Shown here piece by piece: positions 1 to 64,000 of a stretch of 64,000 nt of DNA; position 1 is the stretch's first letter; each line of letters starts with the position of its first letter. The position numbers and the translations under genes are program-made. The notes beneath the pieces were generated by a model. The model worked only from the letters and a program-made list of their open reading frames with translations. It had not been told where the DNA came from and searched no databases. This DNA is from Phytophthora colocasiae (Eukaryota; Oomycota; Peronosporomycetes; Peronosporales; Peronosporaceae): contig JAGKQI010000098.1 in assembly GCA_018806915.1 (NCBI GenBank), positions 124,001 through 188,000 of the forward strand, written 5' to 3'.

Positions 1-1878
1 CTCCTTAAGAAGGATGCCGAGTGGGTATGGCGTGCCGAGCACGAGAATGCGTTCACTTGTATCAAGGATAGCCTGCTTCAGGCACCGATACTGGCGCTGC
101 CAGACCCCGCTCGTCCGTTTATTGTCGTCTGTGACGCCTCTGACTTTGCCATCGGCAGTGCTTTGCTACAAGCGGACGCCGAAGGGCGCGAACGCGTCAT
201 TGCGTTTGAGTCGCGACAGCTCAAGGCTGCTGAGAAGAACTATCCAGTTCATGACAAGGAGCTACTTGCGATGAAGTACGCTCTCGTCAAATTCAGGGTT
301 CACCTGCTCGGCTCCAAGCCGTTTGTGATCTACACGGATCATGCGTCACTACGCACAGCGACGCAGTCGCCTCACCTCTCGCAGAGGATGGCCCGATGGC
401 TCTCCTTCTTTGCGGAGTATAACTTCGAGGTGAAGTACAAGCCTGGCAGGCAGAACGTCCTCGCTGACGCGTTATCACGTCGCCCGGACTATGAGTTATC
501 TCATGTCACCTCGGTGACGTCGTCCGTGACGGACATGGTTCGAGCAGCGTACGCTCAGGACGACTCTTGTGTCGCGTTGCTCCAAGCTCTGGGGAGCGAT
601 GAGTTTAAAGACTCAAAGGTGACTCTGTCACGACGCCCAAAGGCGAGACTCCAACGCTACAGCCTGGAAGGCGGTCTGCTGTACTACAGCACGGGTCAGG
701 ATGACCCACCACGAGTGGTAGTTCCTCACGATGAGGATCTGAAGTACCGTATCCTCTATGAGGCTCACGACACACCCACAGGCGGCCACCTCGGTCGCGA
801 GAAGACGTACGGCTCGGTGAGCTCCATGTACTGGTGGCCGAAGATGTACAAGTGGGTCAGCACATATGTGCGCACGTGCGAGACGTGTCAGCGGGTTAAA
901 CCCTCGCCGCATGCGGCTGCGCCTTTGGCGAGCTTTACCTGTACCCTCTGGGTGTTGGCAGTCCATAAGTATGGACTTTAGTGTTTGGCCTGCCGAAGGA
1001 CTCGGCAGGCAACACGGGCGTGGTGGTCTTTGTTGACCGTCTGAGCAAGATGGCTCATCTAGCGGCTGTGCCGGACACCGGCGATGGGGCTGGTACAGCC
1101 ACGATCTTCATCGATCGGGTCTTCCCGCCAGCATGGGCTGCCTGAGACCATTGTCTCGGATCGAGATCCCCGTTTCACGGGTCACTTCTGGACGTCCGTC
1201 TTCAGGTGCTGGGCACTCGACTGGACATGTCCACGGCGGACCATCCGCAGACCGACGGTCAGACCGAACGCGTGAACCGCGTTCTGGAGGACATCCTCCG
1301 CAGCGTATGCGCTGAAACGCCGAAGCGTTGGAGCGCTATGCTCCCTCTCGTTGAGTTCTCCATGAACAATGCGGTGCATGCCTCGACAGGCTTCACCCCG
1401 TTCTACGTGAACGGCCTTGCGCACCCGCGCGTTCCGCTCACTCCGCCACGCGGTAGCCTTGGGCTTGGTGGGGGAGAGGCTGTGCCGTCGCTCGACTCCG
1501 AGCTTGCTGATATCAGCCCTTCTGCTGTGCGTAAACAAGTCGATGACTTCCTCTCGGTGAGATTGAGCGTATTACGCCGTGTACGTGACGCGATGGCTGA
1601 AAGCCAAGACGTTCAGAAGGAACAAGCGGATACAAAAGGTAGAAGCAATGTATGGGAATTTAAGGTCGGTGACCAGGTTTTATTAAACGCTAAGAACCTA
1701 CCTACACATGCAGTGTCAAATGTCTTTAAGACGAAATTGCGTCCGCGTTTCATCGGACCATTTACGGTCGTGGCCAAGAAGGGCCTGGCATACACGCTTG
1801 ACTTGCCAAAGCGGATGCGAACACACCCGGTGTTCTACGTCGGCTTGCTTAAGCCATATCGGGACCCCGCGGGGTGAG
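1..1878 (+). pseudogene. Ty3/gypsy pol fragment: RNase H and integrase
   Basis: The 3' part of a Ty3/gypsy polyprotein, open at the left window edge. One frame runs to 981 and holds the end of reverse transcriptase, then RNase H (CDASDFAIGSALL, HDKELLAMKYAL, YTDHASLR, LADALSRR), then the integrase zinc finger (GGHLGREKTYG to CETCQRV). A frameshift near 940 moves the reading into the integrase core (FVDRLSKMAHL, VSDRDPRFTGHFW, HPQTDGQTERVNR). More shifts fall near 1120 and 1200, after which the frame 1206-1877 is open to a TAG-like end of the integrase (HPVFYVGLLKPY). At least three frameshifts mean that it cannot make an intact enzyme. The family assignment is firm. The element is a dead copy in an oomycete genome, not a virus. 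Confidence 0.9.
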
Positions 1879-2205
1879 CGCGGAGGCGCTGGCACCGACG
1901 ACACGTGCCCAGGCTGCGTCATCTGCAGCAGCAACGTCACCTGACCTCGCAACTCAGCGAGCTGAAGCTCCTGCTGGTGCAGGCGAGCAGTCAGGGACTG
2001 AGGACCTTCGAGCCAAGCCATCCGGCTTTCAATCTTCTCCATGTCATGAGCGAGACGGGCATGCGAATGCCAAACACTCTCGACGTTCCCTTGAAGGGAC
2101 TGAGTCTGACTCGGAGAGTACCGATCGAGTGATCGAGTTGGTACCAGGCGCGATGCGACAAATAGCGCTCGTCACACTCATCGAGTACGGCGTTCCGCAG
2201 CGAAT

Positions 2206-2466
2206 CGGCCTCCTCCGCCGTTGCTCGATGAGCAGGGGACTCCCCACTACCACGTGGAGCGCCTGATGGCGCGGCGTCGCCACCGTAGTCAAAACCAGTA
2301 TCTGGTGAAGTGGCGTGGATATCCTCATTCCCAAAACTCGTGGGAGTTTGAAGGGTCCCTGAGGCAGGACTGCCCTGACGTCGTGGACGCTTTTGATCGC
2401 GAAGATCGGGGGCGCCCGAAGGGCTCGAGGTCGACCACTCGGTCGACACCCGCTTCTCACCACTAG
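2206..2466 (+). pseudogene. Chromodomain tail of the gypsy integrase
   Basis: The reading HYHVERLMARRR ... YLVKWRGYPHSQNSWEFE ... DCPDVVDAFDRE is a typical chromodomain, as found at the integrase C terminus of chromoviral Ty3/gypsy elements. There it directs integration towards particular chromatin. It is in a different frame from the integrase core upstream, and the 1879-2205 linker is Ala/Gln-rich low-complexity sequence, so at least one frameshift separates them. No forward 3' LTR follows. Instead, reverse-strand gag-like sequence begins directly after 2466. Confidence 0.85.
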
Positions 2467-2469
2467 TGT

Positions 2470-3728
2470 GAGAAGCTGACGGACAGCAGCCGAGCTCAGG
2501 CTCTGGTCCGTGGCTGGCACAGCCAGCGAGTCTCCCTCGGAGACTGAAGGAGTATCCTGCGAAGCAGGGATAGTGGCCTGAGAGGCGGGAGCCACTGCCG
2601 TCGTGTGACGAGGAAAGCGGCCGGGCCGCACGCGTATCTTCGCGTACTGGAAGAGTAGACCTCGGGCGAGGCGGACGTCCACCTCGGCGCAGCTCTCCAT
2701 GAGCCGGTCAAACGACGCGAGCTTCCGTGAAGCCTCGGCCCAGGTGGCCACATGGACCATGTAGTCCCGGGTGGTCTCTCCGGTTTGGAGCAGGAGTGGA
2801 TAAGTCCTCATCTGAGGCACAGACTCCCGTCGCCGTTGCTTATCTAAGCGTTGCCGATACTCGGCGAGTGTGCACACCTGCGGGTCAGGAAACGCTCATG
2901 GAGCCCTGTCGCTGCTGAGTCTCAGCCACCGTACGTGGAGGATTGCCTATGGCGTAACCATGCAGGTTTGGCTGCGCCATCAACTGCTTCACCTGCTCGG
3001 CAGGGTCGCGAGGCTCGAAGCCGTAGTCGCGCCGCGACGAAGTCCCCACGATGTCCCCGTTGGACCAGTCGACGTGACTCTGGAGCACCGCTCAGGGAAG
3101 CCTCCTGTGCCTCATCCAGAGGGTTGGTGATCGCGTCTTCGACTCCTTGAGTGACTCTGGCTCATCGCGAGCAGGAAGCGGTGGTGCGTTGCGGCAACGC
3201 GTTGAGCACGAGGCTCGAAGGTCCCTCCGGGAACGGATTGAGCTGCCGCAGCTGCCGAGGAATTGAGTACCGACGCGGATCGCGTGGAGAGCGCAGCTCA
3301 GATCGGGTCGTCCGAGGGCTCGCAGGAGCAGGAGACGCATGGGCCTCGCCCTGTTCGGACTCCTCGTAGTCCACATCGACCTCGCCTTCCTCTGGAGGAG
3401 AGCGACGTGGGTCGCGCGTCGGCGACGCTGTCGTGTACTCGAAGGGTGAGCCACCGCTACCACTTGACGTCGGGCTGGCCTTGAACATCGCTCCGTAGCG
3501 AAGGCGAGACGCCGCGAAATACTCCGAATCGGAGAGCGTGAGAGGAGCCGAGGGCTCAGACCGGAAAGCGCTGAGGCGCTGGGGCGTAGACGCCTGGTCA
3601 CTGGACACCTCAGGAGCGGTTGGCTCGCTGGGGAGAATTGAAGAATGTGCTCGTTGAGCCAGCGCACCCGCGCACTCTCGTTGAGAGATTTCTTTTATCG
3701 GAAAGTTGCCGGTGACAGGCCTTGACAA
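2470..3728 (-). pseudogene. Degenerate retrotransposon gag-like region
   Basis: Three reverse-strand reading segments (3162-3728, 2885-3088 and 2470-2877) read as a Ser/Pro/Arg-rich N-terminal region, a linker with PAEQVKQLMAQPNLHGYAI, and a helical region (TRDYMVHVATWAEASRKLAS). This is the composition and order of gag proteins of oomycete gypsy elements. The segments lie in different frames, so the gene is broken. It points away from the forward pol next to it, so the two are probably halves of different elements or an inverted rearrangement. No zinc knuckle is visible. The gag assignment rests on context and composition. Confidence 0.5.
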
Positions 3729-4235
3729 GGCAGTTATGTCTACAGTTGTAGATACTCCGTATCCACGGTTTGGTGGGGAGGTGTAACGTGGTTACGGCGC
3801 TGCGCGCCTTGGCTACAATAGGTGTGGTATACACCATCCAGGTCACAAGTCACAGATCCGTGTACAACACATAGTGTTTCTCACACGTCACACATGTAGC
3901 CAGTTGCTGGCTGTTAGCTCAGAGCCACACATTACATTTGATTAGGATTTAGTATGTTAGATACTAAATCCGTTACATTCAGGATTAGGGCAATAAAATA
4001 AATAAAAAATCAGTTTGCATTTTACATAATTAGTGTTAGTTCCTTTATTATAGGGACACTGATTGTGAGAGTCCCGTATTTAGTGGACTACTTGGTTCTT
4101 GTATAGAACCGAAGGCTAGTGCCTTGCAAGCAGGACTCTACGAGTCAACCCAACTTCCTCTGTGCCGTGCACACCTACGCAGCCCCGCTGCATCGTTCCT
4201 CGCAGCCTGATGCCAAATAGCCTGTAATTAGCACA
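3729..4235. repeat. LTR-like, gene-free sequence with a hairpin
   Basis: No gene is seen here. The stretch adjoins the start of the reverse gag-like region and could be its LTR and leader, but no second copy is present in the window to fix the ends. An 11-bp perfect hairpin lies at 3945-3971 (GGATTTAGTAT, 5-nt loop, ATACTAAATCC). Confidence 0.35.
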
Positions 4236-5123
4236 ATGAGAGTCACATTTTACTCACTCTACAATCTGTGCCAAAGCTACAAGATGGTTTTCCGCTTCAC
4301 AGAGGAAAATGACAAGGAACTAATGAGGGAGGCTATTGCCCAAAAGCCGTTTGCCGCAAAGTACGGGGAGTCCGCTCGCCTGTGGGCACACGTTGCGCAA
4401 CGGGTGTCAACGGCAATCCAAGAGGTCGTGGGGGAGAAGCAAGTTCGGGACCGGGTCCGGCTACTCAAGAAGAACTGGCGTGTAGGAGAGCTCCGTTCTG
4501 CGCTAGGAAGTGGCATTGAGGAGACATTAGAAGCTGTTAACGAGCAAAGCCACTATGAGACCTTGGTAGGGCTAGTCAGGCAATACGTACTGCTTGAAGA
4601 CGCATTCATAGACGACAAAAAGGCCGCGTCAAGGAAAAAAAAAGCAGAAGAGACAAGAACGACACGTTGTGCGTCGGAGATAGTGGAAGAGGCGATGATT
4701 CGGCGCTCGCAGCGAGGGGAGCAAACTTATTCCGATGGCAGCTCTTCGGAGAACGATGACTGCGGAGAAACATCGTCTACCAAGTCTACACCAGCAAAGC
4801 CTAGACGCAATAAACGTAAAAGCGCATTTCAACTGGAAGCTGACCGTCAAGACAAGCGTCTGCGCGACGATATGGAGCTTCGTCAGCAGCAGTTCGCGCA
4901 ACAAATGGCGGCCCAAGCACAACAACACGCGGACCGGATGACGTTGGAGCGAGACATACAAATGCGTAGGATCGAACTCGAGCAGGCTCGGATCGATGCT
5001 CAGAATCAAGCAGAATTACGAGCGCAGCAAGCGCGAAACGAGTCCGAAGAACGCAACAGACAGCTAATACTAGAGTGCGTCAAGGCATTAGGTGCTGCAG
5101 TTTCCAAGGCAGATAGCAAATGA
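4236..5123 (+). CDS. Myb/SANT-like protein of the Harbinger element
   Basis: The ORF has 295 codons; a second in-frame ATG at 4284 (MVFRFTEENDKELMREAI) begins right at the conserved domain and may be the true start. Residues from about 17 to 110 form a Myb/SANT-like DNA-binding fold with the regular W/L spacing of Harbinger accessory proteins (RLWAHVAQRVSTAI, VRDRVRLLKKNWR). A basic, Ser/Asp-rich linker with nuclear-localisation-like clusters (KPRRNKRKSAF) follows. The last 90 residues are a Gln/Arg/Glu-rich coiled coil (DMELRQQQFAQQMAAQAQQ). The ORF is intact, although its partner transposase carries a stop codon. The role as transposase cofactor is inferred from the family and from the convergent neighbour. 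Confidence 0.75.
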   Translation: MRVTFYSLYNLCQSYKMVFRFTEENDKELMREAIAQKPFAAKYGESARLWAHVAQRVSTAIQEVVGEKQVRDRVRLLKKNWRVGELRSALGSGIEETLEAVNEQSHYETLVGLVRQYVLLEDAFIDDKKAASRKKKAEETRTTRCASEIVEEAMIRRSQRGEQTYSDGSSSENDDCGETSSTKSTPAKPRRNKRKSAFQLEADRQDKRLRDDMELRQQQFAQQMAAQAQQHADRMTLERDIQMRRIELEQARIDAQNQAELRAQQARNESEERNRQLILECVKALGAAVSKADSK

Positions 5124-5201
5124 GAATGCATTCTGTATTTAAAAAGAAGACCATTGTATTAACTACGGCTTAATCTTCATTTCATTCATTTGAAATGAAC
5201 T

Positions 5202-6368
5202 TCAGATATTTTGCAAGACTTGGAGGGAGAGTCTGAAGTAATCACTTATCGTGTTGCCACCTTGAGCACAGGCAATACAGTTCGTGAGGAATACACCGAC
5301 CCTGTACATTACACCAACGGGTTGGACACCGGCTCGGGCTTGTCGCTTAAAGTCGAGTGCAGTCCAATAGTTTATAACCTGACCATAAGACCATTCAACC
5401 GATACGCGAACACGACTCATGCTTACATTCACTTGGCGCTGCTGTCTCGATAAGTTTCCAACAGCACCGGCGTATGGGCAGCACAAAATGGAGTCGTTCC
5501 CGTACGCTTGATCGCCATAAATACGGAATCCACGAAAGCGAGTGTCATTCAAAATCTTTTCAGAGATTTTGGACTCCTTGAAAAGTTTGATATCATGGTT
5601 TCTACCAGGAAACGGTCCATAAAGATGCACGATTAATCCGTCCGGTGTAGTCAATGTCTGGTACTTAAGGGCGTGCTTGCGTTTGTGTCCGTTGTACACT
5701 GACTTCTGGCTCATGAACATCCCGTCGCGTTTGATGTGCCGAGGTTGAGGACGGCAGATTCCTCTAACCGTACCATCAATAAAGGCCTACACGTTTTGTA
5801 GGAGGCCCCCAGCATCGAATACTGCGTCGGCGTAGTCTTGAAGATTTTGCGCGACGTAGTCATGATAGAAATATAGAAGTCGGTCATACTTCTTGTCGAT
5901 ATAAGTTAATACATGGAGAAAAATGTTGGATAACCCACTTGCGTCGCGCCCGAAAAAATCTTCCAGGTCCACCCAGCGCACAGGGACAGCAAGTTTGTAT
6001 AAAACAATACAAATACCTTCAACACCTGACGCTACTGTCCTCTCTCGCGTTCGTATTCCTTCCACACCCAACAAAATGACAAGCTCCACTATTTGGTGCT
6101 TCTCGAATCGAAACTTGTCAATACACTGGTCGTTGGACAGAGAGTTGAAATTAAATGGCGCGTGAAAAGTGGCTTCGGGGGACATATCCGCTGACAATAC
6201 CGTGTAAATTGCTGCAGCGATAACAGCGTCCCCATCAATCTGTGCTTGACGCCACACTCGGAGTAGATAAATCTTTTTGTGGTGACGGCGCAGCCCCGAT
6301 GTTAGCCTTCGCACTATTAAAACAGCGTCATTAGCGTCGTCTCCGCCGCTCGAGGATGAGACCTCCAT
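5202..6368 (-). pseudogene. Harbinger DDE transposase, one nonsense codon
   Basis: This is one reading frame from ATG at 6368 to the stop at 5202, interrupted by a single TAG at 5787-5789. The N-terminal part has FRFEKHQIVELVILLGVEG and LYKLAVPVRWVDLEDFFG. The catalytic domain has all three acidic residues of the DDE_Tnp_4 type: Asp in AFIDGTVRGICRPQ just after the stop, Asp in FRIYGDQAYGND, and Glu in VRVSVEWSYGQVINYW. VHLYGPFPGRNHDIKLF is a further family hallmark. The premature stop sits four codons before the first catalytic Asp, so without readthrough the product is inactive. A recent death is likely because the rest of the frame is open. Confidence 0.85.
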
Positions 6369-6945
6369 TGCTTAGAGAATATTCGTCTGCCTACAGAGTG
6401 TCAGGGGGCGTTCTGCGACCTCTGACTTCACCTATGCCACCTAAGATTTAGTGCTGCCACCACGTGGTTTTAGTAAAGACACCGAACAGTATTTTTCTTT
6501 TCAAATTGTAGATTCGAAACCATTTACTTGTTCGCACTTGTCGATTGGGAGCTGTGGTTAGGCGAAATTTCCGGATGGCAAACAGACTTTTCTTGATTTG
6601 ACGGTTCTGCTAAAGACCTCTATTCTTGTCAAATATGCGATTTGACCCCCACCGGTGGAAATGCTCTTAGATATAGGGTAAAAGAGACGCGTTTGATTTC
6701 GAGGTGCCCAATTCGTAGCCGTTATGGACTCTCAGTGTCGCCAAAACCCCCGGGGAAAACATCTGCTGTGACTAGCCTCGCTTACGAGCTTTTATTGGCT
6801 CAAATGGCCAAAATTGACTCAACCGCGAGGGTAGGGCCAATTGCCCACTTTTTGCAGCAAAATATCCTTTGGGATGGGATGTATTTATGCAGGTAAATAT
6901 TCAAACTACTATAAAGAAGCTTCACGTTTGGCTGTCTCACGTATA
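6369..6945. other. Gene-free stretch
   Basis: I see no gene here. Short ORFs occur in several frames without family resemblance. The sequence lies between the Harbinger transposase and a degenerate helix-turn-helix fragment, so it is probably transposon-derived. Confidence 0.4.
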
Positions 6946-7201
6946 ACATGTTATAGGTTTTGCAGTAGATTCAATGAACTCCCAAATGGGCTCTACCTGC
7001 TCGAACATCGCCTCGCATTCCTTCCTGTAGCGCGCCATCACGCGCTTAACTGTCGTTGATGAGCAGCTAAGACACTCTGAAACACGGTCTTGAGGTCGGG
7101 TGCCTGATCCGAAGCTCTCCGGCCACTTACGACTTAGATACTCATTTGCCTACATGACCATCTTCATCTCAGGTATGGTGAGTTGCCGTCTCCCCGCCAT
7201 C
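6946..7201 (-). pseudogene. Helix-turn-helix transposase N-terminal fragment
   Basis: Read from ATG at 7201 on the reverse strand, the sequence gives AGRRQLTIPEMKMVM, an in-frame TAG, then ANEYLSRKWPES, and after indels SSTTVKRVMARYRKE. This resembles the N-terminal helix-turn-helix regions of Tc1/IS630-type transposases of oomycetes. There is no catalytic domain beside it. I regard it as a decayed fragment; the family is a guess from the general pattern. Confidence 0.35.
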
Positions 7202-7990
7202 GATAGCTGGCAGCAGGACCGATGCGAGCGCGACGGTTTAAACCTAGAAATGAAAACGAATCGATTGAGCCATTGCTTGCCTCGAAAGGTGCCCTGTGGC
7301 AGACGTTAGAGCTATTTTAAGTCAGCTGGTCGATTTTTGGGGGCCTTCAATTTTGGCCCGTACAATACAACACCATCGAAGCTTTTCACGTAAGGTAAAA
7401 AATCAAATATGGGCCGAGATAAAAGATGCTCGAATTACTCGGCATCTACTTATGCGTTGACAAAAAGTGAGACAGTTTCTGAAACTTCGCAAACCAGAGA
7501 TTTTTTCTCGATTTTTTGTAGTAGCAGACCAATGAAATTAAGCTCATGCCCGTGGAAAAGAAAAAAATCGACTTAATCAGTTTACGGCCTAATTTAGACT
7601 TGCTTTCAGTATTGAAAGCGCTGAGTGAGTGTCATTTTTGTGACCGTTTGAGGTTTGGGTTATTCCACCCTCACCTTTTATATTTATACTTGTGATCAAG
7701 TTTCGACGGAAATTAACTTACGGAGGACAAACAGTCAAGTGGCTGGCCACGAAGAAGCGACAAAGCGTAAACGAGTCGCAGTTGGGGTGAGGCTGTTTAC
7801 CCATGAAGTGCTCAAGGAACTTGCTGAGGCTGGCAGCAAAAAACCAAGCGTCTAAGAAAGCTGTTACTAAAACTGCAGGTAAAGGTGTAGAAGAGTACAT
7901 GTAGCGCATATTAGCTGTATTCTAAACAACAAAATGTTAGTCGAGTGTCTTGCACAGTGAGGTTGAATAGATGCTTTACTTACCAAATCA
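7202..7990. other. Gene-free stretch
   Basis: I can support no gene here. A 66-codon forward ORF at 7655-7855 contains ATKRKRVAVGVRLFTHEVL, which faintly recalls the start of a pogo-type transposase, but it is too short to name. Confidence 0.35.
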
Positions 7991-8100
7991 GTGCGGAGAA
8001 TTAACGGGACTTGAACCCGCGACAACCCTGCTCCCATAATGGGCCCTCAATAAGCTCGCCGCCAACCAGGTAGGCGACTGATCTGTCATCGCCTGGAGCC
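7991..8100 (-). repeat. tRNA-like pol III unit, possible SINE head
   Basis: On the reverse strand this stretch has a D-arm-like GCCTACCTGGTTGGCGGC and, 52 nt later, an exact B-box GGTTCAAGTCC within a T-arm-like GCGGGTTCAAGTCCCGT. The spacing suits an internal RNA polymerase III promoter. No proper anticodon stem or pairing acceptor stem can be drawn, so it is not a working tRNA gene. A tRNA-derived SINE or tRNA pseudogene is the best reading. A hairpin at 8107-8136 lies just upstream of it. Confidence 0.5.
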
Positions 8101-8106
8101 ATGAGT

Positions 8107-8136
8107 CAAAAATTAAATTTACAAATTTAATTTTTG
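8107..8136. repeat. AT-rich perfect inverted repeat
   Basis: Two 14-bp arms (CAAAAATTAAATTT and its exact complement) are separated by 2 bp, forming a cruciform-capable palindrome at the upstream edge of the tRNA-like unit. Confidence 0.7.
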
Positions 8137-8355
8137 AAGGTATTCGTATTTAGTGTGTTTTAGCCAATAAAGTACTTGCTCTGTGAAAAACTTCACGTGA
8201 TTGGCAGTTAAAATACGGCCTTAAAATGATTGATGGCCCTAAATTGATGATTTACCTTAAAGTAGTTGCATACCAATAAGATTATCATGGATAGAGAAGT
8301 ACTAGTACATGCATAACGTCCTACTCAGGGTTTGTGAAATCCACGCGTGTTGAGT

Positions 8356-9063
8356 TTAGTAGACCTCCGCGAGGATGAACTGCGCCTTCTTGGACGACAA
8401 CAGCTTCAAACTAAACTTGCCAGCGGTCAACTGGACGTCATCCGCGACCTTCATTGACAGATCGCGTTCCGTGTCAACATTGGGGTCTTCTGACGCGTTA
8501 GTTACTTGTACCTCACAGTCGTCTAGTACAACTAGCACAGCGCCCGTGGGCAGGTTGAGCGAGATCTCGGTGGTAGATTGGTTATCGCTAGCGTCGTTCT
8601 CCAGCGTTAAGCGATACACCCGGCACTCAGGCTCGTTATTCAGCAGCTCGACGCCCGTACTAGAGTGTACAGCCACCTGGTTGTGAGGCATAATATCGTC
8701 TTTCTTCTTGAGAAGCTCCACTTCCACGATGAATAGTGGCGTATCGTGGCTAGTGATGACGTGCAGGAGTTTGTCCTTGGTGTGGTCGCGACAGAAGACA
8801 GATCCCTTCTCCTGTACCAACGGACGTGGTTCTTGTCCGTGAGGCTGCTCCGTCACGCTGAGCGGGGCCATGACCACGTAGATGCCGTAGTTCAGGTGTC
8901 TGTGCCACAGACTCTGCGTGTGTGGTGGGAACTGTACGCATACGAGCCGCACGGTGTCACTGCGCCAGCGCTGCTTGTGTAGCGGCTCAAAGTCCACAAG
9001 AACATAGTCGACATCCGACATGGCTGGGAACTGCGGCGCTAACTGCGTTTTCGTTGCGGCCAT
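8356..9063 (-). CDS. Cupin-like conserved protein
   Basis: A 235-codon single-exon gene. The first half reads as a small beta-barrel: VRLVCVQFPPHTQSLWHRH, YGIYVVMAPLSVTE, then KDKLLHVITSHDTPLFIVEVEL. The histidine-containing PPHTQSLWHRH stretch followed by a second strand block fits an RmlC-type cupin without the full metal-binding set. The second half (EISLNLPTGAVLVVLDDCEV, VADDVQLTAGKFSL) could be a second, degenerate barrel. No signal peptide or membrane segment is seen, so it is probably cytosolic. The substrate is unknown. A good initiator/FPR promoter motif lies 37 bp upstream of the ATG, which supports the start. It stands alone between transposon debris and the membrane-protein cluster. 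Confidence 0.7.
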   Translation of the reverse strand: MAATKTQLAPQFPAMSDVDYVLVDFEPLHKQRWRSDTVRLVCVQFPPHTQSLWHRHLNYGIYVVMAPLSVTEQPHGQEPRPLVQEKGSVFCRDHTKDKLLHVITSHDTPLFIVEVELLKKKDDIMPHNQVAVHSSTGVELLNNEPECRVYRLTLENDASDNQSTTEISLNLPTGAVLVVLDDCEVQVTNASEDPNVDTERDLSMKVADDVQLTAGKFSLKLLSSKKAQFILAEVY

Positions 9064-9099
9064 TGTGCTTGGTCTCTGCTGGACTTGAGGTCTGCTTAG

Positions 9100-9115
9100 A
9101 CAATTGGGAAATGGG
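9100..9115 (-). promoter_or_regulatory. Oomycete initiator plus FPR motif
   Basis: On the reverse strand the sequence CCCATTTCCCAATTGT fits the oomycete core promoter (YCATTYY followed by CAWTTT-like). It lies about 40 bp ahead of the cupin-like gene. Confidence 0.6.
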
Positions 9116-9606
9116 CGTCCGCTACGTCAGTTCTGAAGCTTCGCATGTCTGCGCACCATCTTGGTGGATGCGCAAGCAGAGTGTCCATCCGATTGGCAAG
9201 CGTAAGTTCGCTGTCTCATGGTCTGCTCAAATGAGCACACACCCTTCAACAGCAGCGCGACATCTTCGAAGGGCACCCTAGAAAATCTGATGTGGAGTTC
9301 CTCTGTCTTCACTCTAGAAGTTTCAGTATCTTGACAATGAAATACATGCTAGTATTTTCGAAAGGAGAAACGTAAAGCACGGATATGAAGGTTCGATAAA
9401 GATAGGTCTTACCACAGCGTCATACAGCGGTCTGAGGATCCCGTCATCCGTTTGTTGTCACGCTTCGTCCGTGGAATTCCTTGCTATTTCCGCCACTTTC
9501 CGATTTAGACGGCCTTTTTGTCCTCTTCACCTTGCAAACGGAGAAGCATTTCACCATCTCACGCAGCAGCTTTGGAAGTTCAAAGTGAGGAACTGGCGTC
9601 GTGGTG
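9116..9606. other. Intergenic stretch
   Basis: This is the space between the divergent cupin-like gene and the first membrane-protein gene. It must hold the promoter of the latter. TTTCCGCCACTTTCCGATTT at 9487-9506 is a possible weak initiator region. No gene is seen. Confidence 0.4.
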
Positions 9607-11676
9607 ATGACCGGCATCATCGCGCGCGTGGCTCCCTCGAATCACCAGCATCGAAACAAAGGCCATGGAGGCCCGCACAAGAAGCGAATTACTGGTGCCC
9701 AACTCTTCAATTTGTTCCGTCGTATTGCAGGAGTAGGCGCTGCTATGATGTATGCCACCATTGGGCTTCAATCGGCGTATAAGACTATCGACGTGTTGCA
9801 AGGAACCAATATTGGGACTCAATCGTTCGGTGTAATGGAAGCCAAGCTCATTGCAGGGTATTGTGGTGACGGATTGATTCGAAACAGTCCTCTAGTTCAG
9901 AAGGTGCTGGAAGGTGACACAACCCCGAGAACGGATACTCTTTATCTACAGTCTCCAACGTCAACGTCGTTCGAAAAGTGTGCCGACATTGATACTTTTA
10001 ATACGGATATCTATAATGCAGGGTTTCTCAATGATGGATTTCTCGGTCTTATCGCCACGAGCTCCTACAACCTGACCATTCTTCAGGACCTCGAGTTCAT
10101 CATACCAGTGATTGATTGCACATCTCCACCGCTAGTGAAAGCAGATCCGAGCTTACTACGTGTTTACAATTTGGTTCGACGCAAAAGTGATCCAACAGAC
10201 GTGCATATTGTTGCTATCTCGTTTTCCGTCCAGGACTACCATATCCAAGAACAGAGTCGCAAGGGTCCGGCCATTTTGGCCACGTTGTTTTCAGTGAGCG
10301 ACATGCGAGCCACAGCAGTGGAGCAATTTTTCGTTCTCGGACTCGATTATCCGTACACTAGTGCACCAGCGTTCAACGTCTTTACTCTGGATGGAGTCTC
10401 CGACAACGGGTTCTGGCAAATGTCCAGTGTACCTCGCGATATCACCATAGACCCCATCATCCACGCTAGTACAGCTCGTCGTCGAGGATTTTATCTACAT
10501 GCTGAGTCGGAGCAGGCAAATATGCGCAACCTGTTCTGGAAGGTGGAGAATCAAAGTCCTGCAGATGCTCTCTCCTTGTGGGAATGGTACGGCGAACCGA
10601 TCATTTTTGACTCGTGGGCGTGGGTTCACGGCATTCATCTCATCTTTGCATGGCAAACAATTTTCTCTCTTGGCGTTCTGTCCATCGTCGTGTTCCGGAA
10701 CTTGCGCATGGGAAAAATTTGGATCGGCGACGCATTCGCTTCCGTGTCCAATGGAACTCTAATGATGAGAGGATTACTCGTTATGGCATCTTGGTATGTG
10801 AACGAATACTGGACGTTGGTAGAGTTCTGCCTGTCCAGCGCCAACACATTGTCAGGCTCACAGACGATTCATATTCACGGAGAACTTGCGCACGCAGACC
10901 TGCAAGTAATGTTCCTCAGTATTATCGGACTCATCGGACGGTTTACTAAAGAGCGCATTGACCCAGCGTTCGCGCTTTTCCTGTTCGAGATCATCCACAC
11001 TAACCGATTGGACATTATCCGTGGGTCAGCCTCCGTACTGAGAACTGTCGTAAACTTTGCCGATACCGAGTACCGTTTGGGCATCGCTACAGTCACCGAT
11101 GAGCAGAAAACACTGTCTCCGATGCGTCTGTGGACGACGCACATGCTCAACGGGATCGACTTCGGCTTCTTGGCTGCCTGCTTGTTCCCGAAGGTTTTAC
11201 TAATCCTGCTTGTCCTCGTGTTTGTGGGGATGCGAAAAGTGTATCATCGGTTTTATCCTGACCAGAAGCCGGTAGGAGTCACAGGGCGAAGTAGCGCAGA
11301 CCGATCCACCAACGAAAAGGCCGCCAATGCACAGAAGGGGAATCTTACCAATTTCGAACTCTCCACTGGGGCTGAGCTCGAAGCACGATACGGACTGATC
11401 TCCGACTACAAGAATTACGTCTTCTTCAAGGGACTCAAGTTCGCGTCAGCCGATGGTGTATACTGCTCAGGATATGTCGTAGCGAACGGCAGGTTTCTTG
11501 TGGGATCAAAAGATCTGCTGTCGATTATTATGATCAAGGCGTTCCGGTCTCGGTTCACGAACGTGTACGTATACGCGGTTGATGGCAACACGGTGCAACG
11601 CACAGCCCAGTTGGTATACCCAGAGACATTGAGTTGGCAGGACTTGATCTTCCTTAACATTAACATCCTAGCCTAA
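9607..11676 (+). CDS. Multi-spanning membrane protein, paralogue 1
   Basis: First of five paralogues in the cluster; single exon, about 689 residues from the ATG at 9607. A short basic tail leads to membrane segment 1 (about residues 39-58, GVGAAMMYATIGLQSAY). A large, probably lumenal or extracellular, domain of about 280 residues follows, with conserved Cys (FEKCADI, VIDCTSPPL). The block DSWAWVHGIH opens a membrane bundle: about 343-363, 388-405 and 431-446, plus a separate segment near 519-541 (LLILLVLVFVGMRKVY). The C-terminal 110 residues form a conserved domain (FELSTGAELEARYGLISDYK, FTNVYVYAVDG, ending NINILA). I recognise no named family; it looks oomycete-specific. Paralogue 4 is its closest relative in the window. 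Confidence 0.85.
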   Translation: MTGIIARVAPSNHQHRNKGHGGPHKKRITGAQLFNLFRRIAGVGAAMMYATIGLQSAYKTIDVLQGTNIGTQSFGVMEAKLIAGYCGDGLIRNSPLVQKVLEGDTTPRTDTLYLQSPTSTSFEKCADIDTFNTDIYNAGFLNDGFLGLIATSSYNLTILQDLEFIIPVIDCTSPPLVKADPSLLRVYNLVRRKSDPTDVHIVAISFSVQDYHIQEQSRKGPAILATLFSVSDMRATAVEQFFVLGLDYPYTSAPAFNVFTLDGVSDNGFWQMSSVPRDITIDPIIHASTARRRGFYLHAESEQANMRNLFWKVENQSPADALSLWEWYGEPIIFDSWAWVHGIHLIFAWQTIFSLGVLSIVVFRNLRMGKIWIGDAFASVSNGTLMMRGLLVMASWYVNEYWTLVEFCLSSANTLSGSQTIHIHGELAHADLQVMFLSIIGLIGRFTKERIDPAFALFLFEIIHTNRLDIIRGSASVLRTVVNFADTEYRLGIATVTDEQKTLSPMRLWTTHMLNGIDFGFLAACLFPKVLLILLVLVFVGMRKVYHRFYPDQKPVGVTGRSSADRSTNEKAANAQKGNLTNFELSTGAELEARYGLISDYKNYVFFKGLKFASADGVYCSGYVVANGRFLVGSKDLLSIIMIKAFRSRFTNVYVYAVDGNTVQRTAQLVYPETLSWQDLIFLNINILA

Positions 11677-12007
11677 CTACAGGTAAATTCATAGAACTTA
11701 CAATTAGTTGGCGCCAAAGTGATCTTTAGCGACTCGCAACTCTACATACCTTGCGACCACCAACAATATTGTCTTACTGGGCTTGGTGGTCGTCATGAAG
11801 ATATTATGAATGACTCAACCAGCCAAAGGATTTGCTCTGGGGTAGAAGTATCACAAGGGCCGTTGGAAACCCCCATCCAACTTTGTCGCTTGATACAGGT
11901 ACTTCGCGAAAAATAGATTTTGTATCACTATCATTTTTTTTTATCGCGAACTGCAGTCAGATTTTTTCGCCACAGGCACAACGAGACTGAAGCTCATTAC
12001 AGGCTAA

Positions 12008-14104
12008 ATGGTCGACAAAGGCTTCACCGACATCCCCGACCCGCCAAACCCGGCGCCAAGTCCTCCGGAGAGGCAAAGTGTGACGGACACGTTCACTCTG
12101 CCACCTGATAGCAAAACCGACACTCAACCTTTCCGCCTTCTTCACCGAATCGCAGTATTTGTCGTCGCAATACTCTACGTGCAGATATCGTTATCCTCCT
12201 TTTCGACAGCTCTGACGATTCTACGGGGACAGATTTCACACGATTTGCCTGTGGAAGTGTACACTTCCAGCCTGATCTCGGAATACGTGGGCTCCACTAC
12301 AATAGCCGCCAGTCCTCTCGTCCAAGAAGTTCTTGGCGGATCTGCAACCCCACGCAACACTTCACTTTACCTCGAGACTTCATCGGCCCAATCGTTCACT
12401 GGGTGCTCGGACGTTCCAAATTTCAACAAAGGGATCTACAGCAATGGGTTCATGCGCTTCATTTTTTCCAGACTGCAAGCCCACGCGTCCTACAATTTAT
12501 CGTACGTAACGGGCCTAGAGCTGGTGACACCAGTTGTGGACTGCACATTCGAACTGTTGGTGTCAGGCGATCGAACCGTGGCAAGATTGTACTATTTAGT
12601 CCGTCAGAAAAACGACCCAACCCAAATACTGCTTCTCTCGATGTCTCTATCCGCCCAAGACTACCACGTCGCTCAGCAATTCCAGAAAGGCGCTGCCGTA
12701 CTACTACTTCTTGCTGCCGTGGACGATATCCGTGCGTCCACATTGACTCATCACATCGCTGTCGCACTCAATTATCCCTATGTTGCAGATCCCGTATTTT
12801 CATATTCCGAGTTAGAAGGCACTGACGGCGACAACTATTGGCTTCTACACACTCTGGCCGATCAGAGAACCCTCGACCCGGCCAAAAACGTCAAGATGGC
12901 TCGTCGATTTGGCCGATACAAGAGTGACGTGACCGCGCAGTCTAACATAGAGACGGCACATTGGGATTTACCAACTGATCCCGAGGCGGAGTTGCGAGAA
13001 TGGCGATGGTACGGACGAGCTGTCCTTCATGACTCCTGGGCCTGGACACATGCGATCCATGGATTGTTCGCGTTAAACGTCATCTTCAACTTGAGTGTGT
13101 TGGCCTTCGTGATCTTCAGACGCCTTCGCAAGGGTCATCTGTGGGTTGGAGACGCATTCTCCACTATCTCTAACATGTTGCTGTATCGAGGCCTTATTGT
13201 CTTGATCTGCAACCACCTCAACGGGTACTGGACTATTACCAAGATGTGTATTTCCATCGGAGACTCGATTACCGCGCAACACGCGATTTACTACAAGCCC
13301 GAACTCGTGCATGCAGATTTACTCTCTATTTACCTCAACCTTGCCAGTGCTTTAAGCTATCTAGTCCGTGAACGAATTGACCCATTGGTAGCTTTTCTGA
13401 CGTTCGAATTGGGATGGGGATTCCGCTTGGAGCTGGCGAATCTGTTTCCCTCACTGAGAGAAAACATCGTCAAATTTGCAGTGGCCGATTCGACCTTGGG
13501 GCTGCTGAATGTTAGTCCCGGCTTGGCGAGTTTATCTCCGATGGAGCTGCTAACAGCGTATCCGATTGTAAGCGACCGGAAGCCGGTTGTTTTCTCCGTT
13601 GTCGTCTCAATTTTCAGCTCCATCGTGTTGATGTTGGCGTATGTTCTTGGCCGGAAGTCGACTAGGAATGTTATTATCCCGTCGATCACTGGGAGGACTA
13701 GTACCAATGCTTCACGTCGACGACCAAGTGCTTACAAAGTAGGGCTGCAGCAGAATACTCCCACTGGCCTTACTTCTTTTGAGGTGGCGACAGGTGCAGC
13801 ACTGACTAAGCGCTACGGAGTCATTTCAGGCTACGAGAACTATGTGGTCCGAGATAGCCAACTCACCGCAACGATTGACGCAGTTTACGGCAACGGGTTC
13901 CTGGTTGTTAATGGGAAGTTTCTCATCGGAGCACAAGACCTGCTACCACTGATCATCATGAAAGTGACACGAGTGCGTTTCACTAACATCTTCGTCTACG
14001 AAATCATCACGAAAAGGGCGGTGAAGGAGACAGCGCAACTCGTGTACCCCACAACTATATCATGGTCGGATCTTCGGCATTTGGACGTCACTCCACTTAC
14101 TTGA
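12008..14104 (+). CDS. Multi-spanning membrane protein, paralogue 2
   Basis: A 698-codon single-exon gene 331 bp after paralogue 1, same strand. The plan is the same: N-terminal Pro-rich tail, membrane segment 1 (VFVVAILYVQISLSSFSTAL), large soluble domain with Cys (FTGCSDVPNF, VVDCTFELL), the DSWAWTHAIHGLFALNVIF block with clustered membrane segments, a later segment (VVVSIFSSIVLMLAYVLG), and the conserved C-terminal domain (ATGAALTKRYGVISGYENY, FTNIFVYEI, ending LDVTPLT). It is clearly closer to paralogue 3 than to paralogue 1 (shared SHDLP, HWDLP, GYWTITKMCISIGDS). The ATG at 12008 follows GAAGCTCATTACAGGC, an initiator-like sequence placed unusually close to the start. Function unknown. 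Confidence 0.85.
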   Translation: MVDKGFTDIPDPPNPAPSPPERQSVTDTFTLPPDSKTDTQPFRLLHRIAVFVVAILYVQISLSSFSTALTILRGQISHDLPVEVYTSSLISEYVGSTTIAASPLVQEVLGGSATPRNTSLYLETSSAQSFTGCSDVPNFNKGIYSNGFMRFIFSRLQAHASYNLSYVTGLELVTPVVDCTFELLVSGDRTVARLYYLVRQKNDPTQILLLSMSLSAQDYHVAQQFQKGAAVLLLLAAVDDIRASTLTHHIAVALNYPYVADPVFSYSELEGTDGDNYWLLHTLADQRTLDPAKNVKMARRFGRYKSDVTAQSNIETAHWDLPTDPEAELREWRWYGRAVLHDSWAWTHAIHGLFALNVIFNLSVLAFVIFRRLRKGHLWVGDAFSTISNMLLYRGLIVLICNHLNGYWTITKMCISIGDSITAQHAIYYKPELVHADLLSIYLNLASALSYLVRERIDPLVAFLTFELGWGFRLELANLFPSLRENIVKFAVADSTLGLLNVSPGLASLSPMELLTAYPIVSDRKPVVFSVVVSIFSSIVLMLAYVLGRKSTRNVIIPSITGRTSTNASRRRPSAYKVGLQQNTPTGLTSFEVATGAALTKRYGVISGYENYVVRDSQLTATIDAVYGNGFLVVNGKFLIGAQDLLPLIIMKVTRVRFTNIFVYEIITKRAVKETAQLVYPTTISWSDLRHLDVTPLT

Positions 14105-14387
14105 ACGGCATTTGAGGACAATGGCGCGAGTTTAATCCAAGATATCGGTAGAAATGAATGACGTTTTGCTGAATACGAGGACACTTGCAAGCTCACAATA
14201 TAGCCTATTTGTTGGACCACAGAAATAGTTGAAACTGTACTAGCTTCACCCTTGAGTTTTGCCTAGAACATCTTGACGGCAACTCAATCTTAAAACGGAA
14301 CGAGTTCAGGAGAACGAGACCTTATCACATACTCCAGCAGCTCTCTCAGTTCTAAACTTGCAAAAGAAGAGAGCGGTTCCGTGTCCG

Positions 14388-16523
14388 ATGGGAGAATCAG
14401 ACGAAGAAAACGCTGTGGGAGGAAATGCAGGAGAAGACTTCCCGTTCGATGACATCTCCACAGAAGGTTTACCTTCAATCAAATCCCTGTCGGAGCTGCC
14501 ACGTCCTTCAGTATTTGGTCCAGGACAGAAGTTCGTTGAGCCTCCTGAAGCGCTGACTCTGTCTCGAATTGGTTTCCTTGTGTACCGCACAGCCGTGTTC
14601 GTCACTGCAGTTCTCTATTTGATGATTTCCGCCCAATCCTTCGGGACGGCGATGCAAGTTCTTCTTGGAAAGGTATCACACGACTTGCCACTCGAAACGC
14701 ACGAGTCCAAACTCATTGTCGGCTACGCTGGCGTTGGGACGATCGCACAGAGCCCTCTTGTTCTTGAAGTCCTGGAAGGATCGACTACCCCACGCAACAA
14801 CTCCCTTTACCTCGAGACGGCTACTGCTCAGTCCTTTACGAGTTGCTCGGAGATCTCGAAGTTCGACCATGAAATTTACAGCAATGAGTTCATGCGATTC
14901 ATTTTCGATAGGATGCAGATTCATGCAGCCTACAACATGACCTACTTTCGGGACTTGGAGCTTGTGGTGCCTGTGGTGGACTGCACGTTTGACATGTTAA
15001 TTTCAGGGGACCGTACTGTAGCAAGGATTTTCTTCCTGGTCCGTGAAAAGAGCGATCCGACTCACATTATGCTTCTCTCGACATCTCTATCAGCTCAAGA
15101 CTATGAAGTTGTTCAACAGTTCCAGAAAGGAGCGGCGATGGTGCTTCTTGTCGCTGCTATCGATGATATGAGCGCCACAACGGTGAAACACCACATCGCA
15201 GTCGCTCTCAACTATCCTTACGTCGCAGAACCAGCATTTGCCTACGCAGAACTAAAAGGTCAGGATGGAGACAATTACTGGTTACTTAATACTTTACCAG
15301 ACCAGCGAAATCAGGACCCAGCCAAAGAAGTCCGTGTGGCTCGACGCTTTGGACGCTTCAAAGGGGACGTGACAGCACAATCTAACATCGAGACAGCGCA
15401 TTGGGACTTGCCTAAAGATCCGGTATCCGAATTGGGGCAATGGAGATGGCACAGCAGAGCGGTTCTACACGATTCGTGGGCCTGGGCCCATGCAATCCAT
15501 GGAATCTTTGCTCTTAACGTCATTTTCGACCTGAGCGTGTTGGCATTTATCATCTATCGACGTCTGCGAATGGGTTACATTTGGGTTGGCGATGCATTCT
15601 CCACCATCTCCGACATGTTACTGTATCGCGGTGTAATTGTGTTGATCTGCAACCAATTGAACGGGTACTGGACGATCACTAAGATGTCTATTTCCATTGG
15701 AGACTCTATCACAGACCAGCACATTATCTTCTATAAGCCTGAGCTGGTCCAAGCCGATCTACTATCCGTGTACATGAACATCGTAAGTATCTTGAGCTAC
15801 ATCGCCCGAGAGCGAGTAGACCCATTGCTGGCTTTTGCGACGTTCGAGTTGGGATGGGGATACCGAGTGGAGTTGGCAGGATTGTTCCCAGTTTTAAGGG
15901 AAAACATCGCCAGCTTTGCCATTGCTGATACTACGCGTGGTTTACTGAACGTCCGACCTGATCTCGCTGCCTTGTCGCCAATGGAGCTATTGACCGCGTA
16001 CCGAATTCCTGATAACAGGTTCAAAGTTGTATCGTCGATCGCCATGTCCATCTTCTTCCCAATGGTTCTCATTATAGGCTACATCATCGCGAGGAAAGTG
16101 GCTCGATTCGAAGACCGTCAGAACAGTGAAGAATCGAACCGCCGCCGCTCCACCGCGTATATGGCTGGAGATTCACAACAAATCGACCTCACATCCTTCG
16201 AGTCGGCGACTGGTGCAGCGTTGAGGACGCGCTACGGGGTCATTTCAGGTTACGACAACTATATCATGCGGAATAACCAGCTCCTGGCTACGATCGACGC
16301 GGTCTACGGTAGCGGCTTCCTTGTCGCCAACAACAAGTTTTTGGTGGCCACCCAAGATTTAATCCCGTTGATTCTCATGAAGATCACCCGTGTGCGCTTT
16401 ACGAATATCTTCGTGTACGAGATAATCAACGGATGTGCCGTGAAAGAGACTTCGCGACTGGTATACCCGACAACCATCAAGTGGTCAGATCTTGGACGCT
16501 TGGACGTGACGGTACTGGCGTAA
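14388..16523 (+). CDS. Multi-spanning membrane protein, paralogue 3
   Basis: About 711 residues from the ATG at 14388 (MGESDEENAVGG); upstream in-frame codons lack an ATG. An acidic N-terminal tail of about 50 residues precedes membrane segment 1 (VFVTAVLYLMISAQSFGTAM). The rest follows paralogue 2 nearly residue for residue: HAAYNMTYFRDLELVVPVVD, QPNIETAHWDLP-like block with SNIETAHWDLP, DSWAWAHAIHGIFALNVIF, GYWTITKMSISIGDS, ELGWGYRVELAGLFPVLREN, and the C-terminal domain ending RLDVTVLA. The high similarity and head-to-tail order indicate a tandem duplication. Between the later membrane segment and the C-terminal domain is a variable, charged linker (EDRQNSEESNRRRS). Confidence 0.85.
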   Translation: MGESDEENAVGGNAGEDFPFDDISTEGLPSIKSLSELPRPSVFGPGQKFVEPPEALTLSRIGFLVYRTAVFVTAVLYLMISAQSFGTAMQVLLGKVSHDLPLETHESKLIVGYAGVGTIAQSPLVLEVLEGSTTPRNNSLYLETATAQSFTSCSEISKFDHEIYSNEFMRFIFDRMQIHAAYNMTYFRDLELVVPVVDCTFDMLISGDRTVARIFFLVREKSDPTHIMLLSTSLSAQDYEVVQQFQKGAAMVLLVAAIDDMSATTVKHHIAVALNYPYVAEPAFAYAELKGQDGDNYWLLNTLPDQRNQDPAKEVRVARRFGRFKGDVTAQSNIETAHWDLPKDPVSELGQWRWHSRAVLHDSWAWAHAIHGIFALNVIFDLSVLAFIIYRRLRMGYIWVGDAFSTISDMLLYRGVIVLICNQLNGYWTITKMSISIGDSITDQHIIFYKPELVQADLLSVYMNIVSILSYIARERVDPLLAFATFELGWGYRVELAGLFPVLRENIASFAIADTTRGLLNVRPDLAALSPMELLTAYRIPDNRFKVVSSIAMSIFFPMVLIIGYIIARKVARFEDRQNSEESNRRRSTAYMAGDSQQIDLTSFESATGAALRTRYGVISGYDNYIMRNNQLLATIDAVYGSGFLVANNKFLVATQDLIPLILMKITRVRFTNIFVYEIINGCAVKETSRLVYPTTIKWSDLGRLDVTVLA

Positions 16524-17845
16524 GGAAGATCAGAAACGTAGAAATGGTATTCTATAAACAACAACTTCGATGATCAAATTGTCTGTAGAGCTACGCAAAA
16601 ACTGGCAACGGATTAGACTTGAGCTTCATTTAGCGCAGGATGGTTTCCTAGAACTAGTACCGCCTTAGGCTATTCGTAGCCTTAAACGTGCGTTCTCGCC
16701 CAACAGCATTCCAACTCCGCCGCAGTTCAGGAAAACTTTGCTCGTCAACAGATTTGCTTTCCCGAAGGAGTCACAATGGGAACGCCGAACGGACAGGTGT
16801 CCCCAACAAAAGGCGCCTCCTTCAATGCCAAAGGTACACATACGATCGGCAATGTGCGCACATCAAGTGGTGGGAAGTTGAAAAAGAAGCGGATCACGAG
16901 GGTGCAGCTCATCAACCTTGTTAGGCGCATTATGGGCGTCGGTGCGGCTCTCATGTGCTTGACCAACTACCTTCGAGCGACAATTGTCACCTTTCAAGTG
17001 CTTCGAGGTTCCCCAGTGGACTCGAGATCGTTCGGGACAATGAAATTCGAGCTTATTCTCGGATACATTGGGAACGGGTCGATTGGAGATAGCCCGCTTG
17101 TCCAGAATGTACTAGGAGGCGATACGACACCACGTGACTACGCGCTGTTCCTCGAGAATGAGACTGTCACATCCACCGAGAACTGCAGCGCTGCCGAGCT
17201 ATTCGATGCTGAAATTTACAGTAACAAGTTTCTTCGAGCCAATTTCGAAAGTGTCACCTCCAGAGGTTCCTACAGTCTAACCGAACTATCGGACTTGGAG
17301 CTTGTTGTTCCAGTCGTGGATTGCACCTCGCCCCCTCTTGTAGACAACGACCCATCGTTACTGCGCGTGTTCAACGTCGTCCGCCGGAAAAGCAACCCAC
17401 AAGACGTTTCCCTGGTCACCACCTCCGTGTCTATTCAAGACTACCGAATCCCAGAAGCGAACCGAATGGGTCCTGCTATTCTCACGACTTTATTCGAAGT
17501 GAAAGACATGCAAACAACCAAGGTGGACCAACATATCGTCATTGGATTGGACTATGCTTTCACCCACGAACCTCTCTACGAAGTCTACTCACTCGAAAGT
17601 GTCTCGACGGATGGCTATTGGAACCTCACTAGCATTCCGGAAGATGTGGTGGTTAATCCTGTTAAGGCAGTGCTTACTGCACGACGCCGAGGCTTTTATC
17701 TCGGTGCCGAATCGGAGCAGGCAAATATCCGCAACCTCATCTGGAATTTAGAGAAAACGAGTCCTTCTCGAGCGATGTCGCGATGGGAATGGAGAGGGCA
17801 ACCGCTTATCTTCGACTCCTGGGCCTGGGTGCATGGAATTCACTT

Positions 17846-17868
17846 GAGACGGTTTCAAACAAAATGAT
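17846..17868 (+). repeat. Left 23-bp terminal inverted repeat
   Basis: Begins GAGACGGTTTCAAACAAAAT and is followed by GAT. It is the exact complement of 21530-21552 and is preceded by the target duplication ACTT. Confidence 0.95.
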
Positions 17869-18247
17869 GCTTCCGAACCTAAGTACGAATCGCGATTTAG
17901 ACGCCTCGTCGCAAAGACAGTTATCTCCTCTTTCTTCTAATGTTTTCAGATGTCCAAATAGTTGAGTACACTCCAATGTGTGCTCGTTTGGAAAAGTTGC
18001 CTCGGCCGAGGTCGTCATTTTCGATTTTTTTTTTATTATATAGATTGGTTCCTTTTCTTGCGTTGATTCGATTGCGCCTACGGAGAGCTTATAATTCGCC
18101 CAGGAACACCTTCATATTTTGTACTGAACATACTACTTCTTAAAGCCGAAGGGTATATTTTGATCAGAATGGGTAATTTCATTCTCTATTTTGGGTATTT
18201 GGGAAAAGGATGGAAGCATCATTTCGAATAAGTGGGAACATTTTGTT

Positions 18248-18892
18248 CTATTGATTCTCCCTGGCACGCTTCAATCGGTTGGAAGTAGGTTTCGTCTGAT
18301 CAGCGTCGTTCCCGTTCCCGATGTGATCTTCGATAACCTCCGTGATAGCTTTAGTGCTGTGGTTCTTAGAAGCAGCATTCTGCTTTCTCTGGACGGCGGC
18401 CTTACGGCGGGCCAGGATGGTTTCTTTTGCGATCCTCTCTTCTTCGTCGTTTGGAGCAGAGTAAATGGGGTCGTTCACAAACTCTTCAGGGACGTACGGG
18501 CGGACTCTGTTGAACATTTGCTGCTTTTTTTTTTCAAAGTTTGGCATTGGTGGCTCCAATTAATTCGGTCACACGCTCGCGAAGGTCTCCGTTATTCAAA
18601 TTGATGCTTCCATCCAAAATCACTATGGTCGTCCAGAATCTCTTCAACAGAAGGTTCGCCACCTTCGCTGGAGTCCCCGGTGGCTGGATCCCAGGAACTG
18701 TCTTCAGAAGCTTCACCTGTGGATTGTTCTGGTTCGGGCTGAAGCGATGCTAACAAGAGTCGCGAGGATGACCGTGTTTTGTTGGCAACCCCGCATCCAC
18801 TGTCGCCAACTACTGCCTCACCGCTGACCTACCTCCATTGTTGCTACAAGGTCATGGACCTCGGGGGGCGAACTATGTTCCCCGCCACTCAT
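18248..18892 (-). pseudogene. Reverse ORF of the Crypton-like element
   Basis: From ATG at 18892 the reading is MSGGEHSSPPEVHDLVATME, then a likely intron (GTAGGT ... TTGTTAG). An acidic stretch (GEASEDSSWDPATGDSSEGG) and, after frameshifts in A-runs, a basic helical part (NNGDLRERVTELIGATNAKL; FNRVRPYVPEEFVNDPIYSA; AKETILARRKAAVQRKQNAA) follow, ending at 18248. The charge pattern suits a nuclear DNA-associated protein. No known domain is recognised. It lies outside the inner repeats that frame the recombinase, so it may belong to the outer element. Confidence 0.5.
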
Positions 18893-19094
18893 CTTTGAAA
18901 ATGGGAAAGATCATCCCTTCTGGAACCGATACACTTATGAAAAATAGGTACACATACAAAAGACTACATTCCCGTTAGTTTCACTTAAGTTCGTTTTCAG
19001 ATGGTCTATCTTTGAAGCCGATTATCTCGAAAATCCCAAATGGCGCCGAAGCATCATTCTCCGGATTTCGAGGGACATTTATTGCTCAAAGGTC

Positions 19095-21519
19095 ATTTTG
19101 AGGGACAGGAGGTCCCTCATTTTCCGGGAAATTAAGATTTCGTGTCGAATGGTCGCCATACAAATCGCGGTTAAAGACTCTCAAAACGCAAATTTCGCCT
19201 GACTTTGAGGGATGGCGAATCCCTCAAGAAGTGACGAGTTGCAAAGTCTACATAAGCGTGCTGCAGAAATCTGCGCGAATACAGAAAGCGCACGTTCGCG
19301 AGCGGTCTATCGGAACTCATATGCGCGCATCGTTGTGTGGCTTCTTGCGGGGGTTCGGTCACCGATTCTCCATGCTTCTTTTGTGCGTCGCGTAGTCGAG
19401 CTGGCACCAAATGAAGCGAGACCAACAGGACAGACGGGTGAGCCCATTAGTCTCCTCTTTGACAGGCTTCCGATAGACGAAAAGATTGCTCGAGCAGCTG
19501 TACTAGAGGCATTGGATGGAGATATCTCTCAGCCACCGTTCAAGTTTGACAAACTAGATGCTGAAGATTTCGTAGCATGGCTTCTCACGCTGCGCACTGT
19601 TACAGGTGCCCAACTAAGCTACTCAGCTTTAAAACACACATCGAGCTGGTCTGTTTAACTTGTTCCGTGTATACAACGAGGTCATGCCTAAAAAGCTGGA
19701 GCGTCGACTGTCTGATCACTTTAAGGGTCTTAAGAGATCAATTGCGGAGGAAACAGCAGCAGGATCCGGACACGCGATGAAAGTGGGTAAAGACCCATTG
19801 CAATACGATCTCTACAAGTTTATTTGTTCTGAAATGCTGTCTGACCTCTCCCTGGATATGGTTTTCTCGCGTACATACATGATCATTGCTTGGAACTTAA
19901 TGTGTCGTTCGGCGAATGCTTTTGGTATCATGATGGATCATATGGAATGGAGGGATGACGCTTTGTGTATTTATCTCTCTCATGAAAACGATCAAGCTGG
20001 AGACAGACCTCGTGATCCACGGCATGTATATGCTAACCCACTTAAACCTGCAGTCTGCCCAATACTTGCACTAGGTATCTACTGGAGTGTTTTCACTTTG
20101 ACTCTTCTAATAGTAAACTTTTTCCGGGGAAGTCAATACGACCGATTCCGCAAGAGCTGGGCCGCGTACTTATCATGGATAACGTTGCAGAGGAATTGAA
20201 GAGGAGAGGTGTCAAGCCGAATGATATTGGCACACATTCACTTCGAAAAGGTGCAGCTACGTTCGCAGCTTCTGGCTCCACGGCATGTCCGTCGTCGACG
20301 GCCGTAAATTTGCGAGCAGGTTGGTCTTTAGGAGGTGTACAAAATACCTACTTGCGATATGAAGGTGCTGGTGATATGCATGTCGGAAGAACAGTGACTG
20401 GGCTGCCGGCGGATTCACATACATTTGCGTGTCTCCCCCACACTTTGAATGTCTGGACGACGTGGTAGAACACGCACTTTCAATCGTTTTTCAGGGCTCC
20501 AACCAATATTCGTTATATCCTCGAGTTTGCGCTGGCTTCGTTGGTTTATCATCAAAAATTCCTAACGACAACACTTCCCGCCATCACACGTTTTATTACG
20601 TACACCACTGTTTTCAACTCGATCAATGCTCACCGATCTCGCGGGGAAAATTTTGGGCGGAACTCTACAGCGAGAATGTACTCTACGAGCCACAGGTGTT
20701 CCACCTCACGTCTCAATCCTAGCTAACATAGCATCGTTGCAACAGAGTGCGGTTAGAACACTGGCGAAAATTGATTCCTCACGGACTGACGTAGTAAAGA
20801 TATTGTTGGCGAGCTTGAACGCCGAGCAATTGGTGCAGGCACCGTTACTTACGATGGTTTGAATGATATGATCATGCGGTGCCTTGATTCGGCGGGTGTA
20901 ACATCTATTGTGAACCATCTTCAGGTGGCAGACCAACCTGTACCACCGACAACAACGGGCGAACAACAGTCAGACTTGCAGCAGTGGAGCAACCATTTCA
21001 ATAGTATTCCGTCTTCATACTCTATTCCTGAGTGTACAGTGTACCTGGCGTGGATGTTGTGGCAGTGTGGGGCCCCAAGCACGAACATCCCGCCACTTTG
21101 GCTCGTAGAACCGAGCCAACTAGCAAACAAGAACGCCAAAAAACGACTGAGCGACTTCGCTTTCCTCAATAAAGCGATCGAGCGACAAGCAGCTGATAGA
21201 GGGATGAAGAACACAAACCTGAGCGCTCAAGAGGCCGAAGAAGTGTTCAGAGAGTGTTGCGAAGCCATAACTCTGCCCACAACGACAGCAAAGGGGAGAA
21301 AGCGTCGGCGTGGTCAGCTTCTTTGGCGCAGTGTCGTCAACGAGCTGCGTGCAGCGAGGAGAAGAAGAGGTTAGTGTATTGAGCCCACAGAGCCGTTGTA
21401 AATACAGTACATACCTGTGTTATCGACGCGATCGTTCTAGAGTGATGATTCCTGCGGCGTGTTCAAATAAATACCATCTTACTAATATTAAGTACGATCC
21501 CTCATCTGTCCCTCAAAAT
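19095..21519. repeat. Inner inverted repeat framing the recombinase gene
   Basis: ATTTTGAGGGACAG at 19095-19108 is matched by its exact complement at 21506-21519. Further GAGGGA/TCCCTC copies cluster nearby (19069, 19112 and 19208-19228). These could be the ends, or recombinase-binding sites, of a Crypton nested inside the outer TIR element. Confidence 0.55.
19212..21374 (+). pseudogene. Tyrosine recombinase (Crypton type), frameshifted
   Basis: Segments 19212-19658, 19660-20199, 20175-20468, 20541-20726, 20626-20862 and 20859-21374 join into one protein if frameshifts are allowed. The N-terminal core-binding part has YRNSYARIVVWLLAG. The catalytic domain has Arg I in LMCRSANAFGIM, the box GTHSLRKGAATFAASG carrying His-x-x-Arg, then LRAGWSLGGVQNTYLRYEGA, where Tyr is the likely nucleophile. 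A C-terminal region with Cys/Trp (YLAWMLWQCGAPS) and a basic tail (KGRKRRRGQ) matches the layout of stramenopile Cryptons. About five frameshifts make this copy inactive. The R, H-x-x-R and Y set supports the family; the order of exons or frameshifts is my reading. Confidence 0.8.
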
Positions 21520-21529
21520 CCTTCTAAGA

Positions 21530-21552
21530 ATCATTTTGTTTGAAACCGTCTC
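21530..21552 (-). repeat. Right 23-bp terminal inverted repeat
   Basis: Exact inverted copy of 17846-17868, ending GAAACCGTCTC and followed by ACTT, where the interrupted gene resumes. Confidence 0.95.
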
Positions 21553-22669
21553 ACTTGATCTTCTGCGTGCAAACGATATTTTCCCTCAGTGTGTTGTCTC
21601 TCATAGTCTATCGAAACATTCGTGATGGCAAAGTGTGGGTGGGTGACGCCTTCGCGTCCTTGTCGAACAGCACCCTTATGGTCCGAGGACTTCTCGTTTT
21701 CTTCTCTTGGTACGTGAATGGAGAATGGACTTTACTCGAGTTTTGCATCTCGAACGCCAACGATCTCACAGGCACTCAACTCGTGCCGATTCACTCGGAA
21801 ATCTTGCATGCAGACCTGATGGTTATGTTCCTGAGTCTCTTTGGACTCGTTGGCCACATCTTCAAAGAGAGGATCGACCCTACAGTTGGTGTTTTCCTCT
21901 ACGAGGCCATTCACGACAATCGCCAACCTATTGTGAAGATGGCACCTGCCGTTTTCAAGGCTGTTCGTGCCTATTCAGATAAGGAATATCGTCTAGGGAT
22001 TGCTACCGTCACCGATTTACAGAAGGAGATGTCGCCCATGCGTCTCTGGACAACGGACAAGCTTGTAAGTGTGGATAACAGATTTGTTATAGCCTCATTC
22101 TACCCAAAGTACATCCTCATGGGAACCTTGATTTCGTTCGTGGTGGTACGCAAGATCTACAAAAAGTTTTATCCAGACCCCTTAGCTCCAAGCATCACTG
22201 GAAGAAGTACCGAGCGATCTACCAACGAGCGAGCTGCGATGGCTCAAAAGGGGAATCTTACAAACTTCGAGATTTCTACTGGTGCAGAGCTTCAAGCTCG
22301 TTTCGGCTTGATCTCGGATTACAAGAATTACGTCTTCTTTAAGGGTCTGAAGTTTGCATCTCCAGACGGCGTATACTCCGGTTACGTGGTTGTCAATGGT
22401 AAGTATCTCGTTGCAACAGAGGATATTCTGACGATCGGTATGATCAAGGCTGTGCAGACTCGGTTCGTTAACGTCTATGCTTATGAAGTGGATGGTTATA
22501 CAGTCCAACGCACAGCCAGACTTGTCTACCCCAACACGTTCACTTGGAATGACCTCACGCACCTTAACATTAACATCCTAGCATAGACATCGTTCTAGCA
22601 TCATAAAGAACAAACACGATCCCGTTAAAAAAATGCATTTTACATTATTTTTTTCGTATCGATCTCGTC

Positions 22670-24742
22670 TTACGCCAATGGGCTGACGCTCACTTTCGCC
22701 AGATCATGCCAGGAAATCGTCGTGGGGTACACAAGCCGAGCAGTTTGGTTGACTCCAGTGCCCTCCTTGATCGTGTAGACGTAGATATTCGTAAAACGTG
22801 CCCGGGTAATCTTCATGATGAGGAGAGACATCAAGTCTTCAGTTGCGATCACGAACTTGTCGTTGGCAACCACAAACCCGTTGCAGTAAATGGCGTCTCC
22901 CGAGGCGAATCTGCGGCCGTTAATATACGTGTAGTTCTTGTAGGTCGAGAGAATCCCAAATCGGTTCTTCAATACCGAACCTGTAGCAGTCTCAAACTGC
23001 ATCAATTCGCGTGGCTCCGAGTCATTGTGGAATAAACCACTACTTTGACGTCTGGAAGCGCTTTTACCATCTCCATCCTGGCTGCCAACTTGAGATCCGG
23101 ACGAATACCACCGCATGAGTTTCCGCACAATAATATACAGAAAGACGAGCAGGATGGTGCTGTAAATGACCACAAAGGTGACAATAAGCAGCGTCCAGAC
23201 ATTCTGATGGATCGGATGTGTAGTCCAGAGACGCATTGGAGACAATTTCGAAAGGAAATCGTCCACCTCGACACGTCCATAGGTTGATTCAGTATCTGCG
23301 TAGTCCACGAGTACCTTTTGCAGCGCTGGGAAGATCTTCGTCATGGCTACTCGGCTGTTGAAGCCGATTTCAAAGCAAACCAACACGAAGATCGGGTCGA
23401 TTCGTTCACGTAACAAATAGCTCAGGACACTCACGATATTGAGATAAATAGTGAGCATGTCGGCGTGTACTATCTCAGGGCGATACTTGACGGTGGAATT
23501 CCCTCCGACAGAGTCTACCAGCGCCAGACAGAACTCCGTGAGTGTCCAGTATCCGTTCACTTGGTTTGAAATGACGACGTAGATTCCTCGATATAGCAGA
23601 GCGTTGGAGATGGAAGCAAATGCGTCTCCGATCCAGAAATGTTTCTGTAAAATACTTCGATACACGAGGAATAACAGCAAACTCAGCTGGAAAAGCACGT
23701 CAATGGCAAAGACCAGATGAATGATGTGAACCCAGGCCCAATTGTCGCGAGTAACAGCGTCACCATGCCAGTCCCAGTAGGTCAATGCAGAAGCAGGATC
23801 ATCGGGTGGATCCCAGTGAAAATTGACTTGGTTCACTTGGGAAGTCTCTTTATCGAGGTAGAAACCGAGCTGTCGAGCTGTTAGTATTGGCTTCGGAGGT
23901 CGCATGAAGGCGTCTCGAGGAATTGTCTCGATGGACCAGAAACCTTCATTTGTATGCTCGTAAAAGATGCACACCTCAAAGTCTGGTTTGTATTCGTACG
24001 GGTAGTCCAGCGCAATGGCGTAATGATGTGGTACTGGGCCAGCAAACGTCATGTCTTCGATGACTGAGAAAGTCACGAATAAAGCTGATCCGCGTTCGTA
24101 TTGTTCCGCGATGTAGTAGTCTTGAATTGAGAGAGATGCTGGTAGTAGCAACACTCGTTCTATGTCGTCTTTGTAGCGAACCAGATAATTCACTCGAGCA
24201 ATTGCAGCACCGCCACCATGGACAATGGGCATCATACAATCCACAATTGGTAGAATGAGTTCTACTTCATCAAACAGAGAGATATTGTAAGCCGTTTTAT
24301 TCTGGAGATCGTCGAACATCCAGCGCAGGTATTCGTCCGTGTAAATATCAACTGACTCCGACGTGGCCACATTAGCGCATTGAGTAAAGGAAGAGCTCGA
24401 ATCGGATTCTAGAAAAAGTGTTCCGGAAGCTTTTGGTGTGGTTGAATCCCCCAAAACATCCACAACGAGCGAACTCTTTCGGATTGTACTCGTGCCAGCA
24501 TAACCAGCGATGAGGGGCGATGAAATAGGAATTAGACCGGTATCGTAGCGCGCTTCGTCCCTCAAAATCTCTAGTGACGCTTCAGTTGCCATTAAGGAGA
24601 TGATAATGTACCACATCGCAGCTCCAAACACCAGGAGGCGGTGAACGAGGCGAAATTTCCGCTGTAGCGGAGTGCTGCCTTGGGGTCTGTCGAGCGCTGG
24701 AGGACCATTTTTCGCCACCATGACCTTCCCATCGGGGCCCAT
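22670..24742 (-). CDS. Multi-spanning membrane protein, paralogue 5
   Basis: Reverse-strand member of the cluster, tail to tail with paralogue 4 (84 bp apart). I place the start at 24742 (MGPDGKVMVAKNGPPALD) because this gives an N-terminal tail like the others. The frame stays open upstream to an ATG at 25030, adding 96 residues of basic then hydrophobic sequence without family resemblance. Membrane segment 1 is LLVFGAAMWYIIISLMATEA. The soluble domain keeps the paired Cys (FTQCANVA, IVDCMMPIV), and the bundle opens with DNWAWVHIIHLVFAIDVLFQ. The C-terminal domain has ETATGSVLKNRFGILSTYKN and FTNIYVYTIKEG and ends VSVSPLA. It is the most diverged of the five. Confidence 0.85.
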   Translation of the reverse strand: MGPDGKVMVAKNGPPALDRPQGSTPLQRKFRLVHRLLVFGAAMWYIIISLMATEASLEILRDEARYDTGLIPISSPLIAGYAGTSTIRKSSLVVDVLGDSTTPKASGTLFLESDSSSSFTQCANVATSESVDIYTDEYLRWMFDDLQNKTAYNISLFDEVELILPIVDCMMPIVHGGGAAIARVNYLVRYKDDIERVLLLPASLSIQDYYIAEQYERGSALFVTFSVIEDMTFAGPVPHHYAIALDYPYEYKPDFEVCIFYEHTNEGFWSIETIPRDAFMRPPKPILTARQLGFYLDKETSQVNQVNFHWDPPDDPASALTYWDWHGDAVTRDNWAWVHIIHLVFAIDVLFQLSLLLFLVYRSILQKHFWIGDAFASISNALLYRGIYVVISNQVNGYWTLTEFCLALVDSVGGNSTVKYRPEIVHADMLTIYLNIVSVLSYLLRERIDPIFVLVCFEIGFNSRVAMTKIFPALQKVLVDYADTESTYGRVEVDDFLSKLSPMRLWTTHPIHQNVWTLLIVTFVVIYSTILLVFLYIIVRKLMRWYSSGSQVGSQDGDGKSASRRQSSGLFHNDSEPRELMQFETATGSVLKNRFGILSTYKNYTYINGRRFASGDAIYCNGFVVANDKFVIATEDLMSLLIMKITRARFTNIYVYTIKEGTGVNQTARLVYPTTISWHDLAKVSVSPLA

Positions 24743-25510
24743 CGTAGCAGTCTCAATGTGTTCTACAAGGTGTTGCTGGAGGAGAAATGGGGAACCATAG
24801 CCACTACGACAGCAGGAAGTTTCACTCTCGAGAGAGGTTTCAGATTTTAGTCGCACATCCAACGGCAATAACAATAGACCGGGGCCATAGAGTCTGCACC
24901 CGATTCCGGAGCACAACGCATCACTACTTTCATCGCCTTCTTTTTTTTTGAGCTCTCCGCCGAGATTGAAAAGCTGCCGGAACAAGCGCTTTCGGTGGCG
25001 GACTTCGATGGGTACACGTAGTATCCGCATGCGTCGTTGTAGTCCGACCTGTCAACGTGACGCTGTACATCTCGGGCCCAACGAAGCAGGCGCAGTGCAC
25101 AATGCTAGTTCTTCACACACAGAGAGTGATAAAACCAAAGTTTAGGAGTGTGAGCTGAAGGACGCGCGTAGTACGTCAACTATTGCATGTATGAGGTATG
25201 CGCCGCATACAGCCGTAGTGGCACACGCTGCGCAGGAGTCCACAATCACGATGGAGCATTGTGCAGTTCCAGAACTCAGATTCCAGCAGTTCATTTTTAA
25301 ATGACATCAGTGTAGGGTATACAAGTCTAGACCAATCATTGACCTAGAAGGATTAGACGTATAAATCTGATGGGTGTAGCCATCTGGAATAACTGAATTT
25401 CACTATGAAATGAGAGGAGTACTGCCTTCCTCACTTTACAAGCCCCTATTCCAAACTGATTTATCGCTCCGAACTCTTTTTCACTTGAAAAAGAAACTAT
25501 CTGGTCAGTG
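24743..25510. other. Divergent intergenic region
   Basis: This lies between the reverse paralogue 5 and the forward repeat-rich gene, so it holds both promoters. A CCAATCA box is at 25333-25339. The open frame 24743-25030 may be 5' leader of paralogue 5. No other gene is supported. Confidence 0.4.
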
Positions 25511-27717
25511 ATGGACGAGAGCAAGAGGCAGCCGGAAGAGCACGAGGTGCTGGCTGAAATCCACAGTGTCATTTCCAACAATCCCGACTTTGGCACCAAG
25601 CGAGTCGCCAACAGCATCAAGAGCAACAACCCGGACTGGCACATCGGAGACAAACGAGGTTCGTGTCCGCAAATAAGCGCCCCATTTGCATGAGATAGAA
25701 ACGTCGGGAGGGGTCAGACGAAGCGGGACAGAGCTAGATTCACTTGGGAAATGTATGTGGCAACGGCAGCTGCATACAGTTTCCAAGTGTAACTGCGGTA
25801 GATATGTCCATCAGCTGGGCCCACTATGGATCTCCTCGCTCTCCATTCCTCCTTTTGCATCGGAACTGACGCGCCTTGTGGATGTTTGCAGTCTCGAAGA
25901 TTTATAAGAAGTATAAATCATCAATGAGCTCCGAAGACACTGGAAGTAGCCCGTGGAATGTGGCACCTGCCGCCCCCAGCCCTGAAGCGGCCAGCCCTTG
26001 GGCTGTGTCTCCTTTCCAGACTAGCAACCCGTTCAAGTCTCCCGAATCGCCACCCACGCCTGCCGAGACGGAGCCTGAACCTGACGTAGTCAGCTCCGCA
26101 GTCATGGAGGATCTTCCGGCTAAGGAGGAAACTTCTACATTTTCTACGGCTTTTGAGCCCACAGCAGAGGAAGCTCCTGCGGCATCATCGGCGTGGACAT
26201 CGGCTCCTGTTGCAGAGACTCAGGAAACTGCTCAGCCATCTGCGTGGACGTCAGCTGCCTCAGAAGCTGTTGAGAAGGTGCAGGAGGCTGTGGAGGAAGT
26301 TGTTCAGCAGACGCCTGAACCTGTTGTAAAAGAGGAGATTGTTGTGGAGAATGAGGTGAAGCCGGAAGTGCCTCAGGAGACTACGTCGAGTGCTTGGACT
26401 ACCCCCGCTCAGGAAGAACCTTCTGCTAGTGCATGGACTGCGGCGCCTGTTCACGAAGAGGTTGCTCCCGTCAAGGTAGAGGAGACTGTGGAGAAGGCGC
26501 CTGTGAAGGAGGCAGAAGTTGTTGAGGAGCCCATTCATGTTGAAGAGGTTGCTGCACCTGTGGAGGAACACGTTGAAGAAGCTCCTGCAGCTGTTGTTGA
26601 AGAAGTTGCTGAAGAGGAGCCCTCTGTGACTTCTAGTGCCTGGACGACTGCTCCTGTGCAGGAGGAAACTTCAAACGCTTGGACGACTGCACCTGTGCAA
26701 GAGGAGGCTTCTGAGGATGTTGTGGTGGAAGCCGCTGCTGAGGTTGAGCCTGCTGATGTTAAGCAAGTCGCAGAGGCGGCTGCTATTGAGGTTGACGAAC
26801 CGGTGGTGGAAGCTGTCCAAGCCGAGGCTGAAGTGGAATCGATCAGTGCTTCTAGCCCGTGGACGTCTGTACCCGCGCAGGAAGAAGTTAAAGAAATCGC
26901 TGAGGTTGTGAAGAAAGTCAAACCTGTTGAGGAGACCCCAGCTCCGGTGATGGAGGAAGTGGTCTCAACGCCGGTCGAGATCGAAGAGGAACAGGCACCG
27001 GCTCTAATCATTAACCCGCCCGTGGAGGAGCAACCTGTGACAGCTAGTGCTTGGAACACTACGCCGACCCAGGAGGAGGTTGTTGTCAAGGAGGTTGCTG
27101 AAATTCCAGCTGTGGTTGAGCCCATTGTGGAGACTCCGGAGCCTGTTGTAGAAACCCCTGAGCCTGTGGCGGCCACTCCGGTCGAGGAGGAGGTGACTAC
27201 CAGCGCTTGGAATGCTCAACCACTGCAGAACGCTGCTCCCGTTGTGGAATCTGTAAAGGAGGAAGTGGTTGCTGCGGTTGAAGAAGTTGCGGCCCCCGTT
27301 GTTGAGGCTGCTGCTGTCGTCAAGACTAAGGTCGAGGACGAAGCTCCGACTGCGTCTTCAGCATGGAATACAACGCCAGTCCAGAAGGAGGCGAAGACTG
27401 TCGTTGTCGACAAGGTGGTGGAGCCCGTGAAGGAAGTTGCTGCTGAACCAATCCAGGAGCCTGTTGCGATTGAGAAGAAGGTGGAGGTCATGAAGACTCT
27501 TTCCAAGGAGGTTGTTGTGGCCACAGAAACTGTCGTTGAAGACGCTCCTCTGGACAAGAAGGCCATTGCGAACGCTTTCGACGGTGTGGATAGCTACAAG
27601 GTTGACAGCGTGGTCAAGGTCAAGAAGGTCCCGAACGTGGAGGCGGCTGCAGCCAAATCTGCCGACGCTCCTGGAGCTTGCGGCGCGTGTGGCATCGGTG
27701 GCTGCAGTATCATGTAG
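25511..27717 (+). CDS. Repeat protein with W-x-x-x-P motifs and CaaX-like end
   Basis: Two exons, 25511-25658 and 25892-27717, joined in phase across a 233-nt GT-AG intron, give 657 residues. The join creates HIGDKRVSKIYKKYKSSM, completing a small N-terminal helical domain (HEVLAEIHSVISNNPDFGTK, VANSIKSNNPDW). The rest is a very Glu/Val/Ala/Pro-rich, probably disordered chain with about twelve copies of a short motif such as SPWNVAP, SAWTSAP, SAWTTAP, SAWNTTP. The end, GACGACGIGGCSIM, has a CaaX-type CSIM preceded by more Cys, suggesting prenylation and palmitoylation and thus a membrane-tethered fibre. The next gene shares both the W motif and the end. No named family is recognised. Confidence 0.75.
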
Positions 27718-28031
27718 TTTGCTTCCTTACTTAAGTAGCGTGTCGCCCTGGCTGCGGCGATATGTAGTTCAGCGGCTTACGTTCGAGAGATTGCGTCGCG
27801 CAATTCCTCCAAAACAAGAAGCGCATAAGATACACGTCAGCCTCAGATTTGACTGATGGATACTTAAGTACGGTTTTGTCCCACTTGGCTTCAATGTGGA
27901 TTTTTTTGCCTCTATAAGTGCATAAACATCCTCTCAAATAATATATCAGTGGATTGATGATTGGATGAAATATTGACTTAGTTCGTGTACACCACACCAT
28001 CTTTTTTTCCGAATCAGTCCCCCGATCTTTT

Positions 28032-28050
28032 GCTCATTCGGAAATTCGCC
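28032..28050 (+). promoter_or_regulatory. Oomycete initiator-like promoter
   Basis: GCTCATTCGGAAATTCGCC resembles the oomycete initiator plus FPR core promoter. It lies 43-61 bp upstream of the ATG at 28093. Confidence 0.55.
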
Positions 28051-28092
28051 TTGGACCAGCACCAGACTACGAAGCTTAATCCTCTCTAAACA

Positions 28093-28485
28093 ATGTCCGA
28101 CTCGCCGTGGAACGCTGCCCCTGTGCCTGGCCAGGAGCCCCCTCACGCCCCCAAGCCTGCTGCTCACACTCAGCACACAACTCAGCACGCCAAGAAGGAG
28201 GAGCACGTGGTGTGGAATGCCGCCCCCAAGCCGAACGCCACCACGACGGAGAAGGTCAAGGACAAGACGCGTCACGCTGTGGAGGACGCCAAGGACCTTG
28301 CGGCTAAGGTGACGAGCACCGTTGAGGGATACAAGAACGACAGTGTAGCCAAGGTGAAGAAGATCAAGGAGGAGCGCAAGGTGGCCAAGGAGGAGAAGAA
28401 GGCCGAGAAGAAAAAGGAGAAGAAGGAAAAGAAGGCTGAGGAATCTGCTGGCGCTTGTGGACTCTGCGGTTGCACTGTCATGTAA
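28093..28485 (+). CDS. Small charged protein with CaaX-like end
   Basis: A 130-residue single-exon gene 375 bp after the long repeat protein and on the same strand. It opens with MSDSPWNAAPVPGQEP and repeats VVWNAAPKPN, the same W-N-x-A-P motif as its neighbour. The middle is Lys/Ala/Val-rich and amphipathic, LEA-like (AVEDAKDLAAKVTSTVEGY). The tail is a run of KKEK-type charge, then AGACGLCGCTVM with a CaaX-like CTVM and three more Cys. Shared ends suggest that both proteins are lipidated and sit on the same membrane. No enzyme domain is present. The pair probably arose by duplication with loss of the repeats, or by growth of the repeats in the longer one. Confidence 0.7.
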   Translation: MSDSPWNAAPVPGQEPPHAPKPAAHTQHTTQHAKKEEHVVWNAAPKPNATTTEKVKDKTRHAVEDAKDLAAKVTSTVEGYKNDSVAKVKKIKEERKVAKEEKKAEKKKEKKEKKAEESAGACGLCGCTVM

Positions 28486-28662
28486 TTACTCTCCTGAGCG
28501 TGTCGGTATCCATCGTCAACAGTTTTTTTTACCGAGTTTAGCTGAGGAAGTAGTAGCTCTAGAACCACTCATCTTTAGTATCTCGACGCTCTTCGACGTT
28601 CGTTGATTTAAACAACATGCCGTGCTTGCGCATTGTCATTCTTTCACTTGAGTTTTTTTCTT

Positions 28663-29882
28663 CTATAGCAGAACCAACAGGATCGCATGTGAGCTTCCAG
28701 CCGCTAGTTTGTGAGGTAGCCACCCTGGATTCAGTGATTTCGAGCTAGTCAAAGCATCTTGAAGTGCGGTCCCTGGACCCCAATACCGAACAGATCTGTC
28801 TCGACACAGTGCCATGGTGAAGCGGTTTCCACAGGCGATAGCTGTAACGTCCTGACCCTCGTCACTCACTTCTGAAATTGATGATACGTTCACTACCCGA
28901 GGAAGTACTTGAGTCGCGATTGAAGGTTCGTGGCCCTAGAATGAAGAGAAAGTAGAATGATCAGTGAGCAGTCCATGACGAGTACATCAAGAACGCACCA
29001 GTTGGCCATCCTTTCCCCAGCCCCACGAGTACAGATCGCCGGACTCTGTTAGTGCTGCACATGAACATCCATTAGTTAGACAGTATCCTCCATACTACTT
29101 GGAATCAATGTAGTTAGTTAGTAGTTACCTGCAGTGTGCCAATTACCACACGCAACCTGAACAACTTCGCTATCGAGTCCTTGGAGTGCATCAACAGCTT
29201 CCGGTTTAAGTTTGTTCTGCGTAGAACCATGGCCAAGCTGGTTATATAACCCCCAGCCAAAGGTGAACACCTCATCTGACGTCGAGATCAACGCACTGTG
29301 TGCCCACCCGGCAGATACGTATCGAGCACTTACATCTGCTGGCAATGCGACGAGTGTCGGAGAACAAAGTTTCTCCACCTTGGAGTCAATACCCAGTTGA
29401 CCATAAGCATTGCTCCCCCATGCCCAAGTACGACCCCTACTGTCAATCGCCAGCGAATGCATTCCACCAGCAGCCACTGCTGCAATGTGCACAGCCTCGA
29501 GAGGGAATTCTACAGCCGTGGGGGAACGTACGGCCTCGTCTGTTGCCGACACACCAACTTGACCCAATCTGTTCCACCCCCACGCCATAACGCGGCCTGA
29601 ATCAGTCAATGCCAACGCGTGATTCGAACCACAACCAACAGCTTTGCATCGTTCTGGTAGCTTCAACGCAACAGGACCGTTCTCCACCGCAGAATCCCCT
29701 GGCAACTCGCCGTAGAATGCGCGACCCCATCCGACCAGCTCCCCGCTGTCAGCCACTACGCCAATCGTGAAGGTGTCGCCTCCGTCCACAGTCTCAAACG
29801 TCCTGCCCGCTGGAGAGACACACTCGTTGAAGATCCCAGTGCCAGTGACCAAGCCGTGCATGGGAAAGCAGCGGCACTCCAT
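28663..29882 (-). CDS. RCC1-repeat protein
   Basis: Three exons, 29129-29882, 28999-29054 and 28663-28935, join in phase over GT-AG introns to 360 residues. The protein is a set of about six to seven RCC1 blades: FTIGVVADSGELVGWGRAFY, NHALALTDSGRVMAWGWNRL, MHSLAIDSRGRTWAWGSNAY, HSALISTSDEVFTFGWGLYN and, made across the first splice, TAALTESGDLYSWGWGKDGQ. Such seven-blade propellers act as guanine-exchange factors or as protein- or chromatin-binding modules. There is no extra domain, so a specific partner cannot be named. The start (MECRCFPMHG) lies only 69 bp from the start of the forward PITH gene, so the two genes share one divergent promoter. Confidence 0.85.
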
Positions 29883-29900
29883 TTCAGCCAATCGCCGTCA

Positions 29901-29917
29901 CCATTCAACAATCTTTC
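29901..29917 (+). promoter_or_regulatory. Initiator plus FPR motif of the PITH gene
   Basis: CCATTCAACAATCTTTC closely fits the oomycete initiator (YCATTY) followed by a CAWTTT-like FPR. It lies about 35 bp before the ATG at 29952, inside the 69-bp gap between two divergent genes. Confidence 0.6.
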
Positions 29918-29951
29918 CTCGTCAAGTCCCAGGAAGGAACCAAGCACCAAG

Positions 29952-30793
29952 ATGCAGCACTGTCACGACGATCATGCGGCTGTAGGCGGCCATGACCATG
30001 ACCATAACCACGACCATGAAGATGAGGTGGAGGACGCCAACGGAGACTCACTCTACCCGTTTATCGATACCAGCAAGTTGCGGGTGCTCAACGCGCTGGA
30101 CCCACAGGATGCTGCCAATCCGTTCAAGCCATTCCATGAGCGCCAGGATCACTCTAGCTTCCTATCAAGCAATGACGATGACCCGGAAATGATCCTCTTC
30201 ATCCCCTTCACAGAGGCTGTGAGCATCAAATCTATCTGTATCTCTGGCAGTGCGGGCGATGGCACTCACCCCAAAGCAGTTAAACTGTACGGAAGTTGTT
30301 CCTTGGATCAGGTTTTTATAAGAGCTGATATTTTCTGCTTCCAGGTTCACAAACCGAGAAGATATTGACTTCTCCAACGCGAACGAGTTGCCGGCACAGC
30401 AGAAACTTGATCTTGTCGAAGACGACACAGCAAATATCGACTACCCCTTACAGTATGTCGCTGTAGATTTCAACAGGATCGAGATTATAGATGTATAACC
30501 AGATTTTGCTGCAGGGTGCGCAAGTTCCAAGGTGTTAGCAACGTGACACTCTTCTTTGAGGACAGCTACGGAGGAGATGAAACGAAGATCTATTACATTG
30601 GTCTTAAGGGAGAAAGCAAGAAGGTAAAATGATTTTTGAAACGTTGGTTATTACGCATGAAGCTGATAGCGACCTGTGTGTTCTCTATTATGTACAGTGG
30701 CGCCATGGAGTCGTCGAGTGTGTCTACGAGGCTCGTCCACAGCCTTCTGACCACAAGGTCAAGGATTCGATCGGGTCAAGCTCGATCATTTAG
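29952..30793 (+). CDS. PITH-domain protein (PITHD1-like)
   Basis: Four exons: 29952-30286, 30345-30452, 30515-30623 and 30698-30793. All three introns are short GT-AG (58-74 nt). The spliced product has 215 residues, close to human PITHD1. After a His/Asp-rich leader (HDHDHNHDHEDE) the PITH domain reads LYPFIDTSKLRVLNALDP, EMILFIPFTEAVSIKSICIS, VKLFTNREDIDF (made across the first splice), IDYPLQVRKFQGVSNVTLFF (across the second) and GLKGESKKWRHGVVECVYEA (across the third). PITH domains bind the 26S proteasome in thioredoxin-like TXNL1; stand-alone versions are less well understood. The agreement of all three joins with the family makes the gene model firm. Confidence 0.9.
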
Positions 30794-30825
30794 CTTCGAG
30801 AAATAGTCTCATGGGCTAAGCGCAG

Positions 30826-32991
30826 CTAGTTTCCTTTATCGTGAAATTCAGATTCTGGAGAAAGTTGCGAGGTTTGCATTCCGTGTTGCAGTTGCTGGAA
30901 CTCCAAGAGCGCCTGCTCAGCGAGTGAGGCTTTCTGTTCTTCCTCTTTTCGCTTCTGCTCCAGTCCACTGAGCATTTCATGTATATCTCGAGCAAAGTCG
31001 TTTTGTGCATGTCCTCCCTCTATGTTTTCTTCATAATCTTGTTGTTGCCCTTGTTTGGTGGAATTGCTGCCGATTGTGACGTTATCATCATGCTGTTCTT
31101 TCGCCATTGTATCATCTAGGTCGGTCTCCTTTTCTCCTTGGTCATTACAAAACTCCAACTTGACGCTTCGACTTTCGTCGAACGAACCGTCATTCTTCTT
31201 GTGCGAGGAACTGGAACCTGCTTCCTCATCTCGCTTCTGTTCTTCTTCAAAACTGAGTGCGCCAGCCTTAGTGTCGTCATCGAATCTGGGGTCAGAGACC
31301 CCGACCAAACTGTTTTCGTAGTGAATTGTGCTAGTACTCAGGTTTAAAGAACTCGGAACAGCTGAGATAGAATGTTTCCTGTGTCCGCCAAGCACGGTAG
31401 AAATATCACCTGTGCTGTCGATGAATGTCTCCCAGTCGAACGGTTCGTTTGCAGCACCAGATTCTCCATCATTCTCTTGGGATCGTGATTCAAGTTCTTT
31501 GGACGACGTACTGAGAGCTCTGGACACGGCATCAAGCTCTCTCGAATATCCATGTCTGCTAGAATCTGCATAAGTTTGGTGTGATTCATGCCCTTGAAAG
31601 CTTCTGCTCAAATCATTGTTGTTAAAAGCCCCAACCTCCTTTAAGAGGTTAAAATGGCTCGCTTCCGACGATGACAAGTCGATAGACTTGTGTGATACCG
31701 AAAGTTGACTTCTTGATAAGGAGGACCCAATTCCATCCCCTTCAAATGGGCGATCATCATCGAACATGCCATCACTCCACCCAGCATCGTCATCGGAGAG
31801 AGGAACAGATTCTAAGCCACTCGTTTGGCCTGACGGAGGAAGTCTCGAACTACCTTTCGCACTTGACTGGCGAACACTAAAGGTCTGTCCTAGCGATTCG
31901 TCGTGTTTCTTCAGCTGTCGTTTCACGCGGTCAACCTCTTGGCGGAGCTTCTGTTCACTTGCAGCGTTATCCTTCTGTAATCTGTCAATTCTGGCGGCAT
32001 ACTGCATACGAATGTCGTTGATGTCTTTTGTCTGTAGCATATCAATCTCTGACCGCAATGCTTCGATTTCAGACTCCAACGATTGACATTTCCCCGTTAG
32101 CTCGTCAATTTGTTCTCCAAAGACATCCTTGGACTCTGTTGTCACCTCCAGCAGCTCCTCTAGGCGATCCCTATCAGAGATTAAGCTACTTGCCTGAACT
32201 TGCAAGTTTGCATTTTCCTCCTCCAAGCTCGCAACCCGATTTTGTGCCTCTCTGAGGTGATTACTCACAACAGTTAGCTCCTCTTCCTTGGTTTTGTCAT
32301 GTCTAGCCAACACCGACTCCACCTCGTATAGCTTCCTTTCCAGACTTGAGTGTAGCGTTGACCGTTGCAAGATCTGCTTCTCTAGCTGCTGGATGTGTTT
32401 GCGGTCGGCCGCCATTTTGCTGTCATGTTCTCGTTGCGTTTTTTTAAGCAAGAAATCGAGCTCTTTCCGCAGGATTTCTTGATTGCGCACTTCATCCTGC
32501 AGAAGTTCTATCTGCTTCAGGGATTCCTGCAGCTTCTCACCTCGAAAAGCTACAATAGAAGGCGCTAAGTCGATTGCATGGTTTGTGTTCTTTTTGCAAC
32601 AATTGTGCCACACGAAATGCGATGTCAGCGCCTTCTTCTTCGAGGAGCCACGAGAGTGAAGTAGGTCGTTGCGCTCCTTCACCACTTGCGCCGCGTATCG
32701 TTCCATAAACTGCTTCTTTTCCCGTTCTCCAGCCGCTTCACGGGTTAACAGCCGTACATGACTCTTGACCTGCTCCATGTCCTGCTCCAACGTCGACGCA
32801 TACAATCGGAGGTGCGTCGCCAGCATCTCCATCTCCGTGTAACGAGGAAGAATATGCAGCACATACCCCAGAAGACGCTGTGGATCGGACGTGGGCGGAA
32901 CAGGCGGCAGTTCCAGCGATGTCAGTGTTTGCTCCACCTCATTCCACCCGTCAGCGTTCTGCTCGACTACAGCAGCGCCAATGTCTGTCAT
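30826..32991 (-). CDS. Long coiled-coil protein
   Basis: 721 codons, single exon, convergent with the PITH gene (32 bp between the stops). Residues about 45-115 and 155-385 are long heptad-repeat coiled coils (RHIQQLEKQILQRSTLHSSL, LEEENANLQVQASSLISDRD, SLESEIEALRSEIDMLQTKD). The second half is Ser/Asp-rich and probably disordered. A last short coil (EMLSGLEQKRKEEEQKASLA) closes the protein. A short oddity at about residues 120-150 (ALTSHFVWHNCCKKNTNHAI) breaks the heptads and could be an unspliced in-frame intron. No motor, kinase or membrane domain is seen; a scaffold or cytoskeletal role is a guess. No gene symbol can be given. Confidence 0.75.
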   Translation of the reverse strand: MTDIGAAVVEQNADGWNEVEQTLTSLELPPVPPTSDPQRLLGYVLHILPRYTEMEMLATHLRLYASTLEQDMEQVKSHVRLLTREAAGEREKKQFMERYAAQVVKERNDLLHSRGSSKKKALTSHFVWHNCCKKNTNHAIDLAPSIVAFRGEKLQESLKQIELLQDEVRNQEILRKELDFLLKKTQREHDSKMAADRKHIQQLEKQILQRSTLHSSLERKLYEVESVLARHDKTKEEELTVVSNHLREAQNRVASLEEENANLQVQASSLISDRDRLEELLEVTTESKDVFGEQIDELTGKCQSLESEIEALRSEIDMLQTKDINDIRMQYAARIDRLQKDNAASEQKLRQEVDRVKRQLKKHDESLGQTFSVRQSSAKGSSRLPPSGQTSGLESVPLSDDDAGWSDGMFDDDRPFEGDGIGSSLSRSQLSVSHKSIDLSSSEASHFNLLKEVGAFNNNDLSRSFQGHESHQTYADSSRHGYSRELDAVSRALSTSSKELESRSQENDGESGAANEPFDWETFIDSTGDISTVLGGHRKHSISAVPSSLNLSTSTIHYENSLVGVSDPRFDDDTKAGALSFEEEQKRDEEAGSSSSHKKNDGSFDESRSVKLEFCNDQGEKETDLDDTMAKEQHDDNVTIGSNSTKQGQQQDYEENIEGGHAQNDFARDIHEMLSGLEQKRKEEEQKASLAEQALLEFQQLQHGMQTSQLSPESEFHDKGN

Positions 32992-33127
32992 TCGGTGCCC
33001 AAGGTTTTCAAAATGATGCTCTTTTTGTCAATTGTCTGTAATTGGTCAATATTCGTTTCTTAAAGTTGAAGTTGTGACCATCACTCCTGGATCGGATTCC
33101 GCACTCCATTGCATTCTTGGAGACGCC

Positions 33128-36122
33128 ATGGACGACGACAGTGAGACGTCCAGTGTACGCAACCGTGGACAGCGGCACGGAACGTCTGTAGGGGAGTTGG
33201 ATGCTGCAAGCGAGACGTCGGCCTCACACATTCGGCCACAGCTGCGCTGCAACGCGTGTTGGGAGCCGATTCTTCCTGACGCGCAGTCGGCCGAGACGTG
33301 TTACCGGACGAGCTGCGGGCATTTGTTCTGCGTAAGCTGTGCTATGTATGTTTTGTTGAGTTCAGGGGCTTTACGGGCTAATACTGCTTCGGGATGTAGG
33401 AAAAATGCGCGTACAAACACTTCGGACAGGGAAGACTGCAGTGTCCTACCTGCAGCATCGGTATAAGGAGCCGCTACTTATGTTCATGAAAGGGCTGGAT
33501 AGTAAGATTGCTGATTTTTGATGCGTATGGTTGTAGATCTGAGTCAAGCGTGAGTATTTGCTCTTATGAACGCAGGGCATTTGGGATCTGTAGCTAACAT
33601 CATATTTTGTTTTATTTTATTCGAGAAGTCGAGGCGGAATTTCTGAGACGTAAGCATGCAAACGAAAAAGCAATGTTGTGTTACTTGAACTGGCTGCGTT
33701 GTAGGACAATTCGTGGTGTCTCTGATTCCAAGGTACGGGGAAGTTGTCTCGATTTCTGATGAAGTTACTACTAACAAGTGATAAATTTTTTTGAACAGAG
33801 AACAGAGGTGCTATGCTGCGGAAGTTTGGACCCTTTTGAGACTCTCAGCTCGTTGAGTGTGTGTAGGCAATTTGGGAAGAGATGATGGCAGATCCGTCGT
33901 CTTGTTTCGGTACGATATCGTAGTGAAGTACTTGGAAGTACTACAGTTAACTCATGTTGCTGAAATGAAGAACATTTCCAGCGAGCACTCGGTACGCCAA
34001 AGTTGGTTAGTAAAACAAATCGTTGAGCATTTACCAACTTTGTTTGCGTGACAGATTTTATACTGGTTTGTGCTGTATTCTGTGTTGTTTCCCCCACGGA
34101 TCGACCGTTGTAAAAAAATACTTTCCACTCGTAGTTTCAGCTGGCTCAAGATTCATTCAGGTAAGCGTGAAAGAGCTACTGGATGCGTTAGTTATTAAAA
34201 TGTTGTGGTTGCTGCCATCGTTTTGAGTAGGCAGGTGAGTATCGTGGTGAAATGTTTTGCTCCAGCGTTTCCAACAAACGTAAATTCGCTTTGATTGCAA
34301 TTGCCTTTATAGGAGGAAATCAGACGTCAACAAGGTTGGTAGTAGTAGCTTCTCACTAGTGCTCAAAATGTGGAAACTAATGTGAGCTATGACAGCGGAA
34401 GAGCAGAAAGCTTTTCAAATCCAGCATGGAGAAAAGTACATTCAACTGAAAAATTATACGGATCAACTAGAAGCGGAGCTACGGGAAACAAAGACTAAAA
34501 TGCAGGCCTTGACAACGTCGAATGAAGAACTTCGCGAGGTGAGTACTGCTTTGTAAATCCCAAAGGTTTAATATTCTGAACTGCTGTGCAGGCATACAAG
34601 GAAAAATCGCGAAAATGCCGGAACTGGGAAAAGATGGCAAGCTTCCGATTGCTGTACTTGGAGGGGGCTTTGCTGTCTGACTCGCGTTCGTTTTAGTGCA
34701 AGACTTTGAAAGCTCAGCCAAGTGTCAGGCAGTTTCCATCGCCAACACGCTCCACGATGGCACCAATGCACATGCAACAGCAAGAAGAACCTCACATTGC
34801 CCAACCCAGCCAATTTAGCCGCCCTTCAATGCGACCGCTTGCTAGGCCTTACCCGGGAGAAACACCAAACCCATCTATGCGGAACACCATGTTGAGCATG
34901 GGCAGACCGAAGACACCACGCCAAACTCAGAGACCGAATGTTGGCATTTTCGAGCGGTTTTCGAGGCCCCAGCTTGGTTCGTTGTAATTTTCTAAAATGC
35001 ACATTCCCCCCATTTAACAGAAATGTGAATGCAGGTGGGACTTCGCGGCCGCCAGTTCAGTCGTCAAGAACTCGGATCGTACGACCGAAAACCCCGCTTC
35101 AAGCCTCCCAACGGGTTGGGTTCCTCTCCAAAAGGTAAAATAGCCATAATTATGGGGTTAAACTCGCAGGCTAACAAATTCTTGGTAGGCCGACTTTCCA
35201 AATGTGAGTGGCTTACCGCGAACTCAGCTTGCATGAGATTGCATTTCGTGGTTGTGTTCATGTGAGTGGTTGGTCTAAAAAAAACACGAAAAGTGATAAT
35301 AAACAAAGCAAGCATTACCACCAAGAAGACTCACTGATGGCGAAACCAATCTACTCACCGGGCAGTGCGATTCAAAGGGCAAAACCACTATTTGAGCTGT
35401 CTGAAGTGGCAACTGAGGTCAGCTGCAAGCGTGGAAAGAAGCCCCCGCAAATAGTTCTTGCTTCCGCCAAGCCAGTCATTCCATTTGACTCCGAGACGAT
35501 ACTAAATTCTTCACGTGAAACTCGCCTTGGCGATAGCAGAAGTCAGATTGGTCTTGCAAGTTTGACATTCGAACTTGCCGGATTGCACGACTTCACCACT
35601 GAAACTATGACTGATGGGCATACAAAGCAAGGGGTGGAGCTGCAGACACGAAGCTGCAGTGACGATACAGTAATTCCTTTTACTAAAGACGAAGCAGTTA
35701 ATGGTGACGTAGCCACTCCGGTTTCACCACTCTCAAGCCGAATGTCAATTTCGCTGGCACCTTTAAAAACAACTCCGCATACAGCTCAAGTAAGTTAAGT
35801 CAAAGGAGCAACGCAATACTTGTTTAACGGCTCACATTTTTTTCAGAAAGCATCTCGATCTCCAGCGGTGCGTTCTTCTCGTGTTGTGCAGAAATACCAG
35901 TAACCCCTCGATTTCTAAGCACCATGACAAATCAAGTGTCTTACTTGTATGTGCTGGCAACTTGCTAGACTTCGTAATCCAGACGACTTGATTGCAGAAG
36001 CTAGTGAGCGAAGGCGGATTAAGTTTCCATTCGGGACGTGTTTAAAAAATCAAGATGACGTATTTTCGTTTAGCTCGTACAGCTTAACCCCTCGAGTACG
36101 GATGCTGCATAATGCAGCATAG
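33128..36122 (+). CDS. HEI10/RNF212/Zip3-like RING protein, many exons
   Basis: The first splice (33331 to 33400) builds a complete C3HC4 RING: CNACWEPILP ... SCGHLFCEKCAYKHFGQGRL then QCPTC. Short exons follow, reading VEAEFLRRQFVVSLIPR and AIWEEMMADPSSCF. A coiled coil (KYIQLKNYTDQLEAELRETK) and a long Ser/Pro/Arg-rich tail come next. This is the layout of the meiotic SUMO/ubiquitin E3 family HEI10/RNF212/Zip3, which marks crossover sites. One intron (34637-34696) appears to be GC-AG, and one exon (35189-35203) is only 15 nt. The last exon (35969 on) is cut by the TTAA insertion at 36088. The native end was at 47071; the present stop is at 36122. Exons at 33450-34320 are only partly resolved. 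Confidence 0.6.
36102..36120. promoter_or_regulatory. End-proximal palindrome of the first piggyBac
   Basis: ATGCTGCATAATGCAGCAT is a 19-bp palindrome overlapping the inner edge of the left end. GCTGCATAATGCA recurs exactly in the transposase intron (complement at 40414-40426). Related ATGCTGAAT/CTGCAT sequence occurs in intron 39137-39263, after the stop near 41652 and beside the right end (47003-47020). A transposase-binding site is the likely role. Confidence 0.6.
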
Positions 36123-36896
36123 CCTATCCACTTAAACTGAAAATATTCAGTTTAACCCTTCTAACCCGAGCCGTTATTCTGTATTCTACAGAATAAGCAA
36201 TTATCTTGATTAAAGTATGAACGATAACCTGCGAAAAGTATGCCGTTGGAAGCCCTTTCGTGCTCGGCGAGGCATATTCTGTACATAAAGTGTCAATGTA
36301 TCCAACATCTGCGAAACTGGCGATCTCCTGGCGGACAAAACATGTTCAAAACCTCTCACTCGGCAACCCCGTCAAATTTGAAACGACTCTGTACTGTGCG
36401 GCACTCTTGGCGCCAACCAACCATCCGCCAAAGCGCGCGAAGTGCAAAGCGCGCGAAGAGGAAGAATTTGCCCAGTTCTAACTAACGGAGTAGTGAGGAG
36501 GAACTGGGCAAATACTTCTCTGCAGGCTCCAGCAAGACCTACTGCAAAGTACGTGGTGCTAACTAGTTGTCCTTCTTATTCCTCGTCACGTTTGCGGAAT
36601 CTAATCATCTTTTAGGCTCGGTGGAATGCTCTTCCACCCGAGGTATCGTGCCATTTCTGATAGCACGTGAGCGTGAACGTGGCAGAGCGGTACACGACCG
36701 CCTAAACCATTGCTGACAGAAGGTGCTCAAAGGCGGAACGCACCTTACACAAGTACTGCCTGCGTTTGTTCTGCTTGGTGATCCGAGGTGTTCACTAACG
36801 TGTGCTTCTAGCGTGATATGACAAAACACCAGGTCCTCGGCGTTGATATGAGTCTAAAGTTGATTCTGCGCAGCGCCAGTAGCTGGATGTGTCGAA

Positions 36897-37229
36897 TTAT
36901 TCTGTAGCATCCCGACATACGGCTGTGGGAAATTCCCTGTGCGGGCAACATCCAGAATTAGTAAAGCACCACTCGAGTTATTCTGTAGCATCCTGACTTA
37001 CGGCTACGGGAAATTCCAATTAGTAAAGCACCACTCGAGTTATTCTGTAGCATCCTGACTTACGGCTACGGGAAATTCCAACATCCAGAACTAGTAAAGC
37101 ACCACTCGAGTTATTCTGTAGCATCCTGACTTACGGCTATGGGAAATTCCGTGTGCACACGCAACATCCAGAATTAGTAAAGCACCACTTGAGTTATTCT
37201 GTAGCATCCCGGCTTACGGCTGTGCTCCT
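36897..37229 (+). repeat. Tandem array of 62-83 bp units
   Basis: Five units start at 36897, 36978, 37040, 37111 and 37194. Each opens with TTATTCTGTAGCATCC, followed by a ctgacttacggctacggg-like block; the first four units also keep AGTAAAGCACCACTCGAG (or TTGAG) before the next copy. Unit lengths differ by small internal gaps. The TTATTCTGTAG core matches the palindrome at the ends of the nested element that carries the array. Confidence 0.85.
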
Positions 37230-37339
37230 CATTGTATGTGATCTATCCATACTCTGGGATATCGCAGAGATCACCTGTCAAGTCAAAGTTACTAGTTTCC
37301 GGAACGTTGTCATTTATTTCAGGTCTTCTACATCTTCTT

Positions 37340-38050
37340 CTACACTTTCCTCAAGTGGACCACCTCGTTGTCTGCCATAATGTCTTCTTCGTCGGCGTTG
37401 GAATCGGAATCGCTGACATCAGCGGTCTCCACGAGATTCACGTCATCGATAGCTGTAGAGCCAAACAGTCGCTCCTTTCGGAGCCTCTCCATGAAATTGT
37501 CGCTACCAAACACGTCCGAGTCGATGAGGCCGTCGGCTCCGTTTGGTTCATCGGTCTCGCTCTTTGCTTCTTCATCAGCAGCCATGCACTCACTTGAATC
37601 GAATTCTGGATCATCCGGAAAAAAAGGCATTGGTCGCGCCGTCTTGCTCCGTATCATCCGGTATAGCTGCTGGTAGTTCACCTGTAGCGCCCACCTCCTC
37701 TGTGTCGACAACTGTGGTGGCACAAAAATAAGGCCACTAACCTTCAAAGAAGTTTATGCCACGTCTGGCTTCGTCGAGACGGCCCTTCACCCCGGCTTCA
37801 CGTAGCGTTGATTCTAGGTCATCCCTGTCGGCTTACGAGCCTTCCAGCCTTCCTCGCAGATCTCGCGCCTGAACGGCATCTCTGCTGGGCCGTTCATTTT
37901 TCGAATGACAATGTGAGGTAGCTTCTGACACGTGAACCGATGGGCTTTCGACAGAATTTTCAAACCTGTTGGGGATTTATATGCGTCTTTCTATCCTCCT
38001 TGAATAATACCCGTCTATCATCCCATCGCCGATCTGTTAGGAAAGTGGAC
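37340..38050 (-). pseudogene. piggyBac transposase N-terminal fragment
   Basis: Reverse reading gives ICEEGWKARKPTGMT, NQRYVKPG and INFFEG, matching the N-terminal domain of the other piggyBac proteins here (KEKGWTRKPPPRRSLDDRYF; TGTEGVDYVRGE). An acidic region follows (FPDDPEFDSSECMAADEEAK, SDSDSNADEEDIMADNE). Stops and shifts break it and the catalytic domain is missing, so it is a deletion remnant within the nested element. Confidence 0.6.
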
Positions 38051-38346
38051 TGATCCAGACACCATACAATAATCTTCATGCGGAGTTTTGGAGCGCTGAT
38101 GAGTTTGCTGGATATTAAATCCTGTACAATATATTATTCTGTAGGATACAGAATACCGGGTTAGAGGGGTTAAGCAAATTTAGACTTAAAGTTTGTATTG
38201 GTGTCCTTTCCCCCGCCACAGTGGCATACAAACACCAAGTCAAGCACTTGTTTAGTTTCTGTACCTCTGTTGAAGTGTGCATCGACCAGGGTTTTTAGAA
38301 TTTTGAAATATAAATTCTCAACGAGTTCTGCGAAACTGCAACTGAT

Positions 38347-41300
38347 TTGCATTATGTTTTAGAGACACCGCGAGACGTGTGGTCCAACGGGCCCAACGTG
38401 TGGCTGGCAAGCTGCCGCTTTCACAAAAACTCCCTCATTCGAGAATTTACGCGGCCAGAGATCAAGTGGGGTATAGAGAGTATGGTAGTGCTGGACAGCG
38501 AGGTGACCGGGAAAGACCTCTCCTTCAAGTCCGTCTGGAAAGAGCTCAAGGAGAAAGGGTGGACGCGTAAGCCGCCACCACGCCGCAGCCTAGACGATCG
38601 CTACTTCTACATCCGTCCTGGCCGCAAAATAACGGGGACGGAAGGCGTTGACTACGTCCGCGGTGAGAGGGTTGTGTTGGAGTATTACGCTCTAGGTATG
38701 TTAAAATCAAAGCGGTATATACATATTTTCTAACCTATCGTGGTATTGGTACCAGTGCTGCGCAAGGAAGCTGGTGTTCCTCTCCACGGTCAAATAGCGC
38801 CTGCAGCTCCTTCAGCAGAACATGGTGACGCAGCAGCTCCTACCGTTACGCCTCCAGTTCAAGCGGCATTTTCTCCCGTGACTACGAACCAGTCACAAGC
38901 GGCAACAGACGCGACGCCACCTGTCACGACACCGCCACGTCGGGCACAGGGAAAGCGACGTACCCGTCGTTCCTTGATCCAAAGTCCTGTTGCGAGCACA
39001 CCACCACGGTCTCTGGTGGCGACATCACCTCATGTCCAAGACGTGGATACGGGGTCGGAATTCGACGATTCGGCTTCCATGGACACCGTCATACCTCCAA
39101 ACGATAGTGCAGCATCTGCAAGCGAATTCGAGAATGGTAAGCTGTATAATAAGCTGCATGTAATACTGAATTGTATGCTGTCTGCTATGCTGAATGCAAT
39201 GCTGCATGTTGGACTGAATTTTATACTGACTATTGTGTTGCATGTGATGTGGTGTCATGACAGACGATTCCGATGAAGATGGTGATCAAACCATCTCATT
39301 TGGGAGTGAGCTCCTGGCAGACAGCAGCGACGTGCTGAATGCAGTTCTTGACGGAGATGTCGGGTCACAATTTGGGGCAATGGAATCGGGCGATGAAGCA
39401 GAGAAGGATGACATTGAAATTGGAGAATACGGCTCGGATGAAGGCCCAGAAGCATTCTGTGTTCCGGACGATGTGTCCGATGATCTTGAAGCAACAGAAC
39501 AGCAGATTGCAGATGAAATGTTTTTCGCTAAGGATTTCCTGTCCAAATTTGGTGGAGAAGACGAGGTGTTGGCTGGAAACCTGAAGGATACCGTGTTGCG
39601 CGAGATGGGTACGGTTGGTTGGGAAGATATTGTCCAGCCCGACATCCACGAATATCTTATGAGCCCATATGAGCCGGTTAATGACACTAGAAGCTACCCG
39701 GGGTTGAGACAAGGTTACTCAGGTCCAAGTGCGGAAGTGTTGCGTCGAGGAGACTCGCCGGTTGCGCTATTTTTACTTCATGCCGGTAGTTCTGTGGCAG
39801 CATATTGCTGCCTGCTCAAATGAATATCACCGTGAGAAGTTGCCATTGCGAGTGGATGCCGCCTTCAGACGGTATCGAGCTAAACGAAGATTCAAATGAC
39901 AAGCTTCCCAAAAAGACAAGACAGGATATTGAACACGAACTGGAAGGAATGAAGCCTATATTGCCTCATGAACTCGGGCGGTTTATTGGCCTATTGATCG
40001 CTCGAGCTATAGCTCCCAACCGCGAAAAATTGACAAACCACTGGAAGACTACTGATGAAGGAGCGATTTCTCGAGGCTGCTTCGGATCGGTGCTAGCGCG
40101 TGACCGCTTTCTGGAAATTTCGCGCAATCTGCACTTCAATTCGAACGCAGACCCCAGATCACATACCGACAGAGCCTGGAAAATCAGAAAAGTGGTAGAA
40201 GTTCTCCAACGGACGTTCGTACGAGGCTATGTCGCTCCTGCTCACTTGGCTTTTGATGAGGCTATTCTGCCAAGTCGATCATCGTTCAACAAGATGCGTG
40301 TGTACCTAAAAGACAAGCCGCACAAGTGGGGCACAAAGCTCTTTATGCTTTGTAGTGCAGTCACTGCGTACTGCATCCGGTAAGTTTTTTTTGCAAGTTT
40401 CTTTTCACTACAGTGCATTATGCAGCTTTCGATCACTGACTGAAGAATTTTAAACTGAATATGATCCGGTTTGAGGTCTACTGCGGGAAGAAGGAACACT
40501 CAAGCGATGCGCACAACACTGACATGAAGTCTGGGCCGGCAGCAGTGGTTCGAAACCTACTGGAGGTTTTTGGTCGTGAGTCGAAGAAAGAAGGTATGCG
40601 GCTGGTCGTAATAGACCGATTTTATACATCCGTTGCGCTAGCTATACAGTTGCTGGTCATGGGTTTTACTGCGTTGGGACTATCATGACAAACCGGCTGA
40701 AGCTACAGCAAGTCTGTGATCGAGAAGAAGAAAACTCGTCCTGCAGAGATTGCACGCGGATCCTTCAAAGTGTCTAAGTCGAAGCACGTCCCCAGTATGG
40801 CGGCAATTAGCTGGTGGGACTCACGTCCCGTTCACTTCCTGTGCACTGGTGGAAGTCTTGAAATGGACCGCGTTGTTCGGCAGGATGGTGCAGCAGGTGG
40901 AAGTGGCGTGCCCCGTGTCGTGAAGGATTACCACGCCTTCATGGGAGGCGTGGACGTCCACGACCAGCTGCGTCTACAGCGCTACTCGCTCCAGCGAGCC
41001 CTGCGATTCAAAAAATACTACAAGTCGCTTGTGCTCGGGCTAATTGATGTGGCCATTGTGAACAGTTACATCGTTCACAAGGCTTTTCACAAGAACAAGA
41101 CCTCCAGCCCATTGAGCCACGTCAAGTACTTGAAGAAGCTGCATATGCAGCTTTGCAGCCTGGTGCCGGCGGACATGTACGAAGCTAACACATTCCGGTA
41201 CTCAGCGGCCACCTGAAACCGCTTCATACGAGCCAATTTCGACTGGGAGAAGCCAAACAACAGGTCACACGGCTCGCCAAGTTGATGAGTGGCGAAATGC

Positions 41301-41641
41301 GGATACTCAGGCAAAACGTCGACAAAGGACATGCAAGGTGTGCTCTGTGTTGCGCGCAGGAGTGCAGCGATGCGTCGACAACTTCATTTTTCTGCAGTGA
41401 GTGCAACACTACAGGCCCTATTTTCCTTTGTATGCGAGCGCGTCGCAAAGTGCGTGGAGTGGCAATGACGTGCTGGGATATCTGGCACAAGGAGTGGGCC
41501 GATGGAAAGCTTATCCCCGTTCAAAGCGGTAGGAGTATTCGAGTGCGACGCAAGGCCATACGTGCAACGCCAGGAACACCATCGTCTCCGGGCACGCCGA
41601 GCACTCCGGCTTCAAACAAAAGGCGCAGAACAAGTCCGTAG
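38347..41641 (+). pseudogene. piggyBac transposase, first copy, frameshifted
   Basis: Exons 38347-38695, 38756-39136 and 39264 onward join in phase over GT-AG introns. The N-terminal domain (KELKEKGWTRKPPPRRSLDD) is followed by acidic linkers, then the catalytic domain with all three Asp: LAFDEAILPSRSS, VVIDRFYTSVALAI and HAFMGGVDVHDQLRLQRYSL. A Cys-rich C-terminal finger follows (HARCALCCAQECSDASTTSF, then CSECN and MTCWDIWHKEW). Frameshifts lie near 39770, 39900, 40680, 40710 and 41215, and the intron after AYCIR (from 40381) has lost its AG acceptor. The copy is dead, but the layout is complete. Confidence 0.85.
40414..40426 (-). promoter_or_regulatory. End motif inside a transposase intron
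   Basis: TGCATTATGCAGC is the exact complement of 13 bases of the palindrome next to the element's left end (36105-36117). It lies in the intron that follows AYCIR. Confidence 0.6.
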
Positions 41642-41743
41642 GTGGTAAGCTGAATAATGACCTGCATATAACCTGTATTATTCGGTCTCTACATGATTAC
41701 ATTGCGTGGAGAAAATATAAAGAATACCGAACCAGGCCTGAAT

Positions 41744-41765
41744 AACACATAAAATTTTATGTGTT
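41744..41765. repeat. Perfect 22-bp palindrome
   Basis: AACACATAAAA is followed at once by its exact complement. It lies between the piggyBac transposase and the SET-domain gene and could mark a junction or a terminator-like hairpin. Confidence 0.75.
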
Positions 41766-41981
41766 TTCCTAAAAGGGACATTTGGCAGCGCTTTAGTCCG
41801 ATCTCAAGAGATCTCGGCGGAGCGGAGACAGGCTCAGTCAAACAGTGCGAACCACAGCCCCTGGCTGAGCCAGTGCTAGTGTACGAGAACATAATATTGT
41901 GTGTCCCAACAAGTATTGGTGTTTGCTAACATAATATGTGTTTTGTGTGTGTGGTGCATTCATTCCAGAAGCAGCTCAAGC

Positions 41982-43183
41982 ATGGCTAGTCCTGAGGTTG
42001 TCGATCTCGTGACGAGCAGCAGCGAGGAAGAGGCACCTGACACGTACCCCCCACCACCTGAAAGCGCAGCGCGTGAGCCAGCCACAGGACAGCCACACCA
42101 TCTCGATGAAGATGTCATCGATCTAACGGCAGGGGGCGATGGAGAAGCGAGGACTGGGCATGCAAGCGTCGACAATGACACTCAAAACACAAAGCTGTCA
42201 GTTGTAGCCGCCGAAACTGCGAACATCTCTACGTACAAAGGTCGTGAGACGAAGCATAAACAAATGAAGCGGAAGAACAATCCATGGACGAAGAAAATTT
42301 CACGGAAGCCATCTTACCAGGCTCGTCGGGCGACTACGCGTGATTCGCAACGCATCTATCACGCGAAAACAATGAAGACAAAGTTTATCCAGGCGTATTT
42401 AGCAATTCCAGGAGTTCGGGAAGCGTTGAAGGCATTGCGCGCCGAGCAAGAGGAAGAAACAAAACAACCAGCCGACGTAATCAGTGAAGCGTTTGGTCCG
42501 GATGTGGAGCCTGAGATTACGGGTATGGAGCAGGAGGAAGAATCTAAATCTGACACAGTGGCCTGGCCCGCTCAAGTGACGCATTCTCTCAAGCTTAAGA
42601 TCAAAGATGGAGTGGCTATCAAGGATAGCTGGCCGGCTGACAGATGCAGTTGTATCGCTAACTGCTTTCCAGACACCTGCATGAATGCCGCGCTACAAAG
42701 CTGTTCTGTGCCACCGACAACTGCATCTTCCATGGGCGCTGCTCAAATGGAGTTCACGAGTCCCATCGTGTGGAGTTATTCAAGTCGGCAATTGGCATCG
42801 GTGTTCGCGCCATTGAAGATATTCCAGTGGGGGCGACGATAGCCCCCTATACAGGATTGCTAACGGACCACAATTTTGACAAGGACATCCGCCAGTGGGA
42901 ATACGTCATCAGCCTCCAGACGAAAGGTTGTGGCAACAAGAAGCTGTTCATTGACGCGGAGGAATGGGGGACTGTTGCCCGCTTCATCAATCACTCGTGC
43001 GACCCTAACACGCTGTTTGTTGAGATGCGGCACAACAGAGACGTACACGTGATGGTTAAGACCACCACCAAGATTGCTGCAGGAGAAGAGATTACCGTGG
43101 ACTATGGAACAACGTGGTTCGAGCACGCCTGCACGACTCCCAAATGCCGTCAAACTCAAGTTTCGAGTGCTGATACTAGCTAA
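41982..43183 (+). pseudogene. Transposon-borne SET-domain protein
   Basis: Starts at ATG 41982 (MASPEVVDLVTSSSEEEAP). EVVDLVTSSSEEE and EDVIDLTAGG both fit SUMO-interacting motifs. A basic middle follows (HKQMKRKNNPWTKKISRKPS), then a Cys-rich pre-SET-like block (RCSCIANCFPDTC; LFCATDNCIFHGRCSN). The SET domain has GIGVRAIEDIPVGATIAPYT, RFINHSCDPN and GEEITVDYG, the cofactor and catalytic motifs of lysine methyltransferases, with a C-terminal HACTTPKCRQ. One lost base near 42700 shifts the frame between pre-SET and SET; otherwise both parts are open. It lies inside a piggyBac composite, so it may be captured cargo able to alter chromatin. Confidence 0.75.
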
Positions 43184-43780
43184 GCTTTCACTCTACCTTA
43201 ACTCAATTAGTAATAACTTTTATTTCAATGTGATTGAAGCCAAACCCGCACTCAGACTGCAATCTCCGTACCAACAGCATTTGAATGGTAATATGAATCG
43301 TAGCATTTACACGTATATTAAGAGTGAGAAGCCTCGAATTAGTTTCACATAATACAGAGAATAGAGATCCGTTATGAAGCCGCTTTTGCTTGCCCTGTGT
43401 TTGGTTTGAGTAACCTGCTCAGTAGAAACCCGCACACGGACAACACGTAGAGCATTTTGGTGCATTGAATGATATAGCGCGCTCACTCTTTAAATAAATA
43501 TTAAGAGTGAGAGGCTTGTGTATAACACTTCAAAAACGGTGACTGTACCAAATGTCATGTTACTGTACTCGAAGTGTATTCGTATTTAAACATGTGAGCA
43601 ACGGTATGTCTTTTCGTTTACTGTACTTCTTATAAAGTACAGTAAAATCGCAAAGAGTACCGTATTCATCTACCACTACCGTACTTCGCACTGTGATAAT
43701 TGTAGAGAGTACCGTATAGAGCTATCACGTACTGTGAATGGTTTTGCAGTACCGAAACGTGCCCAGAACCAATCCTTTAT
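43184..43780. other. Gene-free stretch with GTAC-rich repeats
   Basis: No gene is seen. From 43555 the sequence is dense in TACTGTA and GTACCGTA words in both orientations, including the hairpin at 43617-43646. It resembles a subterminal repeat region of a transposon, perhaps the MULE or the small ORF that follows. Confidence 0.45.
43617..43646. repeat. 12-bp stem hairpin
   Basis: TTTACTGTACTT, a 6-nt loop, then its exact complement. Several related GTACCGTA copies lie in the next 130 bp. Confidence 0.7.
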
Positions 43781-44278
43781 ATGCCGTTCAGTATTGCCAT
43801 CATTTGGATAACTGCATCAATCATGGAAGGCCGCTTCTGGGTCTTTTGCGGAGCCTTCGGAGATGCCAAAGCGCAAGCCTATGCGATTTCCAGGAAAGAC
43901 ATCCATCCTAAGGAGCGTCCTGCTACGGATGAGAGGTTTCTCCGCAGTCGTATTGGGAAGGAAGTCAGAAAAAGGTATTGGCAGATGCCTCGTACAACAG
44001 TAATTGACGAAGACGCAAGTGATGAAGAGGATTGCCGAAGCATGGTCGAAGTTTTTGAGCGCAGTCGACGCAGCACAGAACTGGAATTATGTGGAGCGCC
44101 AGACTGCAAGCTACTCAAACGTATGCACGATAGCTACGTAGAGCGCATCAGCGAGGAAAAGCAGAAGAGGAAACGCTTAAAGCAGCTGAAGAGACGACAT
44201 GCTCAGTGTACACGTTACAATACCAAGATACTGCGTCTGAGCAAAGGAAGGCAACAGGTAGGTCACTCAGAAACTTAA
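43781..44278 (+). CDS. Small basic ORF of unknown function
   Basis: 165 codons; a second ATG at 43823 starts MEGRFWVFCGAFGDAKAQAY and may be the real start. The protein has a compact N-terminal part with aromatic and Gly residues, an acidic joint (IDEDASDEEDCRS), two Cys (LELCGAPDCKLL) and a strongly basic helical tail (KQKRKRLKQLKRRHAQCTRY). It may be an accessory DNA-binding protein of the transposon around it. A stop ends it abruptly at GHSET, possibly after reading into an intron (GGTAGGTCACTC). No family is recognised, and I am not sure that it is a whole gene. Confidence 0.4.
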   Translation: MPFSIAIIWITASIMEGRFWVFCGAFGDAKAQAYAISRKDIHPKERPATDERFLRSRIGKEVRKRYWQMPRTTVIDEDASDEEDCRSMVEVFERSRRSTELELCGAPDCKLLKRMHDSYVERISEEKQKRKRLKQLKRRHAQCTRYNTKILRLSKGRQQVGHSET

Positions 44279-44519
44279 CACTAGGTTAAGGTTCTAGTGC
44301 GCAGGTTGCTGTTGGTAGAATGTCTCTAAGATTAATACAACATATCGTATTCAGAGCATTCCTTTTTGGTGTACATGAATTCCAGGGAATATTGCATATA
44401 CTTTAGGACGATTTAGAAGAAAACCGCACCCGCATGGTACTGATAGTCCCGTCGTAAATACCAAGATGCATATTCCTGCTTGATGAAAGCATTATCTACG
44501 GTGAGGAGCTACCGAACAA

Positions 44520-46372
44520 CTACACATAAGTCAGAGGCTCTCGGTTTAGCAAAGGTCTTCCAACTACCGCAGTTTGAACAGGTGCGGTCTCCACGTTTTT
44601 CTTGCGAACAACGTTGCGATTTACGAGGATTCGTTTTCCTTGTGCGTTCACGCGTTGGGAAGCAATTCGAGCGTAAATAAGGTGGATACATGACCCAAAT
44701 TTTCTCCAGTACTTGCACTGACACCATCCAGAGGCAACGTTCACGAGCCATCCTTCTTCAGGTTGTCGTTGGTACTCCATCCGAGCGTAGTTAGACCCCA
44801 TCTGCGCCGTTACAGCCAAGTACTCGACCGTTATCTTCTTAGCGGGAATATAAATCCGAGGAGCAGGGCGGGATTGAACACGAACAAATCCCCTGTTGGG
44901 ACTGCCAACCGGTCTGGGGCCGATATTAATCAGGTTGTCGCGCCTTAGCTGGTTAGTTCTGCGGATAAGCGGCTGGGTCGCTGAAGGAGCACAATTAAAC
45001 ACCCTGGTTTCGTGGGACTCGTTGCCCGCGCATTCGCCTAGCACCTTGATCAGAAGACCCATCTTTAAACGCGCTCTTAAAGTGTAGTCTCGTTTTAAAA
45101 CGCGGTTAAATTGCTCCACAGGATTGTTCGTCGGGCAAACCCCGGTTCTAAGTAACAGCACTGCCATCTCGAATAGCGCGAGTTAAGCCACTGCGCTTGG
45201 AAGTAGGACGAAAATACAGCCAGGTCCGGGTACTGACTCCATACGTTCAAGTAAAATTCCACAGACTGCGTTAACTCGCTCACAGAAGAGCAGAAGTGAA
45301 TGTCGTAAATGTGAGCGAGAATTCCGGTAGCTATCCGGTCAGGAAGTCCCTTGGTTCGTTCTTGGACCTTTTTCATGACATGAAAAAAACACATCAGGAA
45401 AACGAAGTCGCAGTCACATCGAAAAACCTTCTCCAATGCGTTAAACTGACCGTCCTCCGCATCTCCCATTACAAACTTGAGTTTAATCTTCTTCCCCACC
45501 ACATCCTGGTAAATTACCCTGAACGAATGCAGTGCCATTGTATAGACACTCTCCACGCGAGTAGAAATGATAATGAAAGCCACCACGTGGAACTTACGAG
45601 CACGGTCTGAGATCCCAATCACTAGAACAGGATATCCGACCTGAGATAATTTGAACGTTGCGTCAATGTGAAAAATGAAGCTGCTGGGATCTCGGTCCAG
45701 ACGGGTAAGCAACCGTTTAGTAGTGATACCGACGACAAAAGGCTCTTCGTCAGATCCGTCTCCGACAATGAGATGGCCTTCGGAAGTTTTACCAGTTGTA
45801 AATGCAATCGGAATACAATCATCAGTTCCATCTTTGAAATCCATCTCGCGCACCATTTCCTCAATGTTATCGTGCTCGTCACTATAGCCAGGCTGGGACT
45901 TCGAGTAGTAGTTCACAAAATTCTGGATGAGACGAAGGTGGGGTACTCTATCTCCATCCAATCCAAATCTTGATCGAAGGGCGTTCCGAACGCGTACGGG
46001 TTTGATACGTTGAGCGGTTAGCTCCTGACAGTATTGTTTCTGCTGTCGCGTAAGAAAAGCTTTACGTGGCGACCGTACCTCCGTAAAGTGACTTCCTGTC
46101 TCGTACACAGCCATCTTACGTGTCACCGAGCACGTTAGTACCTTGCCACGCCATCGACACTTTAGCCCTGGGAATGTTGTTCTGCATACTTCGGACTTGC
46201 ACTCTAGTAGCTGGTACTTCATACAATGTCTCGAAGGATCGGTACATAAAGTACATGCACTTCTGTTGGCCTTCGTGACCCTTGTCGACTTCCCCGAGTC
46301 GAGGAGGTCGTTCCCTTCTTCCTCCCCTAATGCGTACGCGAGCTCTCGCCAGTCAATCTTCTTCTTCGGCAT
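44520..46372 (-). pseudogene. MULE transposase with SWIM zinc finger, one frameshift
   Basis: ATG at 46372 (MPKKKIDWRELAYALGEEEG). The N-terminal Cys/Trp block CRTTFPGLKCRWRGKVLTC resembles the FLYWCH/GCM-type finger of Mutator-like transposases. The catalytic core has FIFHIDATFKLSQVGYPVLV (first Asp) and KFVMGDAEDGQFNALEKVF (second Asp), then CFFHVMKKVQER. A frameshift near 45150 moves the reading to CPTNNPVEQFNRVLKRDYTL. The end has a SWIM finger, WCQCKYWRKFGSCIHLIYAR. Apart from that shift the frame is open. No MULE end repeats could be found on either side, so its own limits within the piggyBac composite are unknown. Confidence 0.85.
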
Positions 46373-47035
46373 CGTCCTGGATTCAAATGAGCGGAGGGGG
46401 TGGCTCGCAATGGTTGGTCACTCTTTCAAAACAGTGCGATAAGTCTGCCCTAAACCCACTCTTTTTATGTCTTATGTGGTGGTACCCCATTTTTCTGTGT
46501 TTTTCAACAAAGCAATGTGGGGGCCTGCAATTCAATGCGTTTCTCAGATTGTCTCTGTGATATTCTCAAATAAATGTGATATCATGCATTTTCTGTGCGA
46601 AAACGTATTTTAATGTTAAACCTAGTGGTTCACCATTGCGTGCTGTCTAGCAGCACATCATCAGCACATCCCAAGTCTGATCATCACACATCAAACGCCA
46701 AACACTTTCTTTTGATTGCAACAAATCATAGGGATGACACACCTCCTTTCTATATAAGAGTTTGTATTGGAAGTATCAAATTCAAAATTTTTGAAACTGG
46801 CCAAACGAACGCATTCGTTTCTGTTCAAGTTGGCGGGAAACGTGTCCAGTCTCTATCTTCATTATGGTGAATAATGCAGTTCAACACCGTGTCATGGTGA
46901 ATTCATATTCAGTTTACATGCACCTTTAGCACGTTTGTGTCCTTAGCCTACCTATCACCCAGGTCCGCCCTACCCCGTAACATACAAATGCCAAGACTAA
47001 TTATGCTGAATACTGCATATAAAACACATTTTTTT
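46373..47035. other. Gene-free right part of the piggyBac composite
   Basis: No gene is supported. TTATGCTGAATACTGCATAT beside the right end (47001-47020) is related to the palindrome at the left end. Confidence 0.45.
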
Positions 47036-47491
47036 TCCGTACTCGAGGGGTTAAAGACCGACACCGTTTGAAACAAGAAGAATTAAGTCGGATCTCCAAA
47101 CGCGAAAAAGAAAAGAACGTACAACGAGGTCCGCTTCAAACGTTTCAGAGTTGAATTCTTAAGAGCACTCACCATGTTTGCTAGTGCTAGGTCCAAAGGT
47201 TATCCGATCTCATGCTGTCCCGAAGAAAATGGAATTATGTGTCCTCCCTTATACAAGTGAACTGCTGCTGCAGCAATACGAGAAAGAATGAATACCACTA
47301 AACCTTCACTGAATAAAAATTGTTCATACTTAGATAAGTAGTGCAACAGCTCTACACGACGCTATGACTGCCAGTGCCTACTGACGGAAAGACTCGTGTT
47401 CAGTAGCCCTGGCGAGCAGAGAACACGCCAATCAAGTCTCGAAAGAAGCGAAAAAGTTCTCCACAGGGAAATAAGGCCATGCATCCGCAAT

Positions 47492-48679
47492 TTATGCCAC
47501 AAGCTTCTTGACTCTGCGCATGAGCGTGGCAATACAATTATGAACTGAAGCAGCTCTCGCCACTAGACGACGAAGTGCCTGGGTGAATTCGATGTTCTGT
47601 TGCTTGCTGGCATTGGCTAGGATCAATGTCGTGCCGTTCGTACGGATCTGTTGCGTCGTCTTGGTAAGCAGCTCCAGTTCCTTGAAAACACGCACAGCCA
47701 ACGTGGAGAACGAAGGCTTGTTCATGTAGCTCTCGATCCCATCAACGAGTGCTTCAATCTCAGCAAGTTGAGCAGCAAGCGCTGTATACTCCGTATCCGT
47801 CACTCGTTTAGCAGGTTGTGCCCTCACTAGTGTTGTCTGCTCCACATCTGCGTCAGCTTTTCCATCCGTTAACGCCAACCTACCCATACGTCTGTCCAAC
47901 ACATCCTTGTCCACGGACGCCCCCCTTCGGAAGTGAAATCTGACTCCGTTATCTTTTTTTGGTTGTGGAGACACCTCGGGACACGACATCTGTGGTCTGA
48001 AAACCCTGGTGGCTCGTTCTTTCTCCAAAATCTTGATCATCTTTGTCTCCTGAGGTGTCGCAGTCATGTTATCCGAGAGCCTCGCGTGCTCAGTCTTCCT
48101 AAGTGACTCAGCCGGATAAGTCCTCCTCCCAGAATACAGCATGGAGACGTTCTGTCCTTCGTCAACAGCTGCCTGTCCAGGACCGCTATCTCGTCTCGCT
48201 AAGAAGCTTCTGGAGATTCGTGCTTCGAGTCGGTCGATGGATGAAGAAACACCAGAACGAGACGACAGCTGCGTATCAAAAACATCTTTCCGCCGCTCGG
48301 TATTGGTCACCGACACCTCTTCATTCAACATTGACCGCAAGTCGAACATGGAGTCGCCCAGTGTTCGTTCTGTAGTTCTCGACATGCTTCGACGCGACGG
48401 CTTCGGTGCTGCAGCTCGATTTTGTGAGCGATTCTTCTGCAACGACTGCAGCATCCGTTGCGACATAGTACGAGGAGGTGGAGGAGGAAGAGGTGCAGGC
48501 TGTTCATGCTGAAGTCGAGCTTCAATCTCTGCGTCGATGTCGCGTTCCACGACGTCAAAGTCCGAGCTGAAGTCGTCGTCATCCTCATAGTCATAGGAAG
48601 CCAGAGGTCCAGCGGAGATTGGCTGGCGGAAGTGCGGGTGCGGGTAATAGCCGTCATACCCGTGCAAATACGCGCTCAT
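47492..48679 (-). CDS. Conserved-looking protein of unknown function
   Basis: 395 codons, single exon, start MSAYLHGYDGYYPHPHFRQP. The first 60 residues are Tyr/Pro/His- then Asp-rich (YEDDDDFSSDFDVVERDIDA), followed by a Pro run and an Arg/Ser-rich disordered region. The last 110 residues are predicted all-helical (TEYTALAAQLAEIEALVDGI; LAVRVFKELELLTKTTQQIR; IEFTQALRRLVARAASVHNC) and could form a small helical bundle. No membrane segment or enzyme motif is seen. Codon use is even and there are no breaks, so it is a likely real gene. It lies just outside the right end of the piggyBac composite, facing the interrupted RING gene. Confidence 0.65.
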   Translation of the reverse strand: MSAYLHGYDGYYPHPHFRQPISAGPLASYDYEDDDDFSSDFDVVERDIDAEIEARLQHEQPAPLPPPPPRTMSQRMLQSLQKNRSQNRAAAPKPSRRSMSRTTERTLGDSMFDLRSMLNEEVSVTNTERRKDVFDTQLSSRSGVSSSIDRLEARISRSFLARRDSGPGQAAVDEGQNVSMLYSGRRTYPAESLRKTEHARLSDNMTATPQETKMIKILEKERATRVFRPQMSCPEVSPQPKKDNGVRFHFRRGASVDKDVLDRRMGRLALTDGKADADVEQTTLVRAQPAKRVTDTEYTALAAQLAEIEALVDGIESYMNKPSFSTLAVRVFKELELLTKTTQQIRTNGTTLILANASKQQNIEFTQALRRLVARAASVHNCIATLMRRVKKLVA

Positions 48680-49744
48680 GGTTGCTCGGAATTCCTACGT
48701 CGTTGTTATCAGCTTGGAGCGGTTTTCGTTGTGGCGCTGTAAAGGAAATGATGGCCTAGCCTAGGTGGGACCCATATCAAGCTATTTTTCAGCCAATGAG
48801 ATAGTTTAAAGGTGGTTTTTATCCAATCATTAGAGTGATCAGCCTGTCTCCGATCAGAGTGTGAGAGACTGGGCAAGTGCGCACCGAAGTCGCGAACGTC
48901 CAGTTGAACTGCTGGCGAGTTGCAGCTGGCGGGCACAGCGTAGCTGGTCACTGCAACATCGGCCCTGCGTGTGTTTGCCTGAAAGATTCCACCTGCAATG
49001 GTAGATTGCAATAGAGAGCTCCTTCAAAACTCCTTCTAACTGCGTCGCTGCCGCACATTGCACAGCTTCGTGAATTACCCAGCGCTGCTAGATCGTCCGT
49101 TCCATCACCGGATATACGATTCTCCTGGCGTACTCGCATCGCGATCGCCGTTGATGGGATTCGTCGAACCCATTCTAGTGTTGGCCACGCTCTTGCACTA
49201 CAAATTGTAGCGACGAGCTGGATGGCTGCGGGCGGCACAGCAAACGCGAGCTGATGGCCATGTCGATGCTGGATCATCAGGCTTTGCAACTTCTTGCGTC
49301 AGCGCGTTTGCATGGCATGAACCAAAGGAACACTGGTCGCTAGCAAATTGCTACATAAGTTCCGACATCACCTTGTAAAACTCTGTAAAGTCTTGGACTG
49401 GTCACCAGCCGCGAGTCGCGACCAGCACTCGACGTCGGAAGTAGCACGGAGGCTTCAAGAATCCCGTTAGCGTAGCACCTTGGCGTCCAGACAACACGAG
49501 GAGAAAGCGCTGGCTTCAAGAGAATGATATATAGGTGCATTACAGTGTACAGACGACATGTCAGCTTTGCTTTCGGTAAAGTGCTTCATTGCCATTTCGC
49601 TAGCGTAGAAGAAGAACGTTCTTGCCCATTAGAGAGTTCATTACTACATGTAGCACAACCTGACTTCTATAACGGTCAAAACTTCAACTTTATGACCATC
49701 ACTCCGGGTATCTTCCAGCCGCGGTTTCATAGCGTTTCAACTTA
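48680..49744. other. Intergenic stretch without a recognised gene
   Basis: Short ORFs occur on both strands but none shows domain character. TGACCATCACTCCGGG at 49693-49708 repeats, with one change, a sequence just upstream of the RING gene (33075-33090). Confidence 0.45.
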
Positions 49745-51079
49745 TTAAACAATGTCGACATCGGCTTTTAGCACTGGGGCCAGGTATTTCGCTGCGAACG
49801 CACACGCGTTGTGAATACCCTTCTCAGCAGCAGGACTCACCGCTGTTGGGAACATCACCGGGTCGTGCACGATGTTCTTCAGGATGTCCAGCTCCATATT
49901 CGTCACACCTTCAGCATCCGCCTTCGCTTTGAAACGTAGTCCCTGCTCGTAGAACCGCTCCATGTCGCCCCACTGCAGGAAAATAGGAGGAAGGTCACGC
50001 AAGCTGTGATTGATCGGTGACACTAGACGACGCTCCTCGGGGTCCGTCACACTACGCAAGTACGTCGACAAGCAGTTGTCGGCAAAGTTGGCTGCCAGGA
50101 TACAGTGCGGGGTCTTCTCATCATTATCCGTCTCGCTGAAGTCCACCACAGGCGAGTAACACAGCGCTGCCACCGGCTGCAACTCTGGGCTCTCTTTGCG
50201 TAGTCGCATGCAATTGGTCATGGACATTTCGGCCCCTGCACTATCGCCACTGAACACGACGTGGGTGGGGGAGACCTTCTCGTGCTCCAGAACGTACTTG
50301 TACATGTCGAAGCAGTCGTTCAGCGAGGTCGGGTACAGGAACTCTGGAGCCATTCGGTAGTTGGCCAGCAGAACACCCACCGACACGTCGAGCTGGTACT
50401 GCTCTTTCAGAATCTGCTTCAGCTTCGTGTGCTCTTGGTTGGCGAGTTCCACGTCCTGCAATGGGTCCGAGATGCAGTAGCCTCCGCCGTGGTAGTGGAT
50501 CACCACAACGCGGTGCTGTTTCTTCTCCTGGTCGCGCATCCACATGTGTTCCATGCCGTTGGCCACCAGCTTCTCAGGGATCGTGTTGTGCCTGCGGCAG
50601 CATGACTTGAGAATGGTCTTGCCGTGGAGCTGGAAGGGACCGCGCAGACGGTGGGCGTTCACGTCAGCGACGATGTGTCCGTAGTCGAGGAAGGAGTATC
50701 GCATCATGGCAATAGTGAACTCATAGGCGAGGGTCCATTCGGGAAAGGAAGGCTTGAATCCACGAGCAGCAGCTTGGAAGATCAACGAGACGAGCTTGAC
50801 TTGCAGCTTCAGTGCAATGTACGGGACCTTGACGAAAGACGTAGCAAATGGCCAAGCAGCATAGCAGAACCCAGCAAAGAGTATCACGTAAAGAATAACA
50901 ATTACTGGCACCACAATGGAGAGGACGATGCTTCCGATAACCATCGTGAGGACTACAATTAACGTTAGGACAATCAGGACCGCGAATAGCAGTGCAATCT
51001 TGAGTGTGCTGAAGCAGGTAGCAGAAATTTCCCTGTCCTTTTCAACTGGAAGCGAGCCGTACGCGGTTGTGGACGCCAT
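49745..51079 (-). CDS. Membrane-anchored alpha/beta hydrolase (esterase), copy 1
   Basis: 444 residues from the ATG at 51079 (MASTTAYGSLPVEKDREIS), which matches the start of the paralogue. The frame is open to an earlier ATG at 51226 without similarity. Two strongly hydrophobic segments (about residues 26-50 and 50-70, LFAVLIVLTLIVVLTMVIGS) anchor it. The hydrolase domain carries the HSL/arylacetamide-deacetylase oxyanion motif HYHGGGYCISDP, the nucleophile elbow VVFSGDSAGAEMS, and the likely acid/His region (FYEQGLRFKAKADAEG; KNIVHDPVMFP). It would hydrolyse small acyl esters or lipids at a membrane. It pairs with a second copy 1.5 kb away, same strand, with a Tc1 derivative between them. 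Confidence 0.85.
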   Translation of the reverse strand: MASTTAYGSLPVEKDREISATCFSTLKIALLFAVLIVLTLIVVLTMVIGSIVLSIVVPVIVILYVILFAGFCYAAWPFATSFVKVPYIALKLQVKLVSLIFQAAARGFKPSFPEWTLAYEFTIAMMRYSFLDYGHIVADVNAHRLRGPFQLHGKTILKSCCRRHNTIPEKLVANGMEHMWMRDQEKKQHRVVVIHYHGGGYCISDPLQDVELANQEHTKLKQILKEQYQLDVSVGVLLANYRMAPEFLYPTSLNDCFDMYKYVLEHEKVSPTHVVFSGDSAGAEMSMTNCMRLRKESPELQPVAALCYSPVVDFSETDNDEKTPHCILAANFADNCLSTYLRSVTDPEERRLVSPINHSLRDLPPIFLQWGDMERFYEQGLRFKAKADAEGVTNMELDILKNIVHDPVMFPTAVSPAAEKGIHNACAFAAKYLAPVLKADVDIV

Positions 51080-51411
51080 CTCCTTTCGCCCACGGGCAAA
51101 TTCTAGTCTGAACTCCGCGTCATCGCACTGCTGTGGTCGGCCTGTGGACTGTCCAAATCTCCGAGGATAACCCCGGCTGTCTTTTTCTAGTCGTGTCGAC
51201 TGTCGACAGGAGTGAAGCGCGGGCATTCGCTAGTTTTCTTGCGTTACTCCTGGTTCACACTCGAGGCAACGGGGAAGGCTTCAAATTCGCCTAGCAGCGT
51301 CACCACACTGGAATTTGGTTCTGAAGTCGATAAGCCTGCTGGTAGCAGTGCTGCCTTACAGAAATTGAGGGAAGCCGGGCTGTTCAACGTAACTTATTAA
51401 ATCATGCACTA

Positions 51412-51634
51412 CAGACCTGGCCAAAAGGATAGGACACCCCATAAATTTTAGGTTTTCTCAGCCAATCCGCTGTCTTTCTTATCGCCAATTGCACCAATAA
51501 AAGCGTATTTCGTGCTGATCGGGCCTATCAAATTTGAGCTTCATCGGAGAAAAATTGAGTGACTTTCAATACAACAGTCCGATTTTGAGCCTGGTCAAAA
51601 GGATAAGACACTTTTTTATACTTGAGTTTTGTAT
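51412..51634 (+). repeat. Left long terminal inverted repeat
   Basis: 223 bp, nearly exact complement of 52235-52457. It holds two copies of the AAAAGGATA-AGACAC type motif, at the tip and near 51598. Confidence 0.9.
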
Positions 51635-51699
51635 GGGAGGAGGAGTTGTTACAGTGCAGACTTCGCTCAAATACAGCTTCCTCCCACAGCACTTGGAGT

Positions 51700-52180
51700 T
51701 GTCCTGCTCAAAATAGCCCGAAAGCAGCAGCTAACGAAGTTCGAGAAAGGATAACAGCGCTATCAAGTCAAGGATGCAGTGTGAAGCAAATTACAGAGTC
51801 TCTAAAGCGCCCAAGGACTGTAGTGACAAACGTTTTAAAAGATCCGGGTAGTTATGGCCAGCGAGGTCGCCCTAGTAAGCTCACTGGTCGCGACTGCCGT
51901 AGTATTGCTCGCGCGACGCGGCAGGGGACGCTAAGCTCATCAAAGCTCGCAGAACAGCAGAAGCTTGGCGTCTCCAGTCGCACAGTGGAGCTGTTTAAGT
52001 ACGTCAAGATAACAAGGTGCCTAAGCTCACAGAGACTCGCATGAAGGCACGAATCAAGTGGCGTCTCATGACTGGGGTGAACAAAACTGGAGGAAAACAG
52101 TTTTTCTGATGAAATGGAATGGAATTTAGATGGACCTGACGTCCTTAAATGCTACGGGCGCTACCTTGAGGACGAGTCAA
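51700..52180 (+). pseudogene. Tc1-like transposase remnant
   Basis: Reads the paired helix-turn-helix N-terminal domain (QGCSVKQITESLKRPRTVVT; GQRGRPSKLTGRDCRSIARA; SSSKLAEQQKLGVSSRTVEL). It then jumps, after shifts and a deletion, to FSDEMEWNLDGPDVLKCYGR, the region of the first catalytic Asp of Tc1 enzymes. The remaining catalytic domain is absent, so the element cannot move by itself. Confidence 0.75.
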
Positions 52181-52234
52181 GGTGAGGTTCAGCCGTTTGC
52201 AGGTGCGGCTAGTAGTTCAACTTCAACTCAAGCT

Positions 52235-52457
52235 ATACAAAACTCAAGTATAAAAAAGTGTCTTATCCTTTTGACCAGGCTCAAAATCGGACTGTTGTAT
52301 TGAAAGTCACTCAATTTTTCTCCGATGAAGCTCAAATTTGATAGGCCCGATCAGCACGAAATACGCTTTTATTGGTGCAATTGGCGATAAGAAAGACAGC
52401 GGATTGGCTGAGAAAACCTAAAATTTATGGGGTGTCCTATCCTTTTGGCCAGGTCTG
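52235..52457 (-). repeat. Right long terminal inverted repeat
   Basis: Complement of the left arm, 223 bp, ending GGCCAGGTCTG before the TA duplication. Confidence 0.9.
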
Positions 52458-52544
52458 TAGCGTTGCTTGAATTGTATTGGGGTGCTATCTTTCTCGGTTA
52501 GCTAGTAGCTGACTCACTACCCACTTGCTTGACAACCCCTACAG

Positions 52545-53855
52545 TTAAGCCTTAAGAATAGTGGCAAGGTGTTTTGCGGCGAAAGCGCAAGCAGTGCGGA
52601 TAGCACCTTCAGCAGCAGGGCTCACCATCGTCGGTAGCATCACCGGGTCGTGAGGAATGTTCTCCAGCAGGTCCAGCTCCATGTTGGTGACACCCTGGGC
52701 ATCCGCGGCTTCCTTGAAGCGCAGGCCCTGCTCGTAGAAGCGTTCAACCGTTCCAAACTGCACGAACGTTGGCGGCAAATTCTTTAGGTTTTGGTTGATC
52801 GGAGACACCTTGAAACGCGGGTTTGCGTCCTTAACAGAGCTTAGGTACGCGTCAAGACTGCTGTCCAGGAAACTGGCCGAGAGCAGACAGTGAGGAGTGG
52901 CTTCATCAGAGACACCGCTCTCAGCGAGGTCGACCCATGGAGAGTAGCAAAGTGCGACGGCCGGCTTGAGCTCCGGGGTCTCATCACGAAGACGCATGCA
53001 GTTGGCGAGCGTCATCTGACCGCCAGCACTGTCACCGCTGAACACAACGTGGTTGGGCGAGATGTTTTCGTTGTCCAACACGTACTTGTACATTGTGTAG
53101 CAGTCGTCCTGAGCTGTGGGGTATACGTACTGCGGTGCCATGCGGTAATTAGCTAGGAGAACGTCAACTGAAGCGTCAATCGCGTACTTCTCCTTGAGAA
53201 TCTGCTTGAGCTTTGTGTGAGTCAGGTTGGCGAGTTCCACGTCCTGCAAGGGGTCGGACACGACGAAAGCACCTCCGTGGAAATGGATTACCACAATGCG
53301 GTGCTCCTTCTTCTCGGGATCGCGAAGCCACATGTGCTCCATACCGTTGGCCTCGATCTTCTCCGGGACGGTGCCGTGCAGGCGGCTGTTGGACTTGAGG
53401 ATCATCTTGCCGTGCAGGTGGAACGGCATACGCAGTAGGTGAGCATTCTTGTTGCCAACCAAGTGACCGTAGTTAACAAATGTGAAGCGCAGCATCAGGT
53501 TCGTCAGCTCGAAAGCGAACGTCCACTGGGGGAAGCGCGGCTTGAATCCGCGAGCAGCGTACGCAAGCACCAGGTATACGACATGGAGCTGCATTCGAAT
53601 GGCAATGAATGGCACCAGCAACGGGTTGCTGGCGAACGGGACAGCGGCACATAGGAAGCTAATGAAGGCCAGCACGTATACGGCAACGACCACGGTGACG
53701 ATAATGTTCAGCGCAGTGCCACCAAACGCAATGATGAGAAGCGCGACGATCGCTGCGAGAACGACGGCGCTGAGCGTTACCGGGAGTGCAGTCGACTTGG
53801 CACCAGGAAGGTTCTTGCGTTCACTTGGGTCGAGAGATCCGTAGCTGGCCGGCAT
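52545..53855 (-). CDS. Membrane-anchored alpha/beta hydrolase (esterase), copy 2
   Basis: 436 residues from the ATG at 53855 (MPASYGSLDPSERKNLPGAK), chosen because it lines up with copy 1; the frame stays open 470 nt upstream without family similarity. Hydrophobic anchor at about residues 22-70 (VTLSAVVLAAIVALLIIAFG). Oxyanion motif HFHGGAFVVSDP, nucleophile elbow VVFSGDSAGGQMT, and the C-terminal block FYEQGLRFKEAADAQG with LENIPHDPVMLP. Copy 1 differs at several positions around the active site (HYHGGGYC against HFHGGAFV; GDSAGA against GDSAGG), so the substrate range may differ. The gene is intact. The pair arose by tandem duplication before the Tc1 insertion. Confidence 0.85.
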   Translation of the reverse strand: MPASYGSLDPSERKNLPGAKSTALPVTLSAVVLAAIVALLIIAFGGTALNIIVTVVVAVYVLAFISFLCAAVPFASNPLLVPFIAIRMQLHVVYLVLAYAARGFKPRFPQWTFAFELTNLMLRFTFVNYGHLVGNKNAHLLRMPFHLHGKMILKSNSRLHGTVPEKIEANGMEHMWLRDPEKKEHRIVVIHFHGGAFVVSDPLQDVELANLTHTKLKQILKEKYAIDASVDVLLANYRMAPQYVYPTAQDDCYTMYKYVLDNENISPNHVVFSGDSAGGQMTLANCMRLRDETPELKPAVALCYSPWVDLAESGVSDEATPHCLLSASFLDSSLDAYLSSVKDANPRFKVSPINQNLKNLPPTFVQFGTVERFYEQGLRFKEAADAQGVTNMELDLLENIPHDPVMLPTMVSPAAEGAIRTACAFAAKHLATILKA

Positions 53856-54892
53856 CTTGTCTCCGTGCACGATCGAGGAAATTGGAGTCTGACCACGCAT
53901 CGGGGGCTGCTGGCGGTGGTGAAGTCCCATGCACGCAAATCGCAGTGGTAATCTTGCTTTCGTGCTGACGTCTGGGGCAAACTTGGTGGGTTTTTCGGCG
54001 CAAATTGCGCACAGCCAAGACGTTGCAGACGGTATCTGAAGACCTCCTGGTAGGAAAAGAGAAACGGATGGGGAAAATATGGTGACATATTTTGGGACAA
54101 CGTAAATTATTGCCGCCAAACGCAGCAGCCAAGTGTTGGAATGTCTACCAGTTGACAGTTGGGAAATTGCTGCACATGTCAGGGTGAAAGTTCCATTGAA
54201 ACACCCTGTGAACCACAGTGTGATCTTGGACAAATGAACAACATCTGCATCACATTCTCCATCTTCAGGGTCGAATATGTAAACACGATAGTTTACATCT
54301 CGCAAAACACTCTTATACATGTACATGTACCGGTCGAAGCATTCTTGGGCAAATCGACTGCTTGGTATACAAGCGAGGCGGATTACATTTTACGTTTACT
54401 GCGCTCCGAACTCTTCTTCTTCTTACCCTCCGAACTTCTTATGAGTAGTGATTTTTTCTAAACAAATATATAATACTATTTATTGATGGTAATACATTTC
54501 AGTACAACAGTATTATTTTTATTGCACTCGTATTTTTTTGCTCAATCATACTGTATGTCATACATATATATATATTTAATAAATAAAATTTGAATTTATT
54601 TTCACTTAAATAAACAGCTACAAATAAAAATAACCAAACAACATCAACAAAATGCCAATACCAAGCAGCAGCTTCATGCTTTTATTATGGTTTTCTTTTT
54701 AGTTATGCCAGCTTTAATTTTCAGCTTTTATTGGTGGGTAAATCTGCACAAATTTTTTTACATTTATGGTTACCTGATGCAACTTAGAAGTTGCTTGTTG
54801 TTGAGCGACAGGATCCAAGACGCTGTTCGTGTTAGTAATTGTTTAAAATATTCTACCAAGTGATATTTACAAATATCTTATATATATAAGTT
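53856..54892. other. Intergenic, very AT-rich in its second half
   Basis: 53856-54330 is upstream sequence and leader of the esterase gene. 54450-54890 is strongly AT-rich with TATATATATATA runs (54563 and 54890) and no gene. AT-rich islands like this are unusual next to the GC-balanced genes here. Confidence 0.5.
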
Positions 54893-55130
54893 CCTGAGGC
54901 TAGAAAGCACGTTGAAGAAGCTGCATGTGAGCCCCAAGAGTGCCAAGTGGCAGAGCTGCAACATGGAAGTTCACGCGGGCTTCTCGTTCGACTGGATGAA
55001 GAACTTCCAGCAGCTGGTGCCGCCCATGTTGGAGGCTGGTATCAGAGGACTTGTGTACGCTGGTGATGCGGACTTTATTGTAAACTGGATGGGGTGCAAG
55101 GCCTGGACGCTGGAGCTGCCGTGGACAAAT
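54893..55130 (+). pseudogene. Serine carboxypeptidase C-terminal fragment
   Basis: One clean frame reads FLRLESTLKKLHVSPKSAK, WQSCNMEVHAGFSFDWMKNF, LVPPMLEAGIRGLVYAGDAD and FIVNWMGCKAWTLELPW. This is the S10 serine carboxypeptidase (carboxypeptidase Y type) segment with the catalytic Asp in the GDADF motif. The signal peptide, catalytic Ser and final His parts are missing on both sides, so this is a gene fragment. It stops just before the left end of a mariner element, but the sequence beyond the mariner does not continue it. Confidence 0.8.
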
Positions 55131-55136
55131 ATCCTA

Positions 55137-57263
55137 CTTCTCCGGTCCACCGTACTATCGCCATTTCTAAAAAGTGGGCATAGCGGAAAAAGTTTTTAGA
55201 GTTAGCAAGCATGGCGCACACCATTAGAAAGCTGAAGGCGCAAGGTATGTGCCCCCGGACTTCCTGCTGAAACGGAGCCTTCGTTTGAATGGTAGAATAA
55301 CTTTTGTCTTGCGTCTGAGAGGAGCCGTAAGGTTAAATTTCGTAATTCGGTCAATTTTTAGCGATAATCAATCGCACTTTTACACGAGCGGTAGGAGCTA
55401 ATTGACTCCGTCCTGGCAAACCGATATTGTCTGTAAACGCTTCAATGGGCTAAAAATTGATCGCGCGCCAGCGAGGTTTTATTGCAGCATGGCACCTAGT
55501 TACCAAGCCAGCGGAATAAAATACGCCAATCATCGCGAAGTGAAGAATAAGACGGCGATTTATTTTTTTGAACCCTCAAATTAGACTGTAAGCTGTGATT
55601 GGCATAAGTGACGGTAGCCATTAGCAACTATGCTGTCTGCAACTGGCAACGCAATCGGTGACGTTCCGTTGCGCATGTGGAACTTCTGCACGCGTGGTAG
55701 GCTGTAGTCATTGCCCCCCTTGCACCCAATGACCAAACCTAGTACTTTTTGTAATGTCAAAAAGCACTTATCTAAAGTATGGTAGCTTACCTTAGCAAAT
55801 GAGGCCTTCACGGCAGCAATTAGGCCGTCGGTATCGAACGTGGGGGTCTTGTACTGCAAGGATTGTAGTGAATGAAAAAAACCGAGGTCTAGTACGTTCA
55901 TGTCGGGTGACCGGGGAGGCTGACACCATTTCGATATCCCAGCCCTCTGCCTGGCCTGCCTCGACGATGTCGGCGCTGTCAACTCGTACATGTGGACCAG
56001 CGTTGTCTTGCTGCACCTTAATTGTTCTTGTCTTTCTACCTGCAACATTCCAGCAACATCCCAGCAACAAGAGCAACATAGGAGTGACATTAGCTCATCC
56101 TGCAACATAGTAGCAACATAATAGCTTCAACTTCACTTACCGGGACATTTTTCCCTAATTGCAGGGAACACTTTCTCGCGCAGCAGCTTAATGTAGACTT
56201 CTCGTGTCATAGAGATGTTTTTGGTGATTGGATCTCCTTTCTCTCGGCTCTTCGACTTTCGCTTGGCCACGGTCCCCTCTACAATAGGCCAAATGCCTAT
56301 TTTACCATCGAAGTAGCGCTTTTTTCCAAAGTCGTAGCGAGGTCTGGCGACGGCACCCAGAAACATTACCTTTCCTATGTACCTTTTGTTCGGACACGAG
56401 CGGTACGGTACATCCTCGTCCTTCGCCAGGTAATACTTTGTATTGGCCTTGTAGAGGTTAAACCACTTCTCATCAAGATGTACGGTATCGTACATGTGGT
56501 GGGCACGAAACGTCTTCTCTCCTAGCAAAATAAAATCCTTGGTCAGCATAAAATCGTTTAAATAATAAAAGCCAAATGAATGACTTACCTATGTGGCGCT
56601 CAACGTGGGCCAGAGCCCATGACAGCCGTCGAGTCTTGTGCAGAGCTGACAGCGTAGGTCTGACACGGGTAATCTTTTTGCGAATCACGCTGCGCTTCAA
56701 GTAGCGCAACAGCGTTGTTTTAGGTATACCTGTAGCTGCAGCTAGCGAGCGCAAGCTCTGTCGTTGGCATAGAGGAATTTCGCGAACCCGCTCAACTACC
56801 TCGTCATCAGTGAGGTGGCGGGGTGGTGGCGGGCGCTGCTGTCGACCATGTAGCCGCTCGGTAATGGCGTGGCTTTGCTGCCACACCTTGCGGATTGTGT
56901 GACGGTGTAGGCCAAAGCCTGCGGCAGCTGCGGCAATACTGCCACGTGGGAGGCAGCCACCAACCGATCGCTGCGCAAGATATAGCGCTACGGCCACCTT
57001 AAGGTCGGTCTGGTTTCGACGGCGAGGCATGCTGGCGTTGTTTGTGAAGTCCAGGGTGAAAGGAATAGTGAATTGAGTTTAGTGTTGGCGGCAACGCCGA
57101 CAGCAGTGGTTGGCGACAGTGAAAGCGCGCGAAAAGTTATGCATGTCAAAGCTTCAGATTAGGCGCCAAACAAAAACAGCAAGACAAGTTATTTTTTACC
57201 AATCAAATACTGCTAACAATTTTGGTGAGCCACACAAAAATGGTCCACCGTGGACCGGAGAAG
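55137..57263. mobile_element. Plant-type mariner-like element
   Basis: 2127 bp flanked by TA (55135-55136 and 57264-57265), with short inverted ends CTTCTCCGGTCCACCGT on the left and the complement of CTTCTCCGGTCCACGGT on the right. It carries one reverse transposase gene with introns. Confidence 0.8.
55581..57030 (-). pseudogene. Mariner transposase (plant-type), near-intact
   Basis: Exons 56589-57030, 56141-56521 and 55581-56039 join in phase over GTAAGT introns of 67 and 101 nt. The N-terminal helix-turn-helix part (FGLHRHTIRKVWQQSHAITE; LRSLAAATGIPKTTLLRYLK) precedes the catalytic domain. That domain has YDTVHLDEKWFNLYKANTKY (first Asp), TIKVQQDNAGPHVRV (second Asp, made after the second splice) and PPRSPDMNVLDLGFFHSLQS (third Asp), the DD39D pattern of plant mariners such as Soymar. 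A one-base shift near 55915, between QQDNAGPH and SPDMNVLD, is the only break seen. The second intron has five ATGTTGC copies. Confidence 0.85.
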
Positions 57264-57448
57264 TATTAGGGCCGGTCTTAGCGGAATTTGTTCCAGTGGA
57301 TGCCCCTATCGGTGGACAGCACCTTTTCTGCTTGGTTTTGCTAGGAACAAGTTTGAAGTTAGTGGACGGCTCGAGTGGATCAGTCAAGAGGCGGGAGGGG
57401 GGAAATCTCTATCGCCAGCGAGTTTATTTATAGCAACTAGGTCCCACT

Positions 57449-57860
57449 TTGCTTTCGCCCCACAAAGTGCTCATGCTATCGACCCGTGATCTAATCCGCA
57501 TCGCACGACGCAACCGTGCTCGACACAACGCACAGCTCGGAGTGCTTCTAGTTGCACTTCTTCAGCGCTCTCGTAGAGCACGTGTTTCACGTCGACGTGT
57601 CGACGTTGATGCTGAAATCGAGATGTTGCTCAACGAAAACATGTTCGAGCGAACGTTTCGGATGAATGCCGAGAGCTTTTCATGCTTGCTGGGTATTCTG
57701 TTGTCACGGCTTGAGGTAGACGAGCTTCGTTCAACCAACTCGAGTGGAGAAGATCCCATCTCAGCTCCAATTATGCTCATGACTACCCTGCGCTATCTCG
57801 CCGGAGGATCATACCTTGATATCCGCCGTACCGTTGGAATTAGTAGGTATGATCATGGGA
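57449..57860 (+). pseudogene. Harbinger-like transposase N-terminal fragment
   Basis: One open frame reads MLLNENMFERTFRMNAESFS, CLLGILLSRLEVDELRSTNS and APIMLMTTLRYLAGGSYLDI, then RRTVGISR. The FRM-x-x-x-(S/T)F and LMTTLRYLAGG patterns are those of PIF/Harbinger transposase N-terminal regions. The frame is lost after 57860 and there is no catalytic part before the piggyBac element at 58161, so it is a fragment. It differs from the Harbinger near 5200. Confidence 0.6.
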
Positions 57861-58542
57861 GCTCGTCCTTGTCTTGCTAAAGATACGATTCTATCCCATC
57901 GATAGCTATACCGTTGAAGTGGCACACCTCATGAGGTGGGTCATCCCTCCGGCCACTCTCCGTCCACGTCCACTACCCCTAATTTTGCGCTGTGGACGTG
58001 GATCTGATTCCAACAAGCGGACACCTGTGGCGTCCACCAACATCTGCAAGGACGAGATTCTATTGGGCCCCAGGAGGCAAATCCACCGTTATTTTTTTTG
58101 CTAAGACCGACCCTTAGTATCATCAAACTGTTTAAAACATGCTTTCTAATGCATGTTTAACCCCTTGTCTACCGAAATTCATGACACCAAACACGTAACT
58201 CACGGTACTTTTACGTCATAACTTACCCCATTGCAAGATACTTGGCTTTAATATGGCGTACATAGCCACATGCGGGAAGCTGTATAAGTTCTCAACCGGT
58301 TTTCTCAAATCATGTCGTCTATCATACGACGTACCAGACTTCGCAAGACTTGCAATGTCGTAAGTTGTTTCATTGCATAAAAAAACGATGAACATAACAG
58401 CGCAATGAATCGCACGACAACACAATAGATAGTAAAGAACAAGCAGCAAATCAAGAACAAGTTTCATTTTGTCCTGCATAGGCAGTGCCAACGGGAAACA
58501 CTCATCAAAGACGACTTCAGCGCAGTTGCGCGAACCCACCAG

Positions 58543-61317
58543 TCACGCCTCGCCACTTTTGCATTCCTCATCATCAGCGTCTCCATTGTGGAGCTCGAGT
58601 TCGCGGCGGGTCTTCTTTCGCTTGCCAGCTTCCTGTCCTGGTCTACGAAGCACAACTTTTTTGCCCAGTGTCGCTGGAATACTTTGACCGCAGTCAAAGT
58701 CTTCATGCCATATCGCGAAGCACGTTTTTGCTTCACCTTTATAGCTGTGCCGGATCTTGTTGCAAAGCCAGCATTTTGCAGCATCAAGGGAGCAGCGCTC
58801 GCAAAAGAAGGTCGTGGCGAAAGACTTCTTCTTCCGGTCTGTTCTCAACAGAGCACAAACTTTGCAGGAGCGCTGGCGACGCTTCTGTACGCCACTCACC
58901 GTGACCCAGTCATCGGATTGCTCAGGGGCGTGTGAAAGGCGAACTGGGTGTGCGTCTGCGCTTCTGGGTGTAGGTAGGTGGCGTCACGACCACTCCGGCG
59001 AAGTCATCGGCTTTCACCTGCAGTAGCTGGTTCTGTAGCACGGCATACCATTCTCCTCGTGTCATAGCCGCCGTACCTGCGAGCCGCGCCGTCTCCTTGT
59101 GCGAGATGAAGGCGTTCACTAGAGCAAGATCAACAAAGCCCAGAAACAAGCACTTGTAGTATTTCTTGAACCTCGTTGAAGTTTGCAGTGAGAACGCTTG
59201 AAGGCGGAGTTGATCATGCACATCAACTCCGCCCATCCAGCGTTGGTAGTCGGTCACAGCTTCCGGACACGGTACAGTTATCGAGCCTTCGCCTTTGACA
59301 TTTCGCTTGATAGTGCTTCCCGCCATCGTCGAGCCCGTGCACAAGTAGTGCACGGGTTTGCTGTCAAACCAATGAAATGCTACCATGCTGGGAACATCCA
59401 CGGAGCGAGTAAAGGTGAAGGTGCCTCTTGGGATGCTTTGGGGGCAAGTCTTGCGCGTCGACTTCACATTCTTGTCGAAACCAAGTCTGTCGGTCATGAC
59501 AGTTCCAAGCATGTACACACTCATGCCGAGAAGTTCCACAGCCAGCAAAATCGAAGAGTAGAATCTATCGATGACGATAAGATGCCATTGCCGCCGCGAA
59601 GTCGACTCGAAAACGGTCTTCAGGTTTCGAACGACGGCTGCAGCACCTGTCTTGTGGTCGAATGAGAAGTCACCTTCATCTCCCGCGTGCGTTTCCCGGC
59701 ATACATCTCAAATCTGGAGTAAGTTACGACATAATTGAAATAGAACATACCTGTGGCAATATGCCGTTCTTGAATCACACAGCATGAACATTTTAGAACC
59801 GTAGCGGTGCGGCTTATCGGGCATGTACATACGCGTAGTGTTACGTCTCGAAGTGGAAGGCAAAACACCTTCGTCAAAAGAAAAAACACCAGGAAGAGAC
59901 CATCCAGCCAGAAAACGCTGCTGTAACTTTGTGATGACAGGCCGAAGTTTCCACAGCTTGTCCCGTGTCCGTTCCGCTTCGTTATCAACGAAGTGCAAGT
60001 CACGGAGAATGTCCTGACACCTGTTCCGACCCATAAACCGACCAAAAGTCCCTGCAGGTATAGCACCATTCTCGGACATTGACCAGTGATCCGCAAAAGC
60101 TGCGCTTTTGTGGGCACATCATCCGCGCGACGAGAAGGCCTATCACGTGCAAGATTTCATGAGTCTGGTAAGCCGGCGACGATTTCAAGCGCCGGCGAAT
60201 CTTGACAATAGTCTCGGGTTGGAGCTGACTACTTCCGCGGCCACGGCCTTCTTGTCTCGCCAGTGTAGCCTGCGCGCGCCGCTCCATTTGTTGTTGGTTG
60301 TACCGGTTGGTCTCGTCATTTATCAAGACCCACAATGACTTGGGCATAAAGTAGAAGAAGCTCAGTAACGGGGAGTGGCAAAGACTACGCAACTCAAGCG
60401 TCGGCTGGGCTTCTTCCATAGCTAGGCCAGGGTAAGGAGAACCTCCTTCTTCAAAACTCGACGACGGAGGCGTCCAGACCATCGTACGTAGCACGGCCGC
60501 GCGCTCCTTGACTCCGTTCGAAGTGAGTCTGTCCGTTCCTATTTGAAGAGACGCGACAAAAGCTTCGTCTAAATGCACCGCATCTTGTTCCGACACAACG
60601 TCGTCATCGTGCATTGGTGTCTTCATCCCCCTCAATACCGCCTTCACCATCACTTTCACCAGAGCTAAAGCTCACGTAGGTATCCAGGTCCTCGTCTTCA
60701 GATACAAAGTTCACGTCTTTCTTGACGGAAACCCGCGGCCGTAGCACTCGGTCGGTCGTCGGAAGTGGGATATTTGCCGGTGTGTCATCACTTTCGGGCC
60801 CTGAGGCCTCTGATAGTAGCTGTAAGCTTGTAGCGGCGCTCCTTTCCGACTCCTCACCTTGTATATCGCTAGGCGACAAATCAAACGCACGGGCAACAGC
60901 AGCCTGTGAAAGGTCGACTTCTAAGTCGCTAGACTCGCCAAACAAATTATCCAGTGTGCCCTGCGAGAGTTGAGCACTCGTGTCGATCTGGGACGCACGA
61001 ACCCCATCAGCTTCCACGTCGATACCAGCACTGCCGACCTCTTCTTGTGCTTCCTCGTCGCTCTCGGCCTCTTCGTTGCCATCGACATCTTTCAGCAGCC
61101 CCGATTCCACTACATAAGCGACAACAGCATCCTCTCCAACAAAACATTTACCACCCTCTGGACTCACGTACGACCACTCCGTCTGGATTCCGCTTGGCCG
61201 CTTCGCAGTCCACCCAACGCCAAGCAGTTGCCGCGACAAATGTCGAAAATCGATGTCTCGGGCGACAGCTTTGACAGCAGCGGTTTTTCCACGTGCGCTT
61301 GACCGGATCCTCGCCAT
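58543..61317 (-). pseudogene. piggyBac transposase, second copy, lightly frameshifted
   Basis: ATG at 61317 (MARIRSSARGKTAAVKAVAR). The N-terminal piggyBac domain (LSRQLLGVGWTAKRPSGIQT; GKCFVGEDAVVAYV) and a long acidic region precede the catalytic domain, which keeps all three Asp: VFSFDEGVLPSTSRR, HLIVIDRFYSSILLAV and RWMGGVDVHDQLRLQAFSLQ. The C-terminal Cys-rich finger (SCKVCALL, FFCERCSLDAAKCWLCNKIR, CFAIWHEDF) is complete. Single-base shifts lie near 60620, 60070, 59690 and 58910. A 37-nt intron (59715-59751) splits R-F/E at the same place as in the other two copies. Few lesions suggest recent activity. Confidence 0.85.
59715..59751 (-). promoter_or_regulatory. 37-nt intron made largely of the end motif
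   Basis: The intron joins AYCHR to FEMYAG in phase. It contains TATGTCGTAACTTACTCC, 15 of 18 bases identical to TACGTCATAACTTACCCC beside the element's left end (58212-58229). The motif's complement begins with the donor-like GTAAGTTACGAC. Confidence 0.65.
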
Positions 61318-61705
61318 CGAGCAAATTCTGGAATGACTGGCAGGCTGCCAGTGTCGGCGTGGGCGGTTTGCGCGTATCGCATTCCCGCACACGCCGTATC
61401 TCCTTCCCGCACCCTAACCGCGCCCTATTTCTAACTCTGCCAGTTAGACCTTTCGCATCTTATTTTTCTTTTTTGACTTAGCTACAGTATGGCCCGAGCC
61501 ATTTCCTATTGTCAAGCGCTCTATGGCGTAAGTTATGACGTACGGATTTTGCTATGGCGTATCTTACGACGTCGGTAGACAAGGGGTTAACTAAAATCCA
61601 ACGAAGTAAGTTGTTTACCGCTGCTGTAAACTTTATGGATGACTTACAATAATTATTTGCTATCTGCAAGTCATTACGGTTATTTGTTAACCCCTTACTT
61701 CCCGT

Positions 61706-61724
61706 ATGTTGTACCGTACAACAT
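61706..61724. promoter_or_regulatory. End-proximal palindrome of the third piggyBac
   Basis: ATGTTGTACCGTACAACAT is followed by AAG. ATGTTG and AACATAAG recur in each transposase intron of this element: 62633-62711 (twice AACATAAG), the stretch before 63150, and 63853-63964 (CTTATGTTGG, AACATAC). Confidence 0.6.
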
Positions 61725-61929
61725 AAGAGGGGTGTCGGTGCATTTCTTCCCGCTGCAGCGTCTCTACTATGTTGTACGGTACATCATAATGGAGTTTGCA
61801 TCTTGATGTTTCTATGGAGCACATCCCATGAAAACCATATACTAAATTCAAGACGATCGTGTGCGTTTAAGCCGGGACGATGCACAGGTTTAGGTATCAG
61901 TGAATCACGTCGGCGAATAAAGATGAGCC

Positions 61930-64000
61930 ATGCCGATCGTGTGGCTGACACTGCGACTGCGCTCATTTCGAGATTCCCCGAAAGAGACGCAAGTGATGGT
62001 GCCGCCACGAGGGAAGACACCGCCTGGACGCACGCCACAACAACCACGTGCAGACCGAGATGTCCTGGCAAGTCTCAGCGACCGCCACCGCTGTCGTCTG
62101 CAGCGAGAGGAGGCCAAGCGCACCAGTGCTGCACCTGAGGGTACGGAGGATAACATGGTATACAGGCAGAAAATCCTAATGAATGTGGTGTGATCGACGT
62201 AGATCTAGTAGAAGAGTGCCGCTTGTCAGCTAGTGCAGAGGCCAATAATAATACCTCAGAACTGAGTGGACCCACGATGAAGAAGGCAGCCAAGTACTGT
62301 GCGAAGTTGATGACGCCGGACATGGAGAAAAGCAGCCGGACACCCCTCGCACCTGTGTGGACACCAACGTTTCTGAGGCCAAGGACGCTGATCAAACGGA
62401 AGAGCCTGAAGCTATGGAGACGGCGATGTTCAACGAGACTACGCTTACGCATCGAACGAAGTCTATGGCGGATGTGGTTGCGCATGATGAGTCGGCGATG
62501 CCATCTCAACAGCGATCAGTCCCTTCCGCCGTGCATCCTCGCAGTTTGGGCAAGAGGAAGTGCCCAACGCCGCCATCGAACAGAGGGCGAGCACGAGAGC
62601 TTCCGCAGGAAGACGACGAATACGATGATAAGGTATGTTATGTTGTCGCCATCCAACATAAGTGGCGTGGTATTTGTGTGTAAGCTAACATAAGATCCAT
62701 CATATGTGCAGAACGAGGCCGACGGCATCTCAGTCGACCATAGAGAAGGCGGTGCTATTGATCTCGAGGAAGATACTGGCATCTCGGATGATGGTAGTCG
62801 CGAGGACGAGCCGGGACAGTATGAGATACCCGTTTGTGTCGTGGATGGCGATCCAAACCTGATGCGCGACGGAGCTCGTCAGTGTACAGGCCTGAACTCT
62901 GATGTCGACTCGGATGGTGGCGATGATGACGAGGATGAATGGGAGGATGATTGGCAACTGGGAGATTTGTCGGATGAGGAGGCAGATCCTGTACCTGTGG
63001 AGTTGCCGGACTCACTCTGTAGCTCTGTTGCCAAGAATGCTGCGGGTCTCCGAGAGATGAAGCGATCGGGCTGGGAGTATGGTACGCTGCGCTTCCACAT
63101 GACGCTAGATTACCTACATAAGCTAAAATTATGTTTGTGTGTATGTTGTCAGACCCCAAACGATTCGGCCCTGATCCAACGTACGCCGGGCTGTACGATG
63201 GCCCATATGGACCATCCCAAAGTGTCCTCTCGGTGGCGGAAGATCCTTTGGCTCTCTTCTTTTATTTTCTGCCGCCCAAACTATGGGCCCAGATTGCCGT
63301 GGAGAGTAACCGTTACCACACTCAATCCATTCCTGGACGAGCGCGCCGCATTCGATCTCAGAAACGCGAAAAAGGGGGAGAACCTGAGAGCTATGGAGAC
63401 GTTCGCCGGTGACTTGCGCACGTGCAACCTATCGAGTCATGGGAGATTTTGAGGTTGTTGGGTCTGCTGATTTCACGGATGCTAGCACCCATGAGAAAGG
63501 GTATTGCCGCGCATTGGGCAGTGACACACCTAGGGGCGCTGCCGGTGAATCAATTTGGGAAGTTTATGTCTCGCAATCGATTCTTTCACATCCTGGGAAG
63601 TCTTCACTTCTCTAACAACAAGTCGCCGCAGGCCGATACAGATCGAGCATGGAAGATTCGCCCTGTTGTGGACGTACTTCAGCGCACATTCGCCAGAGGA
63701 TACAAGGTGCCTCCTGTGATTAGTTTTGATGAAGCTACACTGCCGTCCCGTTCACGGTACAACCCCACAAGACAGTACAACAAGGATAAACCCCAAAAGT
63801 GGGGGACGAAGGTGTTTGTGGCGGCGTGTGCAGATACTGCGTATTGTATGAGGTAAGTCACCTCGTGTGCCCGTGCCGAGCTGAAGCTCGGGCTTATGTA
63901 AGTCCTTATGTTGGATCGGAACCATCATAAGACTCACAAATTGTTGTTTTTGTCAACATACTAGACTCGAAGTCTACTGTGGTGCAAAATCTCACCTCCG
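61930..64000 (+). pseudogene. piggyBac transposase, third copy, partial
   Basis: The N-terminal part is scattered over frames (61930-62193 and 62357-62632). An intron 62633-62711 joins DDEYDDK to NEADGISVDHREGGAIDLEE in phase. A strongly acidic region follows (SDVDSDGGDDDEDEWEDDWQ), then KRSGWEYGTLRFH and, after another intron, DPLALFFYFLPPKLWAQIAV. A single in-frame TGA at 63410 sits in an otherwise open frame (GDVRR, stop, LAHVQPIESWEILRLLGLLI). The first catalytic Asp is present (VISFDEATLPSRSR). The intron 63853-63964 joins AYCMR to LEVYCGAKSHL. The rest of the catalytic domain and the Cys finger lie outside the window. Confidence 0.8.

What the first reader, a model, noticed from the sequence alone, without database searches (positions are those of the whole stretch)
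36088..64000. Each piggyBac carries its own end motif inside the introns of its transposase gene
Three piggyBac elements have different palindromic or inverted motifs beside their ends: ATGCTGCATAATGCAGCAT; ACGTCATAACTTAC; ATGTTGTACCGTACAACAT. In each element the same motif, not that of the others, recurs in the transposase introns: 40414-40426 and 39137-39263 in the first, 59715-59751 in the second, 62633-62711 and 63853-63964 in the third. The intron after AYCxR lies at the same protein position in all three, so the position is old while the sequence follows the element ends. Either transposase-binding sites are maintained in introns (self-repression, splicing control or dosage sensing), or the introns are continually rewritten by end-derived sequence. 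I know of no described example.
Basis: partly seen in the sequence, partly recalled or inferred. Interest (0 to 1): 0.88.

Follow-up and report, generated by a model that had tools for sequence, protein, structure and literature searches.

The report
piggyBac end motifs inside transposase introns
In this Phytophthora-like genome, families of piggyBac jumping genes repeat the DNA word that marks their own ends inside introns of their own transposase gene, and the intron word differs between families in step with the ends, which suggests a built-in self-control site.

Summary
The window lies in a 92.5 Mb genome with at least 150 related piggyBac exons. Over 35 representatives in seven groups, the AYCxR intron shares 8-base words with its own ends over 19.7% of its length, against 3.5% for ends of other groups. 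Only the true labelling of the groups reaches this (1 of 5040); exon segments and shuffled introns show no preference at that word length. 40 of 45 distinct introns are assigned to the right group with the locus's own end left out. Within group B subfamily variants follow too, and the motif core is conserved while the rest of the intron drifts. Other introns carry it, in either orientation, but one C/D intron lacks it, so splicing does not need it. In groups A and F a T run of 7-12 ends exactly 16 bp before the first copy, though the 16 bp differ. Best reading: transposase-binding DNA sites kept by selection, probably restraining the element. Binding and effect are inferred. In the window alone, the E2 intron and the E1 39137-39263 intron are not convincing.

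The parts
36084..36120 (+). E1 (group A) 5' end: TTAA and end palindrome ATGCTGCATAATGCAGCAT (36102-36120)
   Evidence: sequence; matching 3' end in relative L033/L105
38695..38754 (+). E1 upstream intron; 8-mers of own ends in 16 of 60 bp, but group D ends match it better
39137..39263 (+). E1 intron with repeated half-motifs such as ATGCTGCAT, GCTATGCTGAAT; equivocal against shuffles
40380..40468 (+). E1 AYCxR intron with TGCATTATGCAGC (40414-40426) and TTAAACTGAATAT (40450-40462)
58157..58226 (-). E2 (group B) 3' end: TTAA and end motif ACGTCATAACTTAC (58213-58226)
59715..59751 (-). E2 AYCxR intron, reduced to 37 bp, one motif copy ATGTCGTAACTTAC; relatives have 76 bp with two copies
61528..61590 (-). 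E2 5' end: two end palindromes and TTAA (61587-61590)
61687..61787 (+). E3 (group C) 5' end: TTAA, ATGTTGTACCGTACAACAT (61706-61724) and second copy (61769-61787)
   Evidence: relative L118
62633..62711 (+). E3 first intron with TTATGTTGT, CAACATAAG, AACATAAGA
63082..63152 (+). E3 second intron with GTATGTTGT before the acceptor
   Evidence: scored from 63084
63853..63964 (+). E3 AYCxR intron with CTTATGTTG...CATCATAAG and CAACATAC

Best explanation
The motif beside the ends is the recognition site of that family's transposase (most likely of its C-terminal zinc domain), and each family keeps more copies of this site in introns of its own transposase gene. The sites are read as double-stranded DNA. 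When transposase is plentiful it occupies them and restrains the element, by hindering transcription through its gene or by drawing transposase away from productive pairing of the ends. Shown: presence, group specificity, conservation, fixed placement in the AYCxR intron, recurrence at other introns in either orientation, a motif-free intron in the same genes. Inferred: that the transposase binds there, that the effect is restraint, and by which route.
For: Own ends 0.197 v. other groups 0.035; 1 of 5040 group relabellings; exon segments 0.028 v. 0.024 and shuffled introns 0.029 v. 0.037 at 8-mers. 40 of 45 distinct introns assigned to their group with the locus's own end left out. Group B subfamily variants follow their own ends: 0.938 v. 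0.893, 115 of 50000 relabellings as high. In 12 group-B intron clusters the core keeps 1.77 and 1.64 bits per base, flanks 0.54 and 0.48. Extra introns: 9 of 13 assigned to their own group, 11 of 13 with at most 15 of 300 shuffles as high; the C/D mid intron is at background in 4 of 4. Orientation is reversed in the C-terminal introns of L061 and L064. Palindromes: 71 of 96 pairs complementary in introns v. 97 of 112 in ends, only 6 of 25 intron deviations are G-T. A palindromic internal repeat is the zinc-domain site in Trichoplusia piggyBac (PMC7351741, passages); an extra internal transposase site lowers piggyBat transposition (PMC11707139, passages and Discussion part 1).
Against: No binding or expression data. 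At 8-mers own ends are hardly better than ends of sister subfamilies (0.197 v. 0.190). 5 of 45 introns are misassigned. A laxer measure put own ends first in four of seven groups only. At 9-mers the one set of shuffled introns leaned to own ends as well (0.021 v. 0.010, 132 of 5040 group relabellings as high). In group-B clusters the last copy always starts 17-19 nt before the acceptor, which a splicing role would also predict. Other 3' non-coding DNA shows a weak own-end excess (0.052 v. 0.033, 263 of 20000).
Confidence: 0.6

Rival explanations
1. RNA-level control: transposase, or pairing with the same motif in a read-through leader, acts on the pre-mRNA near the branch point and acceptor and controls splicing of the AYCxR intron, so that a truncated protein is made.
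For: The last motif copy lies between branch point and acceptor (17-19 nt before the intron end in 12 of 12 group-B clusters). Retention of a transposase intron controls the P element (PMC7776569, passages).
Against: One intron of the same C/D genes has no motif; orientation is not fixed; intron palindromes are poorer than those of the ends and few deviations are G-T (12 intron palindromes, small numbers); folding of group B introns is mostly unremarkable.
Confidence: 0.15
2. Pure cis role in transposition: internal sites help or inhibit assembly of the ends and lie in introns because exons are constrained; there is no effect on gene expression.
For: piggyBat's third internal site inhibits transposition. 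Some elements also have copies in 3' non-coding DNA.
Against: Excess is much stronger in introns than in 3' non-coding DNA of the same 21 elements (0.166 v. 0.052); fixed T-run-to-site distance points to a transcript-related function.
Confidence: 0.15
3. Introns are rewritten by conversion from the element's ends.
For: Would make introns follow ends, even at subfamily level.
Against: Matches stop at the motif; spacing and placement in introns differ from the ends; often one half-site only.
Confidence: 0.05
4. A host factor or general intron signal that happens to resemble the ends.
For: None direct; the reader of the motif is not identified.
Against: The motif differs between families of one genome and follows the transposase groups.
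Confidence: 0.05

Closest known systems
Trichoplusia ni piggyBac palindromic 19-bp internal repeat bound by the cysteine-rich domain dimer (PMC7351741, passages seen)
   Same: Palindromic motif beside the element ends of a piggyBac transposon
   Different: Described at the ends; the passages seen do not speak of introns
piggyBat internal inhibitory transposase site (PMC11707139, passages and Discussion part 1 seen)
   Same: An additional internal transposase site that limits the element
   Different: One subterminal site at the left end; here several sites in introns, matched family by family
P element control by retention of the third intron (PMC7776569, passages seen)
   Same: An intron of a transposase gene used for self-limitation
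   Different: There exon sequence, host RNA-binding proteins and piRNAs act; intron copies of the end motif are not mentioned in the passages seen
Maize Spm/En TnpA sites (recalled, not looked up)
   Same: Self-control through end-type binding sites
   Different: Sites near promoter and ends as recalled, not in introns
Introner elements (recalled)
   Same: Introns linked to DNA transposons
   Different: Those introns are inserted elements; here old intron positions carry short motif copies without element borders

Membership tests
piggyBac superfamily | DDE_Tnp_1_7 transposase | tested here: met
   4 of 5 window exon frames above the Pfam cut-off; piggyBat chain E 2.6e-6
piggyBac superfamily | Inverted ends starting at TTAA | tested here: met
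   E2 has TTAACCCCTTGTCTACCGA at both ends; TTAA-bounded ends in relatives
piggyBac superfamily | C-terminal zinc domain | tested here: inconclusive
   zf-Tnp_2 22.6 bits in the E2 frame, cut-off 24
Internal inhibitory transposase site (piggyBat type) | Extra copies of the end motif inside the element | tested here: met
Internal inhibitory transposase site (piggyBat type) | Bound by the transposase and lowers transposition | not testable with these tools
   needs binding and transposition assays
Splicing-regulated transposase intron (P-element type) | Retained-intron mRNA with a repressor product | not testable with these tools
   no RNA data
Introner element | Element ends or target duplications at the intron borders | tested here: not met
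   The introns printed run GT..AG without TTAA borders, at one shared protein position

The most novel reading that the evidence does not exclude
The introns are a transposase-operated feedback switch: transposase binds its own intron sites on DNA and stops the polymerase, so that full-length transposase is made only while transposase is scarce. In groups A and F a T run of varying length ends exactly 16 bp before the first site although the 16 bp differ, and in group D and L062 12-14 bp before it; in D, F and L062 a GC-rich hairpin stands before the T run. This resembles a pause or terminator in front of a bound roadblock. The switch's target co-evolves with the ends.
Probability: 0.25. Interest if true: 0.93.

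Novelty: new variant of a known kind. Interest (0 to 1): 0.8.

Why it matters
If true, these DNA transposons carry a dosage sensor in their introns. How DNA transposons limit themselves is an old question, and here it becomes testable in seven family groups of one genome. The data are also a natural series of matched protein and site pairs for learning how piggyBac zinc domains read DNA, and they let recognition sites of uncharacterised families be predicted from introns.

Tried and rejected
A lax measure (10 of 12 bases against pooled group ends) was too permissive and confounded by unequal sets: own ends came first in A, B, E, G but not in C, D, F. I replaced it by exact words with exon, shuffle and relabelling controls (one shuffle set per word length) and by a per-end average without the locus's own end.

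RNA hairpins as the reason for the motif: little support. That count rests on 12 intron palindromes (A 2, D 1, E 9). Introner origin: not met. Relatives in viral contigs: 15 pattern matches, none confirmed. Helical phasing of copies: suggestive only, not used. Print: no description of end motifs in transposase introns in searches (open-licence PMC; listings seen, three papers opened in part); subscription papers are not covered.

Rows dropped or odd: representatives were chosen by hand where both an intron and an end had been found; loci without an identified end (such as L062, L063, L071, L083, L086, L089, L090) were scored only. One search used 87 of 89 introns (L001 and L085 left out), merged to 45; for loci that are not representatives, ends of close relatives stayed in. 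In one search three of 92 loci (L031, L042, L051) had no acceptor by the pattern. The 21 'distinct' group-B introns include near copies, and one row (L026) was anchored wrongly; one search recounts with 12 clusters, L001 left out. Hairpin covariation used 4 of 5 group-F sequences because MAFFT misplaced a loop gap in L071; one of its five measures (further pair types) was not above shuffles (292/500). In one search the pattern search missed the L064 hairpin, seen in the fold. In some searches only one of ten 5' windows held the element end. For the ten E1-type copies L032-L041 the motif start was named by eye.

Full report
What was checked. The window is G000:C100:124001-188000 of a 92.5 Mb, 105-contig genome. 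The best named relatives of an E2-type transposase exon are Phytophthora proteins (P. palmivora, P. fragariae, P. cinnamomi and others; Pythium and Nothophytophthora occur lower down), so the host is Phytophthora-like; I did not determine the species. Four of five window exon frames match DDE_Tnp_1_7, and one matches piggyBat and, weakly, piggyBac among solved structures. End motifs and intron words are real. On the window alone the evidence is mixed: three of seven introns are above all 500 shuffles at 8-mers, four are weaker.

Relatives. Three searches with the exon before AYCxR gave 577, 655 and 668 first-look candidates, about 150 scored in each. I hold 138 stretches. The GT..AG intron after AYCxR was found with an acceptor in 89 of 92 loci. 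A tree of 36 transposase pieces gives groups B, C, F and G as supported branches; D is one too once L062 is counted with C, where it falls; for A and E one origin is neither shown nor excluded. End motifs: A ATGCTGCATAATGCAGCAT; B ATGTCGTAAGTTACGACAT; C ATGTTGTACCGTACAACAT; D ACATGTTGTATATAC(A/T)ACATGT; E ATTCTGTATAATACAGAATAA; F CTTGTATGGTCC; G ATAATCCGGA.

For 35 representatives the part of the AYCxR intron covered by 8-mers of the element's own ends (up to about 154 bp each, one or two ends) is 0.197; with ends of other subfamilies of the same group 0.190; with ends of other groups 0.035. Exon segments give 0.028 v. 0.024, shuffled introns 0.029 v. 0.037. One of 5040 group relabellings (the true one) and 0 of 20000 representative relabellings reach the observed value; 7-mers and 9-mers agree, but at 9-mers the single shuffle set also leaned to own ends (0.021 v. 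0.010; 132 of 5040). With the locus's own end left out, 40 of 45 distinct introns (from 87) go to the right group of seven: A 7/8, B 9/10, C 3/3, D 5/5, E 7/7, F 3/5, G 6/7. In 21 elements 3' non-coding DNA just inside the end shows 0.052 v. 0.033 (263 of 20000), their introns 0.166 v. 0.036 (0 of 20000).

Finer coupling. In group B half-site variants appear in ends and introns of the same subfamily, for example AAGTCG in intron L133 and its end L134, ATGTCATAA or ACGTCATAA in L010, GGCGTA in L015. Over nine subfamilies own 0.938 v. other 0.893, 115 of 50000 relabellings as high; 807 and 288 of 50000 for the other two lengths. In 12 clusters of group-B introns (from 39; over 20% apart) two copies lie 39-42 bp apart, the last starts 17-19 nt before the intron end, and the core keeps 1.77 and 1.64 bits per base against 0.54 and 0.48 in flanks.

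Not an intron necessity, and not one intron only. The C-terminal intron of groups C and D, the LQR-YS intron of F and N-terminal introns of E3 carry the motif: 9 of 13 extra introns go to their own group and 11 of 13 have at most 15 of 300 shuffles as high (exceptions L065 69/300, E1 39137-39263 102/300). Three of four LQR-YS introns and E1 38695-38754 match another group better. Another intron of the same C/D genes is at background in 4 of 4. In AYCxR introns of C and D the half-site ATGTTG stands in sense, in the C-terminal introns of L061 and L064 reversed. A word that splicing does not need, in either orientation, at several intron positions, that follows the ends, is best explained as a DNA site for the protein that reads the ends.

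A fixed T run. In group A, 25 of 28 introns have a T run of 7-10, and in F 5 of 5 one of 8-12; in each of these 30 it ends exactly 16 bp before the first motif copy, although the 16 bp fall into 13 different sequences. In D and L062 (7 of 7) the distance is 12-14 bp. In the 12 introns of D, F and L062 a hairpin precedes the T run; in four group-F sequences 6 of 9 pairs change on both sides and 94.4% of cells pair. Groups E and G have no T run of six or more (14 introns). Proteins bound to DNA that stop a polymerase behind a T-rich stretch are known from yeast (Reb1; recalled, listing seen, not read).

Mechanism. The palindromic internal repeat of Trichoplusia piggyBac is bound by a dimer of the cysteine-rich domain; an extra internal site restrains piggyBat. 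I propose that intron copies are transposase-binding sites that restrain the element, through transcription of its gene or through unproductive complexes. This step is inferred. Splicing control is the main rival because of the place of the last copy.

Limits. One genome; no other oomycete DNA was open to me, and viral contigs gave nothing. Group F ends were recovered poorly. Families were grouped by me from motif and sequence, then checked with the tree. No RNA or binding data.

Verdict. Searches showed no description of it.

Noticed in passing
AYCxR introns of L062-L066, L089, L090, L068, L071, L072, L083, L088: GC-rich hairpin followed by 7-12 T, terminator-like, before the first motif copy; compensatory changes in group F.
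   Followed up: partly
introns of C, D, F (e.g. L072) and 3' ends L105, L107-L110, L092: A box AAGT stands a few bases before the motif in many introns and also before the palindrome in several 3' ends (ATACAAACATCAAGTCTAATTATGCTG), as if the introns copied a two-part end signal.
   Followed up: partly
36152-38173: A second TTAA-bounded element with a group-E-like end motif (TTATTCTGTATTCTACAGAATAA) lies inside E1; it holds tandem repeats beginning TTATTCTGTAGCATCC at about 36900-37220.
   Followed up: no
41138-41151: Perfect palindrome GCTGCATATGCAGC of the end-motif type inside the coding exon of E1; present in L031, L033, L039, not found by the pattern in L042, L044, L047, L048, L050, L057, L082 exons.
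   Followed up: partly
L066 oriented positions 950-1120: The C-terminal intron of L066 is enlarged (172 bp) and holds several tandem-like copies of the motif.
   Followed up: no
L082 oriented 1314-1354; L092 oriented 1416-1475; window 58349-58366: Further end-motif copies in what looks like 3' untranslated DNA.
   Followed up: no
L135: Group-B intron in which the stretch from motif 1 through the branch point is duplicated in tandem, giving an extra motif copy.
   Followed up: no
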